DNA from: Mycobacteroides abscessus ATCC 19977
GTDB lineage: Bacteria; Actinomycetota; Actinomycetes; Mycobacteriales; Mycobacteriaceae
Assembly: GCF_000069185.1 (NCBI RefSeq)
Contig: NC_010397.1
Location: 1,984,001-2,048,000, forward strand
Direction: 5' to 3'
Length of the DNA: 64,000 bases
Below the pieces are notes generated by a model. The model made no database searches. It saw only the letters and a program-made list of their open reading frames with translations, and had not been told where the DNA came from. How positions within the stretch are numbered: the first letter of the stretch is position 1; the number at the start of each line of letters is the position of its first letter. The position numbers and the translations under genes are program-made. Below are positions 1 to 64,000 of this stretch, one piece after another.

Positions 1-331
1 GTCGTCGCCGCTGTGGCGTTCCCGCGGGCAGATCCGTGACGAGCTGGCCGAGTTCATGGGACTGAGCGGGGGCAGCGGGCCCGCCGACCCCATCGAACTG
101 TGGGCCTGGGTGGGCGCCTATGACCATGTGGCGCTCTGTCAGCTGTGGGGGCCCATGACCGCGCTGCCGCAGCCGGTCCCACGGTTCACCCTCGAACTCA
201 AGCAGCTCTGGAACGACCTAGGGCGCCCGGCCATGCCGAAACGGCCCGCCGACTCCCACGACGCGCTGGTCGATGCCCGGTTCAACCTGGCTCGCTACCG
301 TGCGATGGTCGGGGAAAAATCCGCTGGTTAA
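1..331 (+). CDS. 3'-to-5' exoribonuclease (Rv2179c family), 3' end only
   Basis: The gene enters from the left edge; the reading frame (codons from base 2) is open and closes with TAA at 329-331. About 109 residues remain. The segment with WAWVGAYDHVALCQLWGP and the C-terminal DSHDALVDA closely match my recollection of Rv2179c of M. tuberculosis, an RNase T/DEDD-fold exoribonuclease. In such enzymes the late His-Asp pair (here HDALVDAR) supplies the last catalytic residues; the first acidic residues would lie outside the window. The gene lies just upstream of aroG on the same strand, as Rv2179c does next to Rv2178c. Confidence 0.85.
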   Translation, partial: SSPLWRSRGQIRDELAEFMGLSGGSGPADPIELWAWVGAYDHVALCQLWGPMTALPQPVPRFTLELKQLWNDLGRPAMPKRPADSHDALVDARFNLARYRAMVGEKSAG

Positions 332-338
332 GGCCGGT

Positions 339-1739
<1,401 letters not shown>

Positions 1740-1748
1740 GGCCGCGGC

Positions 1749-3053
1749 CTAGAGCAAGTTGGTGATGTTGGCGCCCAGCGACCAGCATCCCGCCGCCACC
1801 GAGCTGGTGAGGATCAGGACGATCACCAGCCAGATGAAGATGGCGCGGCGGCTCTGTTGGCGTTCGTATCGGTAGTCCGAGTCGTCGATATCGGCAAAGA
1901 ACGCCGATTCATCTGGTTCGCCGTCGAATTCCTCGTCGTAACCGGCGTCGTACGCAGGGACGGGGTCCATCATCCGCGTGGGGTTGGGCACTCGGGGGCG
2001 TGGCGGGGTGCTCGGCCGTGCCGAAACGCCCAAGGCGGCCGCGGCCGAGGCGGCGTCGGCGGCATCGGCCTGGCCAGGGGCGCTGAGGTTGCCGGTGGTA
2101 TTGCCGCCAGAATCGATCAGCCGGCTGCGGTACAGCTGCTCGGCGACATGCTGTTTGGAGTCGCGGGGGGCCGGCACCCGAAACGGCGGCAGTCGTAGTT
2201 CGGAGGAGATCGCGTCCAGTTCTGCCCCGAACTGTGCGGCGTCGGCATAACGTGCGTCCGGGTCGCGGGAGGTGGCACGCAACACCAGCTCATCGAATTC
2301 CTCCGGGACACCGTCGATCGCCTCGCTGGGTGCCTGCACATCGCGATCGATGCGCTGGTAGGCCAGCGCCAGCGGGGTATCGCCCGTGAATGGTGTTGAG
2401 CCGGTGAGTAGTTCGTACATCAGAATGCCAGCCGAGTAGACATCGCTACGCGGGCCGGCCGACCCGGTGCGCACCTGCTCTGGGGACAGGTACGCCGCGG
2501 TGCCCAAGATCACGCTGGTCGACGTGATGCCTGCCTCGGCCACGGCACGGACCAGTCCGAAATCGGCGAGTTTGACCTCGCCGTCATCGGAGATCAGCAC
2601 ATTCTCGGGCTTGACGTCGCGGTGAACCAATCCTGATCGATGGGCCACCGCCAAACCACCCAGCAGGGGATTGAATACCGCGGCCACCGCGTGCGGTGGC
2701 ATCGGACCGCGTTCCCGCAGTAGCTCGCGCAGGGTGCCGCCGTCGATCAGCTCCATCACCAGGAAGGGATGCCTACCGTCCATGCCTTGGTCGAAGACGG
2801 CCACCAGTCCCGGATGTCGCAGCCGGGCCACCGCACGCGCCTCCAGCCGGAAGCGTGCGAGAAACCCGCTGTCGGACGCGTAACGACTATCCATCACCTT
2901 GACGGCCACGGGGCGATCCAGCCGGGTGTCCAGCCCTCGGTACACGGTCGACATGCCGCCCGTCGCGATCGGAGCTTCGATGCGATACCGGCCATCGAGC
3001 ACCGCGCCGATCATCGGATCGAGGCGGCCGGTCGGGGACTTGGGCGATGTCAT
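1749..3053 (-). CDS. pknL: Serine/threonine protein kinase PknL
   Basis: A membrane-anchored Hanks-type kinase of 434 residues. The kinase domain fills roughly residues 15-280: glycine-rich loop (ATGGMSTVYRG), catalytic lysine in VAVKVMD, HRDVKPEN loop, DFG in LADFGLVR and an activation loop with TSTSVILGTAAYLSPEQ. A linker rich in Ala/Pro follows, then a single C-terminal transmembrane helix (AIFIWLVIVLILTSSVAAG), so the kinase domain faces the cytoplasm. The ATG at 3053 was chosen over the in-frame GTG at 3083 because TACGAT lies 7 bases upstream of it. It faces aroG convergently and lies near the Rv2175c-like gene, whose M. tuberculosis homologue is a PknL substrate. Confidence 0.93.
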   Translation of the reverse strand: MTSPKSPTGRLDPMIGAVLDGRYRIEAPIATGGMSTVYRGLDTRLDRPVAVKVMDSRYASDSGFLARFRLEARAVARLRHPGLVAVFDQGMDGRHPFLVMELIDGGTLRELLRERGPMPPHAVAAVFNPLLGGLAVAHRSGLVHRDVKPENVLISDDGEVKLADFGLVRAVAEAGITSTSVILGTAAYLSPEQVRTGSAGPRSDVYSAGILMYELLTGSTPFTGDTPLALAYQRIDRDVQAPSEAIDGVPEEFDELVLRATSRDPDARYADAAQFGAELDAISSELRLPPFRVPAPRDSKQHVAEQLYRSRLIDSGGNTTGNLSAPGQADAADAASAAAALGVSARPSTPPRPRVPNPTRMMDPVPAYDAGYDEEFDGEPDESAFFADIDDSDYRYERQQSRRAIFIWLVIVLILTSSVAAGCWSLGANITNLL

Positions 3054-3060
3054 CGCACCG

Positions 3061-3066
3061 ATCGTA
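3061..3066 (-). promoter_or_regulatory. -10 box for pknL
   Basis: Read on the minus strand, TACGAT lies 7 bases before the ATG of pknL, a spacing that predicts a leaderless transcript. It sits in the short gap after the SRPBCC gene, so pknL could be transcribed both alone and with that gene. Confidence 0.35.
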
Positions 3067-3092
3067 TCGAGTGATGCGGGCACCTCCCGCCG

Positions 3093-3533
3093 TCAATGCC
3101 GCTTATCGAGCATTTCGCGCAAAGAGTTGAGGATCGGCCCGGCCCCCGAGAACAGCATGGTGCGCCACTGGCGGTGCAGCGGGATGGACGGGTCGAACCG
3201 GCTGTAGGTGACGCGCAGGCGGGTGCCGCCGGGCTCGGGGAGCAGGTTCCATCGGGAGGTCACTTCGATGCCGGGGGCGGTCAACACCTGCTCGATGTGT
3301 TCGTAGGGCTCCACGCTGGTGTAGGTGGTGCACACCACACCGTCGAATCCGACGGCAGGTTGAGGGTGGGTGACCATCACGCGAGTCGATCCGACCTCGA
3401 CCGGTGCGTCGCTGACTTCCTTCACCTGTGAGGCGGTGAGCTCGCGAGAGACGAGCACATCCCACACCTTTTCGACAGGGTAGGGGTAGTACTCGCTGTG
3501 GGTGATCGATGTCGGATCGCCGGAACTCGTCAC
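3093..3533 (-). CDS. SRPBCC (START-like) family protein
   Basis: A 146-residue helix-grip protein that probably binds a hydrophobic ligand; the substrate is unknown. The start SITHSEYYPYPVEKVWDVL is typical of the polyketide cyclase/AHSA1-like superfamily and the C-terminus forms the long helix (SGAGPILNSLREMLDKRH). The GTG at 3533 was chosen because the upstream frame would run into the divergent gene and because TAACCT stands 7 bases before it. The gap to pknL is about 39 bases, so co-transcription is likely. Confidence 0.75.
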   Translation of the reverse strand: MTSSGDPTSITHSEYYPYPVEKVWDVLVSRELTASQVKEVSDAPVEVGSTRVMVTHPQPAVGFDGVVCTTYTSVEPYEHIEQVLTAPGIEVTSRWNLLPEPGGTRLRVTYSRFDPSIPLHRQWRTMLFSGAGPILNSLREMLDKRH

Positions 3534-3540
3534 CGTCCGA

Positions 3541-3546
3541 AGGTTA
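3541..3546 (-). promoter_or_regulatory. -10 box for the SRPBCC gene
   Basis: On the minus strand TAACCT precedes the GTG start by 7 bases, consistent with a leaderless mRNA. It belongs to a divergent promoter region shared with the Rv2175c-like gene. Confidence 0.35.
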
Positions 3547-3601
3547 CGCGCGTCACCACACCCGGAGGACACTTTTCGACGACGGTGGCGCTCGGGGCGA
3601 C

Positions 3602-3607
3602 TAGCGT
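3602..3607 (+). promoter_or_regulatory. -10 box for the Rv2175c-like gene
   Basis: TAGCGT (TANNNT pattern) ends 8 bases before the ATG at 3616, again a leaderless arrangement with no Shine-Dalgarno sequence in the gap. Confidence 0.35.
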
Positions 3608-3615
3608 CATTTGTC

Positions 3616-4020
3616 ATGAGCGCAATTCCGTACGTTGCCGACACCCTTGACGCCGATGAGCCGCTGTTCACCCTCAAGGAGGTGGCCGCGCGCCTACGAG
3701 TGCCGGTGAGCAAGGTTCAGCAGTATTTGCGCGACGGTGAGCTGATCGCGGTCAAACGTGACGGCGAAATCAAGGTTCCCGTCATCTTTTTCAGCCCGGA
3801 GGGGCCGGTGGTGAAGCACTTGTTCGGGCTGTTGTCCGTGCTGCGGGACGGTGGGTACCACGAGCCCGAGATCCTGCGCTGGCTGTTCGCGGGCGATGAG
3901 TCGCTCACGGTGAGCAGGGATGGCACCACGGAGCGAATCGAGGCGGCCCGCCCGGTCGACGCGCTGCACGGACATCAGGCACGTGAAGTGCTGCGCCGGG
4001 CGCAGGCCATGGCCTACTAG
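3616..4020 (+). CDS. Rv2175c-like winged-helix DNA-binding protein, probable PknL substrate
   Basis: A 134-residue protein with an excisionase/MerR-like helix-turn-helix (FTLKEVAARLRVPVSKVQQY, residues about 18-37), a wing (RDGEIKVPVIFF) and a conserved end HQAREVLRRAQAMAY. It matches my recollection of Rv2175c of M. tuberculosis, whose DNA binding is controlled by PknL phosphorylation of an N-terminal threonine; a threonine at residue 10 here is a candidate, which is inference. The start at 3616 omits an upstream open stretch that overlaps the divergent promoter. Its TAG stop interlocks with the mptA stop in CTAG, so the two genes converge with a 4-base overlap. Confidence 0.85.
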   Translation: MSAIPYVADTLDADEPLFTLKEVAARLRVPVSKVQQYLRDGELIAVKRDGEIKVPVIFFSPEGPVVKHLFGLLSVLRDGGYHEPEILRWLFAGDESLTVSRDGTTERIEAARPVDALHGHQAREVLRRAQAMAY

Positions 4021-5579
4021 GCGGCCGGCGCCGAGCCGTCCGGTTCGGGAGCGGTATTGATCATCCGCCAGGCGATGGCAGCGCACGTCGCAGCGATCAA
4101 CACGTGGATCCATACGTACATGCCGTGGGAGCCATCGGGTTTGAAGATCACCATGATCCACGTGGAGAACCCGGCGATCGCCGCGATGGCGCCGCGCGAT
4201 TGCAGTAGCGGCGCCGCGATGGCCAACGGCCAACTGTAATACCAGGGTAGGGCGGCCGGCGCCATGAGGACCACGATCGACATCGCCCACAGGATGCCGA
4301 ACATCGCGTCACGCTCGTTGTGCCGATGGCGCCACCACACCACCGGCAGGCTGACCGCGATAACCAAGACGCCGATGATGCGCATGACCTCAAGCACGGC
4401 ATCGAAATTGACGGTGACGAAGAGACCGGCCACTACGTTGATGACGTTGGCGACGGCGGTGGGGATGGTCAGCCAGTTGATGATCTTGACGGCTGAGCCC
4501 GCGAAGGCGGTGAGCCAGCCGAAGCCGACACCGGTGATCCAGGACATGAGGGCGAACGTCGTCAGGGAGATCGCCACCGAACCGATTGATGCAAGGGCAA
4601 ACGCCGCCGGCGGGCGGCGCGGTGGTGCACCGTCCACGTGGTCGGAAGCCAGGCGGCGCATCCAGATCCACACCAGGAAGGGCAGCGCCAGGCCGGCGCT
4701 CGCCTTGACCATGACACCGAGCGCCACCACTGCGATACCCCAAACATGATGCCGCTCAAGGGTGAGCGCGATGCCGGCCATCATGAGACCGACCATCAGC
4801 ATCTCGTTGTGCACACCACCCATGAGATGGATGATCACCAGCGGGTTCAGCACGCAGATCCACAACGCCTTGCTGGCGCTGGCCGAGAAGAATTGTGCGA
4901 CTCGGGGTGTGGCCCACACCAGCAGCGCCAGCCCGGGCAGCATGCACAGGCGCAACAGCATGGTGCCCGCCACCACGTCGTCACCGACGATCTGCGTGAC
5001 GAACCGTGCGATGAGCAGGAACAGCGGTCCATACGGCGCCGTGGTCGTGGTCCAGATCGGGCTGACGTTCTCCAGCAATGCGTTCGGATTCTCGACCGGT
5101 CCCACCAGATAGGGGTCGAATCCATCGCGCAGCAAGGCACCCTGAGCCAGGTACGAGTAGGCGTCCCGGCTGAACACCGGAACCGAGGCCAGCAGGGGTA
5201 ACAGCCAGCACGGGATGACGATCAGCAGAGACTCTTTGGTCACCTTGCCCGCGATGACATGTCGGCCCAGCCCCAGCCAGGCCAGCAGCATGAGAACCAC
5301 CCCGAGCCACATGCAGATCGAGGACACCACCAGCCCGTGGCCGAAACGCAGCCAGGACAGTCCGGCCGATTCCAGCAGCGGGTCGTGCTGGCGCGTGCTT
5401 CCCGCACCCAGTCCGCCGATGGCCACGAGGATCGCGCCACCGAATCCGATCGTGGCCGCACGCCCGGCGGGGGAGCGCAGGAACGAGGACACCCATCCGG
5501 GGGCCGGTGCGGGCGCCGGACTGTCGGGATCTGGTTTTGGTTCTTGGGAAGGCTCCAAGGCCTTTGACGATGTACTCAC
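4017..5579 (-). CDS. mptA: Alpha-(1->6)-mannopyranosyltransferase MptA
   Basis: A polyprenol-phosphate-mannose-dependent GT-C enzyme that elongates the alpha-1,6-mannan core of lipomannan and lipoarabinomannan on the periplasmic side. The 520-residue protein has about 12-13 hydrophobic segments. The first extracytoplasmic loop holds the acidic pair typical of GT-C enzymes (SVPVFSRDAYSYLAQGALL, near residue 150), followed by VENPNALLENVSPIWTTTTAPYGPLF. The GTG start at 5579 was chosen because it lies 4 bases after the idsA2 stop. Gene order idsA2-mptA matches Rv2173-Rv2174. Confidence 0.92.
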   Translation of the reverse strand: MSTSSKALEPSQEPKPDPDSPAPAPAPGWVSSFLRSPAGRAATIGFGGAILVAIGGLGAGSTRQHDPLLESAGLSWLRFGHGLVVSSICMWLGVVLMLLAWLGLGRHVIAGKVTKESLLIVIPCWLLPLLASVPVFSRDAYSYLAQGALLRDGFDPYLVGPVENPNALLENVSPIWTTTTAPYGPLFLLIARFVTQIVGDDVVAGTMLLRLCMLPGLALLVWATPRVAQFFSASASKALWICVLNPLVIIHLMGGVHNEMLMVGLMMAGIALTLERHHVWGIAVVALGVMVKASAGLALPFLVWIWMRRLASDHVDGAPPRRPPAAFALASIGSVAISLTTFALMSWITGVGFGWLTAFAGSAVKIINWLTIPTAVANVINVVAGLFVTVNFDAVLEVMRIIGVLVIAVSLPVVWWRHRHNERDAMFGILWAMSIVVLMAPAALPWYYSWPLAIAAPLLQSRGAIAAIAGFSTWIMVIFKPDGSHGMYVWIHVLIAATCAAIAWRMINTAPEPDGSAPAA

Positions 5580-5583
5580 GTGA

Positions 5584-6675
5584 TCATGCGCTCCGGTTGG
5601 ACACCAATCGGACCAGGTCTGATAGTGCGGCGCGGGCATCGTCGGCAATATCTGCGCCCGCCAACTGGTCCAGGGCGCGATGCGTGTGTTCCTCGATGCG
5701 AGATTCCACCGCCCCGAGCGCGCCCAAGTCGACTATGAGTGAACACATCTCGGCAACCTGCTGGTCGGTGAGCGGGGTACCGATCCAGGAATGCAGCAGA
5801 TCCTCGGCGGCGCTGTCGCGCTGGCGGGCCAACCGGAGGGCTTCGGCCAGGAGTACGGTGCGCTTTCCGGAGCGCAGATCATCTCCGGCGGGTTTTCCGG
5901 TCACCTTCGGATCCCCGAACACGCCGAGGACGTCATCGCGCAGCTGGAACGCGATGCCGATATCGAGCCCGACATCGCCGAGGAGACGTGAGATTTCCGC
6001 ATTCTCGCCTGCGATCGCGACACCGAGCTGCAACGGTCGCTGCACCGTGTACCCGGCGGTCTTGAATCGGATTACCCGCAGGGCGGTTTCGACGGATTCG
6101 TCACCGGAAGATTCGGACAGGATGTCCAGATATTGGCCGCCGAGCACCTCGCTGCGCAGGATCGACCAGACACCACGCGCCCGCACGTGCGCTTCGGGCG
6201 AGAGCTGTGCGCCGACCACCATGTCGTCGGCCCACGTGAGCGCCAGGTCGCCGAGGAGGATCGCGGCCGATATCCCGAACTGCTCAGGGGAGCCCGACCA
6301 GCCATTCTCGCGGTGCAGCGCGGCGAACTCCACGTGGATGGTCGGTTCGCCCCGCCTGGTCGCGGAGCTGTCGATGACGTCATCGTGGATGAGCGCGCAG
6401 GTGTGGAGAAGTTCCAGCGCGGCACATACCCGGAGAACTTCGGGGTTCCACGGGTCTGGGTCGTCGGTGATCGCGCGCCAGCCCCAGTAGGCGAATGCCG
6501 GGCGCAGCCTCTTACCGCCGCGCAGCACAAACCGGTCCAGGGCGGTGATGGCGTGCTCATAGTGCTGCCCGATGTGCGCGGTGTGCTCGCGGCATTCGGC
6601 CAGGAACTGGCTTAATTGGTCGCTTACCGCATCGGTCAGGTGCCGGGCGTTGGCAGCGGCTACGTTGACACTCAG
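5584..6675 (-). CDS. idsA2: Polyprenyl diphosphate synthase IdsA2, apparent CTG start
   Basis: A trans-isoprenyl diphosphate synthase that chain-extends isopentenyl diphosphate units. The first aspartate-rich motif is in LIHDDVIDSSATRRG and the second in QLRDDVLGVFGD; GGKRLRP and the KTAGYTVQRPLQLG segment are also typical. Residues upstream of the first GTG/ATG (6528) are clearly homologous to IdsA2: DAVSDQLSQFL and HIGQHYEHAITALDRFVL. That frame is open to a TGA at 6688-6690 but contains no ATG, GTG or TTG. A CTG at 6675 lies 7 bases after a GAAAGGA Shine-Dalgarno, giving 363 residues against about 350 in M. tuberculosis. Confidence 0.85.
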   Translation of the reverse strand: MSVNVAAANARHLTDAVSDQLSQFLAECREHTAHIGQHYEHAITALDRFVLRGGKRLRPAFAYWGWRAITDDPDPWNPEVLRVCAALELLHTCALIHDDVIDSSATRRGEPTIHVEFAALHRENGWSGSPEQFGISAAILLGDLALTWADDMVVGAQLSPEAHVRARGVWSILRSEVLGGQYLDILSESSGDESVETALRVIRFKTAGYTVQRPLQLGVAIAGENAEISRLLGDVGLDIGIAFQLRDDVLGVFGDPKVTGKPAGDDLRSGKRTVLLAEALRLARQRDSAAEDLLHSWIGTPLTDQQVAEMCSLIVDLGALGAVESRIEEHTHRALDQLAGADIADDARAALSDLVRLVSNRSA

Positions 6676-6745
6676 CGCGGCGTCCTTTCACGGTGCGGTA
6701 ATTCAGTCCCGGATGTGCGGGGAGTGAACCTAGAGTAATCCCACC

Positions 6746-6751
6746 TATCCT
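6746..6751 (+). promoter_or_regulatory. -10 box for the MetF-like gene
   Basis: TATCCT is followed by exactly 6 bases and then the GTG start, the best leaderless configuration in the window. A possible weak -35 (GTGAAC) lies 16 bases upstream. Confidence 0.5.
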
Positions 6752-6757
6752 GAACAG

Positions 6758-7738
6758 GTGACAACCAACCCGCTCGACCGCGATGGACCGGTCGCCGAGC
6801 TGCAGGATCCGGGGTCGATCGCCGATCGGCTCACCGCGGTCCAGCCCGGCGAGATCGCGTTCTCGGTCGAGTTCATGCCGCCCCGGGACGAGGCGGCTGA
6901 GGCTCGTTTGTGGCGGGCGGCAAGAGTTTTCGAGCGGTACCGGCCAGTGTTCGTTTCGGTCACCTACGGTGCGGGCGGTTCCACCCGTGACCGCACGGTG
7001 CGGGTGACCGGTGAGCTTGCCGAGAACACCACGTTGCTGCCGGTCGCGCATCTGACGGCCGTCGGACACACCGTCGATGAGCTGCGCGCCATGGTGGGTG
7101 CGTATGTCGATCGCGGTATCACCAATATCCTTGCCCTGCGCGGCGATCCGGCCGGCGACGTGAACGCCGAGTGGGTACCGCATCCGGGCGGACTGACCTA
7201 CGCCGAACAACTGGTGCGGTTGGTCCGCGACCTCGGCGATTTCCATGTCGGGGTCGCCTCTTTCCCCGAGGGGCATCCGCAAGCGATCGACCTGGAAAGC
7301 GATACCGCCAATCTGGTGAACAAGTTGCGTGCGGGTGCCGAGTACTCCATCACGCAGATGTTTTTCGACGTCGACGACTATCTCAGGCTGCGCGACCGGG
7401 TGGTAGCGGCAGATCCGGAGCAGGGGGCCAAGCCCATTGTCCCCGGCCTGATGCCCATCACCTCGCTGCGTTCGGTACGTCGTCAGGTGGAGCTTTCCTC
7501 GTCCACGCTGCCCACGGCATTGGAGGAGCGGCTGCTCAGGGCGGCGGGCGACGGTCCGGAAGAGAACCGCGACGAGGTCCGCAAGGTGGGTGTCGAGGTC
7601 ACCACCACGATGGCTTCGCGGCTGCTGGCCGAGGGTGTGCCGTGTCTGCACTTCATGACCCTCAACTTTGCGCGGGCCACCTCAGAGGTGTTGGAGAATC
7701 TCGGGGTGAGGGTTACTCCGGGAACTGCTCGGGGGTAA
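6758..7738 (+). CDS. metF: 5,10-methylenetetrahydrofolate reductase family protein (Rv2172c-like)
   Basis: The 326-residue protein has the TIM-barrel signatures of MetF: EFMPPRDEAAEARLW near residue 32, RPVFVSVTYGAGGSTRDRT near 62, LTAVGHTVDELRAMV near 95 and ITNILALRGDPAGD near 117, a phosphate/flavin-contacting stretch. It would reduce methylene-THF to methyl-THF for methionine synthesis. Mycobacterial members of this family are divergent and some lack bound flavin, so the cofactor is uncertain. Its 3' end overlaps the convergent lppM gene by 26 bases. It is divergent from idsA2. Confidence 0.8.
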   Translation: MTTNPLDRDGPVAELQDPGSIADRLTAVQPGEIAFSVEFMPPRDEAAEARLWRAARVFERYRPVFVSVTYGAGGSTRDRTVRVTGELAENTTLLPVAHLTAVGHTVDELRAMVGAYVDRGITNILALRGDPAGDVNAEWVPHPGGLTYAEQLVRLVRDLGDFHVGVASFPEGHPQAIDLESDTANLVNKLRAGAEYSITQMFFDVDDYLRLRDRVVAADPEQGAKPIVPGLMPITSLRSVRRQVELSSSTLPTALEERLLRAAGDGPEENRDEVRKVGVEVTTTMASRLLAEGVPCLHFMTLNFARATSEVLENLGVRVTPGTARG

Positions 7739-8393
7739 ACCGCGGCGATTGGTCGCGGTCTAGCCACGCCATGGAGGCGACGAGGGCGCCGACCAGCAGA
7801 GCGGCGATCGATACGAAGATCGCGGCACCATTGAACGAGCGGGTGCTGGGATCGGTGTAGCGGGCGGTGGCGGTAAAGGAGCTGACCACACCGGGATTGA
7901 GTTTCCACTGCACGGAATCCGAGCCGAGCATCTCTCCGTTGGTGGATTCGATATCACCAGGGAAGGAAACCGCCAGCGAGACGTCTGCGTTCGAGTTGTC
8001 GCCCAGCGCGGTCAAGTCGGCACGACCTTCCAACACAACCACGTCGCCATTGCGGCGCAGGGTCAGGTCGAAGCCGGCCGCGTTCTTGTTCATGCCTGCC
8101 AGCTGAGGGACCTCGGAGAAGGTGAGGTCGTTGAAGATGGCGCGCGACCCGACCATGCCATTCTCTTCGTACTCGCTCACCTGAACCTTCTCGGCGAAGG
8201 ACATGTTGCGATCGAGCTGGGGCCCCTTATCGTTCTTGCCCTGGGGTTTGGCGACGGCGATCAGCTGGCCGGAGACGTGATCGTCGGTGGTGACGGTCAT
8301 CGAAGCCTTGACGCGTACGCATCCTGATAGCAGCGGAAGCGTCGCCAACAACAGCACGGCGGTGATCCGTGCCACCCGCCCTCGTCTAGTCAT
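7713..8393 (-). CDS. lppM: Lipoprotein LppM
   Basis: A 226-residue lipoprotein: signal peptide with hydrophobic core (ITAVLLLATLPLLSGC) ending in a lipobox LSGC, cysteine at residue 25, then a beta-rich extracytoplasmic domain and a C-terminal transmembrane helix (IFVSIAALLVGALVASMAW) with a short charged tail. This double anchoring and the length fit LppM (Rv2171), reported to influence phagosome maturation in M. tuberculosis; function here is inferred. It starts on an ATGA overlap with the upstream acetyltransferase gene. Confidence 0.87.
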   Translation of the reverse strand: MTRRGRVARITAVLLLATLPLLSGCVRVKASMTVTTDDHVSGQLIAVAKPQGKNDKGPQLDRNMSFAEKVQVSEYEENGMVGSRAIFNDLTFSEVPQLAGMNKNAAGFDLTLRRNGDVVVLEGRADLTALGDNSNADVSLAVSFPGDIESTNGEMLGSDSVQWKLNPGVVSSFTATARYTDPSTRSFNGAAIFVSIAALLVGALVASMAWLDRDQSPRFTPEQFPE

Positions 8394-9049
8394 CGCGGAT
8401 TATCGTGCCAGACGGCTGACACGCCCGGCTGTCGATATCCGGGCTCCAGGGGCAAAGCACGACCCAACACCGCGAATCGCCTGGGATCTCCTGCGAACTG
8501 GTGCTGCCGGATGACATCAGTGAATCCGAGCCGGCGGTACAACCGCCATGCGCGGTTGGATTCCCCGCTGATCTCGGGAGTGGACAGCAGGACATGTGAC
8601 TCTGTGCGGCCCGCGAGCAGCCGTCGCGCCAGGGCCTCACCGTACCCGTGCCCCTGCAGACCGGGGTCGACATGCAGTTCGGTCAGCTCGAAGTACTGGT
8701 TGAGCAGGGCGTTTATCCGGTCGCGCGGCAGCCCCGTCTTGCGTAGACCCTGGCTGACCTGCTGATGCCACCACTGATCGGCCGCGCCGCGGTAGCCGTA
8801 CGCGATTCCCACGATGCGGGCCTGCTCCGTCAGGTCCTCGGCGGGGCCGGTGATACCGGACGGGGCGGCTGGAGTATCAAAGATGGCAGCCGCCTGCCAG
8901 CCGGGCCTGCGGCTGTGCTCCAGCCACATGGGGGCGCGCTGATCCTCGGTGCCGTGCGGGTAGCCCATGGCGATGACGTAGACACGAAGGGCTTCGCTGA
9001 GCCGACGCTGCATATCGCGTTGCGACAGGTCGGCCAGAAATGTCGTCAA
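8390..9049 (-). CDS. GNAT-family N-acetyltransferase (Rv2170-like)
   Basis: The 219-residue protein shows a GNAT fold with the acetyl-CoA motif in ELHVDPGLQGHGYGEALARR (motif A, R/Q-x-x-G-x-G/A) and a C-terminal RAWRLYRRLGFTDV typical of motif B. The TTG at 9049 was chosen because AGAGGA lies 6 bases upstream and the resulting N-terminus (LTTFLADLSQRDMQRRL) matches Rv2170, a protein reported to acetylate lysines of a central-metabolism enzyme. An upstream in-frame start would add about 19 low-complexity residues. It forms a two-gene operon with lppM. Confidence 0.8.
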   Translation of the reverse strand: MTTFLADLSQRDMQRRLSEALRVYVIAMGYPHGTEDQRAPMWLEHSRRPGWQAAAIFDTPAAPSGITGPAEDLTEQARIVGIAYGYRGAADQWWHQQVSQGLRKTGLPRDRINALLNQYFELTELHVDPGLQGHGYGEALARRLLAGRTESHVLLSTPEISGESNRAWRLYRRLGFTDVIRQHQFAGDPRRFAVLGRALPLEPGYRQPGVSAVWHDNPR

Positions 9050-9363
9050 CGTGGGTCCTCTGGGGTTCCGGTGGGAGGCTTCGGGTGTACTGCCCGGGTT
9101 TACCACGCCCGGCTGATTCCCGGGTGCAGTCGCGGCTTTCGCCCGGTTGTCGGCGCGCCGCGCTGCGCGTTGCCGGTGGGGAGTGGCTGGGAGATTGATG
9201 GGTGAACCGGGTGGTATGGCGGGTATTCACCTCGTATTATGAACGTGAGGGTGTTGTAACCACGGCACCCTTGATAAATAAGACATTCGGTGTCAGCGCT
9301 GCCCCGGCACTGATGCCAACACGACATAGCCAACCGGTTGCGGTGCGCCAGAGGGAGGGACCG
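9050..9363. other. Divergent intergenic region
   Basis: About 314 bases between the leftward acetyltransferase/lppM operon and the rightward DUF3040 gene. The segment 9230-9300 is A/T-rich for this genome, with TTGTAA at 9255-9260 and TAAATAA about 16 bases further on, a plausible but unproven promoter for the DUF3040 gene. A strong GGGAGGGA Shine-Dalgarno lies at about 9353-9360. No further gene was recognised. Confidence 0.4.
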
Positions 9364-9768
9364 ATGCCACTCTCCGAGCACGAGCAGCGCATGCTCGACC
9401 AAATTGAGAGCGCGCTGTACGCGGAGGATCCCAAGTTTGCGTCGAGCGTGCGCGGAGGACGGCTGGGTGCGACCTCCGGCCGTCGCCGCTTGCAGGGTGC
9501 GGCACTGTTTTGCATCGGATTGGCCATGTTGGTGATCGGTGTCGCGGTACCTGCTACTCAGGTCGGAAACTTCCCGGTCCTGAGCGTGACCGGATTTGTC
9601 GTCATGTTTGGCGCGGCTGTCTTCGCGATCATCGGAAGCCGGCGCTCGGAGGCAAACCCGGCGGGACAGGGGGCGGGCGGCGCCGCCAGCCGTGTCCGCA
9701 AGAATCGCGCGGCCGGCTCCTTCGCGCAGCGCATGGAAGAGCGATTCCGCCGCCGCTTCGACAACTGA
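9364..9768 (+). CDS. DUF3040 membrane protein (Rv2169c-like)
   Basis: A 134-residue protein beginning MPLSEHEQRMLDQIESALYA, the hallmark N-terminal helix of DUF3040, followed by two transmembrane helices (residues about 43-62 and 67-90) and a basic cytoplasmic tail. Length and order match Rv2169c. Function is unknown. The ATG has a GGGAGGGA Shine-Dalgarno at optimal distance. A strong terminator follows, so it is probably monocistronic. Confidence 0.82.
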   Translation: MPLSEHEQRMLDQIESALYAEDPKFASSVRGGRLGATSGRRRLQGAALFCIGLAMLVIGVAVPATQVGNFPVLSVTGFVVMFGAAVFAIIGSRRSEANPAGQGAGGAASRVRKNRAAGSFAQRMEERFRRRFDN

Positions 9769-9796
9769 CCAACATCCGCTAAGCCACTCCACATCA

Positions 9797-9840
9797 CAGA
9801 CCCGCGCAATCAGCGCGGGTCTGTTGCTGTTTGTGTTGCT
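9797..9840 (+). terminator. Rho-independent terminator
   Basis: A perfect 11-bp stem (CAGACCCGCGC at 9797-9807 paired with GCGCGGGTCTG at 9813-9823), a 5-base loop, then a T-rich tail (TTGCTGTTTGTGTTGCTG). It separates the DUF3040 gene from the dcw operon. Confidence 0.85.
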
Positions 9841-10050
9841 GTCTGAAGCCGGCGACCGCGCCGCTCCATGTCATGGGACGAGTATGCGCAAGCGCGGTGG
9901 GCCGGCCAGGCCAAATCGTTATCAACTCGTCTAGATACCGGTGCCCCACTCGTCCCCACCGGGTTTACCTGCGAAAACAGTGTGCTGATGCGGCGCGACC
10001 CCCCTGGCGTGGGTGCAGGGTGGGGAGACACGCGGCAAATCAGATTCAAA

Positions 10051-10080
10051 GTGGGGGATTGTGGGGTAAAGTGGCGCATA
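10051..10080 (+). promoter_or_regulatory. Candidate MraZ operator: three GTGG repeats at 10-bp period
   Basis: GTGGGGGATT, GTGGGGTAAA and GTGGCGCATA follow one another at exactly 10-base steps, about 50 bases before mraZ. MraZ in other bacteria binds several short TGGG-type boxes spaced about one helical turn apart upstream of its own gene, so this is a likely autoregulatory site for the dcw operon. The assignment rests on pattern and position. Confidence 0.6.
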
Positions 10081-10128
10081 TCGGAGGGAAGGGTAGCTCC
10101 GAAGGGCCTTGGGCAGGGAGGTGGCGAG

Positions 10129-10560
10129 ATGTTTCTCGGTACCTACACGCCCAAGCTCGATGACAAAGGGCGACTGACATTGCCTGCCAAGTTCCGGGAC
10201 GCACTAGCGGGAGGGTTGATGGTTACCAAAAGCCAGGACCACAGCCTCGCGGTGTACCCACGGGCCGAGTTCGAGCAGCTGGCACGCAAGGCCGCCGCGG
10301 CTTCCCGGAGCAACCCGGAGGCTCGGGCCTTCTTGCGTAACTTGGCGGCGGCAACCGACGAGCAGCATCCGGACGCGCAGGGCCGCATCACCCTGTCCGC
10401 CGACCACCGGCGGTACGCGGACCTGTCCAAGGACTGCGTCGTTATCGGATCCGTTGATTACCTAGAGATTTGGGACGCTGCGAAGTGGCAGCAGTACCTG
10501 GAGGAACACGAAGAGAACTTCTCGACGGCCAGCGATGAATCTCTCAATGGCATTTTCTGA
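10129..10560 (+). CDS. mraZ: Transcriptional regulator MraZ
   Basis: A 143-residue protein, the usual mycobacterial length, with two AbrB/MraZ domains: [19 protein letters not shown] at the start and the second [19 protein letters not shown] near residue 87. It forms ring-shaped oligomers that bind repeats in its own promoter and controls the division cluster. The ATG at 10129 follows a GGGAGGTGG Shine-Dalgarno. The frame remains open far upstream to 9868 but that part runs through the operator and has no family similarity. It heads the dcw operon. Confidence 0.95.
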
Positions 10561-10561
10561 G

Positions 10562-10658
10562 CGGACCCGCGCAGCGCGGCCTCTGTCCGATACGACCCTG
10601 GCGTACTTCCCCGACGCCAGGTTCGCACCATCGGACAGGGACCGGGCGGCGCGGGTTC
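10562..10658 (+). ncRNA. mraW RNA motif (structured leader of rsmH)
   Basis: Three nested stems fill the gap between mraZ and rsmH: ACCCGCGC (10565-10572) with GCGCGGGT (10649-10656); CTGTCCGAT (10583-10591) with ATCGGACAG (10630-10638); CCTGGCGT (10597-10604) with ACGCCAGG (10614-10621), the last closing the loop ACTTCCCCG. Position and architecture agree with the mraW motif described in actinobacteria upstream of mraW/rsmH. The apical loop seems to be retained in M. tuberculosis, where it has been read as an N-terminal extension of RsmH. No T-tract follows, so a simple terminator is unlikely. Confidence 0.75.
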
Positions 10659-10705
10659 GTTGCACCTACCAGTGCTCCCATACCCGCTCCTGGAGGGCTG
10701 TTGCC

Positions 10706-11701
10706 GTGTCTGACAACGATTCTCGGTATGGTCACATTCCGGTCATGCTCGACCGCTGCTATGAGCTACTCGCCCCTGCGCTGACCGCCGATTCCACCGA
10801 CGGCTCGGGCGCGGTTCTGGTCGATGCCACTCTGGGCGCCGGCGGGCATACCGAACACTTTCTCACCATGCTGCCCGGTCTGACGGTCATCGGCCTCGAT
10901 CGCGATACCAATGCCCTCGATATCGCCCGCTCGCGGTTGGCGCCGTTCGGAACACGATTTGTCGGTGTGCATACCCGCTACGACGGTCTGGCTGACGCCC
11001 TTGATGGGTTGGGTTACCGCACAACGTCTTCGGTCGACGGAGTGCTGTTCGATCTGGGTGTTTCCTCGATGCAGCTCGATCAGGCCGAGCGCGGATTCGC
11101 CTATTCGGTCGATGCCCCGTTGGACATGCGGATGAATGCCCAAGATGAACTCACTGCTGCCGATATTCTGAACACCTACTCGGCCGTTGAGCTGTCCCGG
11201 GTGCTCAGCAGGTTCGGTGAGGAGCGCTTTGCGCGCCGAATCGCCGATGAGATCGTTCGGCGGCGAGCCAACGAACCCTTCACGCGCAGTGGACAGTTAG
11301 TCGAATTGCTGTACGCCACCATCCCCGCGGCCACGCGCCGTACCGGTGGCCACCCGGCAAAACGGACCTTCCAAGCACTCCGGATCGCGGTCAACGCCGA
11401 GCTGGAATCCCTTGCCACGGCAATACCGGCCGCGATGGCGGCACTGAGACCGGGCGGTCGCGTCGCGGTCATGGCCTACCAGTCGCTGGAAGACAAGATC
11501 GTCAAGGCGGAATTCGCGGCCGCCACCGCGTCCCGGTCGCCGATCGACCTACCGGTCGAACTCCCCGGTGATGCGCCGGAGTTCACGGCAATCACGCGTG
11601 GGGCAGAGCGCGCCAATGATGAGGAAATAGAAGTCAATCCACGTAGTGCGCCGGTGCGGTTGCGGGCAGTCGAACGAGTTGCGGACAGGAGGAACGCATG
11701 A
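10706..11701 (+). CDS. rsmH: 16S rRNA (cytosine(1402)-N4)-methyltransferase RsmH
   Basis: S-adenosylmethionine-dependent methyltransferase acting on C1402 of 16S rRNA, 331 residues from this start. Motifs: GHIPVML near the N-terminus, SAM-binding [15 protein letters not shown] (about residue 33), [11 protein letters not shown], the [18 protein letters not shown] block and [17 protein letters not shown]. The GTG at 10706 has GGAGGG 8 bases upstream. The in-frame stretch from 10535 is rejected as coding because it is the mraW RNA element. Its TGA overlaps the ftsL ATG. Confidence 0.9.
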
Positions 11702-12669
11702 TCGGTGTGCGCAAGAAGGCAGGCGAGGCGCCCAAGAAGACCAAGCCCGCCAAGTCCGCAAAGCCCACCAAGCGCCGCAACGGTGCGTCCAAGGCAACCG
11801 CGACGGGACCCTCAGCGCGGCCGCGTCGCTCTGCTCCGCAGACCATGCCGATCCCGGTGCAGCGCCAGGCTCCCGAAAAGATCCGCCCCGCCACCAGCAC
11901 GCGGCAGGCCAAGGCGCGCGCGAAGGCCCGTAAGGCTAAGGCACCCAAGGTAATCCGGGTACCACTACGCGAACGAGTACTCGCCCGTCTCTCTGAAGTG
12001 GACCTGCGGCCACATGTCTGGATCACCAGGGTCCCGTTCGTCGTCTTTGTCATCGGCGCCCTCGGTGTCGGCCTGGCGATCACCCTGTGGTTGTCGACCG
12101 ATGCTGCGGAACGTTCGTATCAACTGGGTACGCAGCGGCGGACAAACGAAGAACTGTTGCAGCGCAAAGAAGCGCTTGAGCGTGATGTGCTGCGCGCGGA
12201 ATCGGCTCCCGCGCTGGCCGATTCAGCGCGCGATCTCGGCATGATCCCCTCGCGTGATATCGCGCACCTAGTGCGCGACCCCCAGGGCAACTGGCTTTTG
12301 GTGGGTGCGCCCAAGCCTGCCGAGGGTGTGGCGCCGGCCCCGTTGAACTCCGTGATTCCCGATGATGCCGACGCCGTTCCGAAGGCTGGAAACTCGGTCG
12401 AGGTGCCGGTTCAGTTGCCGCCGGTGCCGCCGCCGGTGGCCGTCGTACCGCATATGGCTCCGCCCACCGCGGCGCCCGCGCCGGTGGTAGAGGCTCCTAT
12501 CGGACAAGATCCGGCGGCGGTGCCGCAGGTGGCTCCGGTGCCGGCGGTCCCGGCCGATGTACCGCCCCCCGTGGCCGACGCGCCGCAAGCATCAAATATC
12601 ACGAATTCTCCAGTAACCGGGGAACAATTCAATCCCGTGGCAACAACGAGTCCCCTCCCGGCGGCGTGA
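11698..12669 (+). CDS. ftsL: Cell division protein FtsL-like
   Basis: A 323-residue bitopic protein: a long Lys/Ala/Pro-rich cytoplasmic N-terminus (about 100 residues), one transmembrane helix ([21 protein letters not shown], near residues 110-130), a short coiled-coil-like periplasmic segment ([19 protein letters not shown]) and a very Pro/Val/Ala-rich C-terminus. The extended C-terminus is characteristic of mycobacterial FtsL (Rv2164c), longer than the enterobacterial protein. It would join FtsQ, FtsB-like protein, FtsW and PbpB in the divisome. It is translationally coupled to rsmH (ATGA) and to pbpB (GTGA). Confidence 0.85.
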
Positions 12670-14594
12670 ACCGGCAGGATCGGTCCCGGCCGGTCGGCGC
12701 CCGTCGCACCCGGCGGCCGGCCGCTGCCGTTTCGCGGACGGCAGGGTTCGCCTTTCGCCACCGCACGGGCAACATCATCATTTTCTTGACCTTGGCCATC
12801 GCGGCCATTCAGCTGTTCACCCTGCAGGGCCCGCGTGCGGCGGGTCTGCGTGCGGAGGCCTCGGGGCAGCTCAAGGTCACCGAGACCGAGAAGGCGCTGC
12901 GCGGCACGATCGTGGACCGTGCGGGCAACAAGTTGGCGTTCACCATCGAGGCTCGCGCACTGACTTTCCAGCCGAAGAAGATCCGCGAACAACTCAACAA
13001 GGCGTGGGAGAAGAGCCAAGAGATCCTCAAGGATCCCGGGAAGAGTGACGCCGATAAGGCTGCTGCGGCGAAAATCAGGTCCGTCGAGCCCGAGCGCCGG
13101 CTGCAGGACATCGCCAATGGGGTTTCGGCCAAGCTGGGTAACAAACCCGACGCCAAGAGTCTGCTGAAGAAGATCCGCAGTGATGACACCTTCGCCTACC
13201 TGGCGCGCTCGGTCGACCCGGGTATCGCCGCCCAGATAACCAAGGAGTTTCCCGAGGTCGGCGCCGAACGTCAGGATATTCGCCAGTATCCCGGTGGCTC
13301 GCTGGCCGCCAACATCGTCGGCAGTATCGACTGGGAGGGTTACGGCCTTCTTGGGCTTGAGGATTCACTGGACAGTGCGCTGGCCGGCAAGGATGGATCG
13401 CTGACCTACGATCGCGGCTCCGACGGTGCGGTCATCCCCGGCAGCTACCGGGACCGCCATGACGCGGTGAACGGGTCCACCGTTGAACTCACGCTGGACA
13501 ACGACATTCAGTTCTACGTGCAGCAGCAGGTCCAGCAGGCCAAGGACTTGTCCGAAGCGCGCAGTGTGTCCGCGGTTGTTCTTGATTCCAAGACCGGTGA
13601 GGTCTTGGCGATGGCCAATGACAATACCTTTGACCCGTCGCAGAACCTGGGTAAGCAGGGCAACCGCGAGATGGGAAACCTCTCGGTCTCCTCGCCGTTC
13701 GAGCCGGGATCGGTCAACAAGGTCATCACCGCGTCGGCGGTGATCGAGAATGATTTGTCCAATCCCGATGAGGTGCTGCAGGTTCCGGGTTCCATCAACA
13801 TGGGCGGGGTCACGGTCCGCGATGCGTGGCCGCACGGGACGGTGCCCTTCACCACCACGGGTGTTTTCGGGAAGTCGTCCAACGTGGGCACGCTCATGCT
13901 CGCCCAGCGGGTCGGGCCGGAGCGATTCATGGACCTGGTGGACAAGTTCGGCCTGGGACAGCGCACGGGTGTCGGCCTGCCCGGGGAGAGCGCCGGTATT
14001 GTGCCACCGATCGAGCAATGGTCGGGCAGCACGTTCTCGAATCTGCCGATCGGTCAGGGCTTGTCGATGACACTGCTGCAGATGGCCGGCATGTACCAGG
14101 CCATCGCCAACGACGGGGTGCGGATCCCGCCGCGCATCGTCAAGAGCATCACGGCGCCGGATGGGTCCCGTAAGGAGGAGCCACGCCCGGAACCCGTCCA
14201 GGTGGTCAACGCCGGAACCGCGCGTACCGTCCGGAACATGCTGCGCGCGGTGCTGCAGCCGGATGCGCGCCAGATTCAGAACGGCACCGGCGCGTCCGGC
14301 GCGGTCGACGGTTATCAGCTCAGCGGCAAAACCGGCACCGCCCAGCAGATCAATCCGGCCTGTGGGTGCTACTTCGATGACGTGTACTGGATCACATTCG
14401 CGGGCATCGCCACCACCGACGATCCCCGATACGTCATCGGCATCGAGATGAACGCGCCGAAACGAGGCTCGGATGGTAGTCCGCACATGACAGCCGCGCC
14501 GTTGTTCCACAACATCGCGTCCTGGCTGATGCGGCGCGAAAACGTGCCACTATCACCTGATCCCGGACCGCCACTGATCCTGCAGGCGACCTGA
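12666..14594 (+). CDS. pbpB: Penicillin-binding protein PbpB (FtsI/PBP3)
   Basis: The septal peptidoglycan transpeptidase, 642 residues. After a basic cytoplasmic tail there is one transmembrane anchor (NIIIFLTLAIAAIQLFTL, about residues 36-53), a dimerisation/pedestal domain with RGTIVDRAG, then the transpeptidase domain: SVNK nucleophile box at 349-352, SSN at 404-406 and KTG at 555-557. All three catalytic motifs are intact. The GTG start overlaps the ftsL stop by 4 bases. In M. tuberculosis four extra genes lie between pbpB and murE; here only 131 bases do. Confidence 0.95.
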   Translation: MNRQDRSRPVGARRTRRPAAAVSRTAGFAFRHRTGNIIIFLTLAIAAIQLFTLQGPRAAGLRAEASGQLKVTETEKALRGTIVDRAGNKLAFTIEARALTFQPKKIREQLNKAWEKSQEILKDPGKSDADKAAAAKIRSVEPERRLQDIANGVSAKLGNKPDAKSLLKKIRSDDTFAYLARSVDPGIAAQITKEFPEVGAERQDIRQYPGGSLAANIVGSIDWEGYGLLGLEDSLDSALAGKDGSLTYDRGSDGAVIPGSYRDRHDAVNGSTVELTLDNDIQFYVQQQVQQAKDLSEARSVSAVVLDSKTGEVLAMANDNTFDPSQNLGKQGNREMGNLSVSSPFEPGSVNKVITASAVIENDLSNPDEVLQVPGSINMGGVTVRDAWPHGTVPFTTTGVFGKSSNVGTLMLAQRVGPERFMDLVDKFGLGQRTGVGLPGESAGIVPPIEQWSGSTFSNLPIGQGLSMTLLQMAGMYQAIANDGVRIPPRIVKSITAPDGSRKEEPRPEPVQVVNAGTARTVRNMLRAVLQPDARQIQNGTGASGAVDGYQLSGKTGTAQQINPACGCYFDDVYWITFAGIATTDDPRYVIGIEMNAPKRGSDGSPHMTAAPLFHNIASWLMRRENVPLSPDPGPPLILQAT

Positions 14595-14725
14595 GCCCGT
14601 CCTCGTCTGATCGGCGGCAGCCTGCCCGCCCGGTAATGTCGTTTGACGCCCGAGGACGAGCAGCCGGCGCGAATACCGTCGAGCCAGGGCATGGTCGGCA
14701 GAAATACGGCAGGAGGTGACCGCAG

Positions 14726-16273
14726 GTGGCGGCATCCGGAACCCATCGGTTCCTTCCCCGGACGCACCAGCACCTGGTCTCCGACCTCGCGTCATTGGTT
14801 TCGGCCGAGCTACACGGGCCAAGCGCCACCACGGTGGGGGGAGTCACGCTCAGGGCGCAGGACGCCCGTACGGGTGACCTCTTTGCCGCGCTGCCGGGCA
14901 CCAGCACCCATGGCGCGCAGTTCGCCTCTGAGGCGGTCTCCGCGGGCGCGGCGGCCGTGCTGACGGACGCCGCCGGCGCCGAACTGGTGGCAGGACAGGG
15001 TCTTGATATCGCGGTACTGGTTCATCCCGTCCCGCGCTCGGTGCTCGGTGAGCTGGCCGCGACCGTGTACGGGGAGCCCTCCCGTCATCTACAGGTAGTG
15101 GGAGTCACCGGTACCTCCGGCAAGACCACGACCACCTACCTGGTCGAGGCCGGGCTGCGGGCGGCGGGTAAGAGGGTGGGTCTCATCGGGACCGTCGGGG
15201 TGCGGATCGACGGCGAGGATGTGCCGAGTGCCCTGACCACGCCCGAGGCGCCGGCGTTGCAGGAACTGCTCGCCGAGATGGTCCAGCGCGGGGTGGACAC
15301 GGTGGTCATGGAGGTGTCCAGCCATGCGTTGGCCCTCAATCGTGTGGACGGCACCCGTTTTGCGGTAGGCGCATTCACGAACCTGTCACGCGATCACCTG
15401 GATTTCCATCCCGACATGCAGGATTACTTCGCCACCAAGGCTCGCTTGTTCCGGCGCGATTCGCCGCAGCGCGCGCACCGCAGTGTCGTCTGCATCGACG
15501 ATGATGCCGGCCGCGCCATGGCCGAGCTGGCCCGTGAGGCGGGACCTGATGTCACCACCGTGAGCTCGCTCGACGGCGGCGTCGCGGACTGGAGATGTTC
15601 GAATGTGGCGGTCGGTCATGATGGTGGCCAGCGGTTCGTCGCGAATGGTCCAGACCGCGATACCGAGCTCACAATCGCGTTGCCTGGGCATTACAACGTG
15701 GCCAATTGTCTTGTGGCCATTGCGATCTTGGATGTTCTCGGAGTTTCGGCCGCGACCGCCGCGCCTGGAATCGCGACCGCGGGTGTGCCGGGGCGTATGG
15801 AAGCCGTGGCGGCGGGGCAGCCATTCCTGGCTGTCGTGGACTATGCCCACAAGCCCGGCGCGCTGCGGGCAGTCCTGGAAAGTCTGCGCAGTCACCGCGA
15901 TGGCCGCCTGGCCGTGGTGTTCGGTGCCGGAGGCAACCGTGATCGCGGCAAACGGGCCGACATGGGCAAGGTCGCCGCGGAGCTGGCCGATCTGGTGGTG
16001 GTCACCGATGACAATCCGCGCAACGAGGAGCCGGCGGCGATCCGTACCGAGATCATTTCCGGGACTACCGGTTCGGAGGCTCAGATCATCGAAATCGGCG
16101 ACCGTAGAGCTGCTATCGACTTCGCCACGTTGTGGGCGCGGCCGGGCGATACCGTCCTTGTCGCCGGCAAGGGGCATGAGAGCGGTCAGAAGACCGGCGA
16201 TGTCACGGTGCCTTTCGATGATCGTGTGGAGTTGCGCGCAGCCCTCGAAGCGCTTGGGAGCCTGGATGATTGA
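14726..16273 (+). CDS. murE: UDP-MurNAc-L-Ala-D-Glu:meso-diaminopimelate ligase
   Basis: Adds meso-diaminopimelate to the muramyl dipeptide precursor in the cytoplasm. The 515-residue protein has the ATP loop GTSGKTTTT near residue 128, the carbamylated-lysine region, and DNPRNEEP near residue 430, the DNPR motif that marks specificity for meso-DAP over lysine. The GTG start follows AGGAGGTGACCGCAG, a strong Shine-Dalgarno. It overlaps murF by 8 bases. Confidence 0.95.
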
Positions 16274-17750
16274 GATGACTGTGGCCGAGATCGCCGAAAT
16301 CGTCGGTGGGCGCCTTGACGGAATCAGCGCGCAGGAAGCTCGGCAGGCGCGCGTCACCGGCACCGTGGAATTCGATTCACGTCAGGTGAGTCCCGGCGGT
16401 CTGTTCTTGGCCCTGCCGGGAGCCCGGGCGGATGGCCACGACCACGCCCGAGGTGCCGCGGAGGCCGGGGCGGTCGCGGTGCTGGCCGCCAGGCCGGTGG
16501 GCGTACCCGCCATCGTGGTGCCGCCGACCGGGGTGGCACGTACCGAAGTATCTGCGCTGGAACATGATTCGGATGGGTCTGGCGCAGCGGTGCTCGCCGC
16601 GACGGCAGCGCTCGCGGCCGAGGTCGCCCGTCGGCTGACGGCGCGGGGGCTACGGATCGTCGGGATCACGGGCTCGTCGGGCAAGACCTCGACAAAGGAT
16701 TTGATCGCCGCCGTGCTCAGCCCGCTCGGCGAGGTGGTGGCTCCTCCCGGGTCGTTCAACAACGAGCTCGGCCATCCCTGGACGGTGCTGCGGGCGACGG
16801 AATCCACCAAGTTCTTGGTGCTGGAGCTTTCGGCCCGGCGTCCGGGCAACATCGCGGAATTGGCTGCCATCGCGCCGCCGTCGATCGGGGTCGTTCTCAA
16901 CGTCGGTACCGCTCATCTGGGTGAGTTCGGGTCGCGGCAGGCCATCGCCGATACGAAGGGGGAACTGCCGCAATCGCTTTCCGGTGGCGGCGTGGCGGTG
17001 TTGAACGCCGATGATGCCGCGGTGGCGGCGATGGCGGCCAAGACTCCCGCCCGCGTGGTACGCACCAGCGTGCACCATCCCGCCGATATCTGGGCGACCG
17101 AGGTGAGCGTCGACGACCTGGCCCGGGCCCGTTTCACGCTGCACGCCGGGCAAGACTCGGTGCCCGTGCAACTGGCGGTGCACGGCGAGCACCACGTGAG
17201 CAACGCGCTGGCCGCCGCCGCCGTGGCGCTGGAATGCGGCGCCACCCTCGCACAGGTGGCGGCGGCGCTCGCCGGGGCGGGGCCGGTCTCTCGCCGCCGC
17301 ATGGAGGTCAGCACCCGAGATGACGGGGTGACCGTGATCAACGATGCCTACAACGCCAACCCCGACTCGATGATGGCGGGCCTGAAAGCCCTGGTCTCGA
17401 TGGCGCGGCACGGGGGCGAGCCCCGTCGCAGCTGGGCGGTGCTGGGGGAGATGGCCGAGCTGGGACCCGATGCGATATCCGAGCATGACCGCATCGGGCG
17501 GGCCGCCGTGCGATTAGATGTCAGTCGATTGGTAGTCGTCGGGACTGGGAGGTCACAGCGGGCAATGCATGCGGGTGCGGTGATGGAGGGGTCGTGGGGG
17601 TCCGAGGCGGTGCTGGTGGACGATCCTGCGGCGGCCGCCTCACTGCTGGCCAGTGAGCTGGCCGCGGGCGATGTGGTGCTGGTCAAGGCGTCACGGTCGG
17701 CGGGCCTCTGGGTGGTGGCCGATGAACTGCTGAAGGTGGGTGACGCATGA
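16266..17750 (+). CDS. murF: UDP-MurNAc-tripeptide:D-Ala-D-Ala ligase
   Basis: Completes the pentapeptide precursor by adding D-Ala-D-Ala. 494 residues with the ATP loop GSSGKTSTK near residue 138, the [12 protein letters not shown] segment typical of MurF, and [16 protein letters not shown] near residue 358. The ATG at 16266 lies inside the end of murE and reproduces the mycobacterial N-terminus [15 protein letters not shown]; a second ATG three codons later is possible. The frame stays open well upstream inside murE but that part is antiphase noise. Confidence 0.95.
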
Positions 17751-18826
17751 GGCAGATCATCATTGCCGCCGGTATCGCGATCCTGGTCTCGATCATGCTC
17801 ACCCCGGTACTCATCCGGGTGTTTTCACGGCAGGGATTCGGCCAGGAGATTCGCGACGACGGCCCGCAGCATCATCAGAAGAAGCGGGGCACCCCGTCGA
17901 TGGGTGGTGTCGCGATCTTGGCGGGCATGTGGGCCGGTTACTTCGGGTCGCACCTGGTCGGCATCGCGTTCGGGTCCGATGGCCCGTCGGCATCGGGTCT
18001 GCTGGTGCTCGCGCTGGCGACCATGCTCGGGGGCGTCGGCTTCATCGATGACTTCATCAAGATTCGCAAGGCGCGCAACCTGGGTCTGAACAAGACCTCC
18101 AAGACGGTCGGACAGATCCTCTCGGCGCTCGTATTCGGCGTTTTGGTGCTGCAGTTCCGCAACACCGACGGGCTGACCCCAGGCAGCCCGCAGCTGTCCT
18201 ACGTGCGTGAGATCGCCACTGTCGCCATGCCCGCCGCGATCTTCGTGCTCTTCTGCGTGATCCTGGTCATGTCCTGGTCCAATGCCGTCAACTTCACCGA
18301 TGGGCTCGACGGGCTGGCCGGCGGCTGCATGGCGATGGTGACGGGCGCCTACGTGATCGTCACCTTCTGGCAGTACCGCAACGCGTGCTCCACCCATCCG
18401 GGCATCGCCTGCTACAACGTGCGTGACCCACTGGATCTGGCGGTCATCGCCGCGGCGACGGCGGGCGCATGCATCGGATTCCTGTGGTGGAATGCCGCCC
18501 CGGCCAAGATCTTCATGGGAGACACCGGATCGCTGGCCCTCGGTGGGGTCATCGCGGGCCTGTCGGTGACCACCCGGACCGAGTTACTTGCCGTGGTGCT
18601 GGGGGCACTGTTCGTCGCGGAGATCGTGTCGGTGGTTTTGCAGATCGCGGCATTCCGGACCACGGGCCGCCGGGTCTTTCGGATGGCGCCCTTCCATCAT
18701 CATTTCGAGCTACTGGGGTGGGCCGAAACAACCGTCATCATTCGGTTCTGGTTACTGACCGCCATCGCCTGTGGCTTGGGCTTGGCACTGTTCTATGGCG
18801 AGTGGCTCGCCACGATCGGTGACTAG
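17747..18826 (+). CDS. mraY: Phospho-MurNAc-pentapeptide transferase MraY (MurX)
   Basis: Integral membrane enzyme that transfers phospho-MurNAc-pentapeptide to decaprenyl phosphate to make lipid I. 359 residues with about ten transmembrane helices, the Mg-binding segments [17 protein letters not shown] and [11 protein letters not shown], and [12 protein letters not shown] with the HHHFELLGW histidine segment. ATGA overlap with murF. Length matches MurX of M. tuberculosis. Confidence 0.96.
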
Positions 18827-18832
18827 GCGACC

Positions 18833-20299
18833 ATGACCACGTGTGAAGTCGCCGAACTGACCGGCGGAACAAGGGTTCTGGTGTGCGGTGCGCGGGTCAC
18901 CGGCGACGCCGTGGTCGCGGCGTTGACCGGGCTAGCCGACCTCGGTCTGCGCATTACGGTCTGCGACGACGATGAGGACGCCCTGCAACGCCATCGTGAT
19001 GCCGGGCACGGGGCACTGACCACAGCAGCAGCGCAACGTCACATGGCCGATCAGGACCTGGTGATCGTCAGCCCCGGATTCGGCCCCTCGGCACCGGTGG
19101 TGCAGGCCGCGGTACAGGCCGGGCTGCCCATTTGGGGTGACGTCGAATTGGCTTGGCGTTTGGACGCTTCCGGTAGGTACGGGCGGCCCAAGCGGTGGGT
19201 GGTGGTCACCGGGACCAACGGGAAGACCACGACCACGGCCATGGTCCACGACATGCTGACGGCGGCCGGTGGCACCAGTGCGTTGTGCGGGAATATCGGC
19301 GATCCGGTGCTCAACGTGCTGGATCGTGACGTCGAGTTCCTGGCCGTCGAGTTGTCCAGCTTTCAGCTGCACTGGGCGCCGTCGGTGCGACCGGTGGCCG
19401 GCGCGGTGCTCAACGTGGCCGAGGATCACCTCGATTGGCATGGGGGCATGGAGGGCTACACCCGGGACAAGGCCCGGGCGCTCGATGGCGAGGTCGCCGT
19501 TGCCGGTCTAGATGATGCGATCGCCGGGGGTCTGCTTGCCGCTGCCGCGGCACCGGTCAAGGCGGGATTTCGTGCCGGGGAGCCCGCGGTGGGCGAGCTG
19601 GGGGTGCTGGACGGTTGGTTGGTGGATCGGGCATTCGGTGTCGACATACCGCTGATCGAGGTGTCGAAGCTGCCGGTGGGGGGGCCGATCGGCGTGCTCA
19701 ACGCGCTGGCGGCCGCCGCGCTGGCCCGTGCCGTAGGTACACCTGCGGTGCACATTGCCCGGGCGCTGGAAGTTTTTCAGGTGGGGCGGCATCGGGCCGA
19801 GCTGATTGCCCGCGTCGCCGATGTTGCCTACGTCGACGACTCGAAGGCCACCAATCCCCATGCTGCCGCCGCGTCCATCGCGGGGTATCCGCGTGTCGTC
19901 TGGATTGCTGGAGGGCTGCTCAAGGGAGCTGCGGTCGATGATTTGGTGCGCGATTGTGCCGACCGGCTAGGTGCGGTTGTGCTGATCGGCCGGGATCGGG
20001 CACTGATTGCTGAGGCTTTGGCGCGACACGCGCCGGATGTCCCCGTAGTTGCGGTTGTGACGCGCGAGGATGCTGGGGTGCAAGAGGCAAATGTGGTTTA
20101 TGTGACTGATGAGGCGGATGGGGGTGGCGCTGACCTGGGTACCCGAGTCATGGCCGCGGCCGTCCGGCACGCCAGCTCACTGGCCCGGCCTGGCGACACC
20201 GTGCTTCTGGCTCCGGCAGGCGCGTCCTTCGACCAATTCAGCGGGTATTCCGAGCGTGGCGACCGGTTCGCCGCGGCGGTGCACGCACTTACCGGTTAG
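18833..20299 (+). CDS. murD: UDP-MurNAc-L-Ala:D-Glu ligase
   Basis: Adds D-glutamate to UDP-MurNAc-L-alanine. The 488-residue protein has an N-terminal Rossmann-like domain ([20 protein letters not shown]), the ATP loop GTNGKTTTT near residue 126, and the late [14 protein letters not shown] motif near residue 337 that contacts the nucleotide and substrate. It starts 6 bases after mraY. Confidence 0.95.
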
Positions 20300-20310
20300 G
20301 TGATTGCGTC

Positions 20311-21885
20311 GTGTCCACCCTGACTGCTCCATTCGCCAGGATTTTCCGTTCCGAGAAGCGCGACGAAGCAAAGACCTCCGTCACGTCGGTCAAGAAGTCC
20401 GGCGCCAAAAACGACGGGCTGATCGCGCGCACCCGCTTGGGTGCCTGGCTGAACCGGCCGATGACGTCGTTTCACCTGGTGGTCGCGACGGCGGCGTTGC
20501 TCACCACGCTCGGCCTGATCATGGTGCTGTCCGCCTCGGGCGTCGAGTCGTACTACGACGACGGGTCCGCGTGGACGATTTTCGGCAAGCAGGTGCTGTG
20601 GGTCTGCGTGGGTCTGGTCGGCTTCTACATCGCCCTGCGCACCCCGGTGGCGGTGATGCGCAGGTACTCGTTCCCCGTCTTCGTCTTCACGGTCATCTTG
20701 ATCACCCTGGTGCTCATTCCCGGAATCGGCACGTATTCCAACGGTTCTCGGGGGTGGTTCGTCTATGCCGGTCTGTCCATGCAGCCCTCCGAGCTCACCA
20801 AGGTCGCGTTCGCGATTTGGGGAGCGCATCTGCTGGCCTCACGCCGCATGGAGCAGGCCAGCATGCGGGAGATGCTGGTCCCGCTGGTACCCGCGGCGCT
20901 GATCGCGCTGGTGCTGATCGTCATCCAGCCCGACCTCGGGCAGACGGTTTCCTTGAGCATCATCTTGTTGGCCCTGCTGTGGTACGCGGGTCTGCCGTTG
21001 AAGGTCTTTCTGAGTTCGGTGGTGGCGGCCGTGCTGGCCGCGGCCATCCTGGCGGTATCGGCCGGGTACCGGTCCGACCGGGTCAAGGCGTGGCTGGACC
21101 CGTCCGCTGACCCGCAGGCGACCGGATATCAGTCGCGGCAGGCACGTTTCGCGCTCGCGCAGGGCGGTTTCTTCGGCCAGGGTCTGGGGCAGGGATCGGC
21201 GAAATGGCATTACCTGCCGAACGCGCACAACGACTTCATCTTCGCCATCATCGGCGAGGAGCTCGGATTCGTCGGCTGCATCGGAGTGCTCGCCCTGTTC
21301 GGTGTCTTCGCGTACACCGCGATGCGCATTGCCCGACGCAGCGCGGACCCGTTCTTGCGCATGATCACCGCGACCGCCGGGCTGTGGATGATCGGCCAGT
21401 CCTTCATCAACATCGGATACGTCATCGGTCTGCTGCCGGTGACGGGTATCCAGCTGCCGCTGATCTCTTCCGGCGGAACGTCGACGGCAACGGCGCTGTT
21501 CTTCATCGGTTTGATAGCCAATGCGGCCCGCCACGAACCCGAGGCGGTGGCGGCCCTGCGCGCTGGTTCCGGCGACCGGATGAACAGGCTGCTGCGGCTC
21601 CCACTGCCGGAGCCGTATGTGCCACCGCGGATCGACGCCGCGCGTGACCGCCTGCGCGCCAAGTCGGCAGCGCAGAGCGCCGCAGCGGCCCGGCCGCAGC
21701 CCGAGCGCAAGCGACAGTCCGCGTCGGCGCCGGGGCCCAAGCGCACGCCGCGTGCACGCACCGATAACGAAGCAGGGCATCATAGGCAGGTACAACAGGC
21801 GCGGCGAGGCTCCGCCACGCGCGCGAGCGGCAGGTCCCGTGATCAGTCACGGACCGCGGGCTCACGCGCCCGAAGCTACCGATAG
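20311..21885 (+). CDS. ftsW: Septal peptidoglycan polymerase FtsW
   Basis: SEDS-family glycosyltransferase that polymerises lipid II at the septum with PbpB. 524 residues; a charged N-terminal tail, ten transmembrane helices, and the SEDS signatures [22 protein letters not shown], the long extracytoplasmic loop ending [16 protein letters not shown], and [13 protein letters not shown]. The C-terminus is a long Arg/Ala-rich tail. In M. tuberculosis the basic FtsW tail binds the acidic FtsZ C-terminus directly; the matching acidic FtsZ tail is present here. GTG start chosen, 11 bases after murD. Confidence 0.95.
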
Positions 21886-21929
21886 CCGCTGACATGTGAT
21901 CGCCGCCAGACCGAAAGGATGCTCCCGGA

Positions 21930-23078
21930 GTGAGTGATGAACTTCGGCCGCTTTCGGTGGTGCTGGCCGGTGGCGGCACCGCGGGACACGTCGAGCCGGC
22001 CATGGCGGTTGCCGACGCGCTGCGCGAGATTGATCCCACGGTGCGGATCACCGCGCTGGGTACCGAGCGCGGCCTCGAGACGCGGCTGGTTCCCGATCGT
22101 GGTTACCACCTGGAACTGATCGTTCCGGTGCCGCTGCCGCGTCGCCTCACCGGCGATCTGGTGCGGTTGCCACTGCGGGTGCGCCGGGCGGTTCGGCAGA
22201 CGCGCGCCGTGTTCGACGGCGTCCAGGCCGACGTCGTGATCGGTTTCGGTGGCTACGTCGCCTTACCCGCCTATTTGGCGGCTCGCCGCGGTCCGTTGCG
22301 CCGCCGCCGCGTGCCGGTCGTCATCCACGAGGCGAACGCCCGTGCCGGCCTTGCCAACCGGGTCGGAGCGCGCGGAGCGCAGCGGGTGTTATCGGCGGTC
22401 CCGGACTCGGGCCTGCGTGATGCGGAGGTAGTGGGAGTGCCGGTTCGGGGGTCGATCACCGCCCTGGACCGCGCGGCCCTGCGGCACCAGGCACGTGCTC
22501 ACTACGGGTTTGATGACGATGCCCTGGTGCTATTGGTGTTCGGCGGTTCGCAGGGAGCGGTCTCCCTCAACAACGCGGTTTCCGCAGCGGCCAATGACCT
22601 TGCCGCCGCCGGTGTTTCGGTGTTGCATGCACATGGCCCAAAGAACACGATTAAATTGCCGGAGCGCCCGCCTGGCGCACCCAGATATGTTGCGTTGCCG
22701 TACCTGGACCGCATGGACCTGGCGTACGCGGCCGCGGATATCGCGGTGTGCCGATCCGGTGCTATGACCGTCGCGGAGGTTTCGGCGGTGGGGCTGCCCG
22801 CCATCTACGTGCCTCTACCGATCGGCAACGGTGAGCAGCGGCTCAACGCGTTACCGATTGTGGACGCCGGTGGAGGTGTCATCGTCGCGGACCGCGACCT
22901 GACCCCTGAGTCATTGGCGCACATGGTGATTGAGATGGTGTCCGATCCCGCCAAGCTCGCCGCCATGACATCGGCCGCGGCACTGTCCGGACACCCGGAA
23001 GCCGCTCGACAGGTGGCGCAGGTGGCGTTGGATGTCGCGCGTGAGCGGCGTTCGCGGGAACGGGGTGGCCGTCGATGA
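21930..23078 (+). CDS. murG: UDP-GlcNAc:lipid I N-acetylglucosaminyltransferase
   Basis: GT28 enzyme at the inner face of the membrane that makes lipid II. 382 residues with the glycine-rich [21 protein letters not shown] near residue 10, GFGGYVALP near residue 105, [12 protein letters not shown] near 132, and the nucleotide-binding [24 protein letters not shown] region near 270. The GTG at 21930 follows a GGAG sequence only 1-5 bases away, so initiation may be modest. Confidence 0.95.
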
Positions 23079-24547
23079 ACGCAGGTCCGCTGCCGGAGCA
23101 TCTGCGCCGCGTGCACATGGTCGGTATCGGTGGTGCCGGAATGTCCGGTATCGCCCGCATTCTGCTGGATCGCGGCGCCCAGGTGTCGGGGTCCGACGCC
23201 AAGGAATCTCGTGGTGTGCTGGCATTGCGCGCCCGTGGGGCGCTGGTCAACATCGGCCACGATGGTGACGCCCTGGATCTGCTGCCGGGTGGCCCCACGG
23301 TGGTCGTGACCACCCACGCCGCCATTCCGAAGACGAATCCGGAGCTGGTGGAAGCGAATAGGCGTGGGATACCGGTGCTGCTCCGGCCCGTGGTGCTGGC
23401 GGACCTGATGGCCGGATATCGCACCCTGATGGTTACCGGCACACACGGCAAGACCAGCACGACGTCCATGCTCATTGTGGCGCTGCAGCATTGTGGATAC
23501 GACCCGTCCTTTGCGGTCGGCGGTGAACTCAATGAAGCCGGTACCAATGCCCATCACGGCAGCGGCGATGTATTCGTGGCCGAGGCGGACGAAAGCGACG
23601 GCTCGCTACTGCAGTACCGGCCGAACCTGATCATCGTGACCAATATCGAGGCGGATCACCTGGATCACTTCGGCAGCGTGGAGGCTTACTCCGCGGTGTT
23701 CGACGAATTCGCCGAAACCCTGGGTTCCGAAGGGGTGTTGGTGGTGTGTCTGGATGACCCGGGTGCCGCGGCGCTGGCCCGCCGGGCACATGAGCGCGGT
23801 ATCCGGGTGCGCGGCTACGGCAGCGCCGACCAGGCCGAGGCGGGCGATGTCCCGGTGGCGGGGCAACTGCGGGATTGGCAGTTCAAGGACACCGGGGCCA
23901 CCGCGCAGATCCAGCTGGCGGGGGAGAGCGCGCCGCGGACCATGCGGTTGTCGGTACCGGGCCGGCATATGGCCCTGAACGCACTGGCCGCCGTGGTGAC
24001 GGCCGCCGAGATCGGGGCGGCCGTCGACGATGTCCTGGACGGATTGGCCGGATTCGAGGGTGTGCGCCGCCGATTCGAACTGGTCGGGTCGGTGGAGTCG
24101 GTGCGGGTTTTCGATGACTATGCGCACCATCCCACCGAGGTGCGTACGGTGCTGCAGGCCGTTTCCGGCATTGTGGCTCAGCAGGGTTTTGGGCGTTCGG
24201 TGGTTGTCTTCCAGCCCCATTTGTATTCCCGCACAGCGGCTTTCGCTACAGAATTCGCCGACGCGCTAAGCATCGCCGACCTGGTGTTCGTGCTCGATGT
24301 GTACGGCGCGCGAGAAGCGCCACTGCCGGGCGTCACCGGCGCGCTGATCGTGGAACAGATCGCCGGGGCGCCGGTGCACTATCTGCCCGATCTTTCGACG
24401 GTGGCCCAGCAGGTCGCCGCGGCAACCGCGCCCGGTGACCTGGTGATCACCATGGGTGCGGGCGATGTCACCTTGCAGGGCAAGGAGATTGTGCGCGCAC
24501 TGCGTGCCCGTGCCAACGACTGGCCGCCGCCGGGAAACGGTCGATGA
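23075..24547 (+). CDS. murC: UDP-MurNAc:L-alanine ligase
   Basis: First amino-acid ligase of peptidoglycan precursor synthesis. 490 residues: [18 protein letters not shown] near the N-terminus, ATP loop GTHGKTSTT near residue 124, the [10 protein letters not shown] motif, and [10 protein letters not shown] near residue 346. ATGA overlap with murG and with ftsQ. Confidence 0.96.
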
Positions 24548-25476
24548 GCGAGCCCGAGAACACCGCCGAGGACAAGGATGCGGAGGCGGCGATATCGGCG
24601 GATGCCGTCGAGTCCGAAACCACCGCGGATGGCGGCGAAAATCCCGCGGAGGGCGAGTCGGCCGAAGGGCCGCGGATGCGGGCCAGACGCGAACGGATGG
24701 AACGCCGTGAAGCGCAGCGGCGCGCGATCGCCCTGGAGCAGGCTCGGCGTGAGGCGAAGGCCGCGGCCAAGGGTAAGTACGTCGAGCAGGGCAAGGGTGC
24801 CGGTCGCGGCAAGGTTCAGGGTCTGCAGACCCTGCTGTTGGTGGTGCTGCTGGCGCTGATCGCGGTGGGCCTGGGGTCCATCCTGTATTTCACGCCGCTG
24901 ATGTCGGTGCGCCAGACGGTGGTCACCGGTACCGGCGTCGTCACTCAGGAGGATGTCCTTGGGGCTCTGAGCATCCCGAAGGGGACCCGGCTGCTACAGA
25001 TCGACACTGCCGCGGCGGCCGATCGGGTGGCCAGCATTCGCCGGGTGGCCAGTGCCCGGGTGCAGTGCGAGTACCCGTCCACCCTGCGGGTGACGATCGT
25101 CGAGCGGGTCCCGGTCGCGGCGTGGACCGGTGCCGATGGCACGCACCTCATCGACCGTGACGGGGTGGACTTCGCCAACGAGCCGCCGCCGCCGGGCATT
25201 CCGGCGCTGGATGTGGTGGCGCCGGCCCCGCAGGACCCGACGACCAAGGCCGCGCTGCAGGTGCTGACCTCGCTGGCACCCGATTTGGCCCGGCAGGTGG
25301 CCAAGATCGCGGCGCCGTCGGTGTCGTCGATCACGCTGACCCTCGACGACGGACGCACCATCGTGTGGGGGACCACCGAACGCACCGCGGAAAAGGCCGA
25401 GAAGCTCGGGGCGCTGCTGACACAGCCCGGCCGCACCTACGACGTCTCCAGCCCTGACCTGCCCACCGTCAAATAG
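24544..25476 (+). CDS. ftsQ: Cell division protein FtsQ
   Basis: Bitopic divisome protein of 310 residues: an acidic then basic cytoplasmic N-terminus of about 95 residues, one transmembrane helix ([21 protein letters not shown]), a POTRA domain beginning [22 protein letters not shown], and a beta domain with [20 protein letters not shown]. The long charged N-terminal extension is usual for mycobacteria. It overlaps murC and is separated from ftsZ by 269 bases. Confidence 0.93.
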
Positions 25477-25489
25477 GCGGCTTGTCGCG

Positions 25490-25546
25490 CGAACATGCCG
25501 ATATGTGCCCATTTCGGCCAGAATCCGGCACATTTGAGCATGCTCG
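25490..25546. repeat. Imperfect inverted-repeat element between ftsQ and ftsZ
   Basis: Two-part arms mirror each other: CGAACATGC (25490-25498), 4 bases, ATGTGCC (25503-25509), a 17-base centre, GGCACAT (25527-25533), 4 bases, GCATGCTCG (25538-25546). Only one pair mismatches outside the 4-base internal loops. It has the look of a dispersed intergenic palindromic repeat, but only one copy was seen in the window. Confidence 0.5.
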
Positions 25547-25652
25547 CCACACGTGAGTCGTGAAATAGCCACGGGAAAATCGGGGCATCCTTCGGCGCGC
25601 CTCCCGTGCGCGGTATACCGCGCCCCCTACCGTTCTGTTTCAGCGGGACAAC

Positions 25653-25681
25653 CTGACATAACTCTAAGCCTGAGGTAGAGG
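25653..25681 (+). promoter_or_regulatory. Candidate ftsZ promoter
   Basis: CTGACA, 17 bases, TAGAGG fits a housekeeping sigma-factor promoter about 65 bases before ftsZ. The flanking AACTCTAA and TTGAGAGTT form an imperfect inverted repeat over the -10 region, which may be a regulatory site. ftsZ of mycobacteria is known to have several promoters, including some within ftsQ. Confidence 0.4.
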
Positions 25682-25745
25682 TTGAGAGTTTGCAGAGAGC
25701 CCCTCGCTACCTAGACCACAGCAGCAACCAGGGAGGAAGGCGACC

Positions 25746-26909
25746 ATGACGCCTCCACACAACTACCTCGCGGTGATCAAGGTCGTCGGCATCGGTGGCG
25801 GCGGTGTCAACGCCGTCAACCGGATGATCGAGCACGGCCTCAAGGGGGTCGAGTTCATCGCCATCAACACCGACGCGCAGGCGTTGTTGATGAGCGATGC
25901 CGACGTCAAGCTCGACGTCGGTCGCGATTCCACGCGGGGCCTGGGTGCCGGCGCCGATCCCGATGTGGGCCGCAAGGCCGCCGAGGATGCCAAGGACGAG
26001 ATCGAGGAGCTCCTCAAGGGCGCCGATATGGTCTTCGTCACCGCGGGCGAGGGCGGTGGTACCGGCACGGGCGGCGCACCCGTGGTCGCCAGCATTGCGC
26101 GCAAGCTCGGCGCACTGACCATTGGTGTGGTCACCCGGCCGTTCTCGTTCGAGGGCAAGCGGCGCAGCGGACAGGCCGAACTCGGCATCACCTCGCTGCG
26201 GGAAAGCTGCGACACCCTCATCGTCATCCCCAACGACCGGCTGCTGCAGATGGGTGACGCCGCGGTTTCCCTCATGGATGCGTTCCGCAGTGCCGACGAG
26301 GTGTTGCTCAACGGCGTCCAGGGCATCACCGACCTCATCACCACACCGGGCCTGATCAACGTCGACTTCGCCGACGTCAAGAGCGTCATGTCGGGAGCCG
26401 GCAGTGCCCTGATGGGTATCGGCTCGTCACGCGGCGACGGCCGCGCGCTCAAGGCCGCGGAAACCGCCATCAATTCGCCGCTGCTGGAGGCCTCCATGGA
26501 GGGCGCTCAGGGCGTGCTGATGTCCATCGCCGGCGGCAGCGATCTGGGGCTCTTCGAGATCAACGAGGCGGCCTCGCTGGTGCAGGAGTCCGCGCATCCG
26601 GAGGCCAACATCATCTTCGGAACGGTGATCGACGACTCCCTCGGCGACGAGGTCCGGGTCACGGTCATCGCCGCCGGCTTCGACGCCGGTGGCCCCAGCC
26701 GCAAGCCGATCACCCCCGGCGGGGCGGCGGCACCCGGCACTGTCGCGCCCGGGAAGGCCGGCCAGGTCAACGGCGGTGGCTCGAACGGCACCAGCATCTT
26801 CGACACCATCGACGCGCAGAGCCTGCCCAGGGACACCAACGGATCCACGGTGACACTCGGCGGTGGCGACGAGGACGATGTCGACGTGCCGCCCTTCATG
26901 CGGCGATGA
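25746..26909 (+). CDS. ftsZ: Cell division GTPase FtsZ
   Basis: Tubulin homologue that forms the Z ring. 387 residues: [16 protein letters not shown], the tubulin signature [13 protein letters not shown] near residue 104, NDRLLQM near residue 163, and the synergy-loop region [11 protein letters not shown]. After a Gly/Pro-rich linker the C-terminal peptide [13 protein letters not shown] carries the acidic run that binds FtsW and the conserved tip that binds SepF. The ATG follows GGGAGGAAGGCGACC, a strong Shine-Dalgarno. Confidence 0.98.
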
Positions 26910-26932
26910 GCGTACGAACTACCCTCTGACGT

Positions 26933-27640
26933 ATGGGTTTTCGAGTTCGGCGTGTCACCACTACCCGGCGTGGCGGGGTATCGCGCGCTCCGTTTGACAG
27001 TTTCAACCTCGGCGATCACGTCGGCGACGATCCCGGTGCGGTGGCCGCCAACCGGTCCCGTCTCGCCGCTGCGCTGGGAGTGCCCGACGATCATTTGATC
27101 TGGATGCAGCAGGTTCACGGAGACCACGTGCACCTGGTCGAAGGGCCGGGCACATCAACCATTCCGGAGACCGACGCGCTGGTGACCACCGAACCGGGTA
27201 TAGCGCTGGCGGTGCTGACGGCCGACTGTGTTCCGGTGCTGTTCGCCGATGCCGCGGCCGGGGTTGTTGCCGGTGCTCACGCCGGACGGGTGGGTGCCAA
27301 ACTCGGTATCGTGCCGCGGACCATCGACGCCATGGTGGCGGCCGGGGCACAGGTGGAACGCATCTCCGCCTTCCTCGGGCCCGCGGTCAGTGGTCGTCAC
27401 TACGAGGTGCCGGCCGATATGGCCGCCGATGTGGAGCAGTCGCTGCCGGGCAGCCGTACCACCACATCCGCCGGAACTCCGGGCCTGGACTTGCGTGCCG
27501 GAATTGCCCGGCAGCTCTCTGGTTTGGGTGTGCGCGCGATCGATATCGACCCCAGGTGCACGGTCGAGGACCCGGATCTGTTCAGTTATCGTCGGGAGCC
27601 CCGCACGGGCCGACTGGCGTCGGTGATCTGGCTCGGCTGA
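26933..27640 (+). CDS. pgeF: PgeF/YfiH family protein (peptidoglycan editing factor)
   Basis: 235 residues of the YfiH/DUF152 family. The metal and active-site residues are present: His in WMQQVHGDHV, Cys in VLTADCVPVLF and His in VAGAHAGRVGAK. Homologues act as purine nucleoside phosphorylases/adenosine deaminases or prevent misincorporation of L-Ser into muropeptides; which applies here cannot be told. It matches Rv2149c in order and overlaps the next gene by one base. Confidence 0.85.
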   Translation: MGFRVRRVTTTRRGGVSRAPFDSFNLGDHVGDDPGAVAANRSRLAAALGVPDDHLIWMQQVHGDHVHLVEGPGTSTIPETDALVTTEPGIALAVLTADCVPVLFADAAAGVVAGAHAGRVGAKLGIVPRTIDAMVAAGAQVERISAFLGPAVSGRHYEVPADMAADVEQSLPGSRTTTSAGTPGLDLRAGIARQLSGLGVRAIDIDPRCTVEDPDLFSYRREPRTGRLASVIWLG

Positions 27641-28359
27641 TGACGCGCGCCGAGGAATTGAGTGCGGCACTGTGCTCGGTGCGGGAGCGCGTGAGGCGGG
27701 CCGCGGAAATCGCTGGTCGAGATCCGGGCGAGATCCAATTGCTGCCCGTCACAAAGTTTTTCCCGGCCAGTGACGTCGAGGAACTGTATCGGCTGGGCTG
27801 TCGCGAGTTCGGGGAGTCCCGCGACCAGGAAGCGGCGGCGAAGGTGGCTCTGTTGGATCAGGCCGGGCACGCCGATATCCGCTGGCACATGGTAGGCAAC
27901 CTGCAGCGTAACAAGGCGAAATCGGTTGCGCATTGGGCGCATTCGGTGCACTCGGTGGACAACGCGAGGCTGGTGACGGCGTTGGACGGCGCACGCGGTG
28001 CGGGGGAGAAGCGGGAACCGCTGGGCATCTATCTTCAGGTCAGCCTCGACGGCGACAACGCACGGGGAGGGGTGGATATCGCGGCTGCCGACGAGATTGA
28101 CCAGCTGTGCGCGCAGGTGGTTGCCAGCGAGCATCTGGAGCTTGCCGGGCTGATGGCGCTGCCGCCCCGGGAGGCCGATCCCGACCAGGCCTTTCGCCGA
28201 CTCCAGCAAGAACATGAACGTGTCCGTGACCGTTATCCGCAGGCGAACCGTTTATCGGCGGGAATGTCCAACGACCTGGAGGCCGCCATTAAATATGGGT
28301 CCACATGTGTGCGTGTCGGAACGGCGTTGATGGGGCAACGACCGCTAACGTCACGGTAG
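27640..28359 (+). CDS. yggS: YggS/PLPBP-family pyridoxal-phosphate homeostasis protein
   Basis: A 239-residue alanine-racemase-like TIM barrel without the second domain. PLP lysine in LLPVTKFFPASDVEEL (about residue 39), then IRWHMVGNLQRNK, and the phosphate-binding end SAGMSNDLEAAIKYGST with VRVGTALMG. It binds PLP and influences vitamin B6 and amino-acid homeostasis. The ATG at 27640 shares its A with the pgeF stop. Confidence 0.9.
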   Translation: MTRAEELSAALCSVRERVRRAAEIAGRDPGEIQLLPVTKFFPASDVEELYRLGCREFGESRDQEAAAKVALLDQAGHADIRWHMVGNLQRNKAKSVAHWAHSVHSVDNARLVTALDGARGAGEKREPLGIYLQVSLDGDNARGGVDIAAADEIDQLCAQVVASEHLELAGLMALPPREADPDQAFRRLQQEHERVRDRYPQANRLSAGMSNDLEAAIKYGSTCVRVGTALMGQRPLTSR

Positions 28360-28447
28360 ATCGTCACTCCAGTCACATTTGCAACACAGCTGTAGAGACC
28401 GAGCGAACAACTGAACTCCATTTAGCCCAAGCACGGAAGGTCACGCG

Positions 28448-29089
28448 ATGAGCACGCTGCACAAGGTCAAGGCCTACTTCGGCATGGCTCCAATGGACGA
28501 CTACGACGATGAGTACTACGACGACGTCGACGCTCCCGCGCCCCGCCGCGCACCCGTCGAGGATCGCCGGTACCCCCGTCGTGGCGAGCGGTTCGCCGAT
28601 GATGCCGAGTACGGCTACGACGAGCCCGGCTACCGCGCCGGTGGCCCGGCCGGGTACGCCGACGAGGACCGCTTCGTGTCGCGTCATGCGCCGTCGCGTG
28701 AATTCGACCGTCCGGCACCGCGTCTGGGCTCTCTGCGGGGTAGCGCCCCGACTCGCGGCGCGCTTGCCATGGACCCCCGCCGTGCCGCGATCTTCGATGA
28801 GGGCAGCCCGCTGTCCAAGATCACCACCCTGCGCCCCAAGGACTACAGCGAGGCGCGCACCATCGGCGAGCGCTTCCGCGACGGCACCCCGGTCATCATG
28901 GACCTGGTGTCGATGGATAACGCCGATGCCAAGCGAGTCGTGGACTTCGCGGCCGGGTTGGCCTTCGCGCTGCGCGGTTCGTTCGACAAGGTCGCCACCA
29001 AGGTGTTCCTGCTGTCGCCGGCCGATATCGACGTGAGCGCCGAGGAGCGCCGCCGGATCGCCGAGAGCGGCTTCTACTCCTACCAGTAA
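28448..29089 (+). CDS. sepF: Cell division protein SepF
   Basis: A 213-residue FtsZ-binding protein. The N-terminal amphipathic membrane-binding helix is [15 protein letters not shown], followed by an acidic Tyr/Asp-rich linker ([12 protein letters not shown]), and the C-terminal SepF domain from about residue 115 ([44 protein letters not shown]). It tethers and bundles FtsZ at the membrane; mycobacteria lack FtsA. It is followed by an inverted repeat and an inserted opposite-strand operon. Confidence 0.95.
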
Positions 29090-29101
29090 CCAAGCTTGGC
29101 T

Positions 29102-29156
29102 GAATGCGAGCCTGGCACGGATTTCGATGACTGATCTCCGCGCCCGGCTCGCATTC
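29102..29156. terminator. Hairpin between convergent sepF and DUF899 genes
   Basis: A perfect 11-bp stem (GAATGCGAGCC at 29102-29112, GGCTCGCATTC at 29146-29156) with a 33-base loop lies between the two convergent stop codons. It may end transcription in both directions. The loop is long and only a short T run follows, so factor dependence is possible. Confidence 0.5.
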
Positions 29157-29161
29157 GGCGT

Positions 29162-29908
29162 TTAGTGGCAAGCCTTGGTGGGCCGCGGATCGTATGGGTC
29201 GTCGGGGTCAGGCTCGCCGAACCACCGTGAGGGCTCATGCGTGCCGTATTGGTCGTGCCAGTCCCACCATTCATACGCGGGGGACTGCGGGTAGCCCTCC
29301 GGTGAGTCTTCCCAGGTCTCCTGGCGGCCGAGCGCCGTCATATCCAGGAAAGTCCAGGTGTTGTTGAAGGCCTCGTCTCCACGGTTGTTGATGAAGTAGG
29401 TGCGATAGACGCGGTCGCGGTCGCGGATGAACGCGTTGTGGCCATGCCAATCCTGTACGCCGAAGTCCCTGTCGAAGCTGCTCTCGGGAACCATGGTGTA
29501 CCAAGGGATCTGCCAGCCCATCCGGGTCTTGATGCGCTGCAGGTCGGTCTGCCGTCCACGCGAGACATAGACAAGTGTCGTGTCCCGTGCGTTCAGGTGG
29601 GCCAGGTTGCCGATGTGGTCGGCCATCAACGAGCAGCCGATACATCCGTGCTCGGGCCAGTCACCGGTGCCCGGGTCGACGAAGGCGCGATACACGATGA
29701 GCTGGCGGCGCCCCTGGAACAGGTCGAGCAGGCTGACGGCGCCGTCCGGTCCCTCGAACCGGTAGGAAGTGTCCACCTCGGTCCAGGGCATGCGCCGGCG
29801 CTTGGCTGCCAGCGCGTCGCGGGCCCGGGTGAGCGCCTTTTCTTCGACGAGCATCGCCCGGTGCGCGGTTTCCCATTCCTGCGCCGACACGATCGCGGGT
29901 GTCTTCAT
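29162..29908 (-). CDS. DUF899 thioredoxin-fold family protein
   Basis: A 248-residue protein of the DUF899 family, whose members have a thioredoxin-like fold: WTEVDTSYRFEGPDGAVSLLDLF, QLIVYRAFVDP, EHGCIGCSLMADHIGNLAHL (a CxxC pair near residue 90), TLVYVSRGRQTDLQRIKTRMGW, and the YRTYFINNRGDE segment. Activity is unknown; the CxxC suggests a redox role. It is the last gene of an operon with an ArsR regulator and an SRPBCC protein, with TAGGAGAAAAGG just before its ATG. Confidence 0.82.
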   Translation of the reverse strand: MKTPAIVSAQEWETAHRAMLVEEKALTRARDALAAKRRRMPWTEVDTSYRFEGPDGAVSLLDLFQGRRQLIVYRAFVDPGTGDWPEHGCIGCSLMADHIGNLAHLNARDTTLVYVSRGRQTDLQRIKTRMGWQIPWYTMVPESSFDRDFGVQDWHGHNAFIRDRDRVYRTYFINNRGDEAFNNTWTFLDMTALGRQETWEDSPEGYPQSPAYEWWDWHDQYGTHEPSRWFGEPDPDDPYDPRPTKACH

Positions 29909-29917
29909 CCTTTTCTC

Positions 29918-30262
29918 CTAATCTTCGGCTTTCTGTGCACTGCTCAGGCTTTCTGCGATCAGCTTGATCCGCGCCAGCCGTCGATCCCATGCGGCGCCCA
30001 CTGCGGTGAGCTGTTCGGCGATGCGCGCCACCTGTTCGGCATCGGCGCGATACTGCTTCTCGCGCCCGTGGGTGGTGGCGTGAACCAAACCGGCCTTATC
30101 CAGGACGGAGAGATGTTTGGTCACCGCCTGGCGGGTGACCGGCAGCCGATCGCTCAATGTCGTGGCGGTCGCCATGCCGTGGGTAAGGATGAGGTCGAAC
30201 ACCCGCAGCCGGGTCGGATCGCCGACGGCGGCCCACAGGTCGTCGTCGATGACGGCCGTCAT
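29918..30262 (-). CDS. ArsR-family transcriptional regulator
   Basis: A 114-residue winged helix-turn-helix repressor: DDDLWAAVGDPTRLRVFDLI, the recognition segment LPVTRQAVTKHLSVLDKAGL and the wing THGREKQYRAD. No metal-binding CVC motif is seen, so it belongs to the non-metal ArsR group usually paired with SRPBCC genes. The ATG at 30262 overlaps the stop of the upstream SRPBCC gene (ATGA). It probably controls its own operon through the palindromes at 30738-30797. Confidence 0.88.
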   Translation of the reverse strand: MTAVIDDDLWAAVGDPTRLRVFDLILTHGMATATTLSDRLPVTRQAVTKHLSVLDKAGLVHATTHGREKQYRADAEQVARIAEQLTAVGAAWDRRLARIKLIAESLSSAQKAED

Positions 30263-30723
30263 GACCGGCTCGCCAGGGCGTCCACGCACGGCGCGAGGCG
30301 CGGCAGGTGCCGGGCCCAGCCTTCCTCATGCGCCGCGTACTGCTCGGCGATCTCGGCTTCGGTGCGGCCTTGGTCGCGGAAACCGATCTCGGTCATGCGC
30401 ACCCGCGTGCCCGTGCCCTCCTGGGTGAGGTCAAAAGTCACCAGTAGCGAATTTTCGGGGTTCGCGGTGTGCCCCTCGGGATAACACCAACGGAACGAAA
30501 ATCGCCACGGCGGATCCACCTCGACAAGCGTGAGCCCGAAGACGTGGATCTGACCGGCCTCGTCGCCGTTGAAGGAGATCTCGCCGGTCGCGCCGGGAGC
30601 CCGGGCGAACTCTGCCTCGTCGGGCCACCACTGCTTCATGTGTTCCGGACGGCTGATGACAGAGAAGACGATTTCCGGTGTCGCTTCGATGTGAAGCTCC
30701 CGCTCGATCCGCTCGTATGACAT
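30259..30723 (-). CDS. SRPBCC (AHSA1-like) domain protein
   Basis: A 154-residue Aha1/START-fold protein: YERIERELHIEATPEIVFSV, HMKQWWPDEAEF, WRFSFRWCYPEGH and the C-terminal helix with EEGWARHLPRL. Proteins of this type next to ArsR regulators are common in actinobacteria but their ligands are unknown. The ATG at 30723 is preceded by GGGAGAG; the frame is open further upstream, but those residues would cover the operator and promoter. Confidence 0.83.
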   Translation of the reverse strand: MSYERIERELHIEATPEIVFSVISRPEHMKQWWPDEAEFARAPGATGEISFNGDEAGQIHVFGLTLVEVDPPWRFSFRWCYPEGHTANPENSLLVTFDLTQEGTGTRVRMTEIGFRDQGRTEAEIAEQYAAHEEGWARHLPRLAPCVDALASRS

Positions 30724-30737
30724 GTCTCTCCCAACTC

Positions 30738-30797
30738 GCAACAATCGGTTGCGTATCACCGTAGTGCCGACTGCCTCGACATGCAACCACTAGTTGC
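30738..30797 (-). promoter_or_regulatory. Two GCAAC-N5-GTTGC palindromes flanking a promoter
   Basis: The same palindrome occurs at 30738-30752 and 30783-30797, 45 bp apart. On the minus strand TTGCAT (30786-30781), 17 bases and TACGGT (30763-30758) form a promoter: the upstream palindrome overlaps its -35 box and the other covers the expected transcription start. This is the geometry of a repressed promoter, and the ArsR protein of this operon is the obvious candidate repressor. Confidence 0.65.
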
Positions 30798-30860
30798 GTG
30801 TCGGACCTTGGCTCGGCACGGTCCAGGGGATTCGTTGTGCGCCAAGCCGTCCGAAGGGGC

Positions 30861-30890
30861 CTGACGGTAGGCTGGGGCTGTTGTTATCAG
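30861..30890 (+). promoter_or_regulatory. Candidate promoter for yggT
   Basis: CTGACG, 18 bases, TATCAG. yggT is cut off from sepF by the inserted operon, so it needs a promoter of its own; this is the best match between the operator region and the yggT start. Confidence 0.35.
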
Positions 30891-30933
30891 AAGCCCGCGC
30901 GTGGTAGTTCACGCTTGGCCGGTGAGGGGTCCG

Positions 30934-31227
30934 TTGGCGCTGTTCTTTGAGATCATTGGTTACGCGCTTTTGCTCTTCTGTTTGCTGCTGTTTGCGCGCA
31001 TAGTGATCGAGACCATCCAGTCCATTAGCCGCGACTGGCATCCCAGGGGTGCCACGGTGGTGATTTTGGAGCTCATCTTCACCATCACCGACCCGCCTGT
31101 GCGGTTATTGCGTCGTCTCATTCCGCCGCTCTCGCTTGGTGCGGTGCGATTCGATTTGTCGATTACTTTGCTGCTTTTGGTCGGATTCTTTGGCATGAAG
31201 GTGGCGTTCGTGATGGCGGCTGGCTAA
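30934..31227 (+). CDS. yggT: YggT family membrane protein (Rv2146c-like)
   Basis: A 97-residue protein with two hydrophobic regions: FFEIIGYALLLFCLLLFARIV and, near the end, FDLSITLLLLVGFFGMKVAF, separated by the family motif ITDPPVRLLRRLIPPLSLG. The TTG at 30934 gives the length of Rv2146c (96 residues) and has GAGGGG just upstream; a GTG four codons earlier is also possible. In many Gram-positive bacteria yggT lies between sepF and divIVA. Confidence 0.85.
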   Translation: MALFFEIIGYALLLFCLLLFARIVIETIQSISRDWHPRGATVVILELIFTITDPPVRLLRRLIPPLSLGAVRFDLSITLLLLVGFFGMKVAFVMAAG

Positions 31228-31456
31228 GCCGTTAGCGACGCAGAATTTCGGTATTCAACTCACATCGATCTGGATACGAATGCGCGTCATATGCAAAGCC
31301 TCAGAGTATTTTTATGCACGTCAGAGGGATACTTAACGAGCTCTGCTGCGACCGGCGGGTCTGATGTGACAGGATGGACGCCAGTTACAGTGAGACCGCA
31401 CGTTCGTTTTACACTGCAATACGATTCCAGACGTCGAGACTTGATAGGGGCAGGCA

Positions 31457-32284
31457 ATGCCGCTTACACCAGCTGATGTACACAACGTCGCGTTCAGTAA
31501 GCCACCCATCGGTAAGCGTGGATACAACGAGGACGAAGTTGATGCCTTCCTCGACCTGGTGGAGAACGAGCTGGCCCGCCTGATCGAGGAGAACTCGGAT
31601 CTGCGTCAGCGGGTTCAAGAGCTTGACCAGGAGCTGGCCGAGGCCCGCAAGGGCGGCGGTGCCGCGCCGGTCTACGAGGCACCCAAGCCTGAGAAGAAGC
31701 CCGAGCCCGCTAAGCCGGAGCCCACTCCGGCGCCGGTGGTGGCGGCGGCTCCGGCCGGAGCCTCGACCGAGGAGCATCATGTGCGCGCGGCCAAGATTCT
31801 GGGTCTGGCACAGGACACCGCGGACCGGTTGACTGGTAACGCCAAGTCCGAGTCGGAAAAGATGCTCGCCGATGCTCGCGCAAACGCGGACCAGATTGTC
31901 AGCGAGGCGCGTGCCACCGCCGAAAAGACGGTCACTGAGGCGCGGACCAAGGCCGAGGCGCTACTGTCGGATGCTCAGACCCGTTCCGAGACCCAGCTGC
32001 GCCAGGCGCAGGAGAAGGCCGATGCCCTGCAATCCGACGCCGAGCGCAAGCACTCGGAGATCATGGGCACCATCAACCAGCAGCGCACGGTGCTGGAAGG
32101 GCGTCTGGAGCAGTTGCGTACATTCGAGCGCGAGTACCGCACCCGGCTCAAGACGTACCTCGAGTCTCAGCTTGAGGAGCTCGGCCAGCGCGGTTCCGCA
32201 GCGCCCGTCGACGCCGGTGCCTCGAATGAAAACGCATCCAAGGAAGCCGGTTTCGGCCAGTTCAACCGTGGGAACAACTACTGA
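31457..32284 (+). CDS. wag31: DivIVA-family polar growth protein Wag31
   Basis: A 275-residue coiled-coil scaffold that recruits cell-wall synthesis to the poles. The N-terminal DivIVA domain is [20 protein letters not shown] and [19 protein letters not shown], followed by a first coiled coil, a Pro/Ala/Lys-rich linker (about residues 65-105) and a long second coiled coil to about residue 245. In M. tuberculosis a threonine around residue 73 is phosphorylated by PknA/PknB; a linker threonine (EPTPAPVV) lies in the equivalent position. The 229-base gap upstream is A/T-rich for this genome and must hold promoter elements, but I cannot place them firmly. Confidence 0.96.
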
Positions 32285-32329
32285 TCTAGATCGGTCTATG
32301 CTCGCGGCACGTATGAGGAGTGATTCGCG

Positions 32330-32794
32330 ATGCTGATCGTCGCATTGGTGTTGGCTGCCGTCGGTCTGGCGGCACTGGTGACCGCCGTGGTCACCAGCAA
32401 CGAGGTTCTTGCTTTCGTCTGTATTGCCGCGGCAGCCGTCGGTGTGGTGCTCATGATCATCGATGCCATCCGGGATCGGCATGCGGGCGCTCTTGATGCC
32501 GACGAGGAGTCGGACGAAGAAGCCGATGTGGACGCGAGTGAGTCCGACGATGCGGATTCTGATCTCGACGCCGACGCCGACGCCGATGCCGACGGGGACG
32601 TGAAAGCCGATGCGGCGGAAGCTGATCCGAGTGAGACGTCGGTGCTTCCGCAGGTGTCAGAGAAGTCGGCCCCCGCTGCCGCGGTGAGTCTCAAGGAGGC
32701 CGCGACGGCCGCTCATCACCATCCGTCTGCCGAAGAAACGTACGAGCAGTTCGATATCGATGATGAGGACGAAGACGAGCCGCACCGGCCTTGA
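32330..32794 (+). CDS. Small membrane protein with acidic tail (Rv2144c-like)
   Basis: 154 residues: two transmembrane helices close together (LIVALVLAAVGLAALVTAVV and EVLAFVCIAAAAVGVVLMII), then a highly acidic, low-complexity cytoplasmic tail with alternating Asp/Ala (DLDADADADADGDV) and an end EQFDIDDEDEDEP. Position after wag31 matches Rv2144c. Function is unknown. Its stop overlaps the putative TTG start of the next gene. Confidence 0.75.
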   Translation: MLIVALVLAAVGLAALVTAVVTSNEVLAFVCIAAAAVGVVLMIIDAIRDRHAGALDADEESDEEADVDASESDDADSDLDADADADADGDVKADAAEADPSETSVLPQVSEKSAPAAAVSLKEAATAAHHHPSAEETYEQFDIDDEDEDEPHRP

Positions 32795-33405
32795 CGGCGA
32801 AGCCTCCGATGTCGCGTAGTGCAGTCCTGAGCCTGGCCGCCGTCGCGGCGCTCGCCCCATCTGCTTGCCATTCCGCGGATTCGGTCGCAGGGGACCGGCC
32901 GAATGCCACCATCGTCTTGGTGACGGCTCAGACGACGGTGCCCCCGCCGTCCACCCCCAGCACGCTCGGCGAGGAGCCGGATGGGGGCGCTTTGTCGGCT
33001 CCGGTCAGCCCGTTCGATACTTCCTCTCTTGCCGTCATCCGGTTGGATCCTTCGCTACTGCGCGCCGTCCAGGACGCTGCCAACAGTGCGGCGGCCGACG
33101 GGGTAACCCTTCTGATCACGTCGGGCTGGCGTTCCCGGGCTTTTCAGCAGCAGTTGCTCGACGATGCGGTACAGACGTATGGAAGCCTGGCGGTCGCCCG
33201 GCAGTGGGTGGCCACCCCGGATGAGTCGCATCATGTGTCGGGCAAGGCTGTCGACATAGGTCCGGCAGCCGCGTATGGCTGGATGTTGGCGCACAGCACG
33301 CAATTCGGCTTGTGCCAGGTCTTTGCCAACGAGAAGTGGCACTACGAACTCACCGCGGATGCCGAGGGGCAATGTCCACCGTTGCGTACCAACGCAGCAG
33401 GCTAG
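32791..33405 (+). CDS. M15-family D-alanyl-D-alanine carboxypeptidase (VanY-like), secreted
   Basis: A zinc peptidase acting on the D-Ala-D-Ala end of peptidoglycan stems. Motifs: TSGWRSRAFQQQLLDDA, SHHVSGKAVDIG (zinc His and Asp) and NEKWHYEL (catalytic Glu and zinc His). A signal peptide ends at a cysteine in APSACHS, a weak lipobox, so it may be a lipoprotein. The TTG at 32791 overlaps the previous stop; the ATG at 32809 (MSRSAVLSL) is an equally good start and neither has a strong Shine-Dalgarno. At about 200 residues it is a minimal, single-domain enzyme. Confidence 0.85.
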   Translation: MTAKPPMSRSAVLSLAAVAALAPSACHSADSVAGDRPNATIVLVTAQTTVPPPSTPSTLGEEPDGGALSAPVSPFDTSSLAVIRLDPSLLRAVQDAANSAAADGVTLLITSGWRSRAFQQQLLDDAVQTYGSLAVARQWVATPDESHHVSGKAVDIGPAAAYGWMLAHSTQFGLCQVFANEKWHYELTADAEGQCPPLRTNAAG

Positions 33406-33417
33406 CCAGACACGCTT

Positions 33418-34392
33418 CTACTTCGGGCCGGCGGCGGCCTTGGCGAGCTGACCTGAGATGGATTCGAGTGCCTGGGTGAGGCTTTGGAAGGGGATCTCGG
33501 GGTTGCGTTCGTGGTAGATCGCGGTGACGATGATCGGCAAAGTGACCATCGCTTCAGGGTATTTTGCGATATCGATGAGAGCCGTGGCGTCCTGGGCGGG
33601 GACGCCCTGGTCATAGAGTCGGTTCGCTTGCTCGTGTAAGTCCGACCAGAACGCGATGCCGCGATCGATGGCCGCGTCGACCTCGGCATCGACGAGCAAT
33701 GGACCGTGCCCGGGCACAACGATTTTGGCGCCGAAAGCGCGGATGCGCTCCAACGCCACGATCCAGTTGGGGATAGAACCCGACCAGACAACCTTCACGA
33801 TTCCGCGAGTCAGCAGGTCGCCGGAGAAGAGCACCCTGTGTTCGGGGAGGAAGGCTACTGCGTCGCCGACGGTGTGGGCCGGACCGAGCTCATGCAGTTC
33901 TACATCGAGTTTGCCCACCCGAAGCGCCCGCTCGCCGGAGAACGTGGTGTCCGCGGGGCGAACGCGCACTTCATTGAAGTGGAAGGGCTTGGCGAGTGGC
34001 GCCAACACGTGCATGTTCGATGCGGGGTCGGAGCTGCCGCCAAGGAGTTCGGCGGTCAGGTCCGCGTGCTCCTGCACCATGAGTGCGCGCGCGGCTTCGG
34101 TGGTGATGATCTCGACATCGTCGGCGAATACCTGATTGCCGAAGAAGTGGTCGCCGTCAGTGTGGGTGTTGAACACATATCGCACCGGGGCGGTGGCCGT
34201 GTGCCGGCCGAACTCATCAAGCATCTCCCGTGCGTGCCGCACGTCGTAAAGCGTATCTACGACCAGTGATTCGTCATCGCTGACCACCAGGCCCGCGTTG
34301 GCCAGTCCGAAACCCTCGTCACCAGAGAGGAAAACGTGTGCGCCGCCGCCGAGCGGGACGAGCCCCTTCTGGAACGCGAAATCTTGTGCCAT
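33418..34392 (-). CDS. Metallo-beta-lactamase-fold hydrolase
   Basis: A 324-residue MBL-fold enzyme of unknown substrate. Metal ligands: FNTHTDGDHFFGN near residue 78, GPAHTVGDAVAF near 170, FSGDLL near 190 and VVPGHGPLL near 227. The first motif reads HxDxDH rather than the usual HxHxDH, so the second zinc ligand is an aspartate. The gene ends at an intergenic gap of only 12 bases from the convergent M15 gene and starts right after the CMD gene, so the two form an operon controlled by the divergent TetR protein. Confidence 0.82.
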   Translation of the reverse strand: MAQDFAFQKGLVPLGGGAHVFLSGDEGFGLANAGLVVSDDESLVVDTLYDVRHAREMLDEFGRHTATAPVRYVFNTHTDGDHFFGNQVFADDVEIITTEAARALMVQEHADLTAELLGGSSDPASNMHVLAPLAKPFHFNEVRVRPADTTFSGERALRVGKLDVELHELGPAHTVGDAVAFLPEHRVLFSGDLLTRGIVKVVWSGSIPNWIVALERIRAFGAKIVVPGHGPLLVDAEVDAAIDRGIAFWSDLHEQANRLYDQGVPAQDATALIDIAKYPEAMVTLPIIVTAIYHERNPEIPFQSLTQALESISGQLAKAAAGPK

Positions 34393-34393
34393 G

Positions 34394-34957
34394 TCAGTTC
34401 TGCCCTTCGTCTGTGCGCAGTTTGTTCGTAGCGCTGGTGAGGATGTCTCGCGTCTCGCCCTCTCCCTCGGGGCCGATGCCCAGTGTCTTGAGGAAGAGTG
34501 CTGTCATCACGTAATGCCCAGTGAGCAGTATGATTTCGGCGATTTCGTTGTCTGAGTAGAACTTCTGGATCACGGCGGTGTCTGCGGGCGCGTTGGTGAT
34601 CCCGGCGACTAGGTCGCCGACGAAACCGATCAGCGCGTCGAGGCGCTCGTCGCCGAATGAATCTGCTCCAGACACCACGGCGTCGATCACCTCGGCCGGC
34701 ACCCCCACGCGCTGCGCCTCCGGGGCATGGTGGTGGATCTCGTACTGCGCGTTCGTAATCGCGCCGACACGCAAGATGACCAATTCCCTGGTCTCCGGTG
34801 CCAGCCCGCCATCTCTGAAGGAGAGGCCCAATGCGAGATAGGGCTTGGCGCTATTTCTCGTCATCACCAGGCCCCGGGTCAGATTGGCCGGGAACAGATC
34901 GAATGCTTCCCGTTGGGTGGGGTTCAAATCGGCCACGGTGGGCAGAACGACGCTCAT
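34394..34957 (-). CDS. Carboxymuconolactone decarboxylase (CMD)-like protein
   Basis: A 187-residue helical protein: LAPETRELVILRVGAITNAQYEIHH and the second half NEIAEIILLTGHYVMTALFL are typical of the CMD/AhpD-like family. The CxxC of peroxide-reducing AhpD is absent (residues are QYEIHHHA), so alkylhydroperoxidase activity is unlikely. ATG at 34957 chosen because of GAAGGGGAAACC before it. First gene of the operon with the MBL hydrolase; divergent from the TetR gene. Confidence 0.8.
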   Translation of the reverse strand: MSVVLPTVADLNPTQREAFDLFPANLTRGLVMTRNSAKPYLALGLSFRDGGLAPETRELVILRVGAITNAQYEIHHHAPEAQRVGVPAEVIDAVVSGADSFGDERLDALIGFVGDLVAGITNAPADTAVIQKFYSDNEIAEIILLTGHYVMTALFLKTLGIGPEGEGETRDILTSATNKLRTDEGQN

Positions 34958-35030
34958 GGTTTCCCCTTCCTGGGCGGCCTGGCGGCAACAGTAATTCGTA
35001 AGAAACGGCCCGTATCTTGCGTGGTTCGAT

Positions 35031-35050
35031 CGTATCACGAGTAAGATACG
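35031..35050. promoter_or_regulatory. Candidate TetR operator (CGTATC-N8-GATACG)
   Basis: A 20-bp inverted repeat ends 4 bases before the TetR start codon; another CGTATCTT half-site at 35011-35018 pairs with AAGATACG at 35043-35050. The TetR -10 (TAAGAT, 35042-35047) lies inside it, 7 bases before the GTG, so the transcript would be leaderless and autorepressed. Confidence 0.55.
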
Positions 35051-35054
35051 CAAC

Positions 35055-35681
35055 GTGTCTAACGGAGGCTTGAAGGGAAGTGTGGCCGCGCCACGGGCGG
35101 ACGTGGGCACGCGGCGGCGCGACGACGCGCTGATGTCAGCCATCCGCGATGCGACGTACGCGGAGCTGCAGGACCACGGCTATGCCGGGGTCACTTTCGA
35201 GGGTGTGGCCCGCCGTGCCAAGACCAGCAAGCCGGTGCTGTACCGACGCTACCGATCTCGCGCGCACATGGTCGCCGACGCGCTGCCGACGCTGCGATAT
35301 CCACCCACGCGGCTCGCATCGGCCACCTCTCTGCGTGAAGACGTGTTGGCACTGTTGGGGGCCTTACTCCGGGAGCTGCACCGGATCGGGGTCGGCAATT
35401 ACCGCTGCCTATTGGCCGAGGCCGACGACGGGTTGGCCGACGATATGACGACGGCAATCGCCGGATGGGTCGATCAAACGGTCCTGAGGGCCCTGGCCGA
35501 TGCCCGCGAGCGCGGCGAGATCGGTCCGGAGGACATCCCGTTGCCCGTTGCGACGAGCATCCTCGCGCTCATGCGTCACGAGCTGTTCTTCACCCGCAAG
35601 CCTTTTGGCGAGAGCAAGCTCGCGGAATTGTTCGACACCGTCTATCTGCCACTGATCAATCTGACATCGCGCGGCGGATAG
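35055..35681 (+). CDS. TetR-family transcriptional regulator
   Basis: 208 residues with an N-terminal helix-turn-helix: DALMSAIRDATYAELQDHGY, VTFEGVARRAKTSKPVLYRR YRSRAHM region (residues about 24-75), and a C-terminal ligand-binding domain of the TetR_C_16/AefR kind (LLAEADDGLADDMTTAI, RHELFFTRKPF). Divergent from the CMD/MBL operon, which it probably represses together with itself. Its last 26 bases overlap the convergent LacI-family gene. Confidence 0.9.
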   Translation: MSNGGLKGSVAAPRADVGTRRRDDALMSAIRDATYAELQDHGYAGVTFEGVARRAKTSKPVLYRRYRSRAHMVADALPTLRYPPTRLASATSLREDVLALLGALLRELHRIGVGNYRCLLAEADDGLADDMTTAIAGWVDQTVLRALADARERGEIGPEDIPLPVATSILALMRHELFFTRKPFGESKLAELFDTVYLPLINLTSRGG

Positions 35682-36687
35682 CGGGCGGAGATGAAACGCC
35701 GGCTATTTTTAGCCGCGCTTGATGAGTTCTCCGGTCGTTCGCAGAGGCCCGCCCTGCGATGATGTCGTGTAGGAATGTCACGGCTTGGTGTCCGAACTCG
35801 CGGGGGCGCAGGTCCACGGCGTGGATGTCGGGGTTGGTGAGCTCTGTCGCAGGATCGCCGACAAGGGTCCCGAGATGAAAGTTGCTCCCGACTTCGTGGC
35901 CCAGGGACTGTAAGACGGGGAGTGATCGAGCGGCTAGGCCTTGCGCTCCGACCACCAGAGCATCGATTCCCTGGTGCTCCACTATTCCCCGGATGGCTTG
36001 CGCCAGTTCAACATCGGTGGGTGTCGCGGAAAGGCGCGTCGCCAGCGGGACGACACCGGCCTTTGCGCACCACTCCTGGTATCCCCGCGAAACATCGAAG
36101 ACATACGATGAATCGGCCCCCTGGTCGAGAGCCGCCAGGGCGGGACGCTTGCCGCCGGCGGCCCGGATCGCATCGAGTAACAAGGTGACCATTCGGTAGT
36201 GGTCGATTTCAATCTCGGCCGCATGGTGGGAAACATCTTTATCCAAGATGCGCCCCACCGTCACGATGGGGACGTTTGAAGTAAGCAACGACTCGAGTGC
36301 GGCGTCCCCCGGGACGGGATCAACGGCGATGATTCCGTCTACTTGCGGTGGGCGGCTGCGGTTTTCGCCGGTTAGATGGCGGCCTATGAGCGTCAGGTCG
36401 AGGCCCAAAGCTGCCGATTCGTCTGCGGCGCCGAATGCTAACTCCATGTAGAACGATAGATTGCGCACGTCTCCGGGGATGTAGAGGCCGAGGGCGCCGG
36501 TCTCGTTGCGTCGCAACAAACGCGCCGCCCTGTTTGAGACATAGCCCATCCGCTCCGCGACGAGGCGAGTCTTCTCCCGTGTTGCCTCCGAAACCCGGCC
36601 TGAGCCGCCGAGGGCATCGGCGACCGTCGTCTTGGATAACCCCATTTCCCGCGCTATGTCCACGATGGTTACCGGAGCGCGAGGCAT
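35656..36687 (-). CDS. LacI-family transcriptional regulator
   Basis: A 343-residue repressor: N-terminal LacI helix-turn-helix (VTIVDIAREMGLSKTTVADAL), hinge helix (GYVSNRAARLLRR) and a periplasmic-binding-protein-like effector domain with VDGIIAVDPVPGD, IVTVGRILD and the FGHQAVTFLHDI end. Divergent from the amidase-permease-deiminase operon, where a palindrome with a central CG, as LacI proteins prefer, covers the transcription start. A second imperfect palindrome (GCATAC-N6-GTATGC, 36684-36701) overlaps its own start codon and could mediate autoregulation. Effector unknown. Confidence 0.92.
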   Translation of the reverse strand: MPRAPVTIVDIAREMGLSKTTVADALGGSGRVSEATREKTRLVAERMGYVSNRAARLLRRNETGALGLYIPGDVRNLSFYMELAFGAADESAALGLDLTLIGRHLTGENRSRPPQVDGIIAVDPVPGDAALESLLTSNVPIVTVGRILDKDVSHHAAEIEIDHYRMVTLLLDAIRAAGGKRPALAALDQGADSSYVFDVSRGYQEWCAKAGVVPLATRLSATPTDVELAQAIRGIVEHQGIDALVVGAQGLAARSLPVLQSLGHEVGSNFHLGTLVGDPATELTNPDIHAVDLRPREFGHQAVTFLHDIIAGRASANDRRTHQARLKIAGVSSPPAIRRAMSD

Positions 36688-36786
36688 ACCTCAGTGTATG
36701 CGTTTGAGGCCAATCAGTACCCGGTGACTGAACTGGAACCGGTGCGCTTGTCCGGTGCCCGTGCCACGTAGGCGTTGGCACAAGCC

Positions 36787-36815
36787 TTGACCGGAAACGT
36801 GATGTACCGCATACT
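36787..36815 (+). promoter_or_regulatory. Promoter of the amidase operon
   Basis: TTGACC (36787-36792), a 17-base spacer and CATACT (36810-36815) form one of the best housekeeping-type promoters in the window. The predicted start site, near 36822, touches the large palindrome that follows. Confidence 0.65.
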
Positions 36816-36822
36816 TTCGACA

Positions 36823-36852
36823 ACCCGGTGCCGGAACGTTCCGGCATCGGGT
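36823..36852. promoter_or_regulatory. 30-bp palindromic operator, likely for the LacI regulator
   Basis: The core TGCCGGAACGTTCCGGCA (36829-36846) is a perfect 18-bp palindrome with a central CG; extended to 15-base arms it has a single mismatched pair. It lies immediately downstream of the -10 box, so a bound repressor would block initiation. Confidence 0.7.
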
Positions 36853-36892
36853 GTGAGACGCGGCGCGTACCTCATATCGGGAGGAAAGATCC

Positions 36893-36958
36893 ATGACCTT
36901 GGCTTGGCTTCTCGCTGACGGTCATGCGGCCGGCTGCGGAACGGGCATGAATCGATGA
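36893..36958 (+). CDS. Small leader ORF 1 of the amidase operon
   Basis: A 21-codon ORF (MTLAWLLADGHAAGCGTGMN plus Arg) with a near-ideal Shine-Dalgarno, CGGGAGGAAAG, 5 bases before its ATG. It lies between the operator and the amidase gene. No family recognised. The strong ribosome site and the coupled second ORF argue that it is translated, possibly as a regulatory leader. Confidence 0.4.
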   Translation: MTLAWLLADGHAAGCGTGMNR

Positions 36959-37041
36959 ACAGCCCGGATCGCTGCGGGAACTGGGGATGGACGTCATCCC
37001 GGTCAGACACCGCCGAAGCTATACCGCCCCACATACATTGA
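36955..37041 (+). CDS. Small leader ORF 2 of the amidase operon
   Basis: A 28-codon ORF beginning in an ATGA overlap with leader ORF 1 and ending at TGA 12 bases before the amidase ATG. It starts MNSPDRCGNWGWTSSRS and ends IPPHIH. No family recognised. Its stop codon is part of the TGAGGAA Shine-Dalgarno of the amidase gene, so termination here could assist amidase initiation. Confidence 0.35.
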   Translation: MNSPDRCGNWGWTSSRSDTAEAIPPHIH

Positions 37042-37052
37042 GGAACCACACA

Positions 37053-38858
37053 ATGAACTACTCCGGATTCACCGCACAGCCCACTTCCTCGACACGGCGC
37101 CCTGACGCTGCCCGTAACGCGGGGGAGTGCCGCGGAAGACCGCTCTTTGAGGTGGTTGAGGCCTCGATTGCCGAGCTTCGCGCCGCACTGGAGTCGGGTG
37201 AGACGAGCAGTGCCGAACTCACCCGCGCGTATCTGGAGCGCATCGATGCGTATGACAAGAGCGGTCCGACGCTGAATGCGCTGGTGGTGATAAACCCAGA
37301 CGCGATGCTCGAAGCTCGCGCATCCGACGCGCGCCGCGGCCGCGGTGAACTGCTCGGTCCTCTGGACGGCATCCCGTATACGGCCAAGGACAGCTATCTG
37401 GTGAAAGGCCTCACCGCTGCCGCTGGCTCGCCCGCTTTTGAACACCTTGTCGCGCAACGAGATGCGTTCACGATCGAGCGGCTGCGTGCCGGTGGCGCGG
37501 TATTGATCGGGCTGACAAATATGCCGCCGATGGCGAACGGTGGCATGCAGCGGGGAGTGTATGGGCGCGCGGAGAGTCCTTACAACGGTGATTTCTTAAC
37601 GGCGGCGTTTGGTTCCGGTTCATCCAACGGTTCTGGCACTGCCACCGCTGCCAGCTTCGCGGCGTTCGGGCTCGGTGAAGAGACCTGGTCGAGTGGCCGT
37701 TCGCCGGCTTCGAACAACGCTCTTTGTGCCTACACTCCGTCGCGCGGCGTGATTTCAGTGCGTGGTAATTGGCCGCTGGTCCCCACCATGGACGTGGTGG
37801 TGCCGCATACGCGTTCCATGGCCGACATGTTCGAGGTGCTCGATGTGATTGTCGCCGACGATGCTGAAACACGCGGTGACTTCTGGCGCATGCAATCGTG
37901 GGTCGAGATTCCCGCCGCATCCACTGTGCGACCGGCGTCCTACCCGACGCTTGCCCCCGCGAGTGCGGCGAAAGCCCGTGCGGCTTTGAGGGGCAAGCGG
38001 TTTGGGGTGCCGCGCATGTATGTCAACGCTGACCCTGAGGCTGGCACGGGCGAAAGCCCTGGCATCGGCGGGTCCACGGGGCAGCCCATCGTCACGCGGT
38101 CGTCCGTGATGGATCTTTGGCGTGTTGCCAAGCTGGATTTGGAAAGGGCAGGGGCTGAGGTGATTCTGGTCGATTTTCCCGTGGTGTCGAACTACGAAGG
38201 AGACAGGCCCGGGGCACCGACGATCGGCACACGTGGACTGGTGTCCCCGGAATTCCTTCGTACCGAGACCGGACTGCTGGCAGCCTGGTCGTGGGATGAC
38301 TTTCTGCGGGCCAACGACGACCCGGCCCTGAACCGTCTTGCGGACGTGAATGGAGAGATGATCTCTCCTCATCCGGCAGGGGCGTTGCCAGATCGCTATG
38401 CCGGATTTGACGATGACATCGCTGAATACCCAGCGTGCATTCGGGAAAATGCTGTCTCCGGGCTGGGCGCGATCCCGCACCTTCCGGAGGGTCTGCGAGG
38501 ACTGGAGGAGACCCGCCGTCTCGATCTGGAGGAGTGGATGGACGGACACCGGCTGGATGCCGTGATATTCCCGGCCTCCGCCGATGTGGGGGCTGCGGAT
38601 ATGGACGTTGACCAGGAGTCGGCTGATAGGGGATGGCGTAACGGGGTCTGGGTGGCCAACGGCAATCTCGTACCGCGTCACTTGGGCATCCCGACCGTGA
38701 CCGTTCCGATGGGCACTATGTCGGATATCGGCATGCCTGTCGGGCTCACTTTCGCAGGGCGCAGCTACGACGACGCTGCTCTGCTCACCTTGGCTGCGGC
38801 GTTTGAAGCAACCGGGATGCGCCGAACCGTGCCTCCGCGCACCCCGCGGCTTGGCTAA
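37053..38858 (+). CDS. Amidase-signature family hydrolase
   Basis: A 601-residue amidohydrolase of the AS family. N-terminal helix SIAELRAALESGETSSAELT, catalytic lysine in GIPYTAKDSY (near residue 120), then the Ser-cisSer region: GSGSSNGSGTATAASFAAFG near residue 195 and EETWSSGRSPAS near 213, where the second Ser aligns with the usual GGSIR nucleophile. The local sequence is divergent (W-S-S-G in place of T-G-G-S), so substrate preference is likely unusual. The C-terminal part has HLGIPTVTVPMG and GMPVGLTFAGRSY. First full-length gene of the operon with the permease and deiminase. Confidence 0.85.
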   Translation: MNYSGFTAQPTSSTRRPDAARNAGECRGRPLFEVVEASIAELRAALESGETSSAELTRAYLERIDAYDKSGPTLNALVVINPDAMLEARASDARRGRGELLGPLDGIPYTAKDSYLVKGLTAAAGSPAFEHLVAQRDAFTIERLRAGGAVLIGLTNMPPMANGGMQRGVYGRAESPYNGDFLTAAFGSGSSNGSGTATAASFAAFGLGEETWSSGRSPASNNALCAYTPSRGVISVRGNWPLVPTMDVVVPHTRSMADMFEVLDVIVADDAETRGDFWRMQSWVEIPAASTVRPASYPTLAPASAAKARAALRGKRFGVPRMYVNADPEAGTGESPGIGGSTGQPIVTRSSVMDLWRVAKLDLERAGAEVILVDFPVVSNYEGDRPGAPTIGTRGLVSPEFLRTETGLLAAWSWDDFLRANDDPALNRLADVNGEMISPHPAGALPDRYAGFDDDIAEYPACIRENAVSGLGAIPHLPEGLRGLEETRRLDLEEWMDGHRLDAVIFPASADVGAADMDVDQESADRGWRNGVWVANGNLVPRHLGIPTVTVPMGTMSDIGMPVGLTFAGRSYDDAALLTLAAAFEATGMRRTVPPRTPRLG

Positions 38859-38865
38859 GTACTGG

Positions 38866-38892
38866 GCGGGGGCAGGTAGCACCTGCCCCCGC
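38866..38892 (+). terminator. 12-bp hairpin after the amidase gene
   Basis: GCGGGGGCAGGT (38866-38877) pairs perfectly with ACCTGCCCCCGC (38881-38892) around a 3-base loop. No T run follows, so it may be an attenuator, an mRNA-stabilising hairpin or an incomplete terminator rather than a full stop. Confidence 0.45.
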
Positions 38893-38949
38893 TCGTGTGG
38901 AGGTGCGGAACTACCCGACTCGCTCTTTCAACCCTGGAAGGGAATTTCC

Positions 38950-39033
38950 ATGACTGTGCGCGAATTGCGCGGCATCGCCATCGGCGGCCAGCTGCGTAGT
39001 TGTCAAAGGTGCTGGGAGAAGTCCCATGGATGA
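38950..39033 (+). CDS. Small leader ORF before the permease
   Basis: A 27-codon ORF starting MTVRELRGIAIGGQLRS, with GGAAGGGA 6 bases before the ATG. It ends in ATGGATGA, overlapping the permease start by 8 bases, so translation of the two is likely coupled. No family recognised. Confidence 0.4.
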   Translation: MTVRELRGIAIGGQLRSCQRCWEKSHG

Positions 39034-40516
39034 GATTCAAGCATGTTGCAGCGCAACGTCCTTAATCGCAAGCCGCGAATCGGTCGGGCGGGATCGCGTT
39101 GGGGCCATCGAGAGAGCCGGCATTGACTATCTACCAGAGGCGGCCAGGGGATCTTCGCCGAAGAATCTATTCGCGGTCTTCGTCGGAGGGAACCTTGCCT
39201 TCTCCACGATCATCTTTGGTTGGCTACCGATCGTCATGGGCCTGACCTTCTGGCAGGCCGTCTCATCGAGCGTGACCGGCCTGCTGATCGGCCTGATGCT
39301 CACGGCACCCATGTCGCTGTTTGGGCCCCGTACCGGCACCAACAACCCTGTCTCTTCGGGTGCTCATTTCGGTGTTCGGGGACGTCTTATTGGCTCATCG
39401 CTTACCCTGATGTTCGCTCTGGTGTATGCGGCGATCGCCGTCTGGACATCGGGTGAAGCGCTCATTGCCGGTGCCAGCCGGCTTTTCGGCGCACCCCAGA
39501 ATCACGTAGCCTTCCTTCTCGGCTATGGAGTCATTGCGCTAGAGGTAATCCTGATTGCGCTATACGGTCACGCGACCATCGTGTGGGCTCAGAAGATCAT
39601 TATCCCTTTGGCGGTCGTTGTTCTCGCTCTCGGCGTGCTCGCGTACGCGCCAAACTTCCATCCGATGGGCAGCGCCCAACACGGGTATGCACTACAAGAA
39701 TTTTGGCCGACTTGGCTTTTCGCCGTGACGGTCTCGGTCGGAGGGCCGCTCTCGTACGCACCGTCGGTAGGTGACTACACGCGGCGGATTTCACGTAGCA
39801 GATATTCCGACCGGCAAATTGCTGTCGCGGTTTCCGCGGGGATTTTTCTGGGTCTATTCTCGACCGCTACGTTTGGGGCGTTCACCGCGTCCACATTTTC
39901 CGCACCGACCGCGTCGTATGTCGCGGACATGGTGGCTACTGCCCCCGGTTGGTACGTCGTTCCGTTGCTGATTCTGGCTGTGCTTGGCGGCTGTGGCCAG
40001 GGGGTGATCAGCATTTACTCAAGCGGTCTCGATCTTGAGTCGATTGTGCCGCGTCTCAACCGCACTCAGACCACACTCATCGCCTCGGGGATCGCAGTCG
40101 TGCTTATGTATCTCGGTGTCGTCGTCACTGATGCGATTGACTCGGTCACGGGCATGACCGTGGTGCTCAATTCCTTTGCAGGATCCTGGGTTGCCATCAA
40201 TATTTGCGGTTTCTTCAAAGCGAACCGGGGCCAGTACGACCCAAAGGCGTTGCAACGCTTCGGGCAGGATGGCCGCGGCGGCTTGTACTGGTTCTCCCAT
40301 GGATTCAATGTGCGCGCCGTCGTGCCGTTCATCGCGGGTTCCGGGCTTGGCCTGCTCACTGTGCAGAACGATCTATACCAGGCACCGTTCGCCAATATTG
40401 CCGGGGGCATCGATGTCAGTCTGTTGTTGTCAGTTGTGGTTGGCGGCGGCTTGTACTGGCTCGCACAAGTGTCGTGGCCGGCACCGCGCGTCGTGTCGTC
40501 CGGAAGTTCCGCGTAG
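39026..40516 (+). CDS. NCS1-family cytosine/purine-type permease
   Basis: A 496-residue transporter with about 12 transmembrane helices. The N-terminal AIERAGIDYLPEAARGSSPK, FGWLPIVMGLTFWQAV and GPRTGTNNPVSSGAHFGVRG are typical of NCS1 symporters (CodB/PurR-type), as is the SVGGPLSYAPSVGDYTRR segment. The family takes up nucleobases, hydantoins, allantoin or thiamine precursors with sodium or protons. The neighbours suggest a nitrogen-rich substrate, not necessarily cytosine. The ATG at 39026 follows GGGAGAAG. Confidence 0.88.
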   Translation: MDEIQACCSATSLIASRESVGRDRVGAIERAGIDYLPEAARGSSPKNLFAVFVGGNLAFSTIIFGWLPIVMGLTFWQAVSSSVTGLLIGLMLTAPMSLFGPRTGTNNPVSSGAHFGVRGRLIGSSLTLMFALVYAAIAVWTSGEALIAGASRLFGAPQNHVAFLLGYGVIALEVILIALYGHATIVWAQKIIIPLAVVVLALGVLAYAPNFHPMGSAQHGYALQEFWPTWLFAVTVSVGGPLSYAPSVGDYTRRISRSRYSDRQIAVAVSAGIFLGLFSTATFGAFTASTFSAPTASYVADMVATAPGWYVVPLLILAVLGGCGQGVISIYSSGLDLESIVPRLNRTQTTLIASGIAVVLMYLGVVVTDAIDSVTGMTVVLNSFAGSWVAINICGFFKANRGQYDPKALQRFGQDGRGGLYWFSHGFNVRAVVPFIAGSGLGLLTVQNDLYQAPFANIAGGIDVSLLLSVVVGGGLYWLAQVSWPAPRVVSSGSSA

Positions 40517-40647
40517 GGCCACGAATCATGTCCGGTTCCCATCGAGACGACGCCCCCGTCGTTACGAAACATTTTGCCCAAAGACCACCTGTTGTAGTGA
40601 CACCCTCCGGCGTGAGCACCACGTCGGACCATCCCCAAAGGAGTAGC

Positions 40648-41676
40648 ATGACCCCCTTCAGTACATGGCGTATGCCGAGCGAGACCGCTCCCCAGGAGCG
40701 CATCTTCATGGGCTTCCCACCTCTTGGCGAGCTGTTCGGTGCCACGCACGATGAGGCGCTAGTTGCCCGTACCGCCTGGTCTGAGGTCGCCAACACTATC
40801 GCTGGCTTCTTGCCAGTCGAGATGGTCGTCGCGCCAGGGGACCAAGAGGTCGCACGATCCATGTTGACCTCATCGATTCAGTTACATGAGGCCCCGCTCG
40901 ATGAGGCCTGGATGCGGGATTTCGGGCCTACGTTCGTGGTGGGAGAGAATGGACAGCTGGGTGCAGTTGACTGGGGTTTCAACGGCTGGGGGCAGCAGCC
41001 ATCATGCTGGGCAAATGATGCGAAGATTGGTGCCTTTGTGGCGAATCTCGCGGGCGCAGAGCTGGTGTCGTCCGACCTCGTCAACGAGGGTGGCGGAATC
41101 CATGTCGATGGTCGTGGCACCGTGTTCCTCACCGACACCGTCCAACTCGATCGGTTCCGTAACCCTGACTGGTCCCGGACGCAGATCGAGCGGGAACTTA
41201 CCCGCACAATAGGCGTCACATCGTTCGTATGGCTTCATCGCGGGCTGTTTCGCGATGCGCTGCCGGGGGCGACAAGGGGCCACATCGACATTCTCGCTGT
41301 GCCTTCCGATGACGCGACATTGCTGCTGCATCGACAATTTGACCCATCCCATCCCGATTTCCACCTCTACAGTGAGTGTCGATCTGTACTGGACGCGGCC
41401 CGCACGGCCGACGGTGGGGCCTGGCGGATTCTTGACCTGCCCGCGCCACTGCGGCTCCGGGATGAAGTGACATGGGTTGACTACAGCTACGTGAATCACG
41501 TCGTGACAAATGGCGCCGTCATAGCCTGCACCTATGACGATCCAAACGATGAGATTGCCCTCGACGTACTCGCTGAGGCCTACCCCGGACGTGAGGTTGT
41601 TGGCGTCGACGCGCGGAACATTTTTCGATACGGCGGCGGAATCCATTGCATTACACAGCACATGCCTGCGGTATAG
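40648..41676 (+). CDS. Agmatine deiminase-like (peptidylarginine deiminase family) enzyme
   Basis: A 342-residue guanidino-modifying enzyme of the PAD_porph family. Active-site landmarks: DEAWMRDFGPTFV near residue 87, NEGGGIHVDGRG near 148, His in TRGHIDIL near 210, and catalytic Cys in YGGGIHCITQHMP at the C-terminus. It would hydrolyse agmatine or a related guanidino compound to the carbamoyl derivative and ammonia. The ATG at 40648 follows AAAGGAG. Last gene of the LacI-controlled operon; a terminator-like hairpin follows. Confidence 0.87.
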   Translation: MTPFSTWRMPSETAPQERIFMGFPPLGELFGATHDEALVARTAWSEVANTIAGFLPVEMVVAPGDQEVARSMLTSSIQLHEAPLDEAWMRDFGPTFVVGENGQLGAVDWGFNGWGQQPSCWANDAKIGAFVANLAGAELVSSDLVNEGGGIHVDGRGTVFLTDTVQLDRFRNPDWSRTQIERELTRTIGVTSFVWLHRGLFRDALPGATRGHIDILAVPSDDATLLLHRQFDPSHPDFHLYSECRSVLDAARTADGGAWRILDLPAPLRLRDEVTWVDYSYVNHVVTNGAVIACTYDDPNDEIALDVLAEAYPGREVVGVDARNIFRYGGGIHCITQHMPAV

Positions 41677-41689
41677 CGCACGGCAGCGA

Positions 41690-41723
41690 GGCCCGGTACC
41701 TCCGCTTGAGCTGGTACCGGGCC
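41690..41723 (+). terminator. Hairpin terminator of the amidase-permease-deiminase operon
   Basis: Perfect 11-bp stem GGCCCGGTACC (41690-41700) and GGTACCGGGCC (41713-41723) with a 12-base loop, 13 bases after the deiminase stop. No long T run follows. Confidence 0.55.
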
Positions 41724-42220
41724 GCGCCCTCAATCCCCTCGGGCGCGAGGCGGATTTATCCACGTATGCAGTGCCGCGGCGAGGGCACGCCAGCTGGGCA
41801 AAATGTGTCCGAGGATGAGTTGGTCACCTGCGACACGAGTTGAGATGTTTGATTTGAGTTGTTAACCCGCAGTTTCCTATGGCTGCGGATACGCGGACTC
41901 GTCACCGATCACTAGCGCCTGCGCATATGATCCCGTTCTTCTCCTGCTGCGATGCGGTGGGCTTTCTGGTATCAGTGTCGACGGGACGCCGGTTTGTCGC
42001 CTACATCTCAAAGAATTTGTCGTGCAACAAATTCAGTCGAGGGATGTAAAAATCGACCGTGGTGCGGGGCCTGCGTCCTTCCTGCATGATCACGGGGTGG
42101 GGCAGGGTGTCGCGGGCGTCACAATCACGCTGCGGTAGTGACCCATTCGGTCCGTAGGCGCCGGCCATCGACCTATGGCGCGGGGCGGTCAACCTATAGA
42201 TGACAGATTTCGTCTACCAG
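41724..42220. other. Intergenic region before the lipid/polyketide cluster
   Basis: About 500 bases with no recognised gene. It includes the palindrome at 42013-42034. A leftward frame at 42001-42192 (63 codons) is open but has no recognised similarity and no clear ribosome site. The composition is mixed, with A/T-rich patches, as expected of an insertion boundary; no repeat pair or tRNA was found to prove one. Confidence 0.4.
42013..42034. promoter_or_regulatory. 22-bp palindrome upstream of the cluster
   Basis: GAATTTGT (42013-42020), 6 bases, ACAAATTC (42027-42034): perfect 8-bp arms, A/T-rich against a GC-rich background. It looks like a dimeric regulator site, about 190 bases before the cluster promoter. 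No regulator gene lies next to it. Confidence 0.4.
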
Positions 42221-42249
42221 TTGCGAAGGCTATCGGCCGGTCTTATCGT
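42221..42249 (+). promoter_or_regulatory. Promoter of the ketosynthase/MmpL cluster
   Basis: TTGCGA (42221-42226), a 17-base spacer, TATCGT (42244-42249). Transcription would start near 42256, leaving a 5' leader of about 140 bases before the ACP gene. Confidence 0.5.
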
Positions 42250-42394
42250 TTGTGGTATCAGGTTCACGGCGAGTGATCGCCAAGTGCCAACGTTGTCACC
42301 TGATCGAAGTTCGAATCTATCGCCAAGTGGCAGAGCAGTTTTCGGCTCGCCCGGAGCGAACCAGACGGCAGAGATGAAAGGCACTCTGATACTC

Positions 42395-42877
42395 ATGAGC
42401 AATCCGCTTAGCTATGACGAGGTTCACGCTATTGTGCGTGAGGAATTGGCCGAGGTGCTGGGAATCGAGGCCGATGAAGTGACGACGGCGCCGATGTCTG
42501 ATCAGGGCGTAGAGTCGCTCGACATCGTCGAACTCCGGCGCAATCTGGAGTCGAAATTCCGCGTTACCTTCCCGCGCAGCAACGTTCTGAGCGCTCTTGC
42601 CGATGAGCTTGGGGGTAAGGATCGCGTGTACGACGCGGAAGGTCGAATCACCAAACTGGCTGAAAGTGCGCTGTATCAATCTGCGTTCGGCTACACGGCT
42701 GCCGACTTCCAGGCCGGTGCTTGGCCGCACGAGGTTTCGGGAGCGACGACGACTGCTCATTGGGCGTCCATGGCGTATCGCCTGCTCAATCCTTCGGCTG
42801 GGCAGATCACCGGCGATGAACTTCTGGTCGCCGATGTGCGAGAAGCGCTTACTCAGGCCAACTCGGTTGTCGCATAG
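42395..42877 (+). CDS. Acyl carrier protein with C-terminal extension
   Basis: 160 residues. The first about 80 form an ACP: helix I YDEVHAIVREELAEVLGI, then the phosphopantetheine site GVESLDIVELRRNLE with Ser41, and helix III around NVLSALADELGG. Acyl intermediates would be tethered here. The remaining 80 or so residues (from about residue 85, including FGYTAADFQAGAWPHEVSG) are not part of a normal ACP and I do not recognise them; they could dock a partner enzyme. The ATG at 42395 was chosen for the fold; an ATG seven codons earlier (42374) is possible and neither has a well-spaced Shine-Dalgarno. First gene of the cluster. Confidence 0.8.
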   Translation: MSNPLSYDEVHAIVREELAEVLGIEADEVTTAPMSDQGVESLDIVELRRNLESKFRVTFPRSNVLSALADELGGKDRVYDAEGRITKLAESALYQSAFGYTAADFQAGAWPHEVSGATTTAHWASMAYRLLNPSAGQITGDELLVADVREALTQANSVVA

Positions 42878-42903
42878 CGCCTTTAGCTAAAGCATCATCA
42901 CAG

Positions 42904-44217
42904 ATGGAGCTACAGAAACAGTCACCTGACGACGACGATGTAGTCATCACAGGGATTGGACTTGTCGCGGGGACGGTTACTGATCCCGAGGAGCTATTTT
43001 GGCAGTTGGCTGACGGTGCCTCCTTCATCCGGCAACACCAAGAGCATCGCGATGCTGAGTTGCCCGCGTCGGTTTCTGGGCATGTCGATGAGGAGACCGT
43101 GCGCAAGCTGGCGCGCGCGCTGCCCGAGCAGGCGGCTCGGGTTGGTGCGGCCGGCGTGCTCGGATGGCATGCGGCAGTACAGGCTTGGAAGCGCAGTGGC
43201 CTGCCTAACCTTGCGGGCAGCGACCGGGTCGGCGTGTTTGCCGCGTGCAACAAGCTGGCCTTCGCGCCAGACACGCTCGCGGATCTGTCTCGGCTCTATG
43301 ACCGGCAAGCCGGCACGTTCGATCTCGACGCCTACCTGGACCACCTCGAGGCCGTATCGGATCTTCCGGATGATCTTCTGCAGTTTCTTCCGGATACGAT
43401 GACCGCCTCTCTGGCCGAGTATTTCGGCCTTGGTGGGCCGCTGGTGACGCATGCGGAGGCTTGTGCCGCGGGCGGTGTGGCGATCGGCAGCGGTTACCGG
43501 CATATTCGCTCAGGCGAATTGGATGTGGCGCTGGTCGGCGGCGCCGAGCGGCTGACCACCTACAGCATCGTCACGGCTTTCGCCGCGCTCGGCGCGCTCG
43601 CTCCCACCGGTGACAAACCAAGCGCCGAGATAAGCAGGCCATTCGACAAGGGGCGCAACGGTTTCGTCATCGCGGACGGCGCCGCGTTCCTTGTGCTGGA
43701 GCGACGCTCGCATGCCGAAGCACGTGGTGCACAGGCGCTGGCAAGAGTCGCCGGCTACATGGGTACCGCCGAGGCGGTACGGATAACCTCAAGCGAGCGA
43801 GACGGCGCGACATACGCGGAATGTATGCGGGCCGCGATCGCTGATGCCGGTCTGAGTCCGTCAGACATACATCATGTGAACGCGCACGGGACGGGCACGC
43901 AAGCCAACGACGAGTGCGAAGCTGCAGCCCTGCACTTGGTGTTCGGTGCCGGTGCGGCCTCAATTCCGTTGACCAGCACCAAGTCTTCGCTCGGCCATGG
44001 TTTTGCGGCAAGCGGCGCCATCGAAGCCGTGCTGTCTGCGATGAGCTTGCGTGAACAGATTATTCCGCCCACGCTGAATTTCAGCGAACCGGACGATGTC
44101 ACGAAAGGGCTCGACGTAGTCACCAAGGCCCGGCACCACGAATTTGACACCGTGCTCTCGAACTCCTTCGGCTTTGGCGGCATGAACTGCACACTGATCC
44201 TGGCAAAGGAAGCGTGA
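42904..44217 (+). CDS. Beta-ketoacyl-ACP synthase, catalytically complete (KS1)
   Basis: A 437-residue condensing enzyme of the FabF/KSalpha type. Catalytic triad intact: Cys187 in HAEACAAGG, His328 in VNAHGTGTQAND and His365 in STKSSLGHGFAASGA; the C-terminal GFGG motif is in NSFGFGGMN. It would perform decarboxylative Claisen condensation on the ACP. It is followed after 6 bases by a partner that has lost the triad, the arrangement of KSalpha-KSbeta (chain length factor) heterodimers in type II polyketide systems. Confidence 0.9.
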   Translation: MELQKQSPDDDDVVITGIGLVAGTVTDPEELFWQLADGASFIRQHQEHRDAELPASVSGHVDEETVRKLARALPEQAARVGAAGVLGWHAAVQAWKRSGLPNLAGSDRVGVFAACNKLAFAPDTLADLSRLYDRQAGTFDLDAYLDHLEAVSDLPDDLLQFLPDTMTASLAEYFGLGGPLVTHAEACAAGGVAIGSGYRHIRSGELDVALVGGAERLTTYSIVTAFAALGALAPTGDKPSAEISRPFDKGRNGFVIADGAAFLVLERRSHAEARGAQALARVAGYMGTAEAVRITSSERDGATYAECMRAAIADAGLSPSDIHHVNAHGTGTQANDECEAAALHLVFGAGAASIPLTSTKSSLGHGFAASGAIEAVLSAMSLREQIIPPTLNFSEPDDVTKGLDVVTKARHHEFDTVLSNSFGFGGMNCTLILAKEA

Positions 44218-44223
44218 CCCTCA

Positions 44224-45366
44224 ATGAATCAACGCTTGGCGGTAGGACTGTGTAATCCAGGCTTGTATTCGGCAACCGGGCTTGGCGTGGAGACCGTATG
44301 GGAAGCACTGCGAGTAGGAAAAAAGAACACTGTCCCAAACGAATTCATGTTCGGATCGTGGTCCGAGCTTCCTGAAGTCTTCGCAGTTCCCGATCCAGAT
44401 GCATCGACGCTTGGCATCCACCGAAAAGCGTTGCGCACGACGGTGAAACAAACTCGCTTGGCGATGTATGGGGCCCAACTGGCGCTGAAGGGCATCTCAG
44501 ATGTTGGCCGCCCTGAGTGGGGCGCCTATCTCGGACTGCCCATGGTTCTCAGTCCGCTACTGCCGCAATGTGATACGCCTAACCTTGGCGAGGTGGCGAA
44601 AGATCCCGAAAAGATCGCCGAGCTGTATCTTCGAGATATTCCACCGTTCTTCGCGCTGACAGATTCGAACAACACGGTGGCCGGCCATATCGCAATCCTG
44701 TTTGGGTTGACCGGCCCTACATCGGTGTATTCGCCCTTCTCCGATGCAGGCATGCAGGCACTGATCGAAGGCGCACTCGCAGTTGCCGAGGGCGACTGTG
44801 AGACCGCGTTGGTCGGCGCGGTGAGCCCGTCCATATCCCCGTGGCTGGCATTGCAATACGAAGATCTGGGCTGGAACGGAGCGATCCCAGGCGAAGCGGC
44901 GGCATTCTTTAGCGTCGGACAGTCCAGCGATGTTGTACTCACGGGCTACAGCCGCGGGTTCGCCACCAGTCAGACTCGCCCCGAGGTACTCGCGGAGACA
45001 CTACGAAATGCGTTGCGCGTAGCTGAATTATCGGTTGAGGACGTGGGCTGGATCCTGGCCGATAGTCCATGGACGGACGAGGTAGCCCACGCGCAGCATG
45101 CCGCGATTGGCAGCGTGTTCAACGACCAGGCACCGGTGTTCTCCGCGGAGCAGGCTATCGGAGTAACCGGGCCCGCTCAGCCCTTGGTGCACGTGTTGTT
45201 GGCCCGGCATGGACTGCTGCGCGGGCTACGGCTGCTCCCGGTGAACGGCAACGGCGACGATGCCGTGGCCGAAGAATCACTGTCAAACAATCAGGCGGTT
45301 GTGGTGCTCAGTTGCGGTGTCCAAGGACAGGTTTGCGCTGTCGTAGTGGAAAAGGTGGCGCGATGA
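44224..45366 (+). CDS. Ketosynthase-like protein without catalytic residues (KS2, CLF-like)
   Basis: 380 residues with thiolase-fold landmarks (ALAVAEGDCETALVGAVSP) but no catalytic triad. Alignment to KS1 by the fixed distance to the conserved ALVGA strand puts Ser173 at the cysteine position (SPFSDAGMQAL), Asp in place of the first His (ILADSPWT) and Val in place of the second (AIGVTGPA). It is shorter than KS1 but has no frameshift, and it is coupled to the genes on both sides. Best read as a chain-length-factor-like partner of KS1 or KS3, not a pseudogene. Confidence 0.8.
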   Translation: MNQRLAVGLCNPGLYSATGLGVETVWEALRVGKKNTVPNEFMFGSWSELPEVFAVPDPDASTLGIHRKALRTTVKQTRLAMYGAQLALKGISDVGRPEWGAYLGLPMVLSPLLPQCDTPNLGEVAKDPEKIAELYLRDIPPFFALTDSNNTVAGHIAILFGLTGPTSVYSPFSDAGMQALIEGALAVAEGDCETALVGAVSPSISPWLALQYEDLGWNGAIPGEAAAFFSVGQSSDVVLTGYSRGFATSQTRPEVLAETLRNALRVAELSVEDVGWILADSPWTDEVAHAQHAAIGSVFNDQAPVFSAEQAIGVTGPAQPLVHVLLARHGLLRGLRLLPVNGNGDDAVAEESLSNNQAVVVLSCGVQGQVCAVVVEKVAR

Positions 45367-46652
45367 GCGATGTGAACCAGCCCAGACACGGCAATCGTGT
45401 ACTGGTGACGGGCCTTGGCGTGGTCTGTGGCCTTGGCATGAACTGGCAGTCCATGTGGGACGGATTGGTCAACGGACGCTCGGCAATACAGGCATGGTCG
45501 CCGCCCGATGTTCCGAACTTTCCCGTCGGCTACGCGGCACCGGTAGACGATCAAGCGTTTACCGCGTTGTTTCCCGATTTCGGTGCGCCGATGGAGAAGC
45601 GCACCCGGTTCGGCCTCGCCGCCGCGCAGCAAGCACTGGAGGACGGCGGTGTGACGAATGCCGCGGCACTGGCCCGCGTTGGTGTTTCGATCGCGTCGGA
45701 AATGCCAGAACGTGAATCGGGAGAGTTGTTGAGTGCGTATGTCGATGGCGTCGTGGACTGGAAACGCGTACACGAACAGCAGATCGGCCTTGACCGGTCC
45801 CACGCGCCGTTGGCCACTGGCGATGCCTTGGCGACCGAAATCGCTACGCGCTCCGGCCTAGCTGGTCCCACGCTCAACCTCAATACGGCGTGCGCCGGAG
45901 CAACACATGCACTCGGGCACGGCTTCCGGATGATCCGGCGTGGGGAAACAGACGCCGTGATCGCCGGGGGAGCGGTTAGCCCCCTGAATCTGCCGATAAT
46001 GACGAGTCTGTACCTGCTCGGCGCCCCATCAACATCAAAACTTTACGGCGACCGGCTATGTCGAGCGTTTGACCGCGATCGCAGTGGGATGGTCACCGCC
46101 GAGGGGGCGGCAATGGTGCTGTTGGAGAGCGAGTCGTCGGCACTGGCGCGCGGTGCGCACGTGTACGGCGAGGTGGCGGGATTTGGCAGCTCGCTGGACG
46201 CATATCAGGTGACCGCACCGCACCCGCAAGGAGGCGGGTCGGTTTTGGCGATGCAGCGTGCCCTCGCCGATGCTGGAGTCGCCCCGTCCGAAGTGGGTTA
46301 TGTCAGTGCGCACGGTACATCCACCCCGCTGAGCGACGCGGCCGAGACAGCTGCGATCAAAGAAGTGTTCCGCACCGGTGAGCATTACCGCTCACTCATG
46401 GTCAGCTCTATCAAGACGATGCTGGGTCACATGCTCGCCGCGGCAGGTGCCCAACAGCTGATATCTACGGTGCTGTCGTTACGCGACGGGATCATTCCGC
46501 CGACGCTCAACCTGGAGAACCCCGACCCGGCCTGTGACCTTGACTATGTGCCGGGTCAGGCCCGCAAGGCTGATATCGAGGTGGCAATCAACAACTCGCT
46601 CGGGTTCGGTGGGCTCAACGCTGCTTTGGTGGTACGCCGTTATGACAACTGA
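45363..46652 (+). CDS. Beta-ketoacyl-ACP synthase, catalytically complete (KS3)
   Basis: 429 residues with an intact triad: Cys177 in NTACAGATHAL, His317 in SAHGTSTPLSD and His356 in SSIKTMLGHMLAAAGA, and NNSLGFGGLNAAL at the end. It is closer to canonical FabF than KS1. The ATG overlaps the KS2 stop (ATGA), and its own stop overlaps KS4 by 11 bases. Likely the active half of a second KS/CLF pair with KS4. Confidence 0.9.
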   Translation: MSDVNQPRHGNRVLVTGLGVVCGLGMNWQSMWDGLVNGRSAIQAWSPPDVPNFPVGYAAPVDDQAFTALFPDFGAPMEKRTRFGLAAAQQALEDGGVTNAAALARVGVSIASEMPERESGELLSAYVDGVVDWKRVHEQQIGLDRSHAPLATGDALATEIATRSGLAGPTLNLNTACAGATHALGHGFRMIRRGETDAVIAGGAVSPLNLPIMTSLYLLGAPSTSKLYGDRLCRAFDRDRSGMVTAEGAAMVLLESESSALARGAHVYGEVAGFGSSLDAYQVTAPHPQGGGSVLAMQRALADAGVAPSEVGYVSAHGTSTPLSDAAETAAIKEVFRTGEHYRSLMVSSIKTMLGHMLAAAGAQQLISTVLSLRDGIIPPTLNLENPDPACDLDYVPGQARKADIEVAINNSLGFGGLNAALVVRRYDN

Positions 46653-47931
46653 ACATTCAGGTCAATCAATAGTCGTGACAGGAACCGGCGTGGTGCTGCC
46701 GACGGGTCGTCACATCACACCCCTGTGGGACGCCTGGACTGACGGGAAACCGGCTATCTCGCCGTACCTCGATCCGCTGGTCTCCACGCGCCGGATCACG
46801 CATTTCGGCCATATACCCGCCGAGGTCGTGGAGCAAAGCCGTGAAGCAGTGCCACACAGACAGCGGAAATACGGCACCCCATACACCTTCAACGCGGTGT
46901 TGGCAGCTCAAGATGCGATCGCCGAGGCTGGACCTGGCTGGGCGAGGGTCGAGGACCGTCGACGAGGACTATTTGTCGCACAAGACAATTCCACTACTCC
47001 CAGCATCGGAACCTTCGCTCGAGGACTGACGCAACTGGGTGAGGGCCGCGAAATCGATTTCGGCGCATTGACAAACGAGCTACTCATGAACGGAGGGCTT
47101 GATCCGTTCACCATCATTCATGCCCTTAACAACAACACGCTCGCGCTGGTAAGCATCGTCCATGAGCTCCGCGGTGATTGCGCAGCGCTGGTCCAGGGCG
47201 AATCCGCGGCGGTCACCGCACTGCAACGTGCCACGTTCAGTCTGCGTAACGGGCATTGCGATATCGCACTGGTAGTGGGTGCGGGCAGCTACAACGAACC
47301 ACTCACGCTGGCCGGGCATTACCGCCTGGGCCATCTCAGCAAGGACGCTGGCGGCGATGGCCAGCTGCGGAGCTTCGATAGTGCGCAAGACGGAACGGTC
47401 CTGAGCGAGGGCGCGGTAGCGCTGGTGTTGGAACGCTCGCGAGACGCGACCGCGCGCGGTGCCACACCGCTGGTCCAATTATGTGACACGGTTGTTGTTT
47501 CGGGCAGCCGCGGCGCCGGGCCCGCCCACATCGCTCAGCGTTACGACGACATGCTGCACCAGAACGGGATCGGGACAGAGCAACTCGGCGCGGTGCTGGC
47601 CGACGGCAAGGCGGCCCCCGGCTACGACACCGCCGAGATCGAACTGCTCACCACCTTGTTCAAGGGCAGTGCGATACCCGTATCGACCGTTCGACCGATA
47701 ACCGGCACGCCGGGAGCGGCCGGCCCGCTGGTCGATCTGGCACTCGCCGGGCAAATTTTCACCGAAAGTACTCTGCCGGCAATCACCCATCTCGGGGATC
47801 CACTGTCTGATCAGCTCGAGTTCGTCCAGGGCGGACCCCGAAAGCAGCGGATCGACTCAGTTCTGGGCACCTATACCAACTTCAACGGAATCTCCAGTGC
47901 GGTACTGGCCAAACGTCCAGACGCGGCGTGA
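46642..47931 (+). CDS. Ketosynthase-like protein without catalytic residues (KS4, CLF-like)
   Basis: 429 residues, the same length as KS3. By the same register as KS1, the active-site cysteine is replaced by Glu187 (LVQGESAAVTAL), the first His by Asp (AVLADGKAAPG) and the second by Thr (PITGTPGAAG). Chain length factors of type II polyketide synthases usually carry Gln at the cysteine position, so Glu is a close but unusual variant. GTYTNFNGISSAVL replaces the GFGG end. Immediate overlap with KS3 supports a heterodimer. Confidence 0.8.
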   Translation: MTTEHSGQSIVVTGTGVVLPTGRHITPLWDAWTDGKPAISPYLDPLVSTRRITHFGHIPAEVVEQSREAVPHRQRKYGTPYTFNAVLAAQDAIAEAGPGWARVEDRRRGLFVAQDNSTTPSIGTFARGLTQLGEGREIDFGALTNELLMNGGLDPFTIIHALNNNTLALVSIVHELRGDCAALVQGESAAVTALQRATFSLRNGHCDIALVVGAGSYNEPLTLAGHYRLGHLSKDAGGDGQLRSFDSAQDGTVLSEGAVALVLERSRDATARGATPLVQLCDTVVVSGSRGAGPAHIAQRYDDMLHQNGIGTEQLGAVLADGKAAPGYDTAEIELLTTLFKGSAIPVSTVRPITGTPGAAGPLVDLALAGQIFTESTLPAITHLGDPLSDQLEFVQGGPRKQRIDSVLGTYTNFNGISSAVLAKRPDAA

Positions 47932-47970
47932 CCATCAGGACCACTTGAGCATCACAAACCAGGGAGAAAC

Positions 47971-48741
47971 GTGTCTTTGAGCGGCAAAGAGTTTGAGGGT
48001 CAGGTCGCGCTTGTCACCGGGGCCTCACGCGGAATCGGACGTTCCATCGCGTTGGCGCTTGCCGAACATGGGGCGGATATTGCGTTGCACTATGGAAACT
48101 CGAAACCAGCAGCAGAAGAGGTCGCCGAGAAAATATCCGCGTTGGGTAGACGGGTCCTCCTCTGTCAGGGCGACATAGCCGATCCGGCAGTACCCGAGCT
48201 ACTAGCAGATACCGTGCACGCCGAATTCGGCCGGATCGATGTCCTCGTGAACAATGCGGGCACCCACGGAGCCGGACTGCTCCTTGACATCGCCCCGGAC
48301 TATCTCGAGGAGACGGTGGCCACCAATCTGCTGGGCCCCATCCGGATGACGAAAGCTGTCGTCGCACACATGCTGGGCCAGCGATACGGACGAATCATCA
48401 ATATCTCCTCGGTGGCCGCCGACAAGCCCGACAGCGGTCAATCTACTTATGCCGCAACCAAAGGTGGCTTGGAGTCGTTTACCAAAGCCATAGCGGTCGA
48501 GTTCGCGTCGCGAAACATCATCTCGAACGCGGTGGCACCAGGCGTTGTCTACACCGACATGGCAGAGATCACGCGTACACACGTTCCAGCCACCTTCGAA
48601 CGCTTGAAGGCCCAGATACTGGCCAAAGACTTCGCGAAGCCGGAAATAGTCGCCGATGCCGTCCTGTACCTCGCGAGCCCCCACAACACCTACATCACGG
48701 GCGAGGTTCTACATATCGATGGCGGGTACAAGATGAAATAG
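47971..48741 (+). CDS. 3-oxoacyl-ACP reductase (FabG-like SDR)
   Basis: A 256-residue short-chain dehydrogenase: cofactor loop VTGASRGIGRS (residues 15-25), NNAG at 94-97, catalytic Ser in NISSVAAD, Tyr160 and Lys164 in STYAATKGG. The residues after the first beta strand suggest NADPH. In this context it would reduce the beta-keto group formed by the KS pairs. GTG start after an AGGGAGAAAC Shine-Dalgarno. Confidence 0.88.
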   Translation: MSLSGKEFEGQVALVTGASRGIGRSIALALAEHGADIALHYGNSKPAAEEVAEKISALGRRVLLCQGDIADPAVPELLADTVHAEFGRIDVLVNNAGTHGAGLLLDIAPDYLEETVATNLLGPIRMTKAVVAHMLGQRYGRIINISSVAADKPDSGQSTYAATKGGLESFTKAIAVEFASRNIISNAVAPGVVYTDMAEITRTHVPATFERLKAQILAKDFAKPEIVADAVLYLASPHNTYITGEVLHIDGGYKMK

Positions 48742-48785
48742 CGCTCAAACCCGAAGAGCGCGAACGCATCAGGCATTCTCAAACA

Positions 48786-48815
48786 GCGTCCGCCGGTTTC
48801 ATCACCGACGGACGC
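48786..48815 (+). promoter_or_regulatory. Hairpin between the ketoreductase and thioesterase genes
   Basis: GCGTCCG/CGGACGC outer stem and CGGT/ACCG inner stem around a 6-base loop, in a 96-base gap. No T run follows, so it may adjust relative expression or RNA stability rather than end the transcript. Confidence 0.35.
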
Positions 48816-48837
48816 CTCGACAGACTAAGGAGGACAG

Positions 48838-49587
48838 GTGCGCAGGACCGATGAGTTACTGCCTGGCAATCCTTGGCTGCGCAGGCTCCGCGACGGGAAC
48901 GGTGCGACGCGGGTGATCTGTTTCCCTCACGCAGGCGGTTCCGCCAGTTACTTCAGGCGATTGGCGAAGATGCTGCCGGCCGACACCGAAGTGCTCGCCG
49001 TGCAATATCCGGGACGGGGAAATAGATTGCGCGAGCAGCCGATAGCGTCAGTGCCCCTGCTCGCAGAAGGCATTGCATCGGCCCTGCCCGCCAGCGACAA
49101 GCAAGACGTACTTTTCGGTCACAGCCTCGGTGGTCACATCGCGTTCGAAGTGGCGCAGAGGCTGCCCGTTCGCAAACTTGTGGTGTCCGGGATAGTGGCA
49201 CCGTCCAAGGTGGTCGATCTCGGTTACCGCCTGCTCAACGAAGCCGAAGGAATCGAAAGAATAGCGGCTTTGGGCGGCCTGCCACCCGAGATCCTCGACG
49301 ACCCTTCGGCCCTCAGCGCTCTTTTCCCGGTGCTGCGTAGCGATTTCACTGCCGGCGAGACATACACTCCACCGCCGGATGCGACCGTCGCCTGCGATAT
49401 CACCGCGCTCATCGGTGACAAGGATGTCTTGGCCCCACTGGAGCGGGTGAGTTCGTGGCGCGAACACACCCGCGCCAATTTCGATCTGCAGGTATTCCGC
49501 GGCGGTGGGCATTTCTACTTGGAAGACCACATCGACGAAGTAAGCGCCTGTCTCATCCAGGTGTGCAATGTCAGCCCAATCATCTAG
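48838..49587 (+). CDS. Type II thioesterase
   Basis: A 249-residue alpha/beta hydrolase of the GrsT/TesA type: ICFPHAGGSASYFRRLAK near residue 27, VQYPGRGNR near 55, nucleophile Ser96 in FGHSLGGH, and catalytic His in RGGGHFYLEDH near residue 225. Such enzymes clear wrongly loaded carriers or release products in polyketide and peptide assembly; mycobacterial TesA serves phthiocerol lipid synthesis. The GTG follows AAGGAGGACAG. Confidence 0.88.
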   Translation: MRRTDELLPGNPWLRRLRDGNGATRVICFPHAGGSASYFRRLAKMLPADTEVLAVQYPGRGNRLREQPIASVPLLAEGIASALPASDKQDVLFGHSLGGHIAFEVAQRLPVRKLVVSGIVAPSKVVDLGYRLLNEAEGIERIAALGGLPPEILDDPSALSALFPVLRSDFTAGETYTPPPDATVACDITALIGDKDVLAPLERVSSWREHTRANFDLQVFRGGGHFYLEDHIDEVSACLIQVCNVSPII

Positions 49588-49593
49588 GCGGCG

Positions 49594-50589
49594 ATGCAAA
49601 AAGCTAGTGCCGGAGAATATCTGACCCCACTGGGAAAGCGAGGAAGTGTGTACAACTACATCGTCACGTCCCCTGGGCAAGGTGTGCAGAAGCCGGGCAT
49701 GCTCGATCCTTGGCTGACCCTGTCCGCTGCGCGCGATCGCATCGCGATCTGGTCTGACGCGGTCAAGTTCGACCTGGTGACCGCCAGCAGAGATGAGAAC
49801 TCCTTGCGTGATACCGCCGTCGCTCAGCCCGTCATCATCGCGGCGGCCCTGCTGTCACTGAGCGTGCTGCGCGAGAAAGTCGATATCTCCGGAGACGGCG
49901 CACTGTTCGCCGGCCACTCGGTGGGTGAGCTCGCTGCCGGGGTTGGGGCGGGCTATCTGACTGATGAGGCCGCGCTGACGTTGGCCGGCGTGAGGGGCGG
50001 CGCGATGTCGTCGGCATGCGCCCTGGCCGCCACCGGTATGGCCGCGGTGATGCCGACGAAGAGGGGCGGCGCGTCAGATGACGAGATTGTGGCTAAAACG
50101 CATGAACATGGCCTCTCGACGGCCAACCGCAACGGCTGCAACCAGTTCGTCGTCGCCGGGCCCCTCGACGCTGTCGAACGTTTTGCCGACGCGCCACCCG
50201 AGGGCATGCGCGTCATGAAACTGGATGTGGCGGGTGCCTTTCACACCTCGGCGATGGACACCGCGATATCGCCGTTCGCAGAAGCAGTGAACAGCTGTCC
50301 GGTTTTGACCCCGTCGTCCCCCATGATCGGCAATCGTGACGGCGCGATCATCGAAGGTCCCATGGACTTCAAAAAGCGGTTGATCGCCCAGATCAATTCG
50401 GTGGTCCGTTGGGATCTGTGTGCCGCCACGATCGCTTCGGCAGCAACCGCCGACACCGTCGTCATCGAACTTGCGCCGAGTGGACCGCTGACCCGTCTCG
50501 CCGAACGTCTCAACGCAGAATTTCAGACCGTTGCCATCCGGGAGCCAGGGGACGTGGAGTTGCTTTCCGGCGAGTTTGCGATTGATTAG
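49594..50589 (+). CDS. Malonyl-CoA:ACP transacylase (FabD-like)
   Basis: 331 residues. SPGQGVQKPGML at the start of the fold, nucleophile Ser109 in AGHSVGELAAG, and the active-site His in DVAGAFHTSAMD near residue 215. It would load malonyl units on the cluster ACP. The ATG at 49594 is 6 bases after the thioesterase stop; a GTG at 49648 would begin directly before the conserved IVTSPGQG strand and is an alternative. Confidence 0.87.
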   Translation: MQKASAGEYLTPLGKRGSVYNYIVTSPGQGVQKPGMLDPWLTLSAARDRIAIWSDAVKFDLVTASRDENSLRDTAVAQPVIIAAALLSLSVLREKVDISGDGALFAGHSVGELAAGVGAGYLTDEAALTLAGVRGGAMSSACALAATGMAAVMPTKRGGASDDEIVAKTHEHGLSTANRNGCNQFVVAGPLDAVERFADAPPEGMRVMKLDVAGAFHTSAMDTAISPFAEAVNSCPVLTPSSPMIGNRDGAIIEGPMDFKKRLIAQINSVVRWDLCAATIASAATADTVVIELAPSGPLTRLAERLNAEFQTVAIREPGDVELLSGEFAID

Positions 50590-50646
50590 CCGAGTTCCGT
50601 GCGAACACTATGCGTAACAGGGCGAATAGCCGAGAAGGGAGGCAAC

Positions 50647-51936
50647 GTGACAGACACGCGACCGCATCAGGACACGGTGGACGCGCCTGGCGAGCCAATT
50701 CGTCCACTTAGCCGCCTGGAGACATACTTCACTTTCGGGTTTGGTCATTTCGGCGGGCAGTCAATGCTTATCTCGGGGGATTTAGATATCGAGGCGCTGA
50801 ATGACACTTGTATTGAGATGCAGCTCCGCCACGAATCCCTGCGAAGCATCATCCGTAAGAATGATCAAGTCCCCGAGTTTGTGGCGACGCACCGACCGCC
50901 CAAATCGATCCGCGTATTCGAGGGAGAAGACCTTGGGGCCCGGTCCACTGGGCGTGAGGCCGTATTCGATCAGACGCAGCAGCTTTTCTACGTCGATCTG
51001 CTGCTCGGGGACGGCCAGGCCCGCGTAACGTTCTTCGTCCACCACTCCATTGCGGACGGTCGCCACGGATCTGCGATCCTCATCGAGTTTTGGAGCCTTT
51101 ACGTTCAGCGCGTCGAGGAAGGGCAGTTCCCGCCGATCCTCACCCAAAAATTCCCACAGTCGGGGGAGTACTTCCTGAACCGCACTCAGTATCCGGGCGC
51201 GGATCCGAGCGTGAAGGCGGATGAAGTATTGCGTGTGCCGCTGTGGGATGAGGCCGCGCTTGCCCAGAAACTCCCGCCCCCTCGGGAGCCCGCGCTCGCC
51301 AAACAGATGACGTTGGAAAAACTCGGCAGAGCAAGCCTCGCCCGCCTCGGCAATATCGAAAGCATCTCGATCAACGCGCTTGTGTCCGCAGCTCTGATTC
51401 GTGCGCATGTCCGCGCTGGCGACCCAGTCCCACTGTATTTCTATCCGGTAGATCTTCGCGACTGTGTAACGCCTCCGGTTGCCCCCACCGAAGCGACCAA
51501 CTTGCTCTCCAACGCATGGTTCGGCGATGTTGAGATCGGGCCGGACCTCGTCACACTCGCCAGAAAGATACATGTCCAATTCGACAGGGACTTAGCGGAC
51601 GGCACAATTCACCGAACGCGCGTCAGAAATGAGCCAACGAAGCTTCTCGCTGATAAGTCTTTTGGTGGCGCAATTCATGCCACCCAGCTAGGTCGAATTC
51701 GTGTTCCCCGCCTACCGGGGAATCTGGTCGTAGACGACATCACGTCCAGTCATGCATCGGCATTGGGGCCAGCTATTTATACGTTCTTGTACGGTCGGGA
51801 AGTTTCGGTGTACACGATTGACTCGCTGAATCAACGACTGCGGGTGGGTTTCCTAGCCGGAAGTTACGAAAAGAGCGATGAGCTTCTTGCGTACATCGAA
51901 GACGAACTGACCGCGGCGATAGACGCTCGCATCTGA
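50647..51936 (+). CDS. PapA/condensation-domain-type acyltransferase
   Basis: A 429-residue protein of the chloramphenicol acetyltransferase/condensation superfamily. The catalytic HHxxxDG motif is HHSIADG at residues 132-138; the N-terminal half also has PLSRLETYFTFG, as in Pap proteins. In mycobacteria PapA enzymes esterify trehalose, diols or glycopeptidolipids with polyketide acyl chains. It probably transfers the acyl chain from the ACP to an acceptor. GTG start after AGGGAGGCAAC. Its stop overlaps mmpS by one base. Confidence 0.83.
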   Translation: MTDTRPHQDTVDAPGEPIRPLSRLETYFTFGFGHFGGQSMLISGDLDIEALNDTCIEMQLRHESLRSIIRKNDQVPEFVATHRPPKSIRVFEGEDLGARSTGREAVFDQTQQLFYVDLLLGDGQARVTFFVHHSIADGRHGSAILIEFWSLYVQRVEEGQFPPILTQKFPQSGEYFLNRTQYPGADPSVKADEVLRVPLWDEAALAQKLPPPREPALAKQMTLEKLGRASLARLGNIESISINALVSAALIRAHVRAGDPVPLYFYPVDLRDCVTPPVAPTEATNLLSNAWFGDVEIGPDLVTLARKIHVQFDRDLADGTIHRTRVRNEPTKLLADKSFGGAIHATQLGRIRVPRLPGNLVVDDITSSHASALGPAIYTFLYGREVSVYTIDSLNQRLRVGFLAGSYEKSDELLAYIEDELTAAIDARI

Positions 51937-52394
51937 TGGCGTTCCCTCGAGGGCTCGGTGCGTTCGGGCGCAAGGTCATCCGACACGGCTGGTTGGTCGT
52001 GGTGATAGCGGTCGTGGCCTCGCTTGCGTCCGTATCCGTGATGAAGGTGCGCGCGCTATCTGCCCCGTCGGGGCCGGTGGTGAGTCCGAAGGGCGCGCCG
52101 AAGCTCCCGTCGTTCGCTCCCAAGCATGTGGTCTACATGGTGTTCGGGGAATCCGCGGGCACAGGGACGCTCACTTACCTAGACGTCGACAGCAGACCAC
52201 ACCGTGTCGACTTCACGACGTTGCCTTGGACGCACGAAGAAGTCACGACGCGTACGTCGATGTTGGCCAATCTCATGGCCCAGTCAACGGGAGATGAACT
52301 CGGTTGCAGGATCATCGTCAACGGCGAGGTTCGCGACGAACAGGTCCAGAGTCGCGAGCAGGGATCGGTCGCATGCAAGGTGAAGTCGGCATGA
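51936..52394 (+). CDS. MmpS-family membrane protein
   Basis: 152 residues: a short cytoplasmic N-terminus, one transmembrane helix (GWLVVVIAVVASLASVSVM, about residues 18-36) and a beta-rich extracytoplasmic domain (VVYMVFGESAGTGTLTYLDVD near 66, CRIIVNGEVRDEQ near 123). This is the MmpS plan. MmpS proteins support MmpL transporters in lipid and siderophore export, and the gene precedes mmpL as usual. Confidence 0.85.
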   Translation: MAFPRGLGAFGRKVIRHGWLVVVIAVVASLASVSVMKVRALSAPSGPVVSPKGAPKLPSFAPKHVVYMVFGESAGTGTLTYLDVDSRPHRVDFTTLPWTHEEVTTRTSMLANLMAQSTGDELGCRIIVNGEVRDEQVQSREQGSVACKVKSA

Positions 52395-52418
52395 CCACCG
52401 CACGAGACGACGTGACAC

Positions 52419-55298
52419 GTGGGTAACAAGCATGTGGGGCGCGACCGCGGCGAAAGGCGCCCTTTCGTCGCGCACGCTGTTCGGGTGCTCGCGATCCCGA
52501 TCGTCCTCTTCTGGGTCGGCGTCGCGGTGCTGCTCAGCGTGTTGGTCCCCAAGCTCGATGGCGTGACAAAGCAACACGCGGGGCCGATGGTTCCCCTGGA
52601 TGCGCCTTCGCAGCGCGCAATGCTGCACATTGGTGAGAAGTTTCAAGAATCGACTTCCACGAGCCTCGCCTACATCCTGCTGGAGACCGAGGGCCGAATA
52701 CTGGGGGATGCCGACCACAAGTACTACGACGAGTTAATCCGTTTGCTCGACGCGGACAAGCAGCATGTTCAGTTCATCATGAACATGTGGGGTAAGCCGA
52801 TCACGGCCGCGGGCAGTCAGAGCCCCGACAACAAGGCCGCCTACGTGATGCTGCGTTTGGTCGGCGATATCGGCGAGGCCGCCGCCAACGAGTCCACCAT
52901 CGCACTGCGCAAGACGGTGCAAGATACTCTTCAACGCACTCCGCCTCCGCCCGGACTACGTGTATACGTCTCGGGGGCGGCGCCGCTGTCTGCGGACCTG
53001 CTTGACGCCGGCGACAAAAGTATGAAGCGGGTGCTGCTTTTTACGATTGCCGTCATCATCATCATGCTCGTCCTGGTTTACCGCTCCATTGCATGCGTAG
53101 TGCTGATATTACTCACCGTCGCCTTCGAATTCACGGTATCCAACGGCATTGTTTCCTTTTTCGTGGTGCACAACATCATTGGCATATCGACATTCGCGAC
53201 CAGCATGGTCGAATCACTTATCATCGCGGCCGGAACAGATTACGGCATCTTTCTGCTCGGCAGGTATCACGAGGCACGCAATGCGGGCGAGGATCGGGAC
53301 CGTGCGTTTTACACCACGTTTCACGGCGTATCGCACGTCATTCTGGGGTCGGGGCTCACCATCGCGGGGGCATGTCTATGCCTCGGTTTTGCGCGACTTG
53401 GCTACTTCAACACGATGGGGCCGGCCTGCGCCATCGCGATGTTGGTGACGGTCGCGGCAGCTTTGACGCTCGGCCCGGCCCTGCTGGCAATTGCCAGTAA
53501 ATTTGGCCTTCTCGACCCGAAGCAGACCGGGCAATCCCGGGGATGGCGCAGGGTAGGCACGATCGTCGTGCGCTGGCCAAAGCCGGTCCTCGTTGCCTCA
53601 AGCGCAGCAGTGCTGGTGGGGGCCGTCTTTCTGCCGTCCTACCGGGTGAGCTATAACGAGCGGGCCTTCCAGCCGGTGAACACTCCAGCTAACGCCGGAT
53701 TCATGGCCTCGGACCGACATTTTGCGGGCGGGAAACTGAACTCGGAAATGCTCTTGATCGAGTCCGATCACGATATGCGAAACCCCGCCGATTTCATCTC
53801 ACTCGATCATGTCGCCAAGACCATCTTCCACACTCCGGGGATTGCCCAAGTTCAAGGCATCACCCGGCCGGAGGGCCGTCCGATGGAGCGCGCGTCAATC
53901 GCCAACATACTGGCGGGGCAAGGCAGCAGCAGTGGTCAACAGCTGCCATTTACCGAGAACCAAGTGGCAGATTTAGACAACCAAGTGGCCGTCATGGATC
54001 ACACCATCTCGATCATGCAGACAGTTATTGGGCTCATGGATCAAATGACGCAACTCACCCATGAGATGGTGGGGACAATGGAGGAGATGAAGGCACTCGC
54101 TGACCAGGTGGAAGTAAACATCAGTGCCGTCGACGATTTCCTCAGACCTATTAAGAACTATTACTACTGGGAACCGCACTGCGCGGACATCCCCATTTGC
54201 TGGATGGGGCGGTCGATGTTCGAGTCGATGGACAGCATCGACGGGATGACGGCACTAACAGCGGAGGCGCTGGCCTCCATGCAGGTCATGGATCAGCTGC
54301 TGCCCCGCATGCTTGCGCAGACACGCATGGCATTAAGTGACATGACCATCATGCGAGGGATGATGGTCAAGTCGCGCGGCACACAGGCGCTGAACACCTA
54401 CACTGCGGCCGATGACGCAAACGACATGATCGATATCGGTCAGGATTTTGACGATTCTCGTAATGACGACCTCTTCTATGCGCCGAAATATATCTTCAGT
54501 AATACTGACTTTCAGGTCGCTCTACGGTTTCTTGTCTCGCCGGACGGCACCGCGGCCAGGTTCATCATCAACCATGACGGTGAGGCCCTGAGCCCCGAGG
54601 GGGTGGCCCATGTTAATGCCATCGAAAAGGCCGCCTATGAGGGGCTGAAAGGCACATCTCTCGCCGGGGCGAAGATCTACCTCGGAGGCTCGGCCTCGAA
54701 TTATCGAGACATCGAACAATATGTAAAGTCCGATCTGCTGATCGCGGCTATCGCCTCATTCACCTTGATCTTCGTCATAATGCTGATCATCACGAGGAGC
54801 CTCATCGCCGCGTGCACCATTATCGGCACAGTGGCGTTCTCCTTCTCGGGAGCATTCGGGTTGGGCATATTGATCTGGCAACACATAATTGGCCTCAACC
54901 TGCACTGGATGGTCCTCCCACTCACCTTTATCCTCTTGGTCGCGGTGGGCTCAGATTACAATCTTCTGTTAATCGCACGAATGAAGGAAGAATTACAGGG
55001 CGGAATCCAGACTGGAATCATACGGTCGGTGGGATCGACCGGTGGCGTTGTGACAGCCGCTGGTTTGGTTTTCGCGTTCACCATGCTGTCCATGGTGCCG
55101 AACGATCTACGTGCCATCTCGCAAGTGGGCTCGATTATCTGCGTAGGCCTCCTGCTCGACACTTTGATTGTGCGTTCGTTCATTGTCCCAGCAATCGCCA
55201 GGATTTTGGGCCCATGGTTCTGGTGGCCGCGGGTCGTGCGTTGGCGCCCGGCGCATGCATCTGGGGCGGTGCTCACGAGCGCGCCGAAAGGAACGTGA
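52419..55298 (+). CDS. MmpL-family RND transporter
   Basis: 959 residues, the length of MmpL4/5/10-type proteins, with 11-12 transmembrane helices in two halves. Proton-relay Asp-Tyr pairs are in AAGTDYGIFLLGRYHE (first half) and AVGSDYNLLLIARMKEE (second). The second periplasmic region holds a Met-rich, coiled-coil-like stretch of about 150 residues (for example MDQMTQLTHEMVGTMEEM), as in the MmpL4/5 group. It would export the lipid made by this cluster across the inner membrane. GTG start. Confidence 0.92.
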   Translation: MGNKHVGRDRGERRPFVAHAVRVLAIPIVLFWVGVAVLLSVLVPKLDGVTKQHAGPMVPLDAPSQRAMLHIGEKFQESTSTSLAYILLETEGRILGDADHKYYDELIRLLDADKQHVQFIMNMWGKPITAAGSQSPDNKAAYVMLRLVGDIGEAAANESTIALRKTVQDTLQRTPPPPGLRVYVSGAAPLSADLLDAGDKSMKRVLLFTIAVIIIMLVLVYRSIACVVLILLTVAFEFTVSNGIVSFFVVHNIIGISTFATSMVESLIIAAGTDYGIFLLGRYHEARNAGEDRDRAFYTTFHGVSHVILGSGLTIAGACLCLGFARLGYFNTMGPACAIAMLVTVAAALTLGPALLAIASKFGLLDPKQTGQSRGWRRVGTIVVRWPKPVLVASSAAVLVGAVFLPSYRVSYNERAFQPVNTPANAGFMASDRHFAGGKLNSEMLLIESDHDMRNPADFISLDHVAKTIFHTPGIAQVQGITRPEGRPMERASIANILAGQGSSSGQQLPFTENQVADLDNQVAVMDHTISIMQTVIGLMDQMTQLTHEMVGTMEEMKALADQVEVNISAVDDFLRPIKNYYYWEPHCADIPICWMGRSMFESMDSIDGMTALTAEALASMQVMDQLLPRMLAQTRMALSDMTIMRGMMVKSRGTQALNTYTAADDANDMIDIGQDFDDSRNDDLFYAPKYIFSNTDFQVALRFLVSPDGTAARFIINHDGEALSPEGVAHVNAIEKAAYEGLKGTSLAGAKIYLGGSASNYRDIEQYVKSDLLIAAIASFTLIFVIMLIITRSLIAACTIIGTVAFSFSGAFGLGILIWQHIIGLNLHWMVLPLTFILLVAVGSDYNLLLIARMKEELQGGIQTGIIRSVGSTGGVVTAAGLVFAFTMLSMVPNDLRAISQVGSIICVGLLLDTLIVRSFIVPAIARILGPWFWWPRVVRWRPAHASGAVLTSAPKGT

Positions 55299-55303
55299 TT
55301 CCT

Positions 55304-56533
55304 ATGCCTGCCGCCGAATCACAGCAGGATGACACCGCACACAGAATCCGTGCCGAGTCCCGAGAGTTTCGGATCGCGGCTGTGGGTCTGCTCCTGGCCT
55401 CGATGATCGGCCCCGCACAGCTGTATTGCATTCAGGGAATTCTGCCGCAGATCGCGCAGGGACTGCATATCTCTGAGGGTGACAGCAGACTGGTTTTCCT
55501 GGCTGCCTTTGCCGGTTTCGCCGTCGGATTGATCCCCATCAGTCTATTGTCTGAACGCTATGGTCGGCGCAGCATTCTCTTGATGTCGTCAACGCTTGCG
55601 ACGTTGATCTGCCTACTTCTGGTGTTCTGCCATGACCTCACGGAAATCGTCTTACTCAGAGGGCTCCAAGGCGTCCTCTTGGCCGGTGTTTCCGCCATTT
55701 TGATGGCATACATAGGGGAGGAGTTCGAGCCCCCGGCCGTTACCCCCGCGATGGGGATCTACGCTGCCGGAAATGCTCTCGGGTCGCTCTTGGGTCAAAT
55801 GCTGCCAGCTTGGATCGTGGGGGGTACGGGTTCATGGAGGCTGGCGCTTGGCGTGCTGGCCGTGCTCTTGCTTGTGGTCGTCATGATTTCTGGCATGACA
55901 CTCCCGCGTTCGAAATTCTTCGTACCCAGCGCGATTTCCTACATCAAAGAATCTGGACTCTTCCTCTCTCACCTTTCAAACCGCCGGTTACTCGTCATCT
56001 ACCTGCTGGTTTTTTGCTTCATGGGCGCGATTATTTCTATATTCAATGCCTTGCCCTTTAGAATGGAATCGCCACCGTTCAATATATCCCCGAGTGTGTA
56101 CGGCACATTTTTTCTGGTTATCCTGGCGGGCGTTTTCGCCGCGAAGGCCTCGGGCGCCGTGGCCGCGAGAATCGGAATCAGAATAACGCTGCTGCTGTCT
56201 GTTGTCTTGATGATGGCCGGAGTTGCGCTTCTAGCTATTCCCACTGTCTGGATCATTGTTATCGGAGCAGCGCTTGTCACCGCAGGCGCTTTTGCCGGTT
56301 ACACGTGCCTGACTAGTCTGTCGGCAAAAATCGCGGATAGAGGTAGGGCTCAGGCATCGGCGCTTTTTCTCGCGTCGAGCTTCACGGGGAGCGCGATGTT
56401 GGGACTAATCGGTAGCCGTGTGCTCACTGATACAGGGTGGAACGGCCTATTGGCATACATCAGCGGGCTGATGGGGCTTGGTTTCTTTTTGGCGCTGACC
56501 GTCCGCGACACAACATCCGAGGACACCGAGTAG
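55304..56533 (+). CDS. Major facilitator superfamily transporter
   Basis: 409 residues with 12 transmembrane helices. The loop between helices 2 and 3 carries the MFS motif as LLSERYGRRSILLMSS, and the N-terminal half has GILPQIAQGLHISEGDSRLVF as in the drug-efflux (YajR/MdtG-like) branch. It may export the product or an intermediate, or give self-protection. A GTG at 55295 overlapping the mmpL stop is an alternative start to the ATG at 55304. Codon use is noticeably more A/T-rich than in the dcw genes. Confidence 0.87.
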   Translation: MPAAESQQDDTAHRIRAESREFRIAAVGLLLASMIGPAQLYCIQGILPQIAQGLHISEGDSRLVFLAAFAGFAVGLIPISLLSERYGRRSILLMSSTLATLICLLLVFCHDLTEIVLLRGLQGVLLAGVSAILMAYIGEEFEPPAVTPAMGIYAAGNALGSLLGQMLPAWIVGGTGSWRLALGVLAVLLLVVVMISGMTLPRSKFFVPSAISYIKESGLFLSHLSNRRLLVIYLLVFCFMGAIISIFNALPFRMESPPFNISPSVYGTFFLVILAGVFAAKASGAVAARIGIRITLLLSVVLMMAGVALLAIPTVWIIVIGAALVTAGAFAGYTCLTSLSAKIADRGRAQASALFLASSFTGSAMLGLIGSRVLTDTGWNGLLAYISGLMGLGFFLALTVRDTTSEDTE

Positions 56534-56546
56534 AAGGTAGGAAATC

Positions 56547-57527
56547 GTGACCAGCCCCGTTGACCCGCTCCTGATGTCAGTCCTCGAGGCGAGCCCAGCG
56601 GTACAGCTCGATCGGCCCGAGGATTTGACCCTGGCACGTGAGTCCCGCCGCCACGCTGCCCCTAGCGATGCGCAGTTGCCCACGGTGGGTCGTGTGAAGG
56701 ACACCTCGATTCCTGTCACCGATGCACCCCCTATTGCGGTGCGCATCTACTGGCCAGCGGGCTTTGAAAGCGCCGGAGAACTCCCACTTGTCCTCTACTA
56801 TCACGGCGGCGGTTTCGCGTTGGGCAGTATCGATACTCACGACTGGGTGGCACGGTCGATATGTGCACATATCGAAGCGGTGGTGGTGTCGGTGGATTAC
56901 CGACTCGCACCGGAAAACCCCTACCCAGCCGCTGTCGATGACGCATTTGCCGCACTCAGCTGGGCGGCAGAACACGCCCCCGAATTGGGGGCGGACCCAG
57001 CCAGAATCGCCGTAGCTGGCGATTCTGCCGGTGGCAACCTCGCCACCGTGGCCGCTCAGCTGGCCGAAATCCGCGGCGGCCCACATCTTAAGTTTCAACT
57101 GCTCTGGTATCCGGGCACCACCAGCGATCTTTCCTTGCCGTCGGTCGTCGAGAATGCCGACGGTCCGGTCCTTTCCCGGGACATCATGAGGATCTTTGGC
57201 CAGGCATATCTCGGTGAGCTATCGGAAACCGCTGACCCGACAGCATTACCGTTCACCGTTGCGCCGGTCAACGGGAAGCTCGATGGTCTGCCCCCCGCAT
57301 ATATCGCCACCGCGCAACACGACCCGCTTCGAGACGACGGCAAAATCTACGCGACGCGACTGGCAGATGCGGGGGTGCCGGTCCAGCTTCGCAACGCCGA
57401 CACTCTGGTCCACGGCTACCTTGATTTCGCCAGGATTGTTCCGGCCGCGAATGAGGAGTTTCGGCTTTCCCTCGACGCTTGTAAAACCGCGTTGCAGGCA
57501 TCTCCTCGCCCGAAAGCCGGGCCCTGA
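56547..57527 (+). CDS. HSL-family alpha/beta hydrolase (esterase)
   Basis: 326 residues: oxyanion-hole HGGG at 86-89, nucleophile Ser160 in AGDSAGGN, Asp in TAQHDPLRDDG near residue 255 and His in LVHGYLDF near 285, a complete hormone-sensitive-lipase-type triad. Relatives in mycobacteria are Lip-family esterases. In the cluster it may trim or release the acyl product. GTG start after TAGGAAATC. Last gene of the rightward set. Confidence 0.88.
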   Translation: MTSPVDPLLMSVLEASPAVQLDRPEDLTLARESRRHAAPSDAQLPTVGRVKDTSIPVTDAPPIAVRIYWPAGFESAGELPLVLYYHGGGFALGSIDTHDWVARSICAHIEAVVVSVDYRLAPENPYPAAVDDAFAALSWAAEHAPELGADPARIAVAGDSAGGNLATVAAQLAEIRGGPHLKFQLLWYPGTTSDLSLPSVVENADGPVLSRDIMRIFGQAYLGELSETADPTALPFTVAPVNGKLDGLPPAYIATAQHDPLRDDGKIYATRLADAGVPVQLRNADTLVHGYLDFARIVPAANEEFRLSLDACKTALQASPRPKAGP

Positions 57528-57869
57528 GATCAGAATTCGAGCAAGTTCCACGTTGAGGCCGCAGCTGAGCAGGGTGGCTTGGCGGGTGCTGGGGAGGCCA
57601 GCCGGGGCAGGACATGCCGAGGTCCGTGGGCAAGCCCGGCGCCCCGCGGTCTCGATTACGGCTCGCTTAAACCAGCGAGAGTCGTATCGCTGGGTGTGAT
57701 CGCGGCTTCGCCGCTCAACACACTTCATCGGCGCGGAAATGAACACGAGCGTTCATTTCGGTCGCCTCAGTCTGTGTCCGAGGGGGGACTTGTCCGTCTA
57801 CGACACGGGTCGTGGTCTGGCGATTGGGGCGCTGACCGCTTCGGTCAAGCACCGGTCCACCTTTTTCGC
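57528..57869. other. Intergenic region with a large palindrome
   Basis: About 340 bases between the convergent esterase and CMD genes. It holds GAAATGAAC (57736-57744), 6 bases, GTTCATTTC (57751-57759): perfect 9-bp arms resembling a TetR-type operator. Open frames run across it in both directions but none shows recognisable similarity. It may contain the remains of a lost gene. Confidence 0.45.
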
Positions 57870-58448
57870 TCAATCGCGACGCCGAGGAGCTCGCCCATCG
57901 GGCGGCCAGCCGTCGGTACCGGACTCAAGCGGAATATTCAGAGATCGAAGCAGGATCGAAAAGAGCCGCCAATTGGCGATTGCTCCGACAAGTTCGACCA
58001 AAACCGCGTGATCGCTATTGAACGCCTTCTGGCACCCAGCCCAGTTTTCCTCGGAGATGACCCCGTCGCGTACCACATCATCGGTCGCTGCGAGGACCGC
58101 ACGCTCGACTGGCCCGAGGCTTTCGGAATTCTGCCAGTCGCGCACCGCGAGGAGATCACGCTCAGGCACGCCGAGCAGTGTGGCGATTCGCCAATGTTGA
58201 GTCCATTCGTATTCGGAGCCAGTGATCCAGCCGATGCGCAAGATGACCAGCTCGCGTAGCCGCGCGTCAAGGGAACCGCGGAAGAGTAACGCGTCCAGCA
58301 GCCCATACAGCGCAACCGCCACACGCGGCTGATGAAGTGCCACGCGGAATACCGACAGCTCTGCCAACTCTTCGGGCAACCCACATTCGGCAGCTCGCAG
58401 CTGGGCCTGCTCACGGTCGAGCATCGGTACGCGTTCCGCCATGGTCAC
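57870..58448 (-). CDS. Carboxymuconolactone decarboxylase-like protein
   Basis: 192 residues with the CMD core DARLRELVILRIGWITGSEYEWTQHW split over residues about 60-90 and LVELVGAIANWRLFSILL near the end. The catalytic cysteines of AhpD are absent. The GTG at 58448 has AGAGAGGG 6 bases upstream; ATG at 58442 is an alternative. It lies 34 bases after the alcohol dehydrogenase gene and is the last member of that operon. Confidence 0.78.
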   Translation of the reverse strand: MTMAERVPMLDREQAQLRAAECGLPEELAELSVFRVALHQPRVAVALYGLLDALLFRGSLDARLRELVILRIGWITGSEYEWTQHWRIATLLGVPERDLLAVRDWQNSESLGPVERAVLAATDDVVRDGVISEENWAGCQKAFNSDHAVLVELVGAIANWRLFSILLRSLNIPLESGTDGWPPDGRAPRRRD

Positions 58449-58482
58449 GGGTGGCCCTCTCTGTTGAACCTCTGCACCGCCG

Positions 58483-59583
58483 TTAGGGCGTGGGCAAAAA
58501 GACGTTGTGGAGCGCCCCACTTGATCGGGCACTTTCATCTGCAAGCGAAGTGAGCAGCTGTGCGAGCCCAGCGAATCCGGTTGATTCTCTGGTGATCCGG
58601 TCGAACGGCCAGCGGCCCATGGCGAGAATCTCGAGGGCTGCCCGGTAGGCGGGATACTCCACGCCGAGTGCGCCTACGACGTGTAATTCTTTATAGACCA
58701 ACAAGTCTGGTTCAAACCGGGGCGCGCCGCCTCCTCCGCGGGTGCCGGCCACCACAATTGTGCCGCCGGGCCTGGCAAGGCCGACGGCATCGGCGAACGC
58801 GGAGGGTGCTTTGGCGGTGACGTCGACGACCACGTCGGCAAGCCGTCCGCCTGTCTCACGCTGAAGCGCGGTCGCTGCATCGTCCTGCGATACATCGATG
58901 GGCAGGTCGACACCGAATGATCTGGCGATGGCCAGTCGTTGTTCGTCGCGTGGGCCGACGCCGGTCATCGCGACGAACGCGGCTCCCGCCTCTTTGGCCG
59001 CCACCGCCGCACAGATTCCGCGGATGCCGGGCCCCAGGATCGCTACGACGTCCCCGGCCTTGGTGTCGGGAAGAGTCGCCCCCCATTGGATACCGGCCCC
59101 GAGAGGGTTGAACAACGTGGCGAGAACGGGGTCCATGTCTTCGGCAATCGGGAGCAGCATCGCGTCCCACGGAAGCTCCACATGGGTGGCGTATCCGCCC
59201 CATAAGCCCGCGCCGATCTCCACGTCGACGAACCCGAACATGGTGGCGATGCCGTTCACCGCGCACCGCCGGTATTCGCCGCGGCGGCACTCGGGGCAGT
59301 CTCGGCAGGACCGGAACACCTCAACGGCCACGCGCTGGCCGGCTTGTACACCCCAGCGTTGGCCGGCCGCAGCGCCGACATGTTCGACGATGCCGACGAT
59401 TTCGTGCCCTGGAACGAATGAGAAGCCGGCAGGCAGGTGTCCGGTGAATTGTTCGTGATCTGTTCCGCACAGACCGCATGCTTCAACTCGCAGGATCGCA
59501 CCCCGGTCGCCGACGTCGGGGATGATCATCTGGCGCCGCTGCAGACTCCGCGGTCCGGTCAGCACCATCGCCTCGGCGATCAT
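58483..59583 (-). CDS. Zinc-dependent alcohol dehydrogenase
   Basis: A 366-residue MDR enzyme. Catalytic zinc ligands: Cys in EACGLCGTDHEQF and His in VPGHEIVGIVEHVG; structural zinc cysteines in CRDCPECRRGEYRRC. The Rossmann fold follows with VVAILGPGIRGICAAVAAKEAG. The substrate is unknown; WGGYATHVELPWDAMLLP is typical of threonine/sorbitol-dehydrogenase-like members. The start at 59583 overlaps the thiolase stop (ATGA), so the two are translationally coupled. Confidence 0.88.
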   Translation of the reverse strand: MIAEAMVLTGPRSLQRRQMIIPDVGDRGAILRVEACGLCGTDHEQFTGHLPAGFSFVPGHEIVGIVEHVGAAAGQRWGVQAGQRVAVEVFRSCRDCPECRRGEYRRCAVNGIATMFGFVDVEIGAGLWGGYATHVELPWDAMLLPIAEDMDPVLATLFNPLGAGIQWGATLPDTKAGDVVAILGPGIRGICAAVAAKEAGAAFVAMTGVGPRDEQRLAIARSFGVDLPIDVSQDDAATALQRETGGRLADVVVDVTAKAPSAFADAVGLARPGGTIVVAGTRGGGGAPRFEPDLLVYKELHVVGALGVEYPAYRAALEILAMGRWPFDRITRESTGFAGLAQLLTSLADESARSSGALHNVFLPTP

Positions 59584-61085
59584 GGAAGCTCGAATCCGGT
59601 GAACGACCCTGTGTTTCGGAGGCACACCGTTTTACCTACATACATTTCCCCGCCCATCGCCTCGGCAATCTGCGGATCGTCGCTGCGTGCGACGACTCTT
59701 CGCCCGTCGGACAGGTGCGCGATGATCGGAGTCCATCGAGGTTGCCCGTCTCGGTCGTAGACGACGGTGTATCCGTCCACTGTCGCGCAACCGGTCGCCT
59801 CGTCGACGCCTGCGACACCCAACCTCGATGAATCGATCTGAGCTTGCTCGACCGCCGTGTCGAGCAGTCGCCACCCGGTTGGTGGCGGGGTGGCCGACCA
59901 CAGACCGACCGAATGCTTCGTCGAATACCACCCGAGGCCGGTGACGAGTCCGACATCGGTTGGGTCGCGTCTACACCGTCGGACCATCTCAACGATCGAG
60001 TGGCTGACGTAATTGTTTCCGGGACCGCCGTGATACGGCAGGCCTCCGGTTACTGTGAGGCCTCTGTCGTCGAGGGGGTCCAAGTCGAGAGCCTCGGCAG
60101 TCATCTCAATTGCCGACGGGAAGCAGGAGTAGAGATCGAACCACCGGATGTCGTCGATGGTCAACCGCCCCGCATTGAGAGCCTTCCGTGCCGCTACCTC
60201 GATACCCGATGAGCGACTGAGGTCCGGCCGTTCCACGGGGAAGTACACGTCGTTGCAAGTCGCTGCTGACCAGGGAAAGACCCAACGATCGCGCGCGACG
60301 CCCAATTCGTCCGCCACCTCGGCCGCCATGAGAATGAAGGCGGCAGCCATGTCGACGGACATGATGCTGTTGAGCAACTTGGGATAGGGCAAGCAGACCA
60401 TGCGGTTTTCCGCGGTGACTTCGCTGAGTTCGGTGGCACTTCGTGCGCGTGGGAACCAGGCCTGTTCCGGATGGCGTGCCGCCTCGGCTGTGAACGGTGC
60501 CATCAGCGTGCCCAGCCACTCCCGTTGAGCATCGAAGTCGCGGCCGTGGCGCGCGGCGATCGCGGACTCGAAGATGGGATACACCTCGTGCGGCCAACTC
60601 AGACCCACCGACAATTCGGCTTGACTCAGCCCGGGGCGGGCGTCGCCCAGGGATTCGTCGCCGGAGCGGGGTGGGGGCGGCGAGTCGAGAAGTGCCCTGC
60701 CCTGAAGCTTGCGTGCGGAATGCCCGCTCTCCGCCCCGACGACCAGGACGACATCTGCACGGCCTTCGCGTATTTCGCCACCCAACACCTCGACGAGATA
60801 CTGCGGGGTGTTTCCGCCGACGGGACAGCTGATGCGGCGGGCGGGACTGATGTGCATCGCTTCGGCGATCCTGCTGGCGGGATTGTCGCGCGGTATGACC
60901 AGGATGCCGGGAGTCGCGACGGTGTCGATGCGCCGCTCGACCGGGCGACCTGCGTCTTTGACCGCGCGGCGTGCGGCTTCTACCGCCAAGTCGATCGGGT
61001 CCACGAAGTCGTTCCCGCGATGGGTAACTTCGCCCACGCCGACGACAACCGGGGTACGCGCTTCTACCAACATCGGCATCGGCAT
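59580..61085 (-). CDS. Thiolase-like acetyl-CoA acetyltransferase family protein
   Basis: A 501-residue protein: N-terminal RTPVVVGVGEVTHRGNDF, Cys in RRISCPVGGNTPQYLVEVL at the nucleophile position, and a C-terminal half with LYSCFPSAIEMTAEALDL and GLPYHGGPGNNYVSHSIVEM. The final 80 or so residues form an OB-like domain usual in this SCP-x/type-II thiolase subgroup. These often act with a small DUF35 partner, not seen here. Probably cleaves or condenses acyl-CoAs in lipid or steroid breakdown. Divergent from a TetR gene. Confidence 0.85.
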   Translation of the reverse strand: MPMPMLVEARTPVVVGVGEVTHRGNDFVDPIDLAVEAARRAVKDAGRPVERRIDTVATPGILVIPRDNPASRIAEAMHISPARRISCPVGGNTPQYLVEVLGGEIREGRADVVLVVGAESGHSARKLQGRALLDSPPPPRSGDESLGDARPGLSQAELSVGLSWPHEVYPIFESAIAARHGRDFDAQREWLGTLMAPFTAEAARHPEQAWFPRARSATELSEVTAENRMVCLPYPKLLNSIMSVDMAAAFILMAAEVADELGVARDRWVFPWSAATCNDVYFPVERPDLSRSSGIEVAARKALNAGRLTIDDIRWFDLYSCFPSAIEMTAEALDLDPLDDRGLTVTGGLPYHGGPGNNYVSHSIVEMVRRCRRDPTDVGLVTGLGWYSTKHSVGLWSATPPPTGWRLLDTAVEQAQIDSSRLGVAGVDEATGCATVDGYTVVYDRDGQPRWTPIIAHLSDGRRVVARSDDPQIAEAMGGEMYVGKTVCLRNTGSFTGFELP

Positions 61086-61104
61086 CCGCTCAGGGCCACG
61101 GGGC

Positions 61105-61150
61105 TGACTTGAGACATAACTGCGATGGTGTCATGTGCGTGGGCAAGTCA
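61105..61150. promoter_or_regulatory. Inverted repeat in the thiolase/TetR divergent region
   Basis: TGACTTG (61105-61111) and CAAGTCA (61144-61150) are perfect inverted arms around a 32-base centre that itself holds GACA-N12-TGTC (61113-61132). Possible TetR binding region between the two start codons. Confidence 0.35.
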
Positions 61151-61169
61151 CAATGGTGTGCGCGCGCGG

Positions 61170-61175
61170 CATACT
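61170..61175 (+). promoter_or_regulatory. -10 box for the TetR gene at 61182
   Basis: CATACT is followed by 6 bases and then GTG, a leaderless arrangement that also helps to choose this GTG over the ATG at 61125. Confidence 0.4.
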
Positions 61176-61181
61176 GGCTGT

Positions 61182-61811
61182 GTGTCGACGAGGTTGTTGA
61201 GATGGGGCGCCGCCGCGCCGACAGATCGTGGGTCCGCTCGCGACCGGTTGCTCGATGCTGCCGAGCGGTGCCTCGAGAGTTGCGGTGTGGTGGGCACGAC
61301 TATGGAGGACATCGGCAGAACAGCGGGTGTGTCCAGGGCAACGGTGTATCGCTACTTCCCCAGTCGGGAGGCGGTGATGTCGGGCGTCATCATTCGCGCC
61401 GCCGAGCGCTATCTCGACCGCATCAGCCCGCGGATCGCGGCGCACGCCGACCTGGGCTCCGCGCTCGTCGACTTCGTGGAATACACGGTTGAGGCCGCGC
61501 GCCGCGAAGAGATCATCGGATTGTTGTTCGGCAGCGACGAGGAACTAGCCGGCGTGGGTCTCGCGGCGGGGACCTCGACGTCCCTCTTCGAAATCGTCAC
61601 CGAATTTCTGCGTCCCATCTTCACCAGACACTGGAGTTGCGTGGAACCGGGGGTCTCCGTCGACGACGCCGCCGAGTGGGTTGTCCGCACGATACTGAGC
61701 CTGCTGACTGTTCGAGGGCCGCGGGAGCGCAGTCGTGACGGACTCCGGGCGTTTCTGTCGAGGTTTCTCCTTCCGGCGATCCTGGCGGGTGACCACGCTC
61801 GACCGATGTGA
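61182..61811 (+). CDS. TetR-family transcriptional regulator
   Basis: 209 residues. Helix-turn-helix in RDRLLDAAERCLESCGVVG, TTMEDIGRTAGVSRATVYRY and FPSREAVMSGVI (residues about 20-68); the C-terminal half (LFEIVTEFLRPIFTRHW, DDAAEWVVRTILSLL) is the ligand domain. The N-terminus from the ATG at 61125 would add 19 residues covering the inverted repeat and -10 box. It probably regulates the divergent thiolase operon and perhaps the thioesterase/hydrolase pair downstream. Confidence 0.88.
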   Translation: MSTRLLRWGAAAPTDRGSARDRLLDAAERCLESCGVVGTTMEDIGRTAGVSRATVYRYFPSREAVMSGVIIRAAERYLDRISPRIAAHADLGSALVDFVEYTVEAARREEIIGLLFGSDEELAGVGLAAGTSTSLFEIVTEFLRPIFTRHWSCVEPGVSVDDAAEWVVRTILSLLTVRGPRERSRDGLRAFLSRFLLPAILAGDHARPM

Positions 61812-61856
61812 CATCTATGGAGTAATGTCTCGACGGCAGATGAGGTAGGAGGGCCT

Positions 61857-62294
61857 GTGCAATTCACCACGTTCAACGAACAGGTCGCTGAGCAACTCAA
61901 GAGCGCAGCAGAAACCACGGGCGGGTTGGCCGGTTACCTCGGCTTCCGTCACACCGAATTCGCTGCGGGACGGCTCGTCGCGGAGATGGACGCACGCGAC
62001 GACCTGAAGACGCCGTTCGGCAACCTGCATGGGGGCTGCTTATCGGCCATGGTCGACCACTGCCTCGGCGTGGTGTTTTATCCCGTGATTCCACTGGGAT
62101 CTTGGGTCGCGACAACGGAGTTCAAACTGAATCTGCTTCGTCCGGTCTCCAGCGGCACCTGTGTAGCCACAGCTGAGATCATCGCGCTGGGCAGAACCAG
62201 CGGGGTGGCGCGGATCGACATCTGCAACGACGGCAGAGCGGTGTGTGCGGCCCAGGGAACCGTCACCGTCGTCGCACCGAAGACGAGCTCCTGA
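61857..62294 (+). CDS. Hotdog-fold thioesterase (PaaI-like)
   Basis: 145 residues. The hotdog signature is GNLHGGCLSAMVDHCLGVVFY (split here around residues 60-80): conserved HGG and an Asp in the long helix, followed by TTEFKLNLLRPVSSG and the strand AEIIALGRTSGVARIDI. It would hydrolyse acyl- or aryl-CoA thioesters. GTG start after TAGGAGGGCCT. Its TGA overlaps the next ATG by one base. Confidence 0.85.
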   Translation: MQFTTFNEQVAEQLKSAAETTGGLAGYLGFRHTEFAAGRLVAEMDARDDLKTPFGNLHGGCLSAMVDHCLGVVFYPVIPLGSWVATTEFKLNLLRPVSSGTCVATAEIIALGRTSGVARIDICNDGRAVCAAQGTVTVVAPKTSS

Positions 62295-63205
62295 TGTCGG
62301 CAAAGAGAACAGGCGATTCGTCGGCTCCTGTGGTCGAGCGCGTGCCCACGGCAGACGGGCTGGCGCTGGCCGTCGACCTCTACCACTGTGACGCACCGCG
62401 GGCGGTCGTGTTGCTCCTTCACGGCGGCGGTCAAAGCCGACACGCCTGGGACGTCACCGCCCAACGCCTGCACCAGCGGGGATACACGGTGGCCGCGTAC
62501 GACACCAGGGGACACGGGGACAGCGACTGGGACCCCGACGGACGCTATGACATGGACCGGCTGGGGTCCGACCTATTGGCCGTGCGCTCATACGCCGATT
62601 CCGGCCGCCCCGTCGCCGCGATCGGCGCATCTCTGGGCGGGTTGACCATTCTCGGAACACACTTGCTCGCCCCGCCGGATCTATGGCAGGCCGTCGTGCT
62701 GGTTGACGTCACTCCGCGAATGGAGATGGACGGCGCCCGACGAGTCGTAGCGTTCATGTCGGCACACCCCGAAGGTTTCGACAGCCTAGAGTCGGCCGCT
62801 GACGTGATCGCCGCCTACAACCCGCACCGCCCTCGCCCCGAAAACCTCGACGGGCTCCGAAAAGTCCTCGCCCGTCGCGAAGACGGTCGCTGGTCCTGGC
62901 GATGGGATCCAGCCTTCGTGACGTCGAATTTCCAGTTCCTGCAGGGTGATCCAGACGAGGGCGCTGAGTACTTCGAGATGATGAGCGCCTTCCTTCTCGA
63001 TGGTGCGCGGCAGGTGTCCGCGCCAACGCTGCTGGTCCGGGGCCTACTATCTGACATCGTCTCCGAAGAGACAGTAAGGCATTTCCTGACCGTCGTTCCG
63101 CACGCGCAAACCGTTGACGTGTCGGGCGCGGGACACATGATTGCCGGCGACAACAACGACGCATTCTCGACGGCGGTCGTCGAATTCCTCGACAGGACCA
63201 TATGA
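62294..63205 (+). CDS. Alpha/beta hydrolase
   Basis: 303 residues: LLLHGGGQSRHAWDVTA near residue 40, YDTRGHGDSDW near 72, nucleophile Ser in AIGASLGGLTILG near 115, and catalytic His in VSGAGHMIAGDNND near 282. The subfamily (epoxide hydrolase/haloperoxidase-like) has many substrates; none can be assigned. Translationally coupled to the thioesterase. Confidence 0.87.
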   Translation: MSAKRTGDSSAPVVERVPTADGLALAVDLYHCDAPRAVVLLLHGGGQSRHAWDVTAQRLHQRGYTVAAYDTRGHGDSDWDPDGRYDMDRLGSDLLAVRSYADSGRPVAAIGASLGGLTILGTHLLAPPDLWQAVVLVDVTPRMEMDGARRVVAFMSAHPEGFDSLESAADVIAAYNPHRPRPENLDGLRKVLARREDGRWSWRWDPAFVTSNFQFLQGDPDEGAEYFEMMSAFLLDGARQVSAPTLLVRGLLSDIVSEETVRHFLTVVPHAQTVDVSGAGHMIAGDNNDAFSTAVVEFLDRTI

Positions 63206-63244
63206 ACCCTGCTGTCGGTTGACTGCCCATGTAGGGCTGGCGCC

Positions 63245-63250
63245 TATCCT
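63245..63250 (+). promoter_or_regulatory. -10 box for the TetR gene at 63257
   Basis: TATCCT plus 6 bases plus ATG, identical in form to the MetF-like gene. TTGACT at 63219-63224 could be a -35 box but the 20-base spacer is long. Confidence 0.45.
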
Positions 63251-63256
63251 GCTCCT

Positions 63257-63877
63257 ATGCCAACTGAACCAGTGCGGGTGTCTTTCCGCCGGCATGTGCG
63301 CGAAAAGGTTTTGAGGGCGACACGAGAACTCGCCATCGAGAAGGGCTGGGATCAGGTCCGGATGAGCGAGGTTGCCGAATCGGTCGGCGTCTCCCGCCCG
63401 ACGTTGTACAAAGAGTTCGGCGACAAACAGGGGCTCGGCGACGCGCTTGTGGTGTCGGAGGGCCAGCGCTTTATGGAAGGCATTCTTGCCGTCCTTGCCG
63501 AACACGTGGGCGACGTGCGGGGCGGCATCACCGCAGCGGTGCAATTCACCCTCTGTGAAGCAGAAGACAGCCCGCTCCTCAAGGCAGTTCTGACGTCCAA
63601 CCCTTCGGGGAATGATCGCGGTGGCTCGTCGTCTACTGGAGTCCTACCTCTTCTGCCGACGTCGGCTTCCCTGCTTCAGCTCTGCTCCGCGGCTCTGATC
63701 ACGTGGTTTAACGACCACTTCGACGATCTCGATCCCGAAGACGTTGAGGAGGTCGCAGATGTTCTGGTGCGACTGACAGTGAGTCATGTTGTACTCCCCG
63801 CCGCGGACATCGCCACCACCGGTGAGCGGATCTCCCGCGTAGCACTCAGGTACCTGGGAGTTGTCCACAGTTTGTAG
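63257..63877 (+). CDS. TetR-family transcriptional regulator
   Basis: 206 residues: REKVLRATRELAIEKGWDQV, VRMSEVAESVGVSRPTLYKE and FGDKQGLGDALVVSE form the DNA-binding domain (residues about 12-60), and the rest is a helical ligand domain with VADVLVRLTVSHVVLP. Immediately downstream of the hydrolase but with its own promoter. Targets are unknown. Confidence 0.88.
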   Translation: MPTEPVRVSFRRHVREKVLRATRELAIEKGWDQVRMSEVAESVGVSRPTLYKEFGDKQGLGDALVVSEGQRFMEGILAVLAEHVGDVRGGITAAVQFTLCEAEDSPLLKAVLTSNPSGNDRGGSSSTGVLPLLPTSASLLQLCSAALITWFNDHFDDLDPEDVEEVADVLVRLTVSHVVLPAADIATTGERISRVALRYLGVVHSL

Positions 63878-63893
63878 CCAGCAAGCTCTCGTG

Positions 63894-64000
63894 TCAGATC
63901 GAGCCGGCGAGGAGCTCTGAGCGGTCAACTCGGAGCTGCTGGCTGATGGCCCGCTTACTGGACATGAAATCGCGAGGACGATTGACGCAGTCGGCGGCGA
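63894..64000 (-). CDS. Unknown protein, C-terminal end only
   Basis: A leftward frame enters from the right edge and ends at TGA (63894-63896), convergent with the TetR gene. The 34 residues visible include RPRDFMSSKRAISQQLRV and end in LLAGSI. Third-position G/C is high, which supports coding. No family can be assigned from so little. Confidence 0.4.
   Translation of the reverse strand, partial: AADCVNRPRDFMSSKRAISQQLRVDRSELLAGSI

What the first reader, a model, noticed from the sequence alone, without database searches (positions are those of the whole stretch)
42395..57527. Type II polyketide/fatty-acid-like assembly line joined to an MmpS-MmpL lipid exporter
Seen: 13 rightward genes, mostly overlapping or closely spaced, encode an ACP, two KS/inactive-KS pairs, a ketoreductase, thioesterase, malonyl transacylase, HHxxxDG acyltransferase, MmpS, MmpL, MFS transporter and esterase. 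Known: mycobacterial envelope polyketides (sulfolipid, PDIM, PAT, GPL) use large type I Pks proteins with PapA and MmpL partners. A discrete type II KS/CLF system next to PapA and MmpL is not a pattern I know in mycobacteria. Inference: a new acylated lipid or secreted metabolite made by separate enzymes and exported through MmpL.
Basis: partly seen in the sequence, partly recalled or inferred. Interest (0 to 1): 0.9.

Follow-up and report, generated by a model that had tools for sequence, protein, structure and literature searches.

The report
Mycobacterial type II polyketide export cassette
A block of 13 genes in Mycobacterium abscessus, called a mycolic-acid operon in several papers, looks instead like a horizontally acquired relative of the assembly lines that make small antibiotics in Streptomyces and Pseudomonas, with its release and export genes swapped for mycobacterial lipid ones.

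Summary
In detail: 42395-57527 holds 13 rightward genes: ACP, KS, CLF, KS, CLF, KR, thioesterase, MCAT, PapA5-type acyltransferase, MmpS, MmpL, MFS, esterase. Chromosome length matches the M. abscessus type strain, and the genes match MAB_2027-2039. Five papers place them in mycolate synthesis ('KasA/KasB'); that label fails here. Both KSs miss the KasA/KasB family cut-off and are about 33% identical to the real Kas proteins of this genome. They are 58-65% identical to, and grouped one-to-one with, the twin KS/CLF set of the streptoaminal (stm) type clusters of Streptomyces, kin to koreenceine (kec). Those clusters carry an aminotransferase/acyl-ACP-reductase fusion that releases the chain as an amine. 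Mycobacteroides lacks the fusion and the second reductase, and has MCAT, PapA5-type, MmpS/MmpL4-5-type, MFS and esterase genes instead. A sharply bounded 15.3-kb cassette is shared with four relatives, which carry it at another chromosomal site; it is under purifying selection. Best reading: a kec/stm-type reducing type II PKS re-plumbed for ester release and MmpL export. Core identity about 0.95; ester release about 0.5; product unknown.

The parts
42190..57531 (+). Conserved cassette (15.3 kb), the unit shared with four other Mycobacteroides-group genomes
   Evidence: one blastn block, 42189/42190 to 57498-57531, 92.2-92.5% in 4 of 4 genomes; nothing else of window 28001-64000 matches the fetched stretches at 1e-20; GC 59.9% against 64.7% in the rest of the window
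42190..42394 (+). Conserved upstream stretch, presumably the promoter region
   Evidence: included in the shared block; promoter activity not tested
42395..42877 (+). ACP (MAB_2027) with a conserved C-terminal extension of about 85 residues
   Evidence: PF00550; 43-46% to 8 of the 14 Streptomyces ACPs, extension included; AcpM model 22.5 bits against cut-off 146; model pLDDT 82
42904..44217 (+). KS1, active ketosynthase (MAB_2028, 'KasB' in papers)
   Evidence: Cys/His/Lys/His kept; 100/100 clade with stm-type KS1; KasA/KasB model 232.9 bits against cut-off 560
44224..45366 (+). CLF1, inactive KS partner (MAB_2029)
   Evidence: catalytic columns S/D/E/V; 100/100 clade with stm-type CLF1
45363..46652 (+). 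KS2, active ketosynthase (MAB_2030, 'KasA' in papers)
   Evidence: Cys/His/Lys/His kept; 100/100 clade with stm-type KS2; KasA/KasB model 222.2 bits against 560
46642..47931 (+). CLF2, inactive KS partner (MAB_2031)
   Evidence: catalytic columns E/D/R/T; 100/100 clade with stm-type CLF2
47971..48741 (+). Ketoreductase of the SDR family (MAB_2032)
   Evidence: PF13561/PF00106; best NCBIfam match 3-oxoacyl-ACP reductase, 224.4 bits, under the cut-off 297.75; 58-61% to the collinear Streptomyces KR; YxxxK read by eye
48838..49587 (+). Type II thioesterase (MAB_2033)
   Evidence: PF00975; GHSLGG read by eye; 40-43% to the collinear Streptomyces thioesterase in 13 loci, in two pieces in L051
49594..50589 (+). 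Malonyl-CoA:ACP transacylase-like protein (MAB_2034), not in the Streptomyces set
   Evidence: PF00698; fabD 138.1 and malonate_mdcH 153.4 bits, both below cut-off, as is the FabD-like protein beside the true AcpM, 171.3 against 260.9; no hit in the 14 Streptomyces stretches
50647..51936 (+). PapA5-type acyltransferase (MAB_2035) with HHSIADG
   Evidence: NF006787 PapA5 subfamily 557.5 bits over cut-off 396; 1q9j E 7e-34; Foldseek 1q9j TM 0.75-0.84
51936..52394 (+). MmpS (MAB_2036)
   Evidence: PF05423
52419..55298 (+). MmpL of the MmpL4/MmpL5 type (MAB_2037)
   Evidence: PF03176; best solved relatives MmpL4 and MmpL5 over nearly the full length, MmpL3 far weaker
55304..56533 (+). MFS transporter (MAB_2038)
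   Evidence: PF07690; ATG at 55304
56547..57527 (+). Esterase/lipase, LipH in papers (MAB_2039)
   Evidence: PF07859

Best explanation
The cassette is a reducing twin-KS/CLF type II polyketide synthase of the koreenceine (kec) / streptoaminal (stm) kind, carried by some Mycobacteroides-group species and fitted with a different release and export module. Shown here: orthology of ACP, KS1, CLF1, KS2, CLF2 and KR to the stm-type set; intact KSs and dead CLFs; absence of the aminotransferase/acyl-ACP-reductase fusion and of the second reductase; presence of MCAT, PapA5-type, MmpS, MmpL, MFS and esterase genes; purifying selection; a bounded cassette at different chromosomal sites. Inferred: as proposed for kec, a fatty acyl starter is extended by malonyl units (probably one per KS/CLF pair) on MAB_2027 and reduced by the single KR, giving a hydroxy/oxo triketide-like chain. 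Because no reductase or transaminase is present to make an amine, MAB_2035 releases the chain by ester transfer to an alcohol (or acylates its hydroxyl), MAB_2033 edits stalled ACP, and MAB_2036/2037 export the neutral amphiphilic ester, perhaps with MFS and esterase help.
For: Collinear ACP-KS1-CLF1-KS2 in 14 of 14 Streptomyces loci, and on through CLF2, fusion, KR, SDR and thioesterase in 13 of 14 (L046 is cut at KS2), at KS1 58-62%, KS2 64-65%, CLF2 53-55%, CLF1 44-50% (best segment), KR 58-61%. Each of the four KS-type genes forms a 100/100 clade with its own counterpart from 7 of the 14 Streptomyces loci, and the true Kas pair groups elsewhere. L045 is S. nigrescens HEK616; a review gives the stm cluster of that strain as nine genes with two KS/CLF sets and an aminotransferase, and nine such genes lie there. 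Fusion and second SDR lie in 13 of 13 untruncated Streptomyces stretches and in Photobacterium, where PapA, MCAT, MmpS and MAB_2037 give no hit at 1e-10; no fusion hit in the window or four Mycobacteroides loci. The own genome has 16 matches to the fusion, none reaching past residue 556 of 961. PapA5 membership. In a Segniliparus MAG three PapA homologues and the CLF1 homologue (61%) are on contigs of the same length, 30348. Omega 0.03-0.24 in 52 of 52 gene comparisons. Published expression: MAB_2027-2038 up under MmpL3 inhibition while FAS-II genes go down.
Against: No product, substrate or mutant of the locus was found. Ester release is inferred from gene content only; PapA could be tailoring. 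In amoebae at 4 h the first eight genes move together (-2.09 to -3.80) but MAB_2035, 2038 and 2039 do not change and MmpS/MmpL change little, so the 13 genes may not act as one unit. MFS and esterase are much more diverged (dS 0.52-0.78) than the other 11 genes (0.04-0.41). MCAT misses the FabD cut-off, though so does the genome's own FabD-like protein. The same-contig-length argument for Segniliparus is indirect. Deep joins between the KS and CLF classes of the tree involve long branches and are unsure. Absence in Streptomyces was judged only within the fetched stretches.
Confidence: 0.6

Rival explanations
1. Same type II PKS core, but PapA does not release the chain: the thioesterase or spontaneous cyclisation frees a hydroxy acid, lactone or 4-hydroxy-6-alkyl-pyrone-like product, and PapA only acylates it afterwards.
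For: A thioesterase is present in both the Streptomyces and Mycobacteroides sets. A single KR would leave one carbonyl that allows cyclisation (inference).
Against: The thioesterase is also present where the fusion enzyme is expected to do the release, so it is probably not the release enzyme there. PapA is among the most conserved proteins of the cassette, 97.7-98.6%.
Confidence: 0.25
2. An alkaloid like koreenceine, with the amine put in by a separate aminotransferase and reductase encoded elsewhere in the genome.
For: The own genome gives 16 matches to the aminotransferase half of the fusion.
Against: They are 20-38% identical and none reaches the reductase half, residues 557-961. In the window the SDR finds only the KR; in the four relatives it also finds a 32-33% SDR on the other strand, 2.7-4.5 kb outside the cassette. 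PapA and MCAT are unexplained.
Confidence: 0.08
3. A mycolic-acid (FAS-II) elongation operon, as several papers write, with MAB_2028/2030 as KasB/KasA.
For: Placed in mycolate synthesis in passages of PMC6839843, PMC8066798, PMC10913753, PMC12098619 and PMC4974804; longer mycolates in biofilm where these genes are up (a correlation).
Against: KS1 232.9 and KS2 222.2 bits against the KasA/KasB cut-off 560, while two other proteins of the genome score 729.1 and 752.2; AcpM 22.5 against 146, true AcpM 167.7; two dead CLFs; 32.8-33.6% identity to Kas; opposite regulation to FAS-II genes; KS1 at 1e-80 in only 5 of 396 genus genomes.
Confidence: 0.03
4. A decaying or silent relic without function.
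For: Lsr2 represses MAB_2037; low GC.
Against: No internal stops in 49 of 52 comparisons, the other three being esterase segments that run past a stop near the 3' end; omega 0.03-0.24 in 52 of 52; catalytic residues kept; regulated expression in passages of six papers.
Confidence: 0.04

Closest known systems
stm cluster (streptoaminals and 5-alkyl-tetrahydroquinolines), Streptomyces nigrescens HEK616
   Same: ACP, KS1, CLF1, KS2, CLF2, KR and thioesterase are related and in the same order.
   Different: stm has the aminotransferase/reductase fusion and a second SDR; Mycobacteroides has neither and instead MCAT, PapA5-type, MmpS, MmpL, MFS, esterase. That the nine genes of L045 are stm is inferred from strain and gene content.
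kec cluster (koreenceines), Pseudomonas koreensis and P. putida
   Same: ACP, two KS/CLF pairs, reductases and three membrane genes proposed for export (kec sequences not fetched). A collinear Photobacterium locus ends with LolA-like and MMPL genes.
   Different: KecF fusion is proposed to make an amine that cyclises; 179 kec-like clusters are reported, most in Pseudomonas, some partial in Xenorhabdus and Streptomyces, no mycobacteria named in the passages read nor in the lineage table of PMC10829540.
Mycobacterial type I PKS-PapA-MmpL lipid loci (PDIM, sulfolipid, PAT, trehalose polyphleates; recalled)
   Same: PapA5-type acyltransferase and MmpL beside a polyketide synthase.
   Different: Chain made by separate type II proteins, not a large type I Pks; MmpL is of the MmpL4/5 type with its MmpS.
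FAS-II mycolate elongation (KasA, KasB, AcpM, FabD)
   Same: Same superfamilies of KS, ACP, KR and MCAT.
   Different: Fails the KasA/KasB and AcpM family cut-offs; proteins that pass are at 1.876 Mb and 4.69 Mb.

Membership tests
kec/stm twin-KS/CLF alkaloid clusters | ACP-KS-CLF-KS-CLF in order, grouping one-to-one | tested here: met
   14 loci; 7 of the 14 in the tree
kec/stm twin-KS/CLF alkaloid clusters | Both KSs active, both partners catalytically dead | tested here: met
   columns
kec/stm twin-KS/CLF alkaloid clusters | Aminotransferase/acyl-ACP-reductase fusion | tested here: not met
   present in 13 of 13 untruncated Streptomyces stretches and Photobacterium
kec/stm twin-KS/CLF alkaloid clusters | Second SDR beside the KR | tested here: not met
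   only the KR itself matches in the window; in the four relatives a further 32-33% SDR lies 2.7-4.5 kb outside the cassette on the other strand
kec/stm twin-KS/CLF alkaloid clusters | Nitrogen-containing cyclised product | not testable with these tools
   no product data
FAS-II mycolate operon | KS passes the KasA/KasB equivalog cut-off (560 bits) | tested here: not met
   232.9 and 222.2; other proteins of the genome 729.1, 752.2
FAS-II mycolate operon | ACP passes the AcpM cut-off (146 bits) | tested here: not met
   22.5; true AcpM 167.7
PapA5 acyltransferases | Passes the NCBIfam PapA5 subfamily cut-off; HHxxxDG; PapA5 fold | tested here: met
   557.5 over 396; HHSIADG, whose second His, Asp and Gly are invariant in seven rows while the first His is not; 1q9j. 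Three narrower PapA5/phthiocerol equivalog models are not passed.
MmpS4/5-MmpL4/5 exporters | MmpL best related to MmpL4/5, with an adjacent MmpS | tested here: met
   transport function not tested
Mycobacterial type I PKS lipid loci | Large multidomain type I Pks in the locus | tested here: not met
   the PKS parts are separate proteins
Aromatic type II PKS | Aromatase/cyclase genes in the locus | tested here: not met
   no such Pfam hit in the 13 genes
Aromatic type II PKS | KS/CLF in the aromatic clade | tested here: inconclusive
   two S. nigrescens KSa/KSb pairs fall outside, but their aromatic type is assumed, and deep branches are long

The most novel reading that the evidence does not exclude
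The first natural type II polyketide family of mycobacteria: an alkaloid antibiotic assembly line converted by a release-enzyme swap (aminotransferase/reductase out, PapA5-type acyltransferase in) into a maker of a non-nitrogenous, ester-linked, secreted polyketide that is pumped out by an MmpS/MmpL4-5-type exporter and used against other microbes (the KS/CLF genes are reported up in co-culture with Pseudomonas aeruginosa), rather than a mycolate or wall lipid.
Probability: 0.4. Interest if true: 0.82.

Novelty: new variant of a known kind. Interest (0 to 1): 0.68.

Why it matters
Passages of five papers place these genes in M. abscessus mycolate synthesis (amoebae and macrophages, cystic-fibrosis sputum condition, biofilm, Lsr2 mutants, co-culture with P. 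aeruginosa). If the locus makes a separate polyketide, those readings need revising. It also answers a question that a 2026 paper leaves open (whether MAB_2027-2038 makes a membrane lipid other than mycolate) with a specific, testable chemistry, and gives a case where the release step of an assembly line appears to have been exchanged, which bears on how polyketide products diversify.

Tried and rejected
Mycolate (KasA/KasB) reading: rejected on family cut-offs and tree. Aromatic type II PKS: no cyclase or aromatase gene. Viral origin: no relative of CLF1 in viral contigs. Plasmids: CLF1 matched 37 records, below 26% identity in the 20 rows listed, 36 Pantoea and 1 Photobacterium; the one Pantoea record opened has a lone FabF, the Photobacterium replicon carries a kec/stm-type set. 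Direct repeats at the cassette ends: none of 10 bases or more between 42101-42260 and 57481-57850, so no transposition mechanism is claimed. Low dS as proof of recent transfer: not used, because the FAS-II region of the same genomes is 90-93% identical, close to the cassette's 92%; the transfer argument rests on different sites, an empty site and patchy presence. The ACP extension: model pLDDT 82, no Foldseek match with E at or below 0.001, only the ordinary ACP half looks familiar. Rows dropped before the tree: 7 of 14 Streptomyces loci, and duplicate or non-KS reading frames of the S. nigrescens loci; ORFs over 470 aa were trimmed to the part aligning with KS2. Literature searches for this locus or its kin. 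Their listings (capped in 7, 23, 72, 73, 74 and 105) showed no paper that calls MAB_2027-2039 a type II PKS. Subscription journals, including the stm paper known only through a review passage, are not held.
Full report
WHAT IS THERE. Thirteen + strand genes lie between 42395 and 57527. Pfam identifies ACP, four ketosynthase-type proteins, an SDR, thioesterase, acyl transferase (MCAT-like), PapA_C acyltransferase, MmpS, MmpL, MFS and Abhydrolase_3. The SDR matches 3-oxoacyl-ACP reductase models best, under their cut-offs, and its best Pfam model is a generic SDR model that bears an enoyl-reductase title. No dehydratase, cyclase, aromatase or acyl-AMP ligase domain was hit in the 13. An alignment of 49 KS-type proteins shows that genes 2 and 4 keep the catalytic Cys, His, Lys and His, while genes 3 and 5 have S/D/E/V and E/D/R/T there.

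WHICH ORGANISM. The window lies in a genome of 5,090,491 bases whose larger contig has 5,067,172 bases and smaller one 23,319. The M. abscessus genome paper gives a 5,067,172-bp chromosome and a 23-kb plasmid (abstract). The 13 genes match, in order and kind, MAB_2027 to MAB_2039 of table 1 in PMC6839843. The locus tags are taken from that paper, not from a fetched annotation.

THE NAME IN THE LITERATURE. I read passages, not whole papers. PMC6839843 calls MAB_2027-2039 the mycolate operon with KasB = 2028 and KasA = 2030. PMC8066798 reads MAB_2028, 2030 and 2032 up in biofilm as mycolic elongation. PMC10913753 reports MAB_2037 repressed by Lsr2 and puts it in the mycolate synthesis operon. 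PMC12098619 reads MAB_2028-2031 up in co-culture with P. aeruginosa as mycolic acid synthesis. PMC4974804 reports kasA and kasB (no tags in the passage), MAB_2029, 2031 and 2034 down under a cystic-fibrosis sputum condition, as the mycolate pathway. PMC11980559 lists MAB_2035 among proteins that change in a nitrogen-limited medium (the expansion of its medium code is mine). PMC12930390 reports MAB_2027-2038 up under MmpL3 inhibition while inhA, kasA, acpM, fabD and other mycolate genes go down, and asks whether the locus makes another membrane lipid. The genome paper of 2009 lists MAB_2027-2032 as syntenic with Pseudomonas putida F1, 'biosynthesis of phytotoxic peptides and antibiotics'. So horizontal origin was noted early, and the mycolate label appears in later papers.

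THE MYCOLATE LABEL FAILS. The NCBIfam KasA/KasB equivalog has cut-off 560 bits. KS1 scores 232.9 and KS2 222.2. Two other proteins of the same genome score 729.1 (1.876 Mb, beside an AcpM at 167.7 over its cut-off 146 and a FabD-like protein) and 752.2 (4.69 Mb). MAB_2027 scores 22.5 for AcpM. KS1 and KS2 are 32.8-33.6% identical to these Kas proteins, and the tree puts the Kas pair elsewhere.

WHAT IT IS RELATED TO. A search for CLF1 gave 28 proteins: 21 at 95-97% (the named ones Mycobacteroides), one unnamed at 66%, a Segniliparus MAG at 61%, S. noursei at 49% and four at 38-41% (only the 7997 candidates sharing most words were scored). Among 401 genomes of the family, 113 had some match at 1e-3, but apart from the own genome none was better than 3.3e-11 at 26%. 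In the collection of 84,980 species a CLF1 profile found 15 loci: M. franklinii and 14 Streptomyces (near records may be left out there). In 14 of 14 Streptomyces loci the order ACP-KS1-CLF1-KS2 is kept; 13 of 14 go on with CLF2, a long gene, KR, an SDR and a thioesterase (L046 ends within KS2). The long gene, 961 aa in L045, is a class III aminotransferase followed by a C-terminal half of the kind that a paper on such fusions assigns to acyl-ACP reductase. In the tree, built with 7 of the 14 Streptomyces loci, each of the four M. abscessus KS-type proteins forms a 100/100 clade with its own Streptomyces counterpart.

KNOWN PRODUCTS OF THE KIN. L045 is S. nigrescens HEK616. A review states that its stm cluster has nine genes including two KS/CLF sets and an aminotransferase, and that heterologous expression gives streptoaminals. 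Nine genes of that kind lie together in L045; that they are stm is my inference, since the stm paper is not held. Koreenceine (kec) of P. koreensis has ACP, two KS/CLF pairs, the fusion KecF, two reductases and three membrane genes. Its authors propose two malonyl units added to a C10 acyl starter, reductive release, transamination and cyclisation (passages, one section). PMC12490732 reports that PP_2777-2784 of P. putida KT2440 matches koreenceine in antiSMASH (passages); that the P. putida F1 synteny of 2009 is the same cluster is my inference. A Photobacterium replicon has ACP, KS1, CLF1, KS2 and KR at 29-46% (the ACP against that of S. nigrescens), a short CLF2 matching in part, the fusion at 42% and the SDR at 44%, followed by LolA-like and MMPL-family genes; no thioesterase was found in that stretch.

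WHAT DIFFERS. The fusion has no hit at 1e-3 in the window or in four Mycobacteroides loci with flanks; in the cassette the SDR finds only the KR. In the whole M. abscessus genome the fusion has 16 matches at 20-38%, none reaching past residue 556 of 961. In turn MCAT, PapA, MmpS and MAB_2037 give no hit at 1e-10 in the 14 Streptomyces stretches and the Photobacterium one, although the latter has an MMPL gene by Pfam. The acyltransferase passes the PapA5 subfamily model (557.5 over 396) but not three narrower equivalog models. It matches solved PapA5 by sequence and by predicted fold (pLDDT 75; TM 0.75-0.84). The MmpL is closest to solved MmpL4 and MmpL5. A PapA search gave six proteins, three of them from a Segniliparus MAG on a contig of length 30348, the contig length of its CLF1. 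This suggests, without proving, that the PapA link is shared by a second genus. Three distant CLF1 relatives likewise share contig length with fusion proteins (19445, 31031 and 10467; 120 of 772 fusion hits were listed).

HOW IT SITS IN THE CHROMOSOME. KS1 at 1e-80 occurs in 5 of 396 genus genomes, the own one included. Compared with the four others, one block from 42189/42190 to 57498-57531 matches at 92.2-92.5%, and the window's flanks do not match there. The four share one chromosomal site. M. abscessus has that site empty at 1.41 Mb, the matches to left and right flank being 159 bases apart; in one non-carrier, G442, they are 792 bases apart; in the others looked at, the fetched 1.5 kb did not reach or show the right flank. 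Eleven genomes have the site's left flank at 83% or more over about 4 kb or more, of 312 scored (84 of 396 were not scored); five of these 11 carry KS1. GC is 59.9% in the cassette and 64.7% in the rest of the window. The cassette is therefore mobile on an evolutionary scale. No mechanism was found.

SELECTION. Over 13 genes and four partners omega is 0.03-0.24 (52 comparisons by a pairwise count). dS is uneven: 0.04-0.11 for PapA and MmpS, 0.11-0.41 for the nine other genes up to MmpL, 0.52-0.78 for MFS and esterase. This points to a mosaic history and leaves open whether MFS and esterase belong to the same function.

MECHANISM, AND HOW SURE. Shown: gene content, orthology, catalytic residues, absence of the amine-forming release enzyme, presence of PapA5-type and MmpL4/5-type proteins. 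Inferred from kec: fatty acyl starter plus malonyl extension by two heterodimers. Inferred from what is missing and what is gained: release or capping as an ester by MAB_2035 and export by MAB_2036/2037. PapA5 taking acyl chains straight from a carrier protein is recalled, not tested. About 0.95 for the core identity, about 0.5 for ester release, lower for any named product.

EXPRESSION AS EVIDENCE. MAB_2027-2034 fall together in amoebae at 4 h (reported values -2.09 to -3.80), MmpS -1.16 and MmpL -0.68, and MAB_2035, 2038 and 2039 show no change. This supports co-expression of the eight synthesis genes and speaks weakly against a single 13-gene response. Under MmpL3 inhibition 2027-2038 rise together.

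VERDICT. It is a new variant of a known kind: a kec/stm-type synthase core with a mycobacterial acyltransferase and MmpL module. It fails a defining feature of the alkaloid clusters, so it is not filed as one of them.

Noticed in passing
57774-63500: The right flank (zinc alcohol dehydrogenase, thiolase-like protein, TetR) is 98% identical to DNA of two other Mycobacteroides-group genomes at another place than their cassette, 69% in M. franklinii and only a 45-base match in G475: a second, separately exchanged segment next to the cassette.
   Followed up: partly
36987-41676: The left flank (amidase by eye, nucleobase permease, agmatine-deiminase-like PF04371) gives only short patches at 70-77% in the same four relatives, so the cassette sits in a variable region of M. 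abscessus.
   Followed up: partly
50647-51936: A PapA allele only 79% identical, with 33 member sequences labelled M. abscessus, exists beside the 98% M. chelonae type: the locus may have divergent versions within the species.
   Followed up: no
L040-L053, ACP genes: The Streptomyces ACPs carry an extra CxxC...CxxC insertion in the C-terminal extension that the Mycobacteroides ACPs lack.
   Followed up: no
42395-42877: The conserved C-terminal extension of the ACP (three further helices of 12-20 residues in the model) has no recognised relative in the PDB search; a paper also notes an unusual predicted structure for the P. putida ACP PP_2777.
   Followed up: partly
L190:11010-25117: Photobacterium sp. 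DA100 carries an unannotated kec/stm-type set with a shortened CLF2 and a downstream LolA-like and MMPL pair.
   Followed up: partly
52419-55298: A P726L change in MAB_2037 is reported in a late cystic-fibrosis isolate, where the gene was named mmpL4 of the GPL locus (passage).
   Followed up: no
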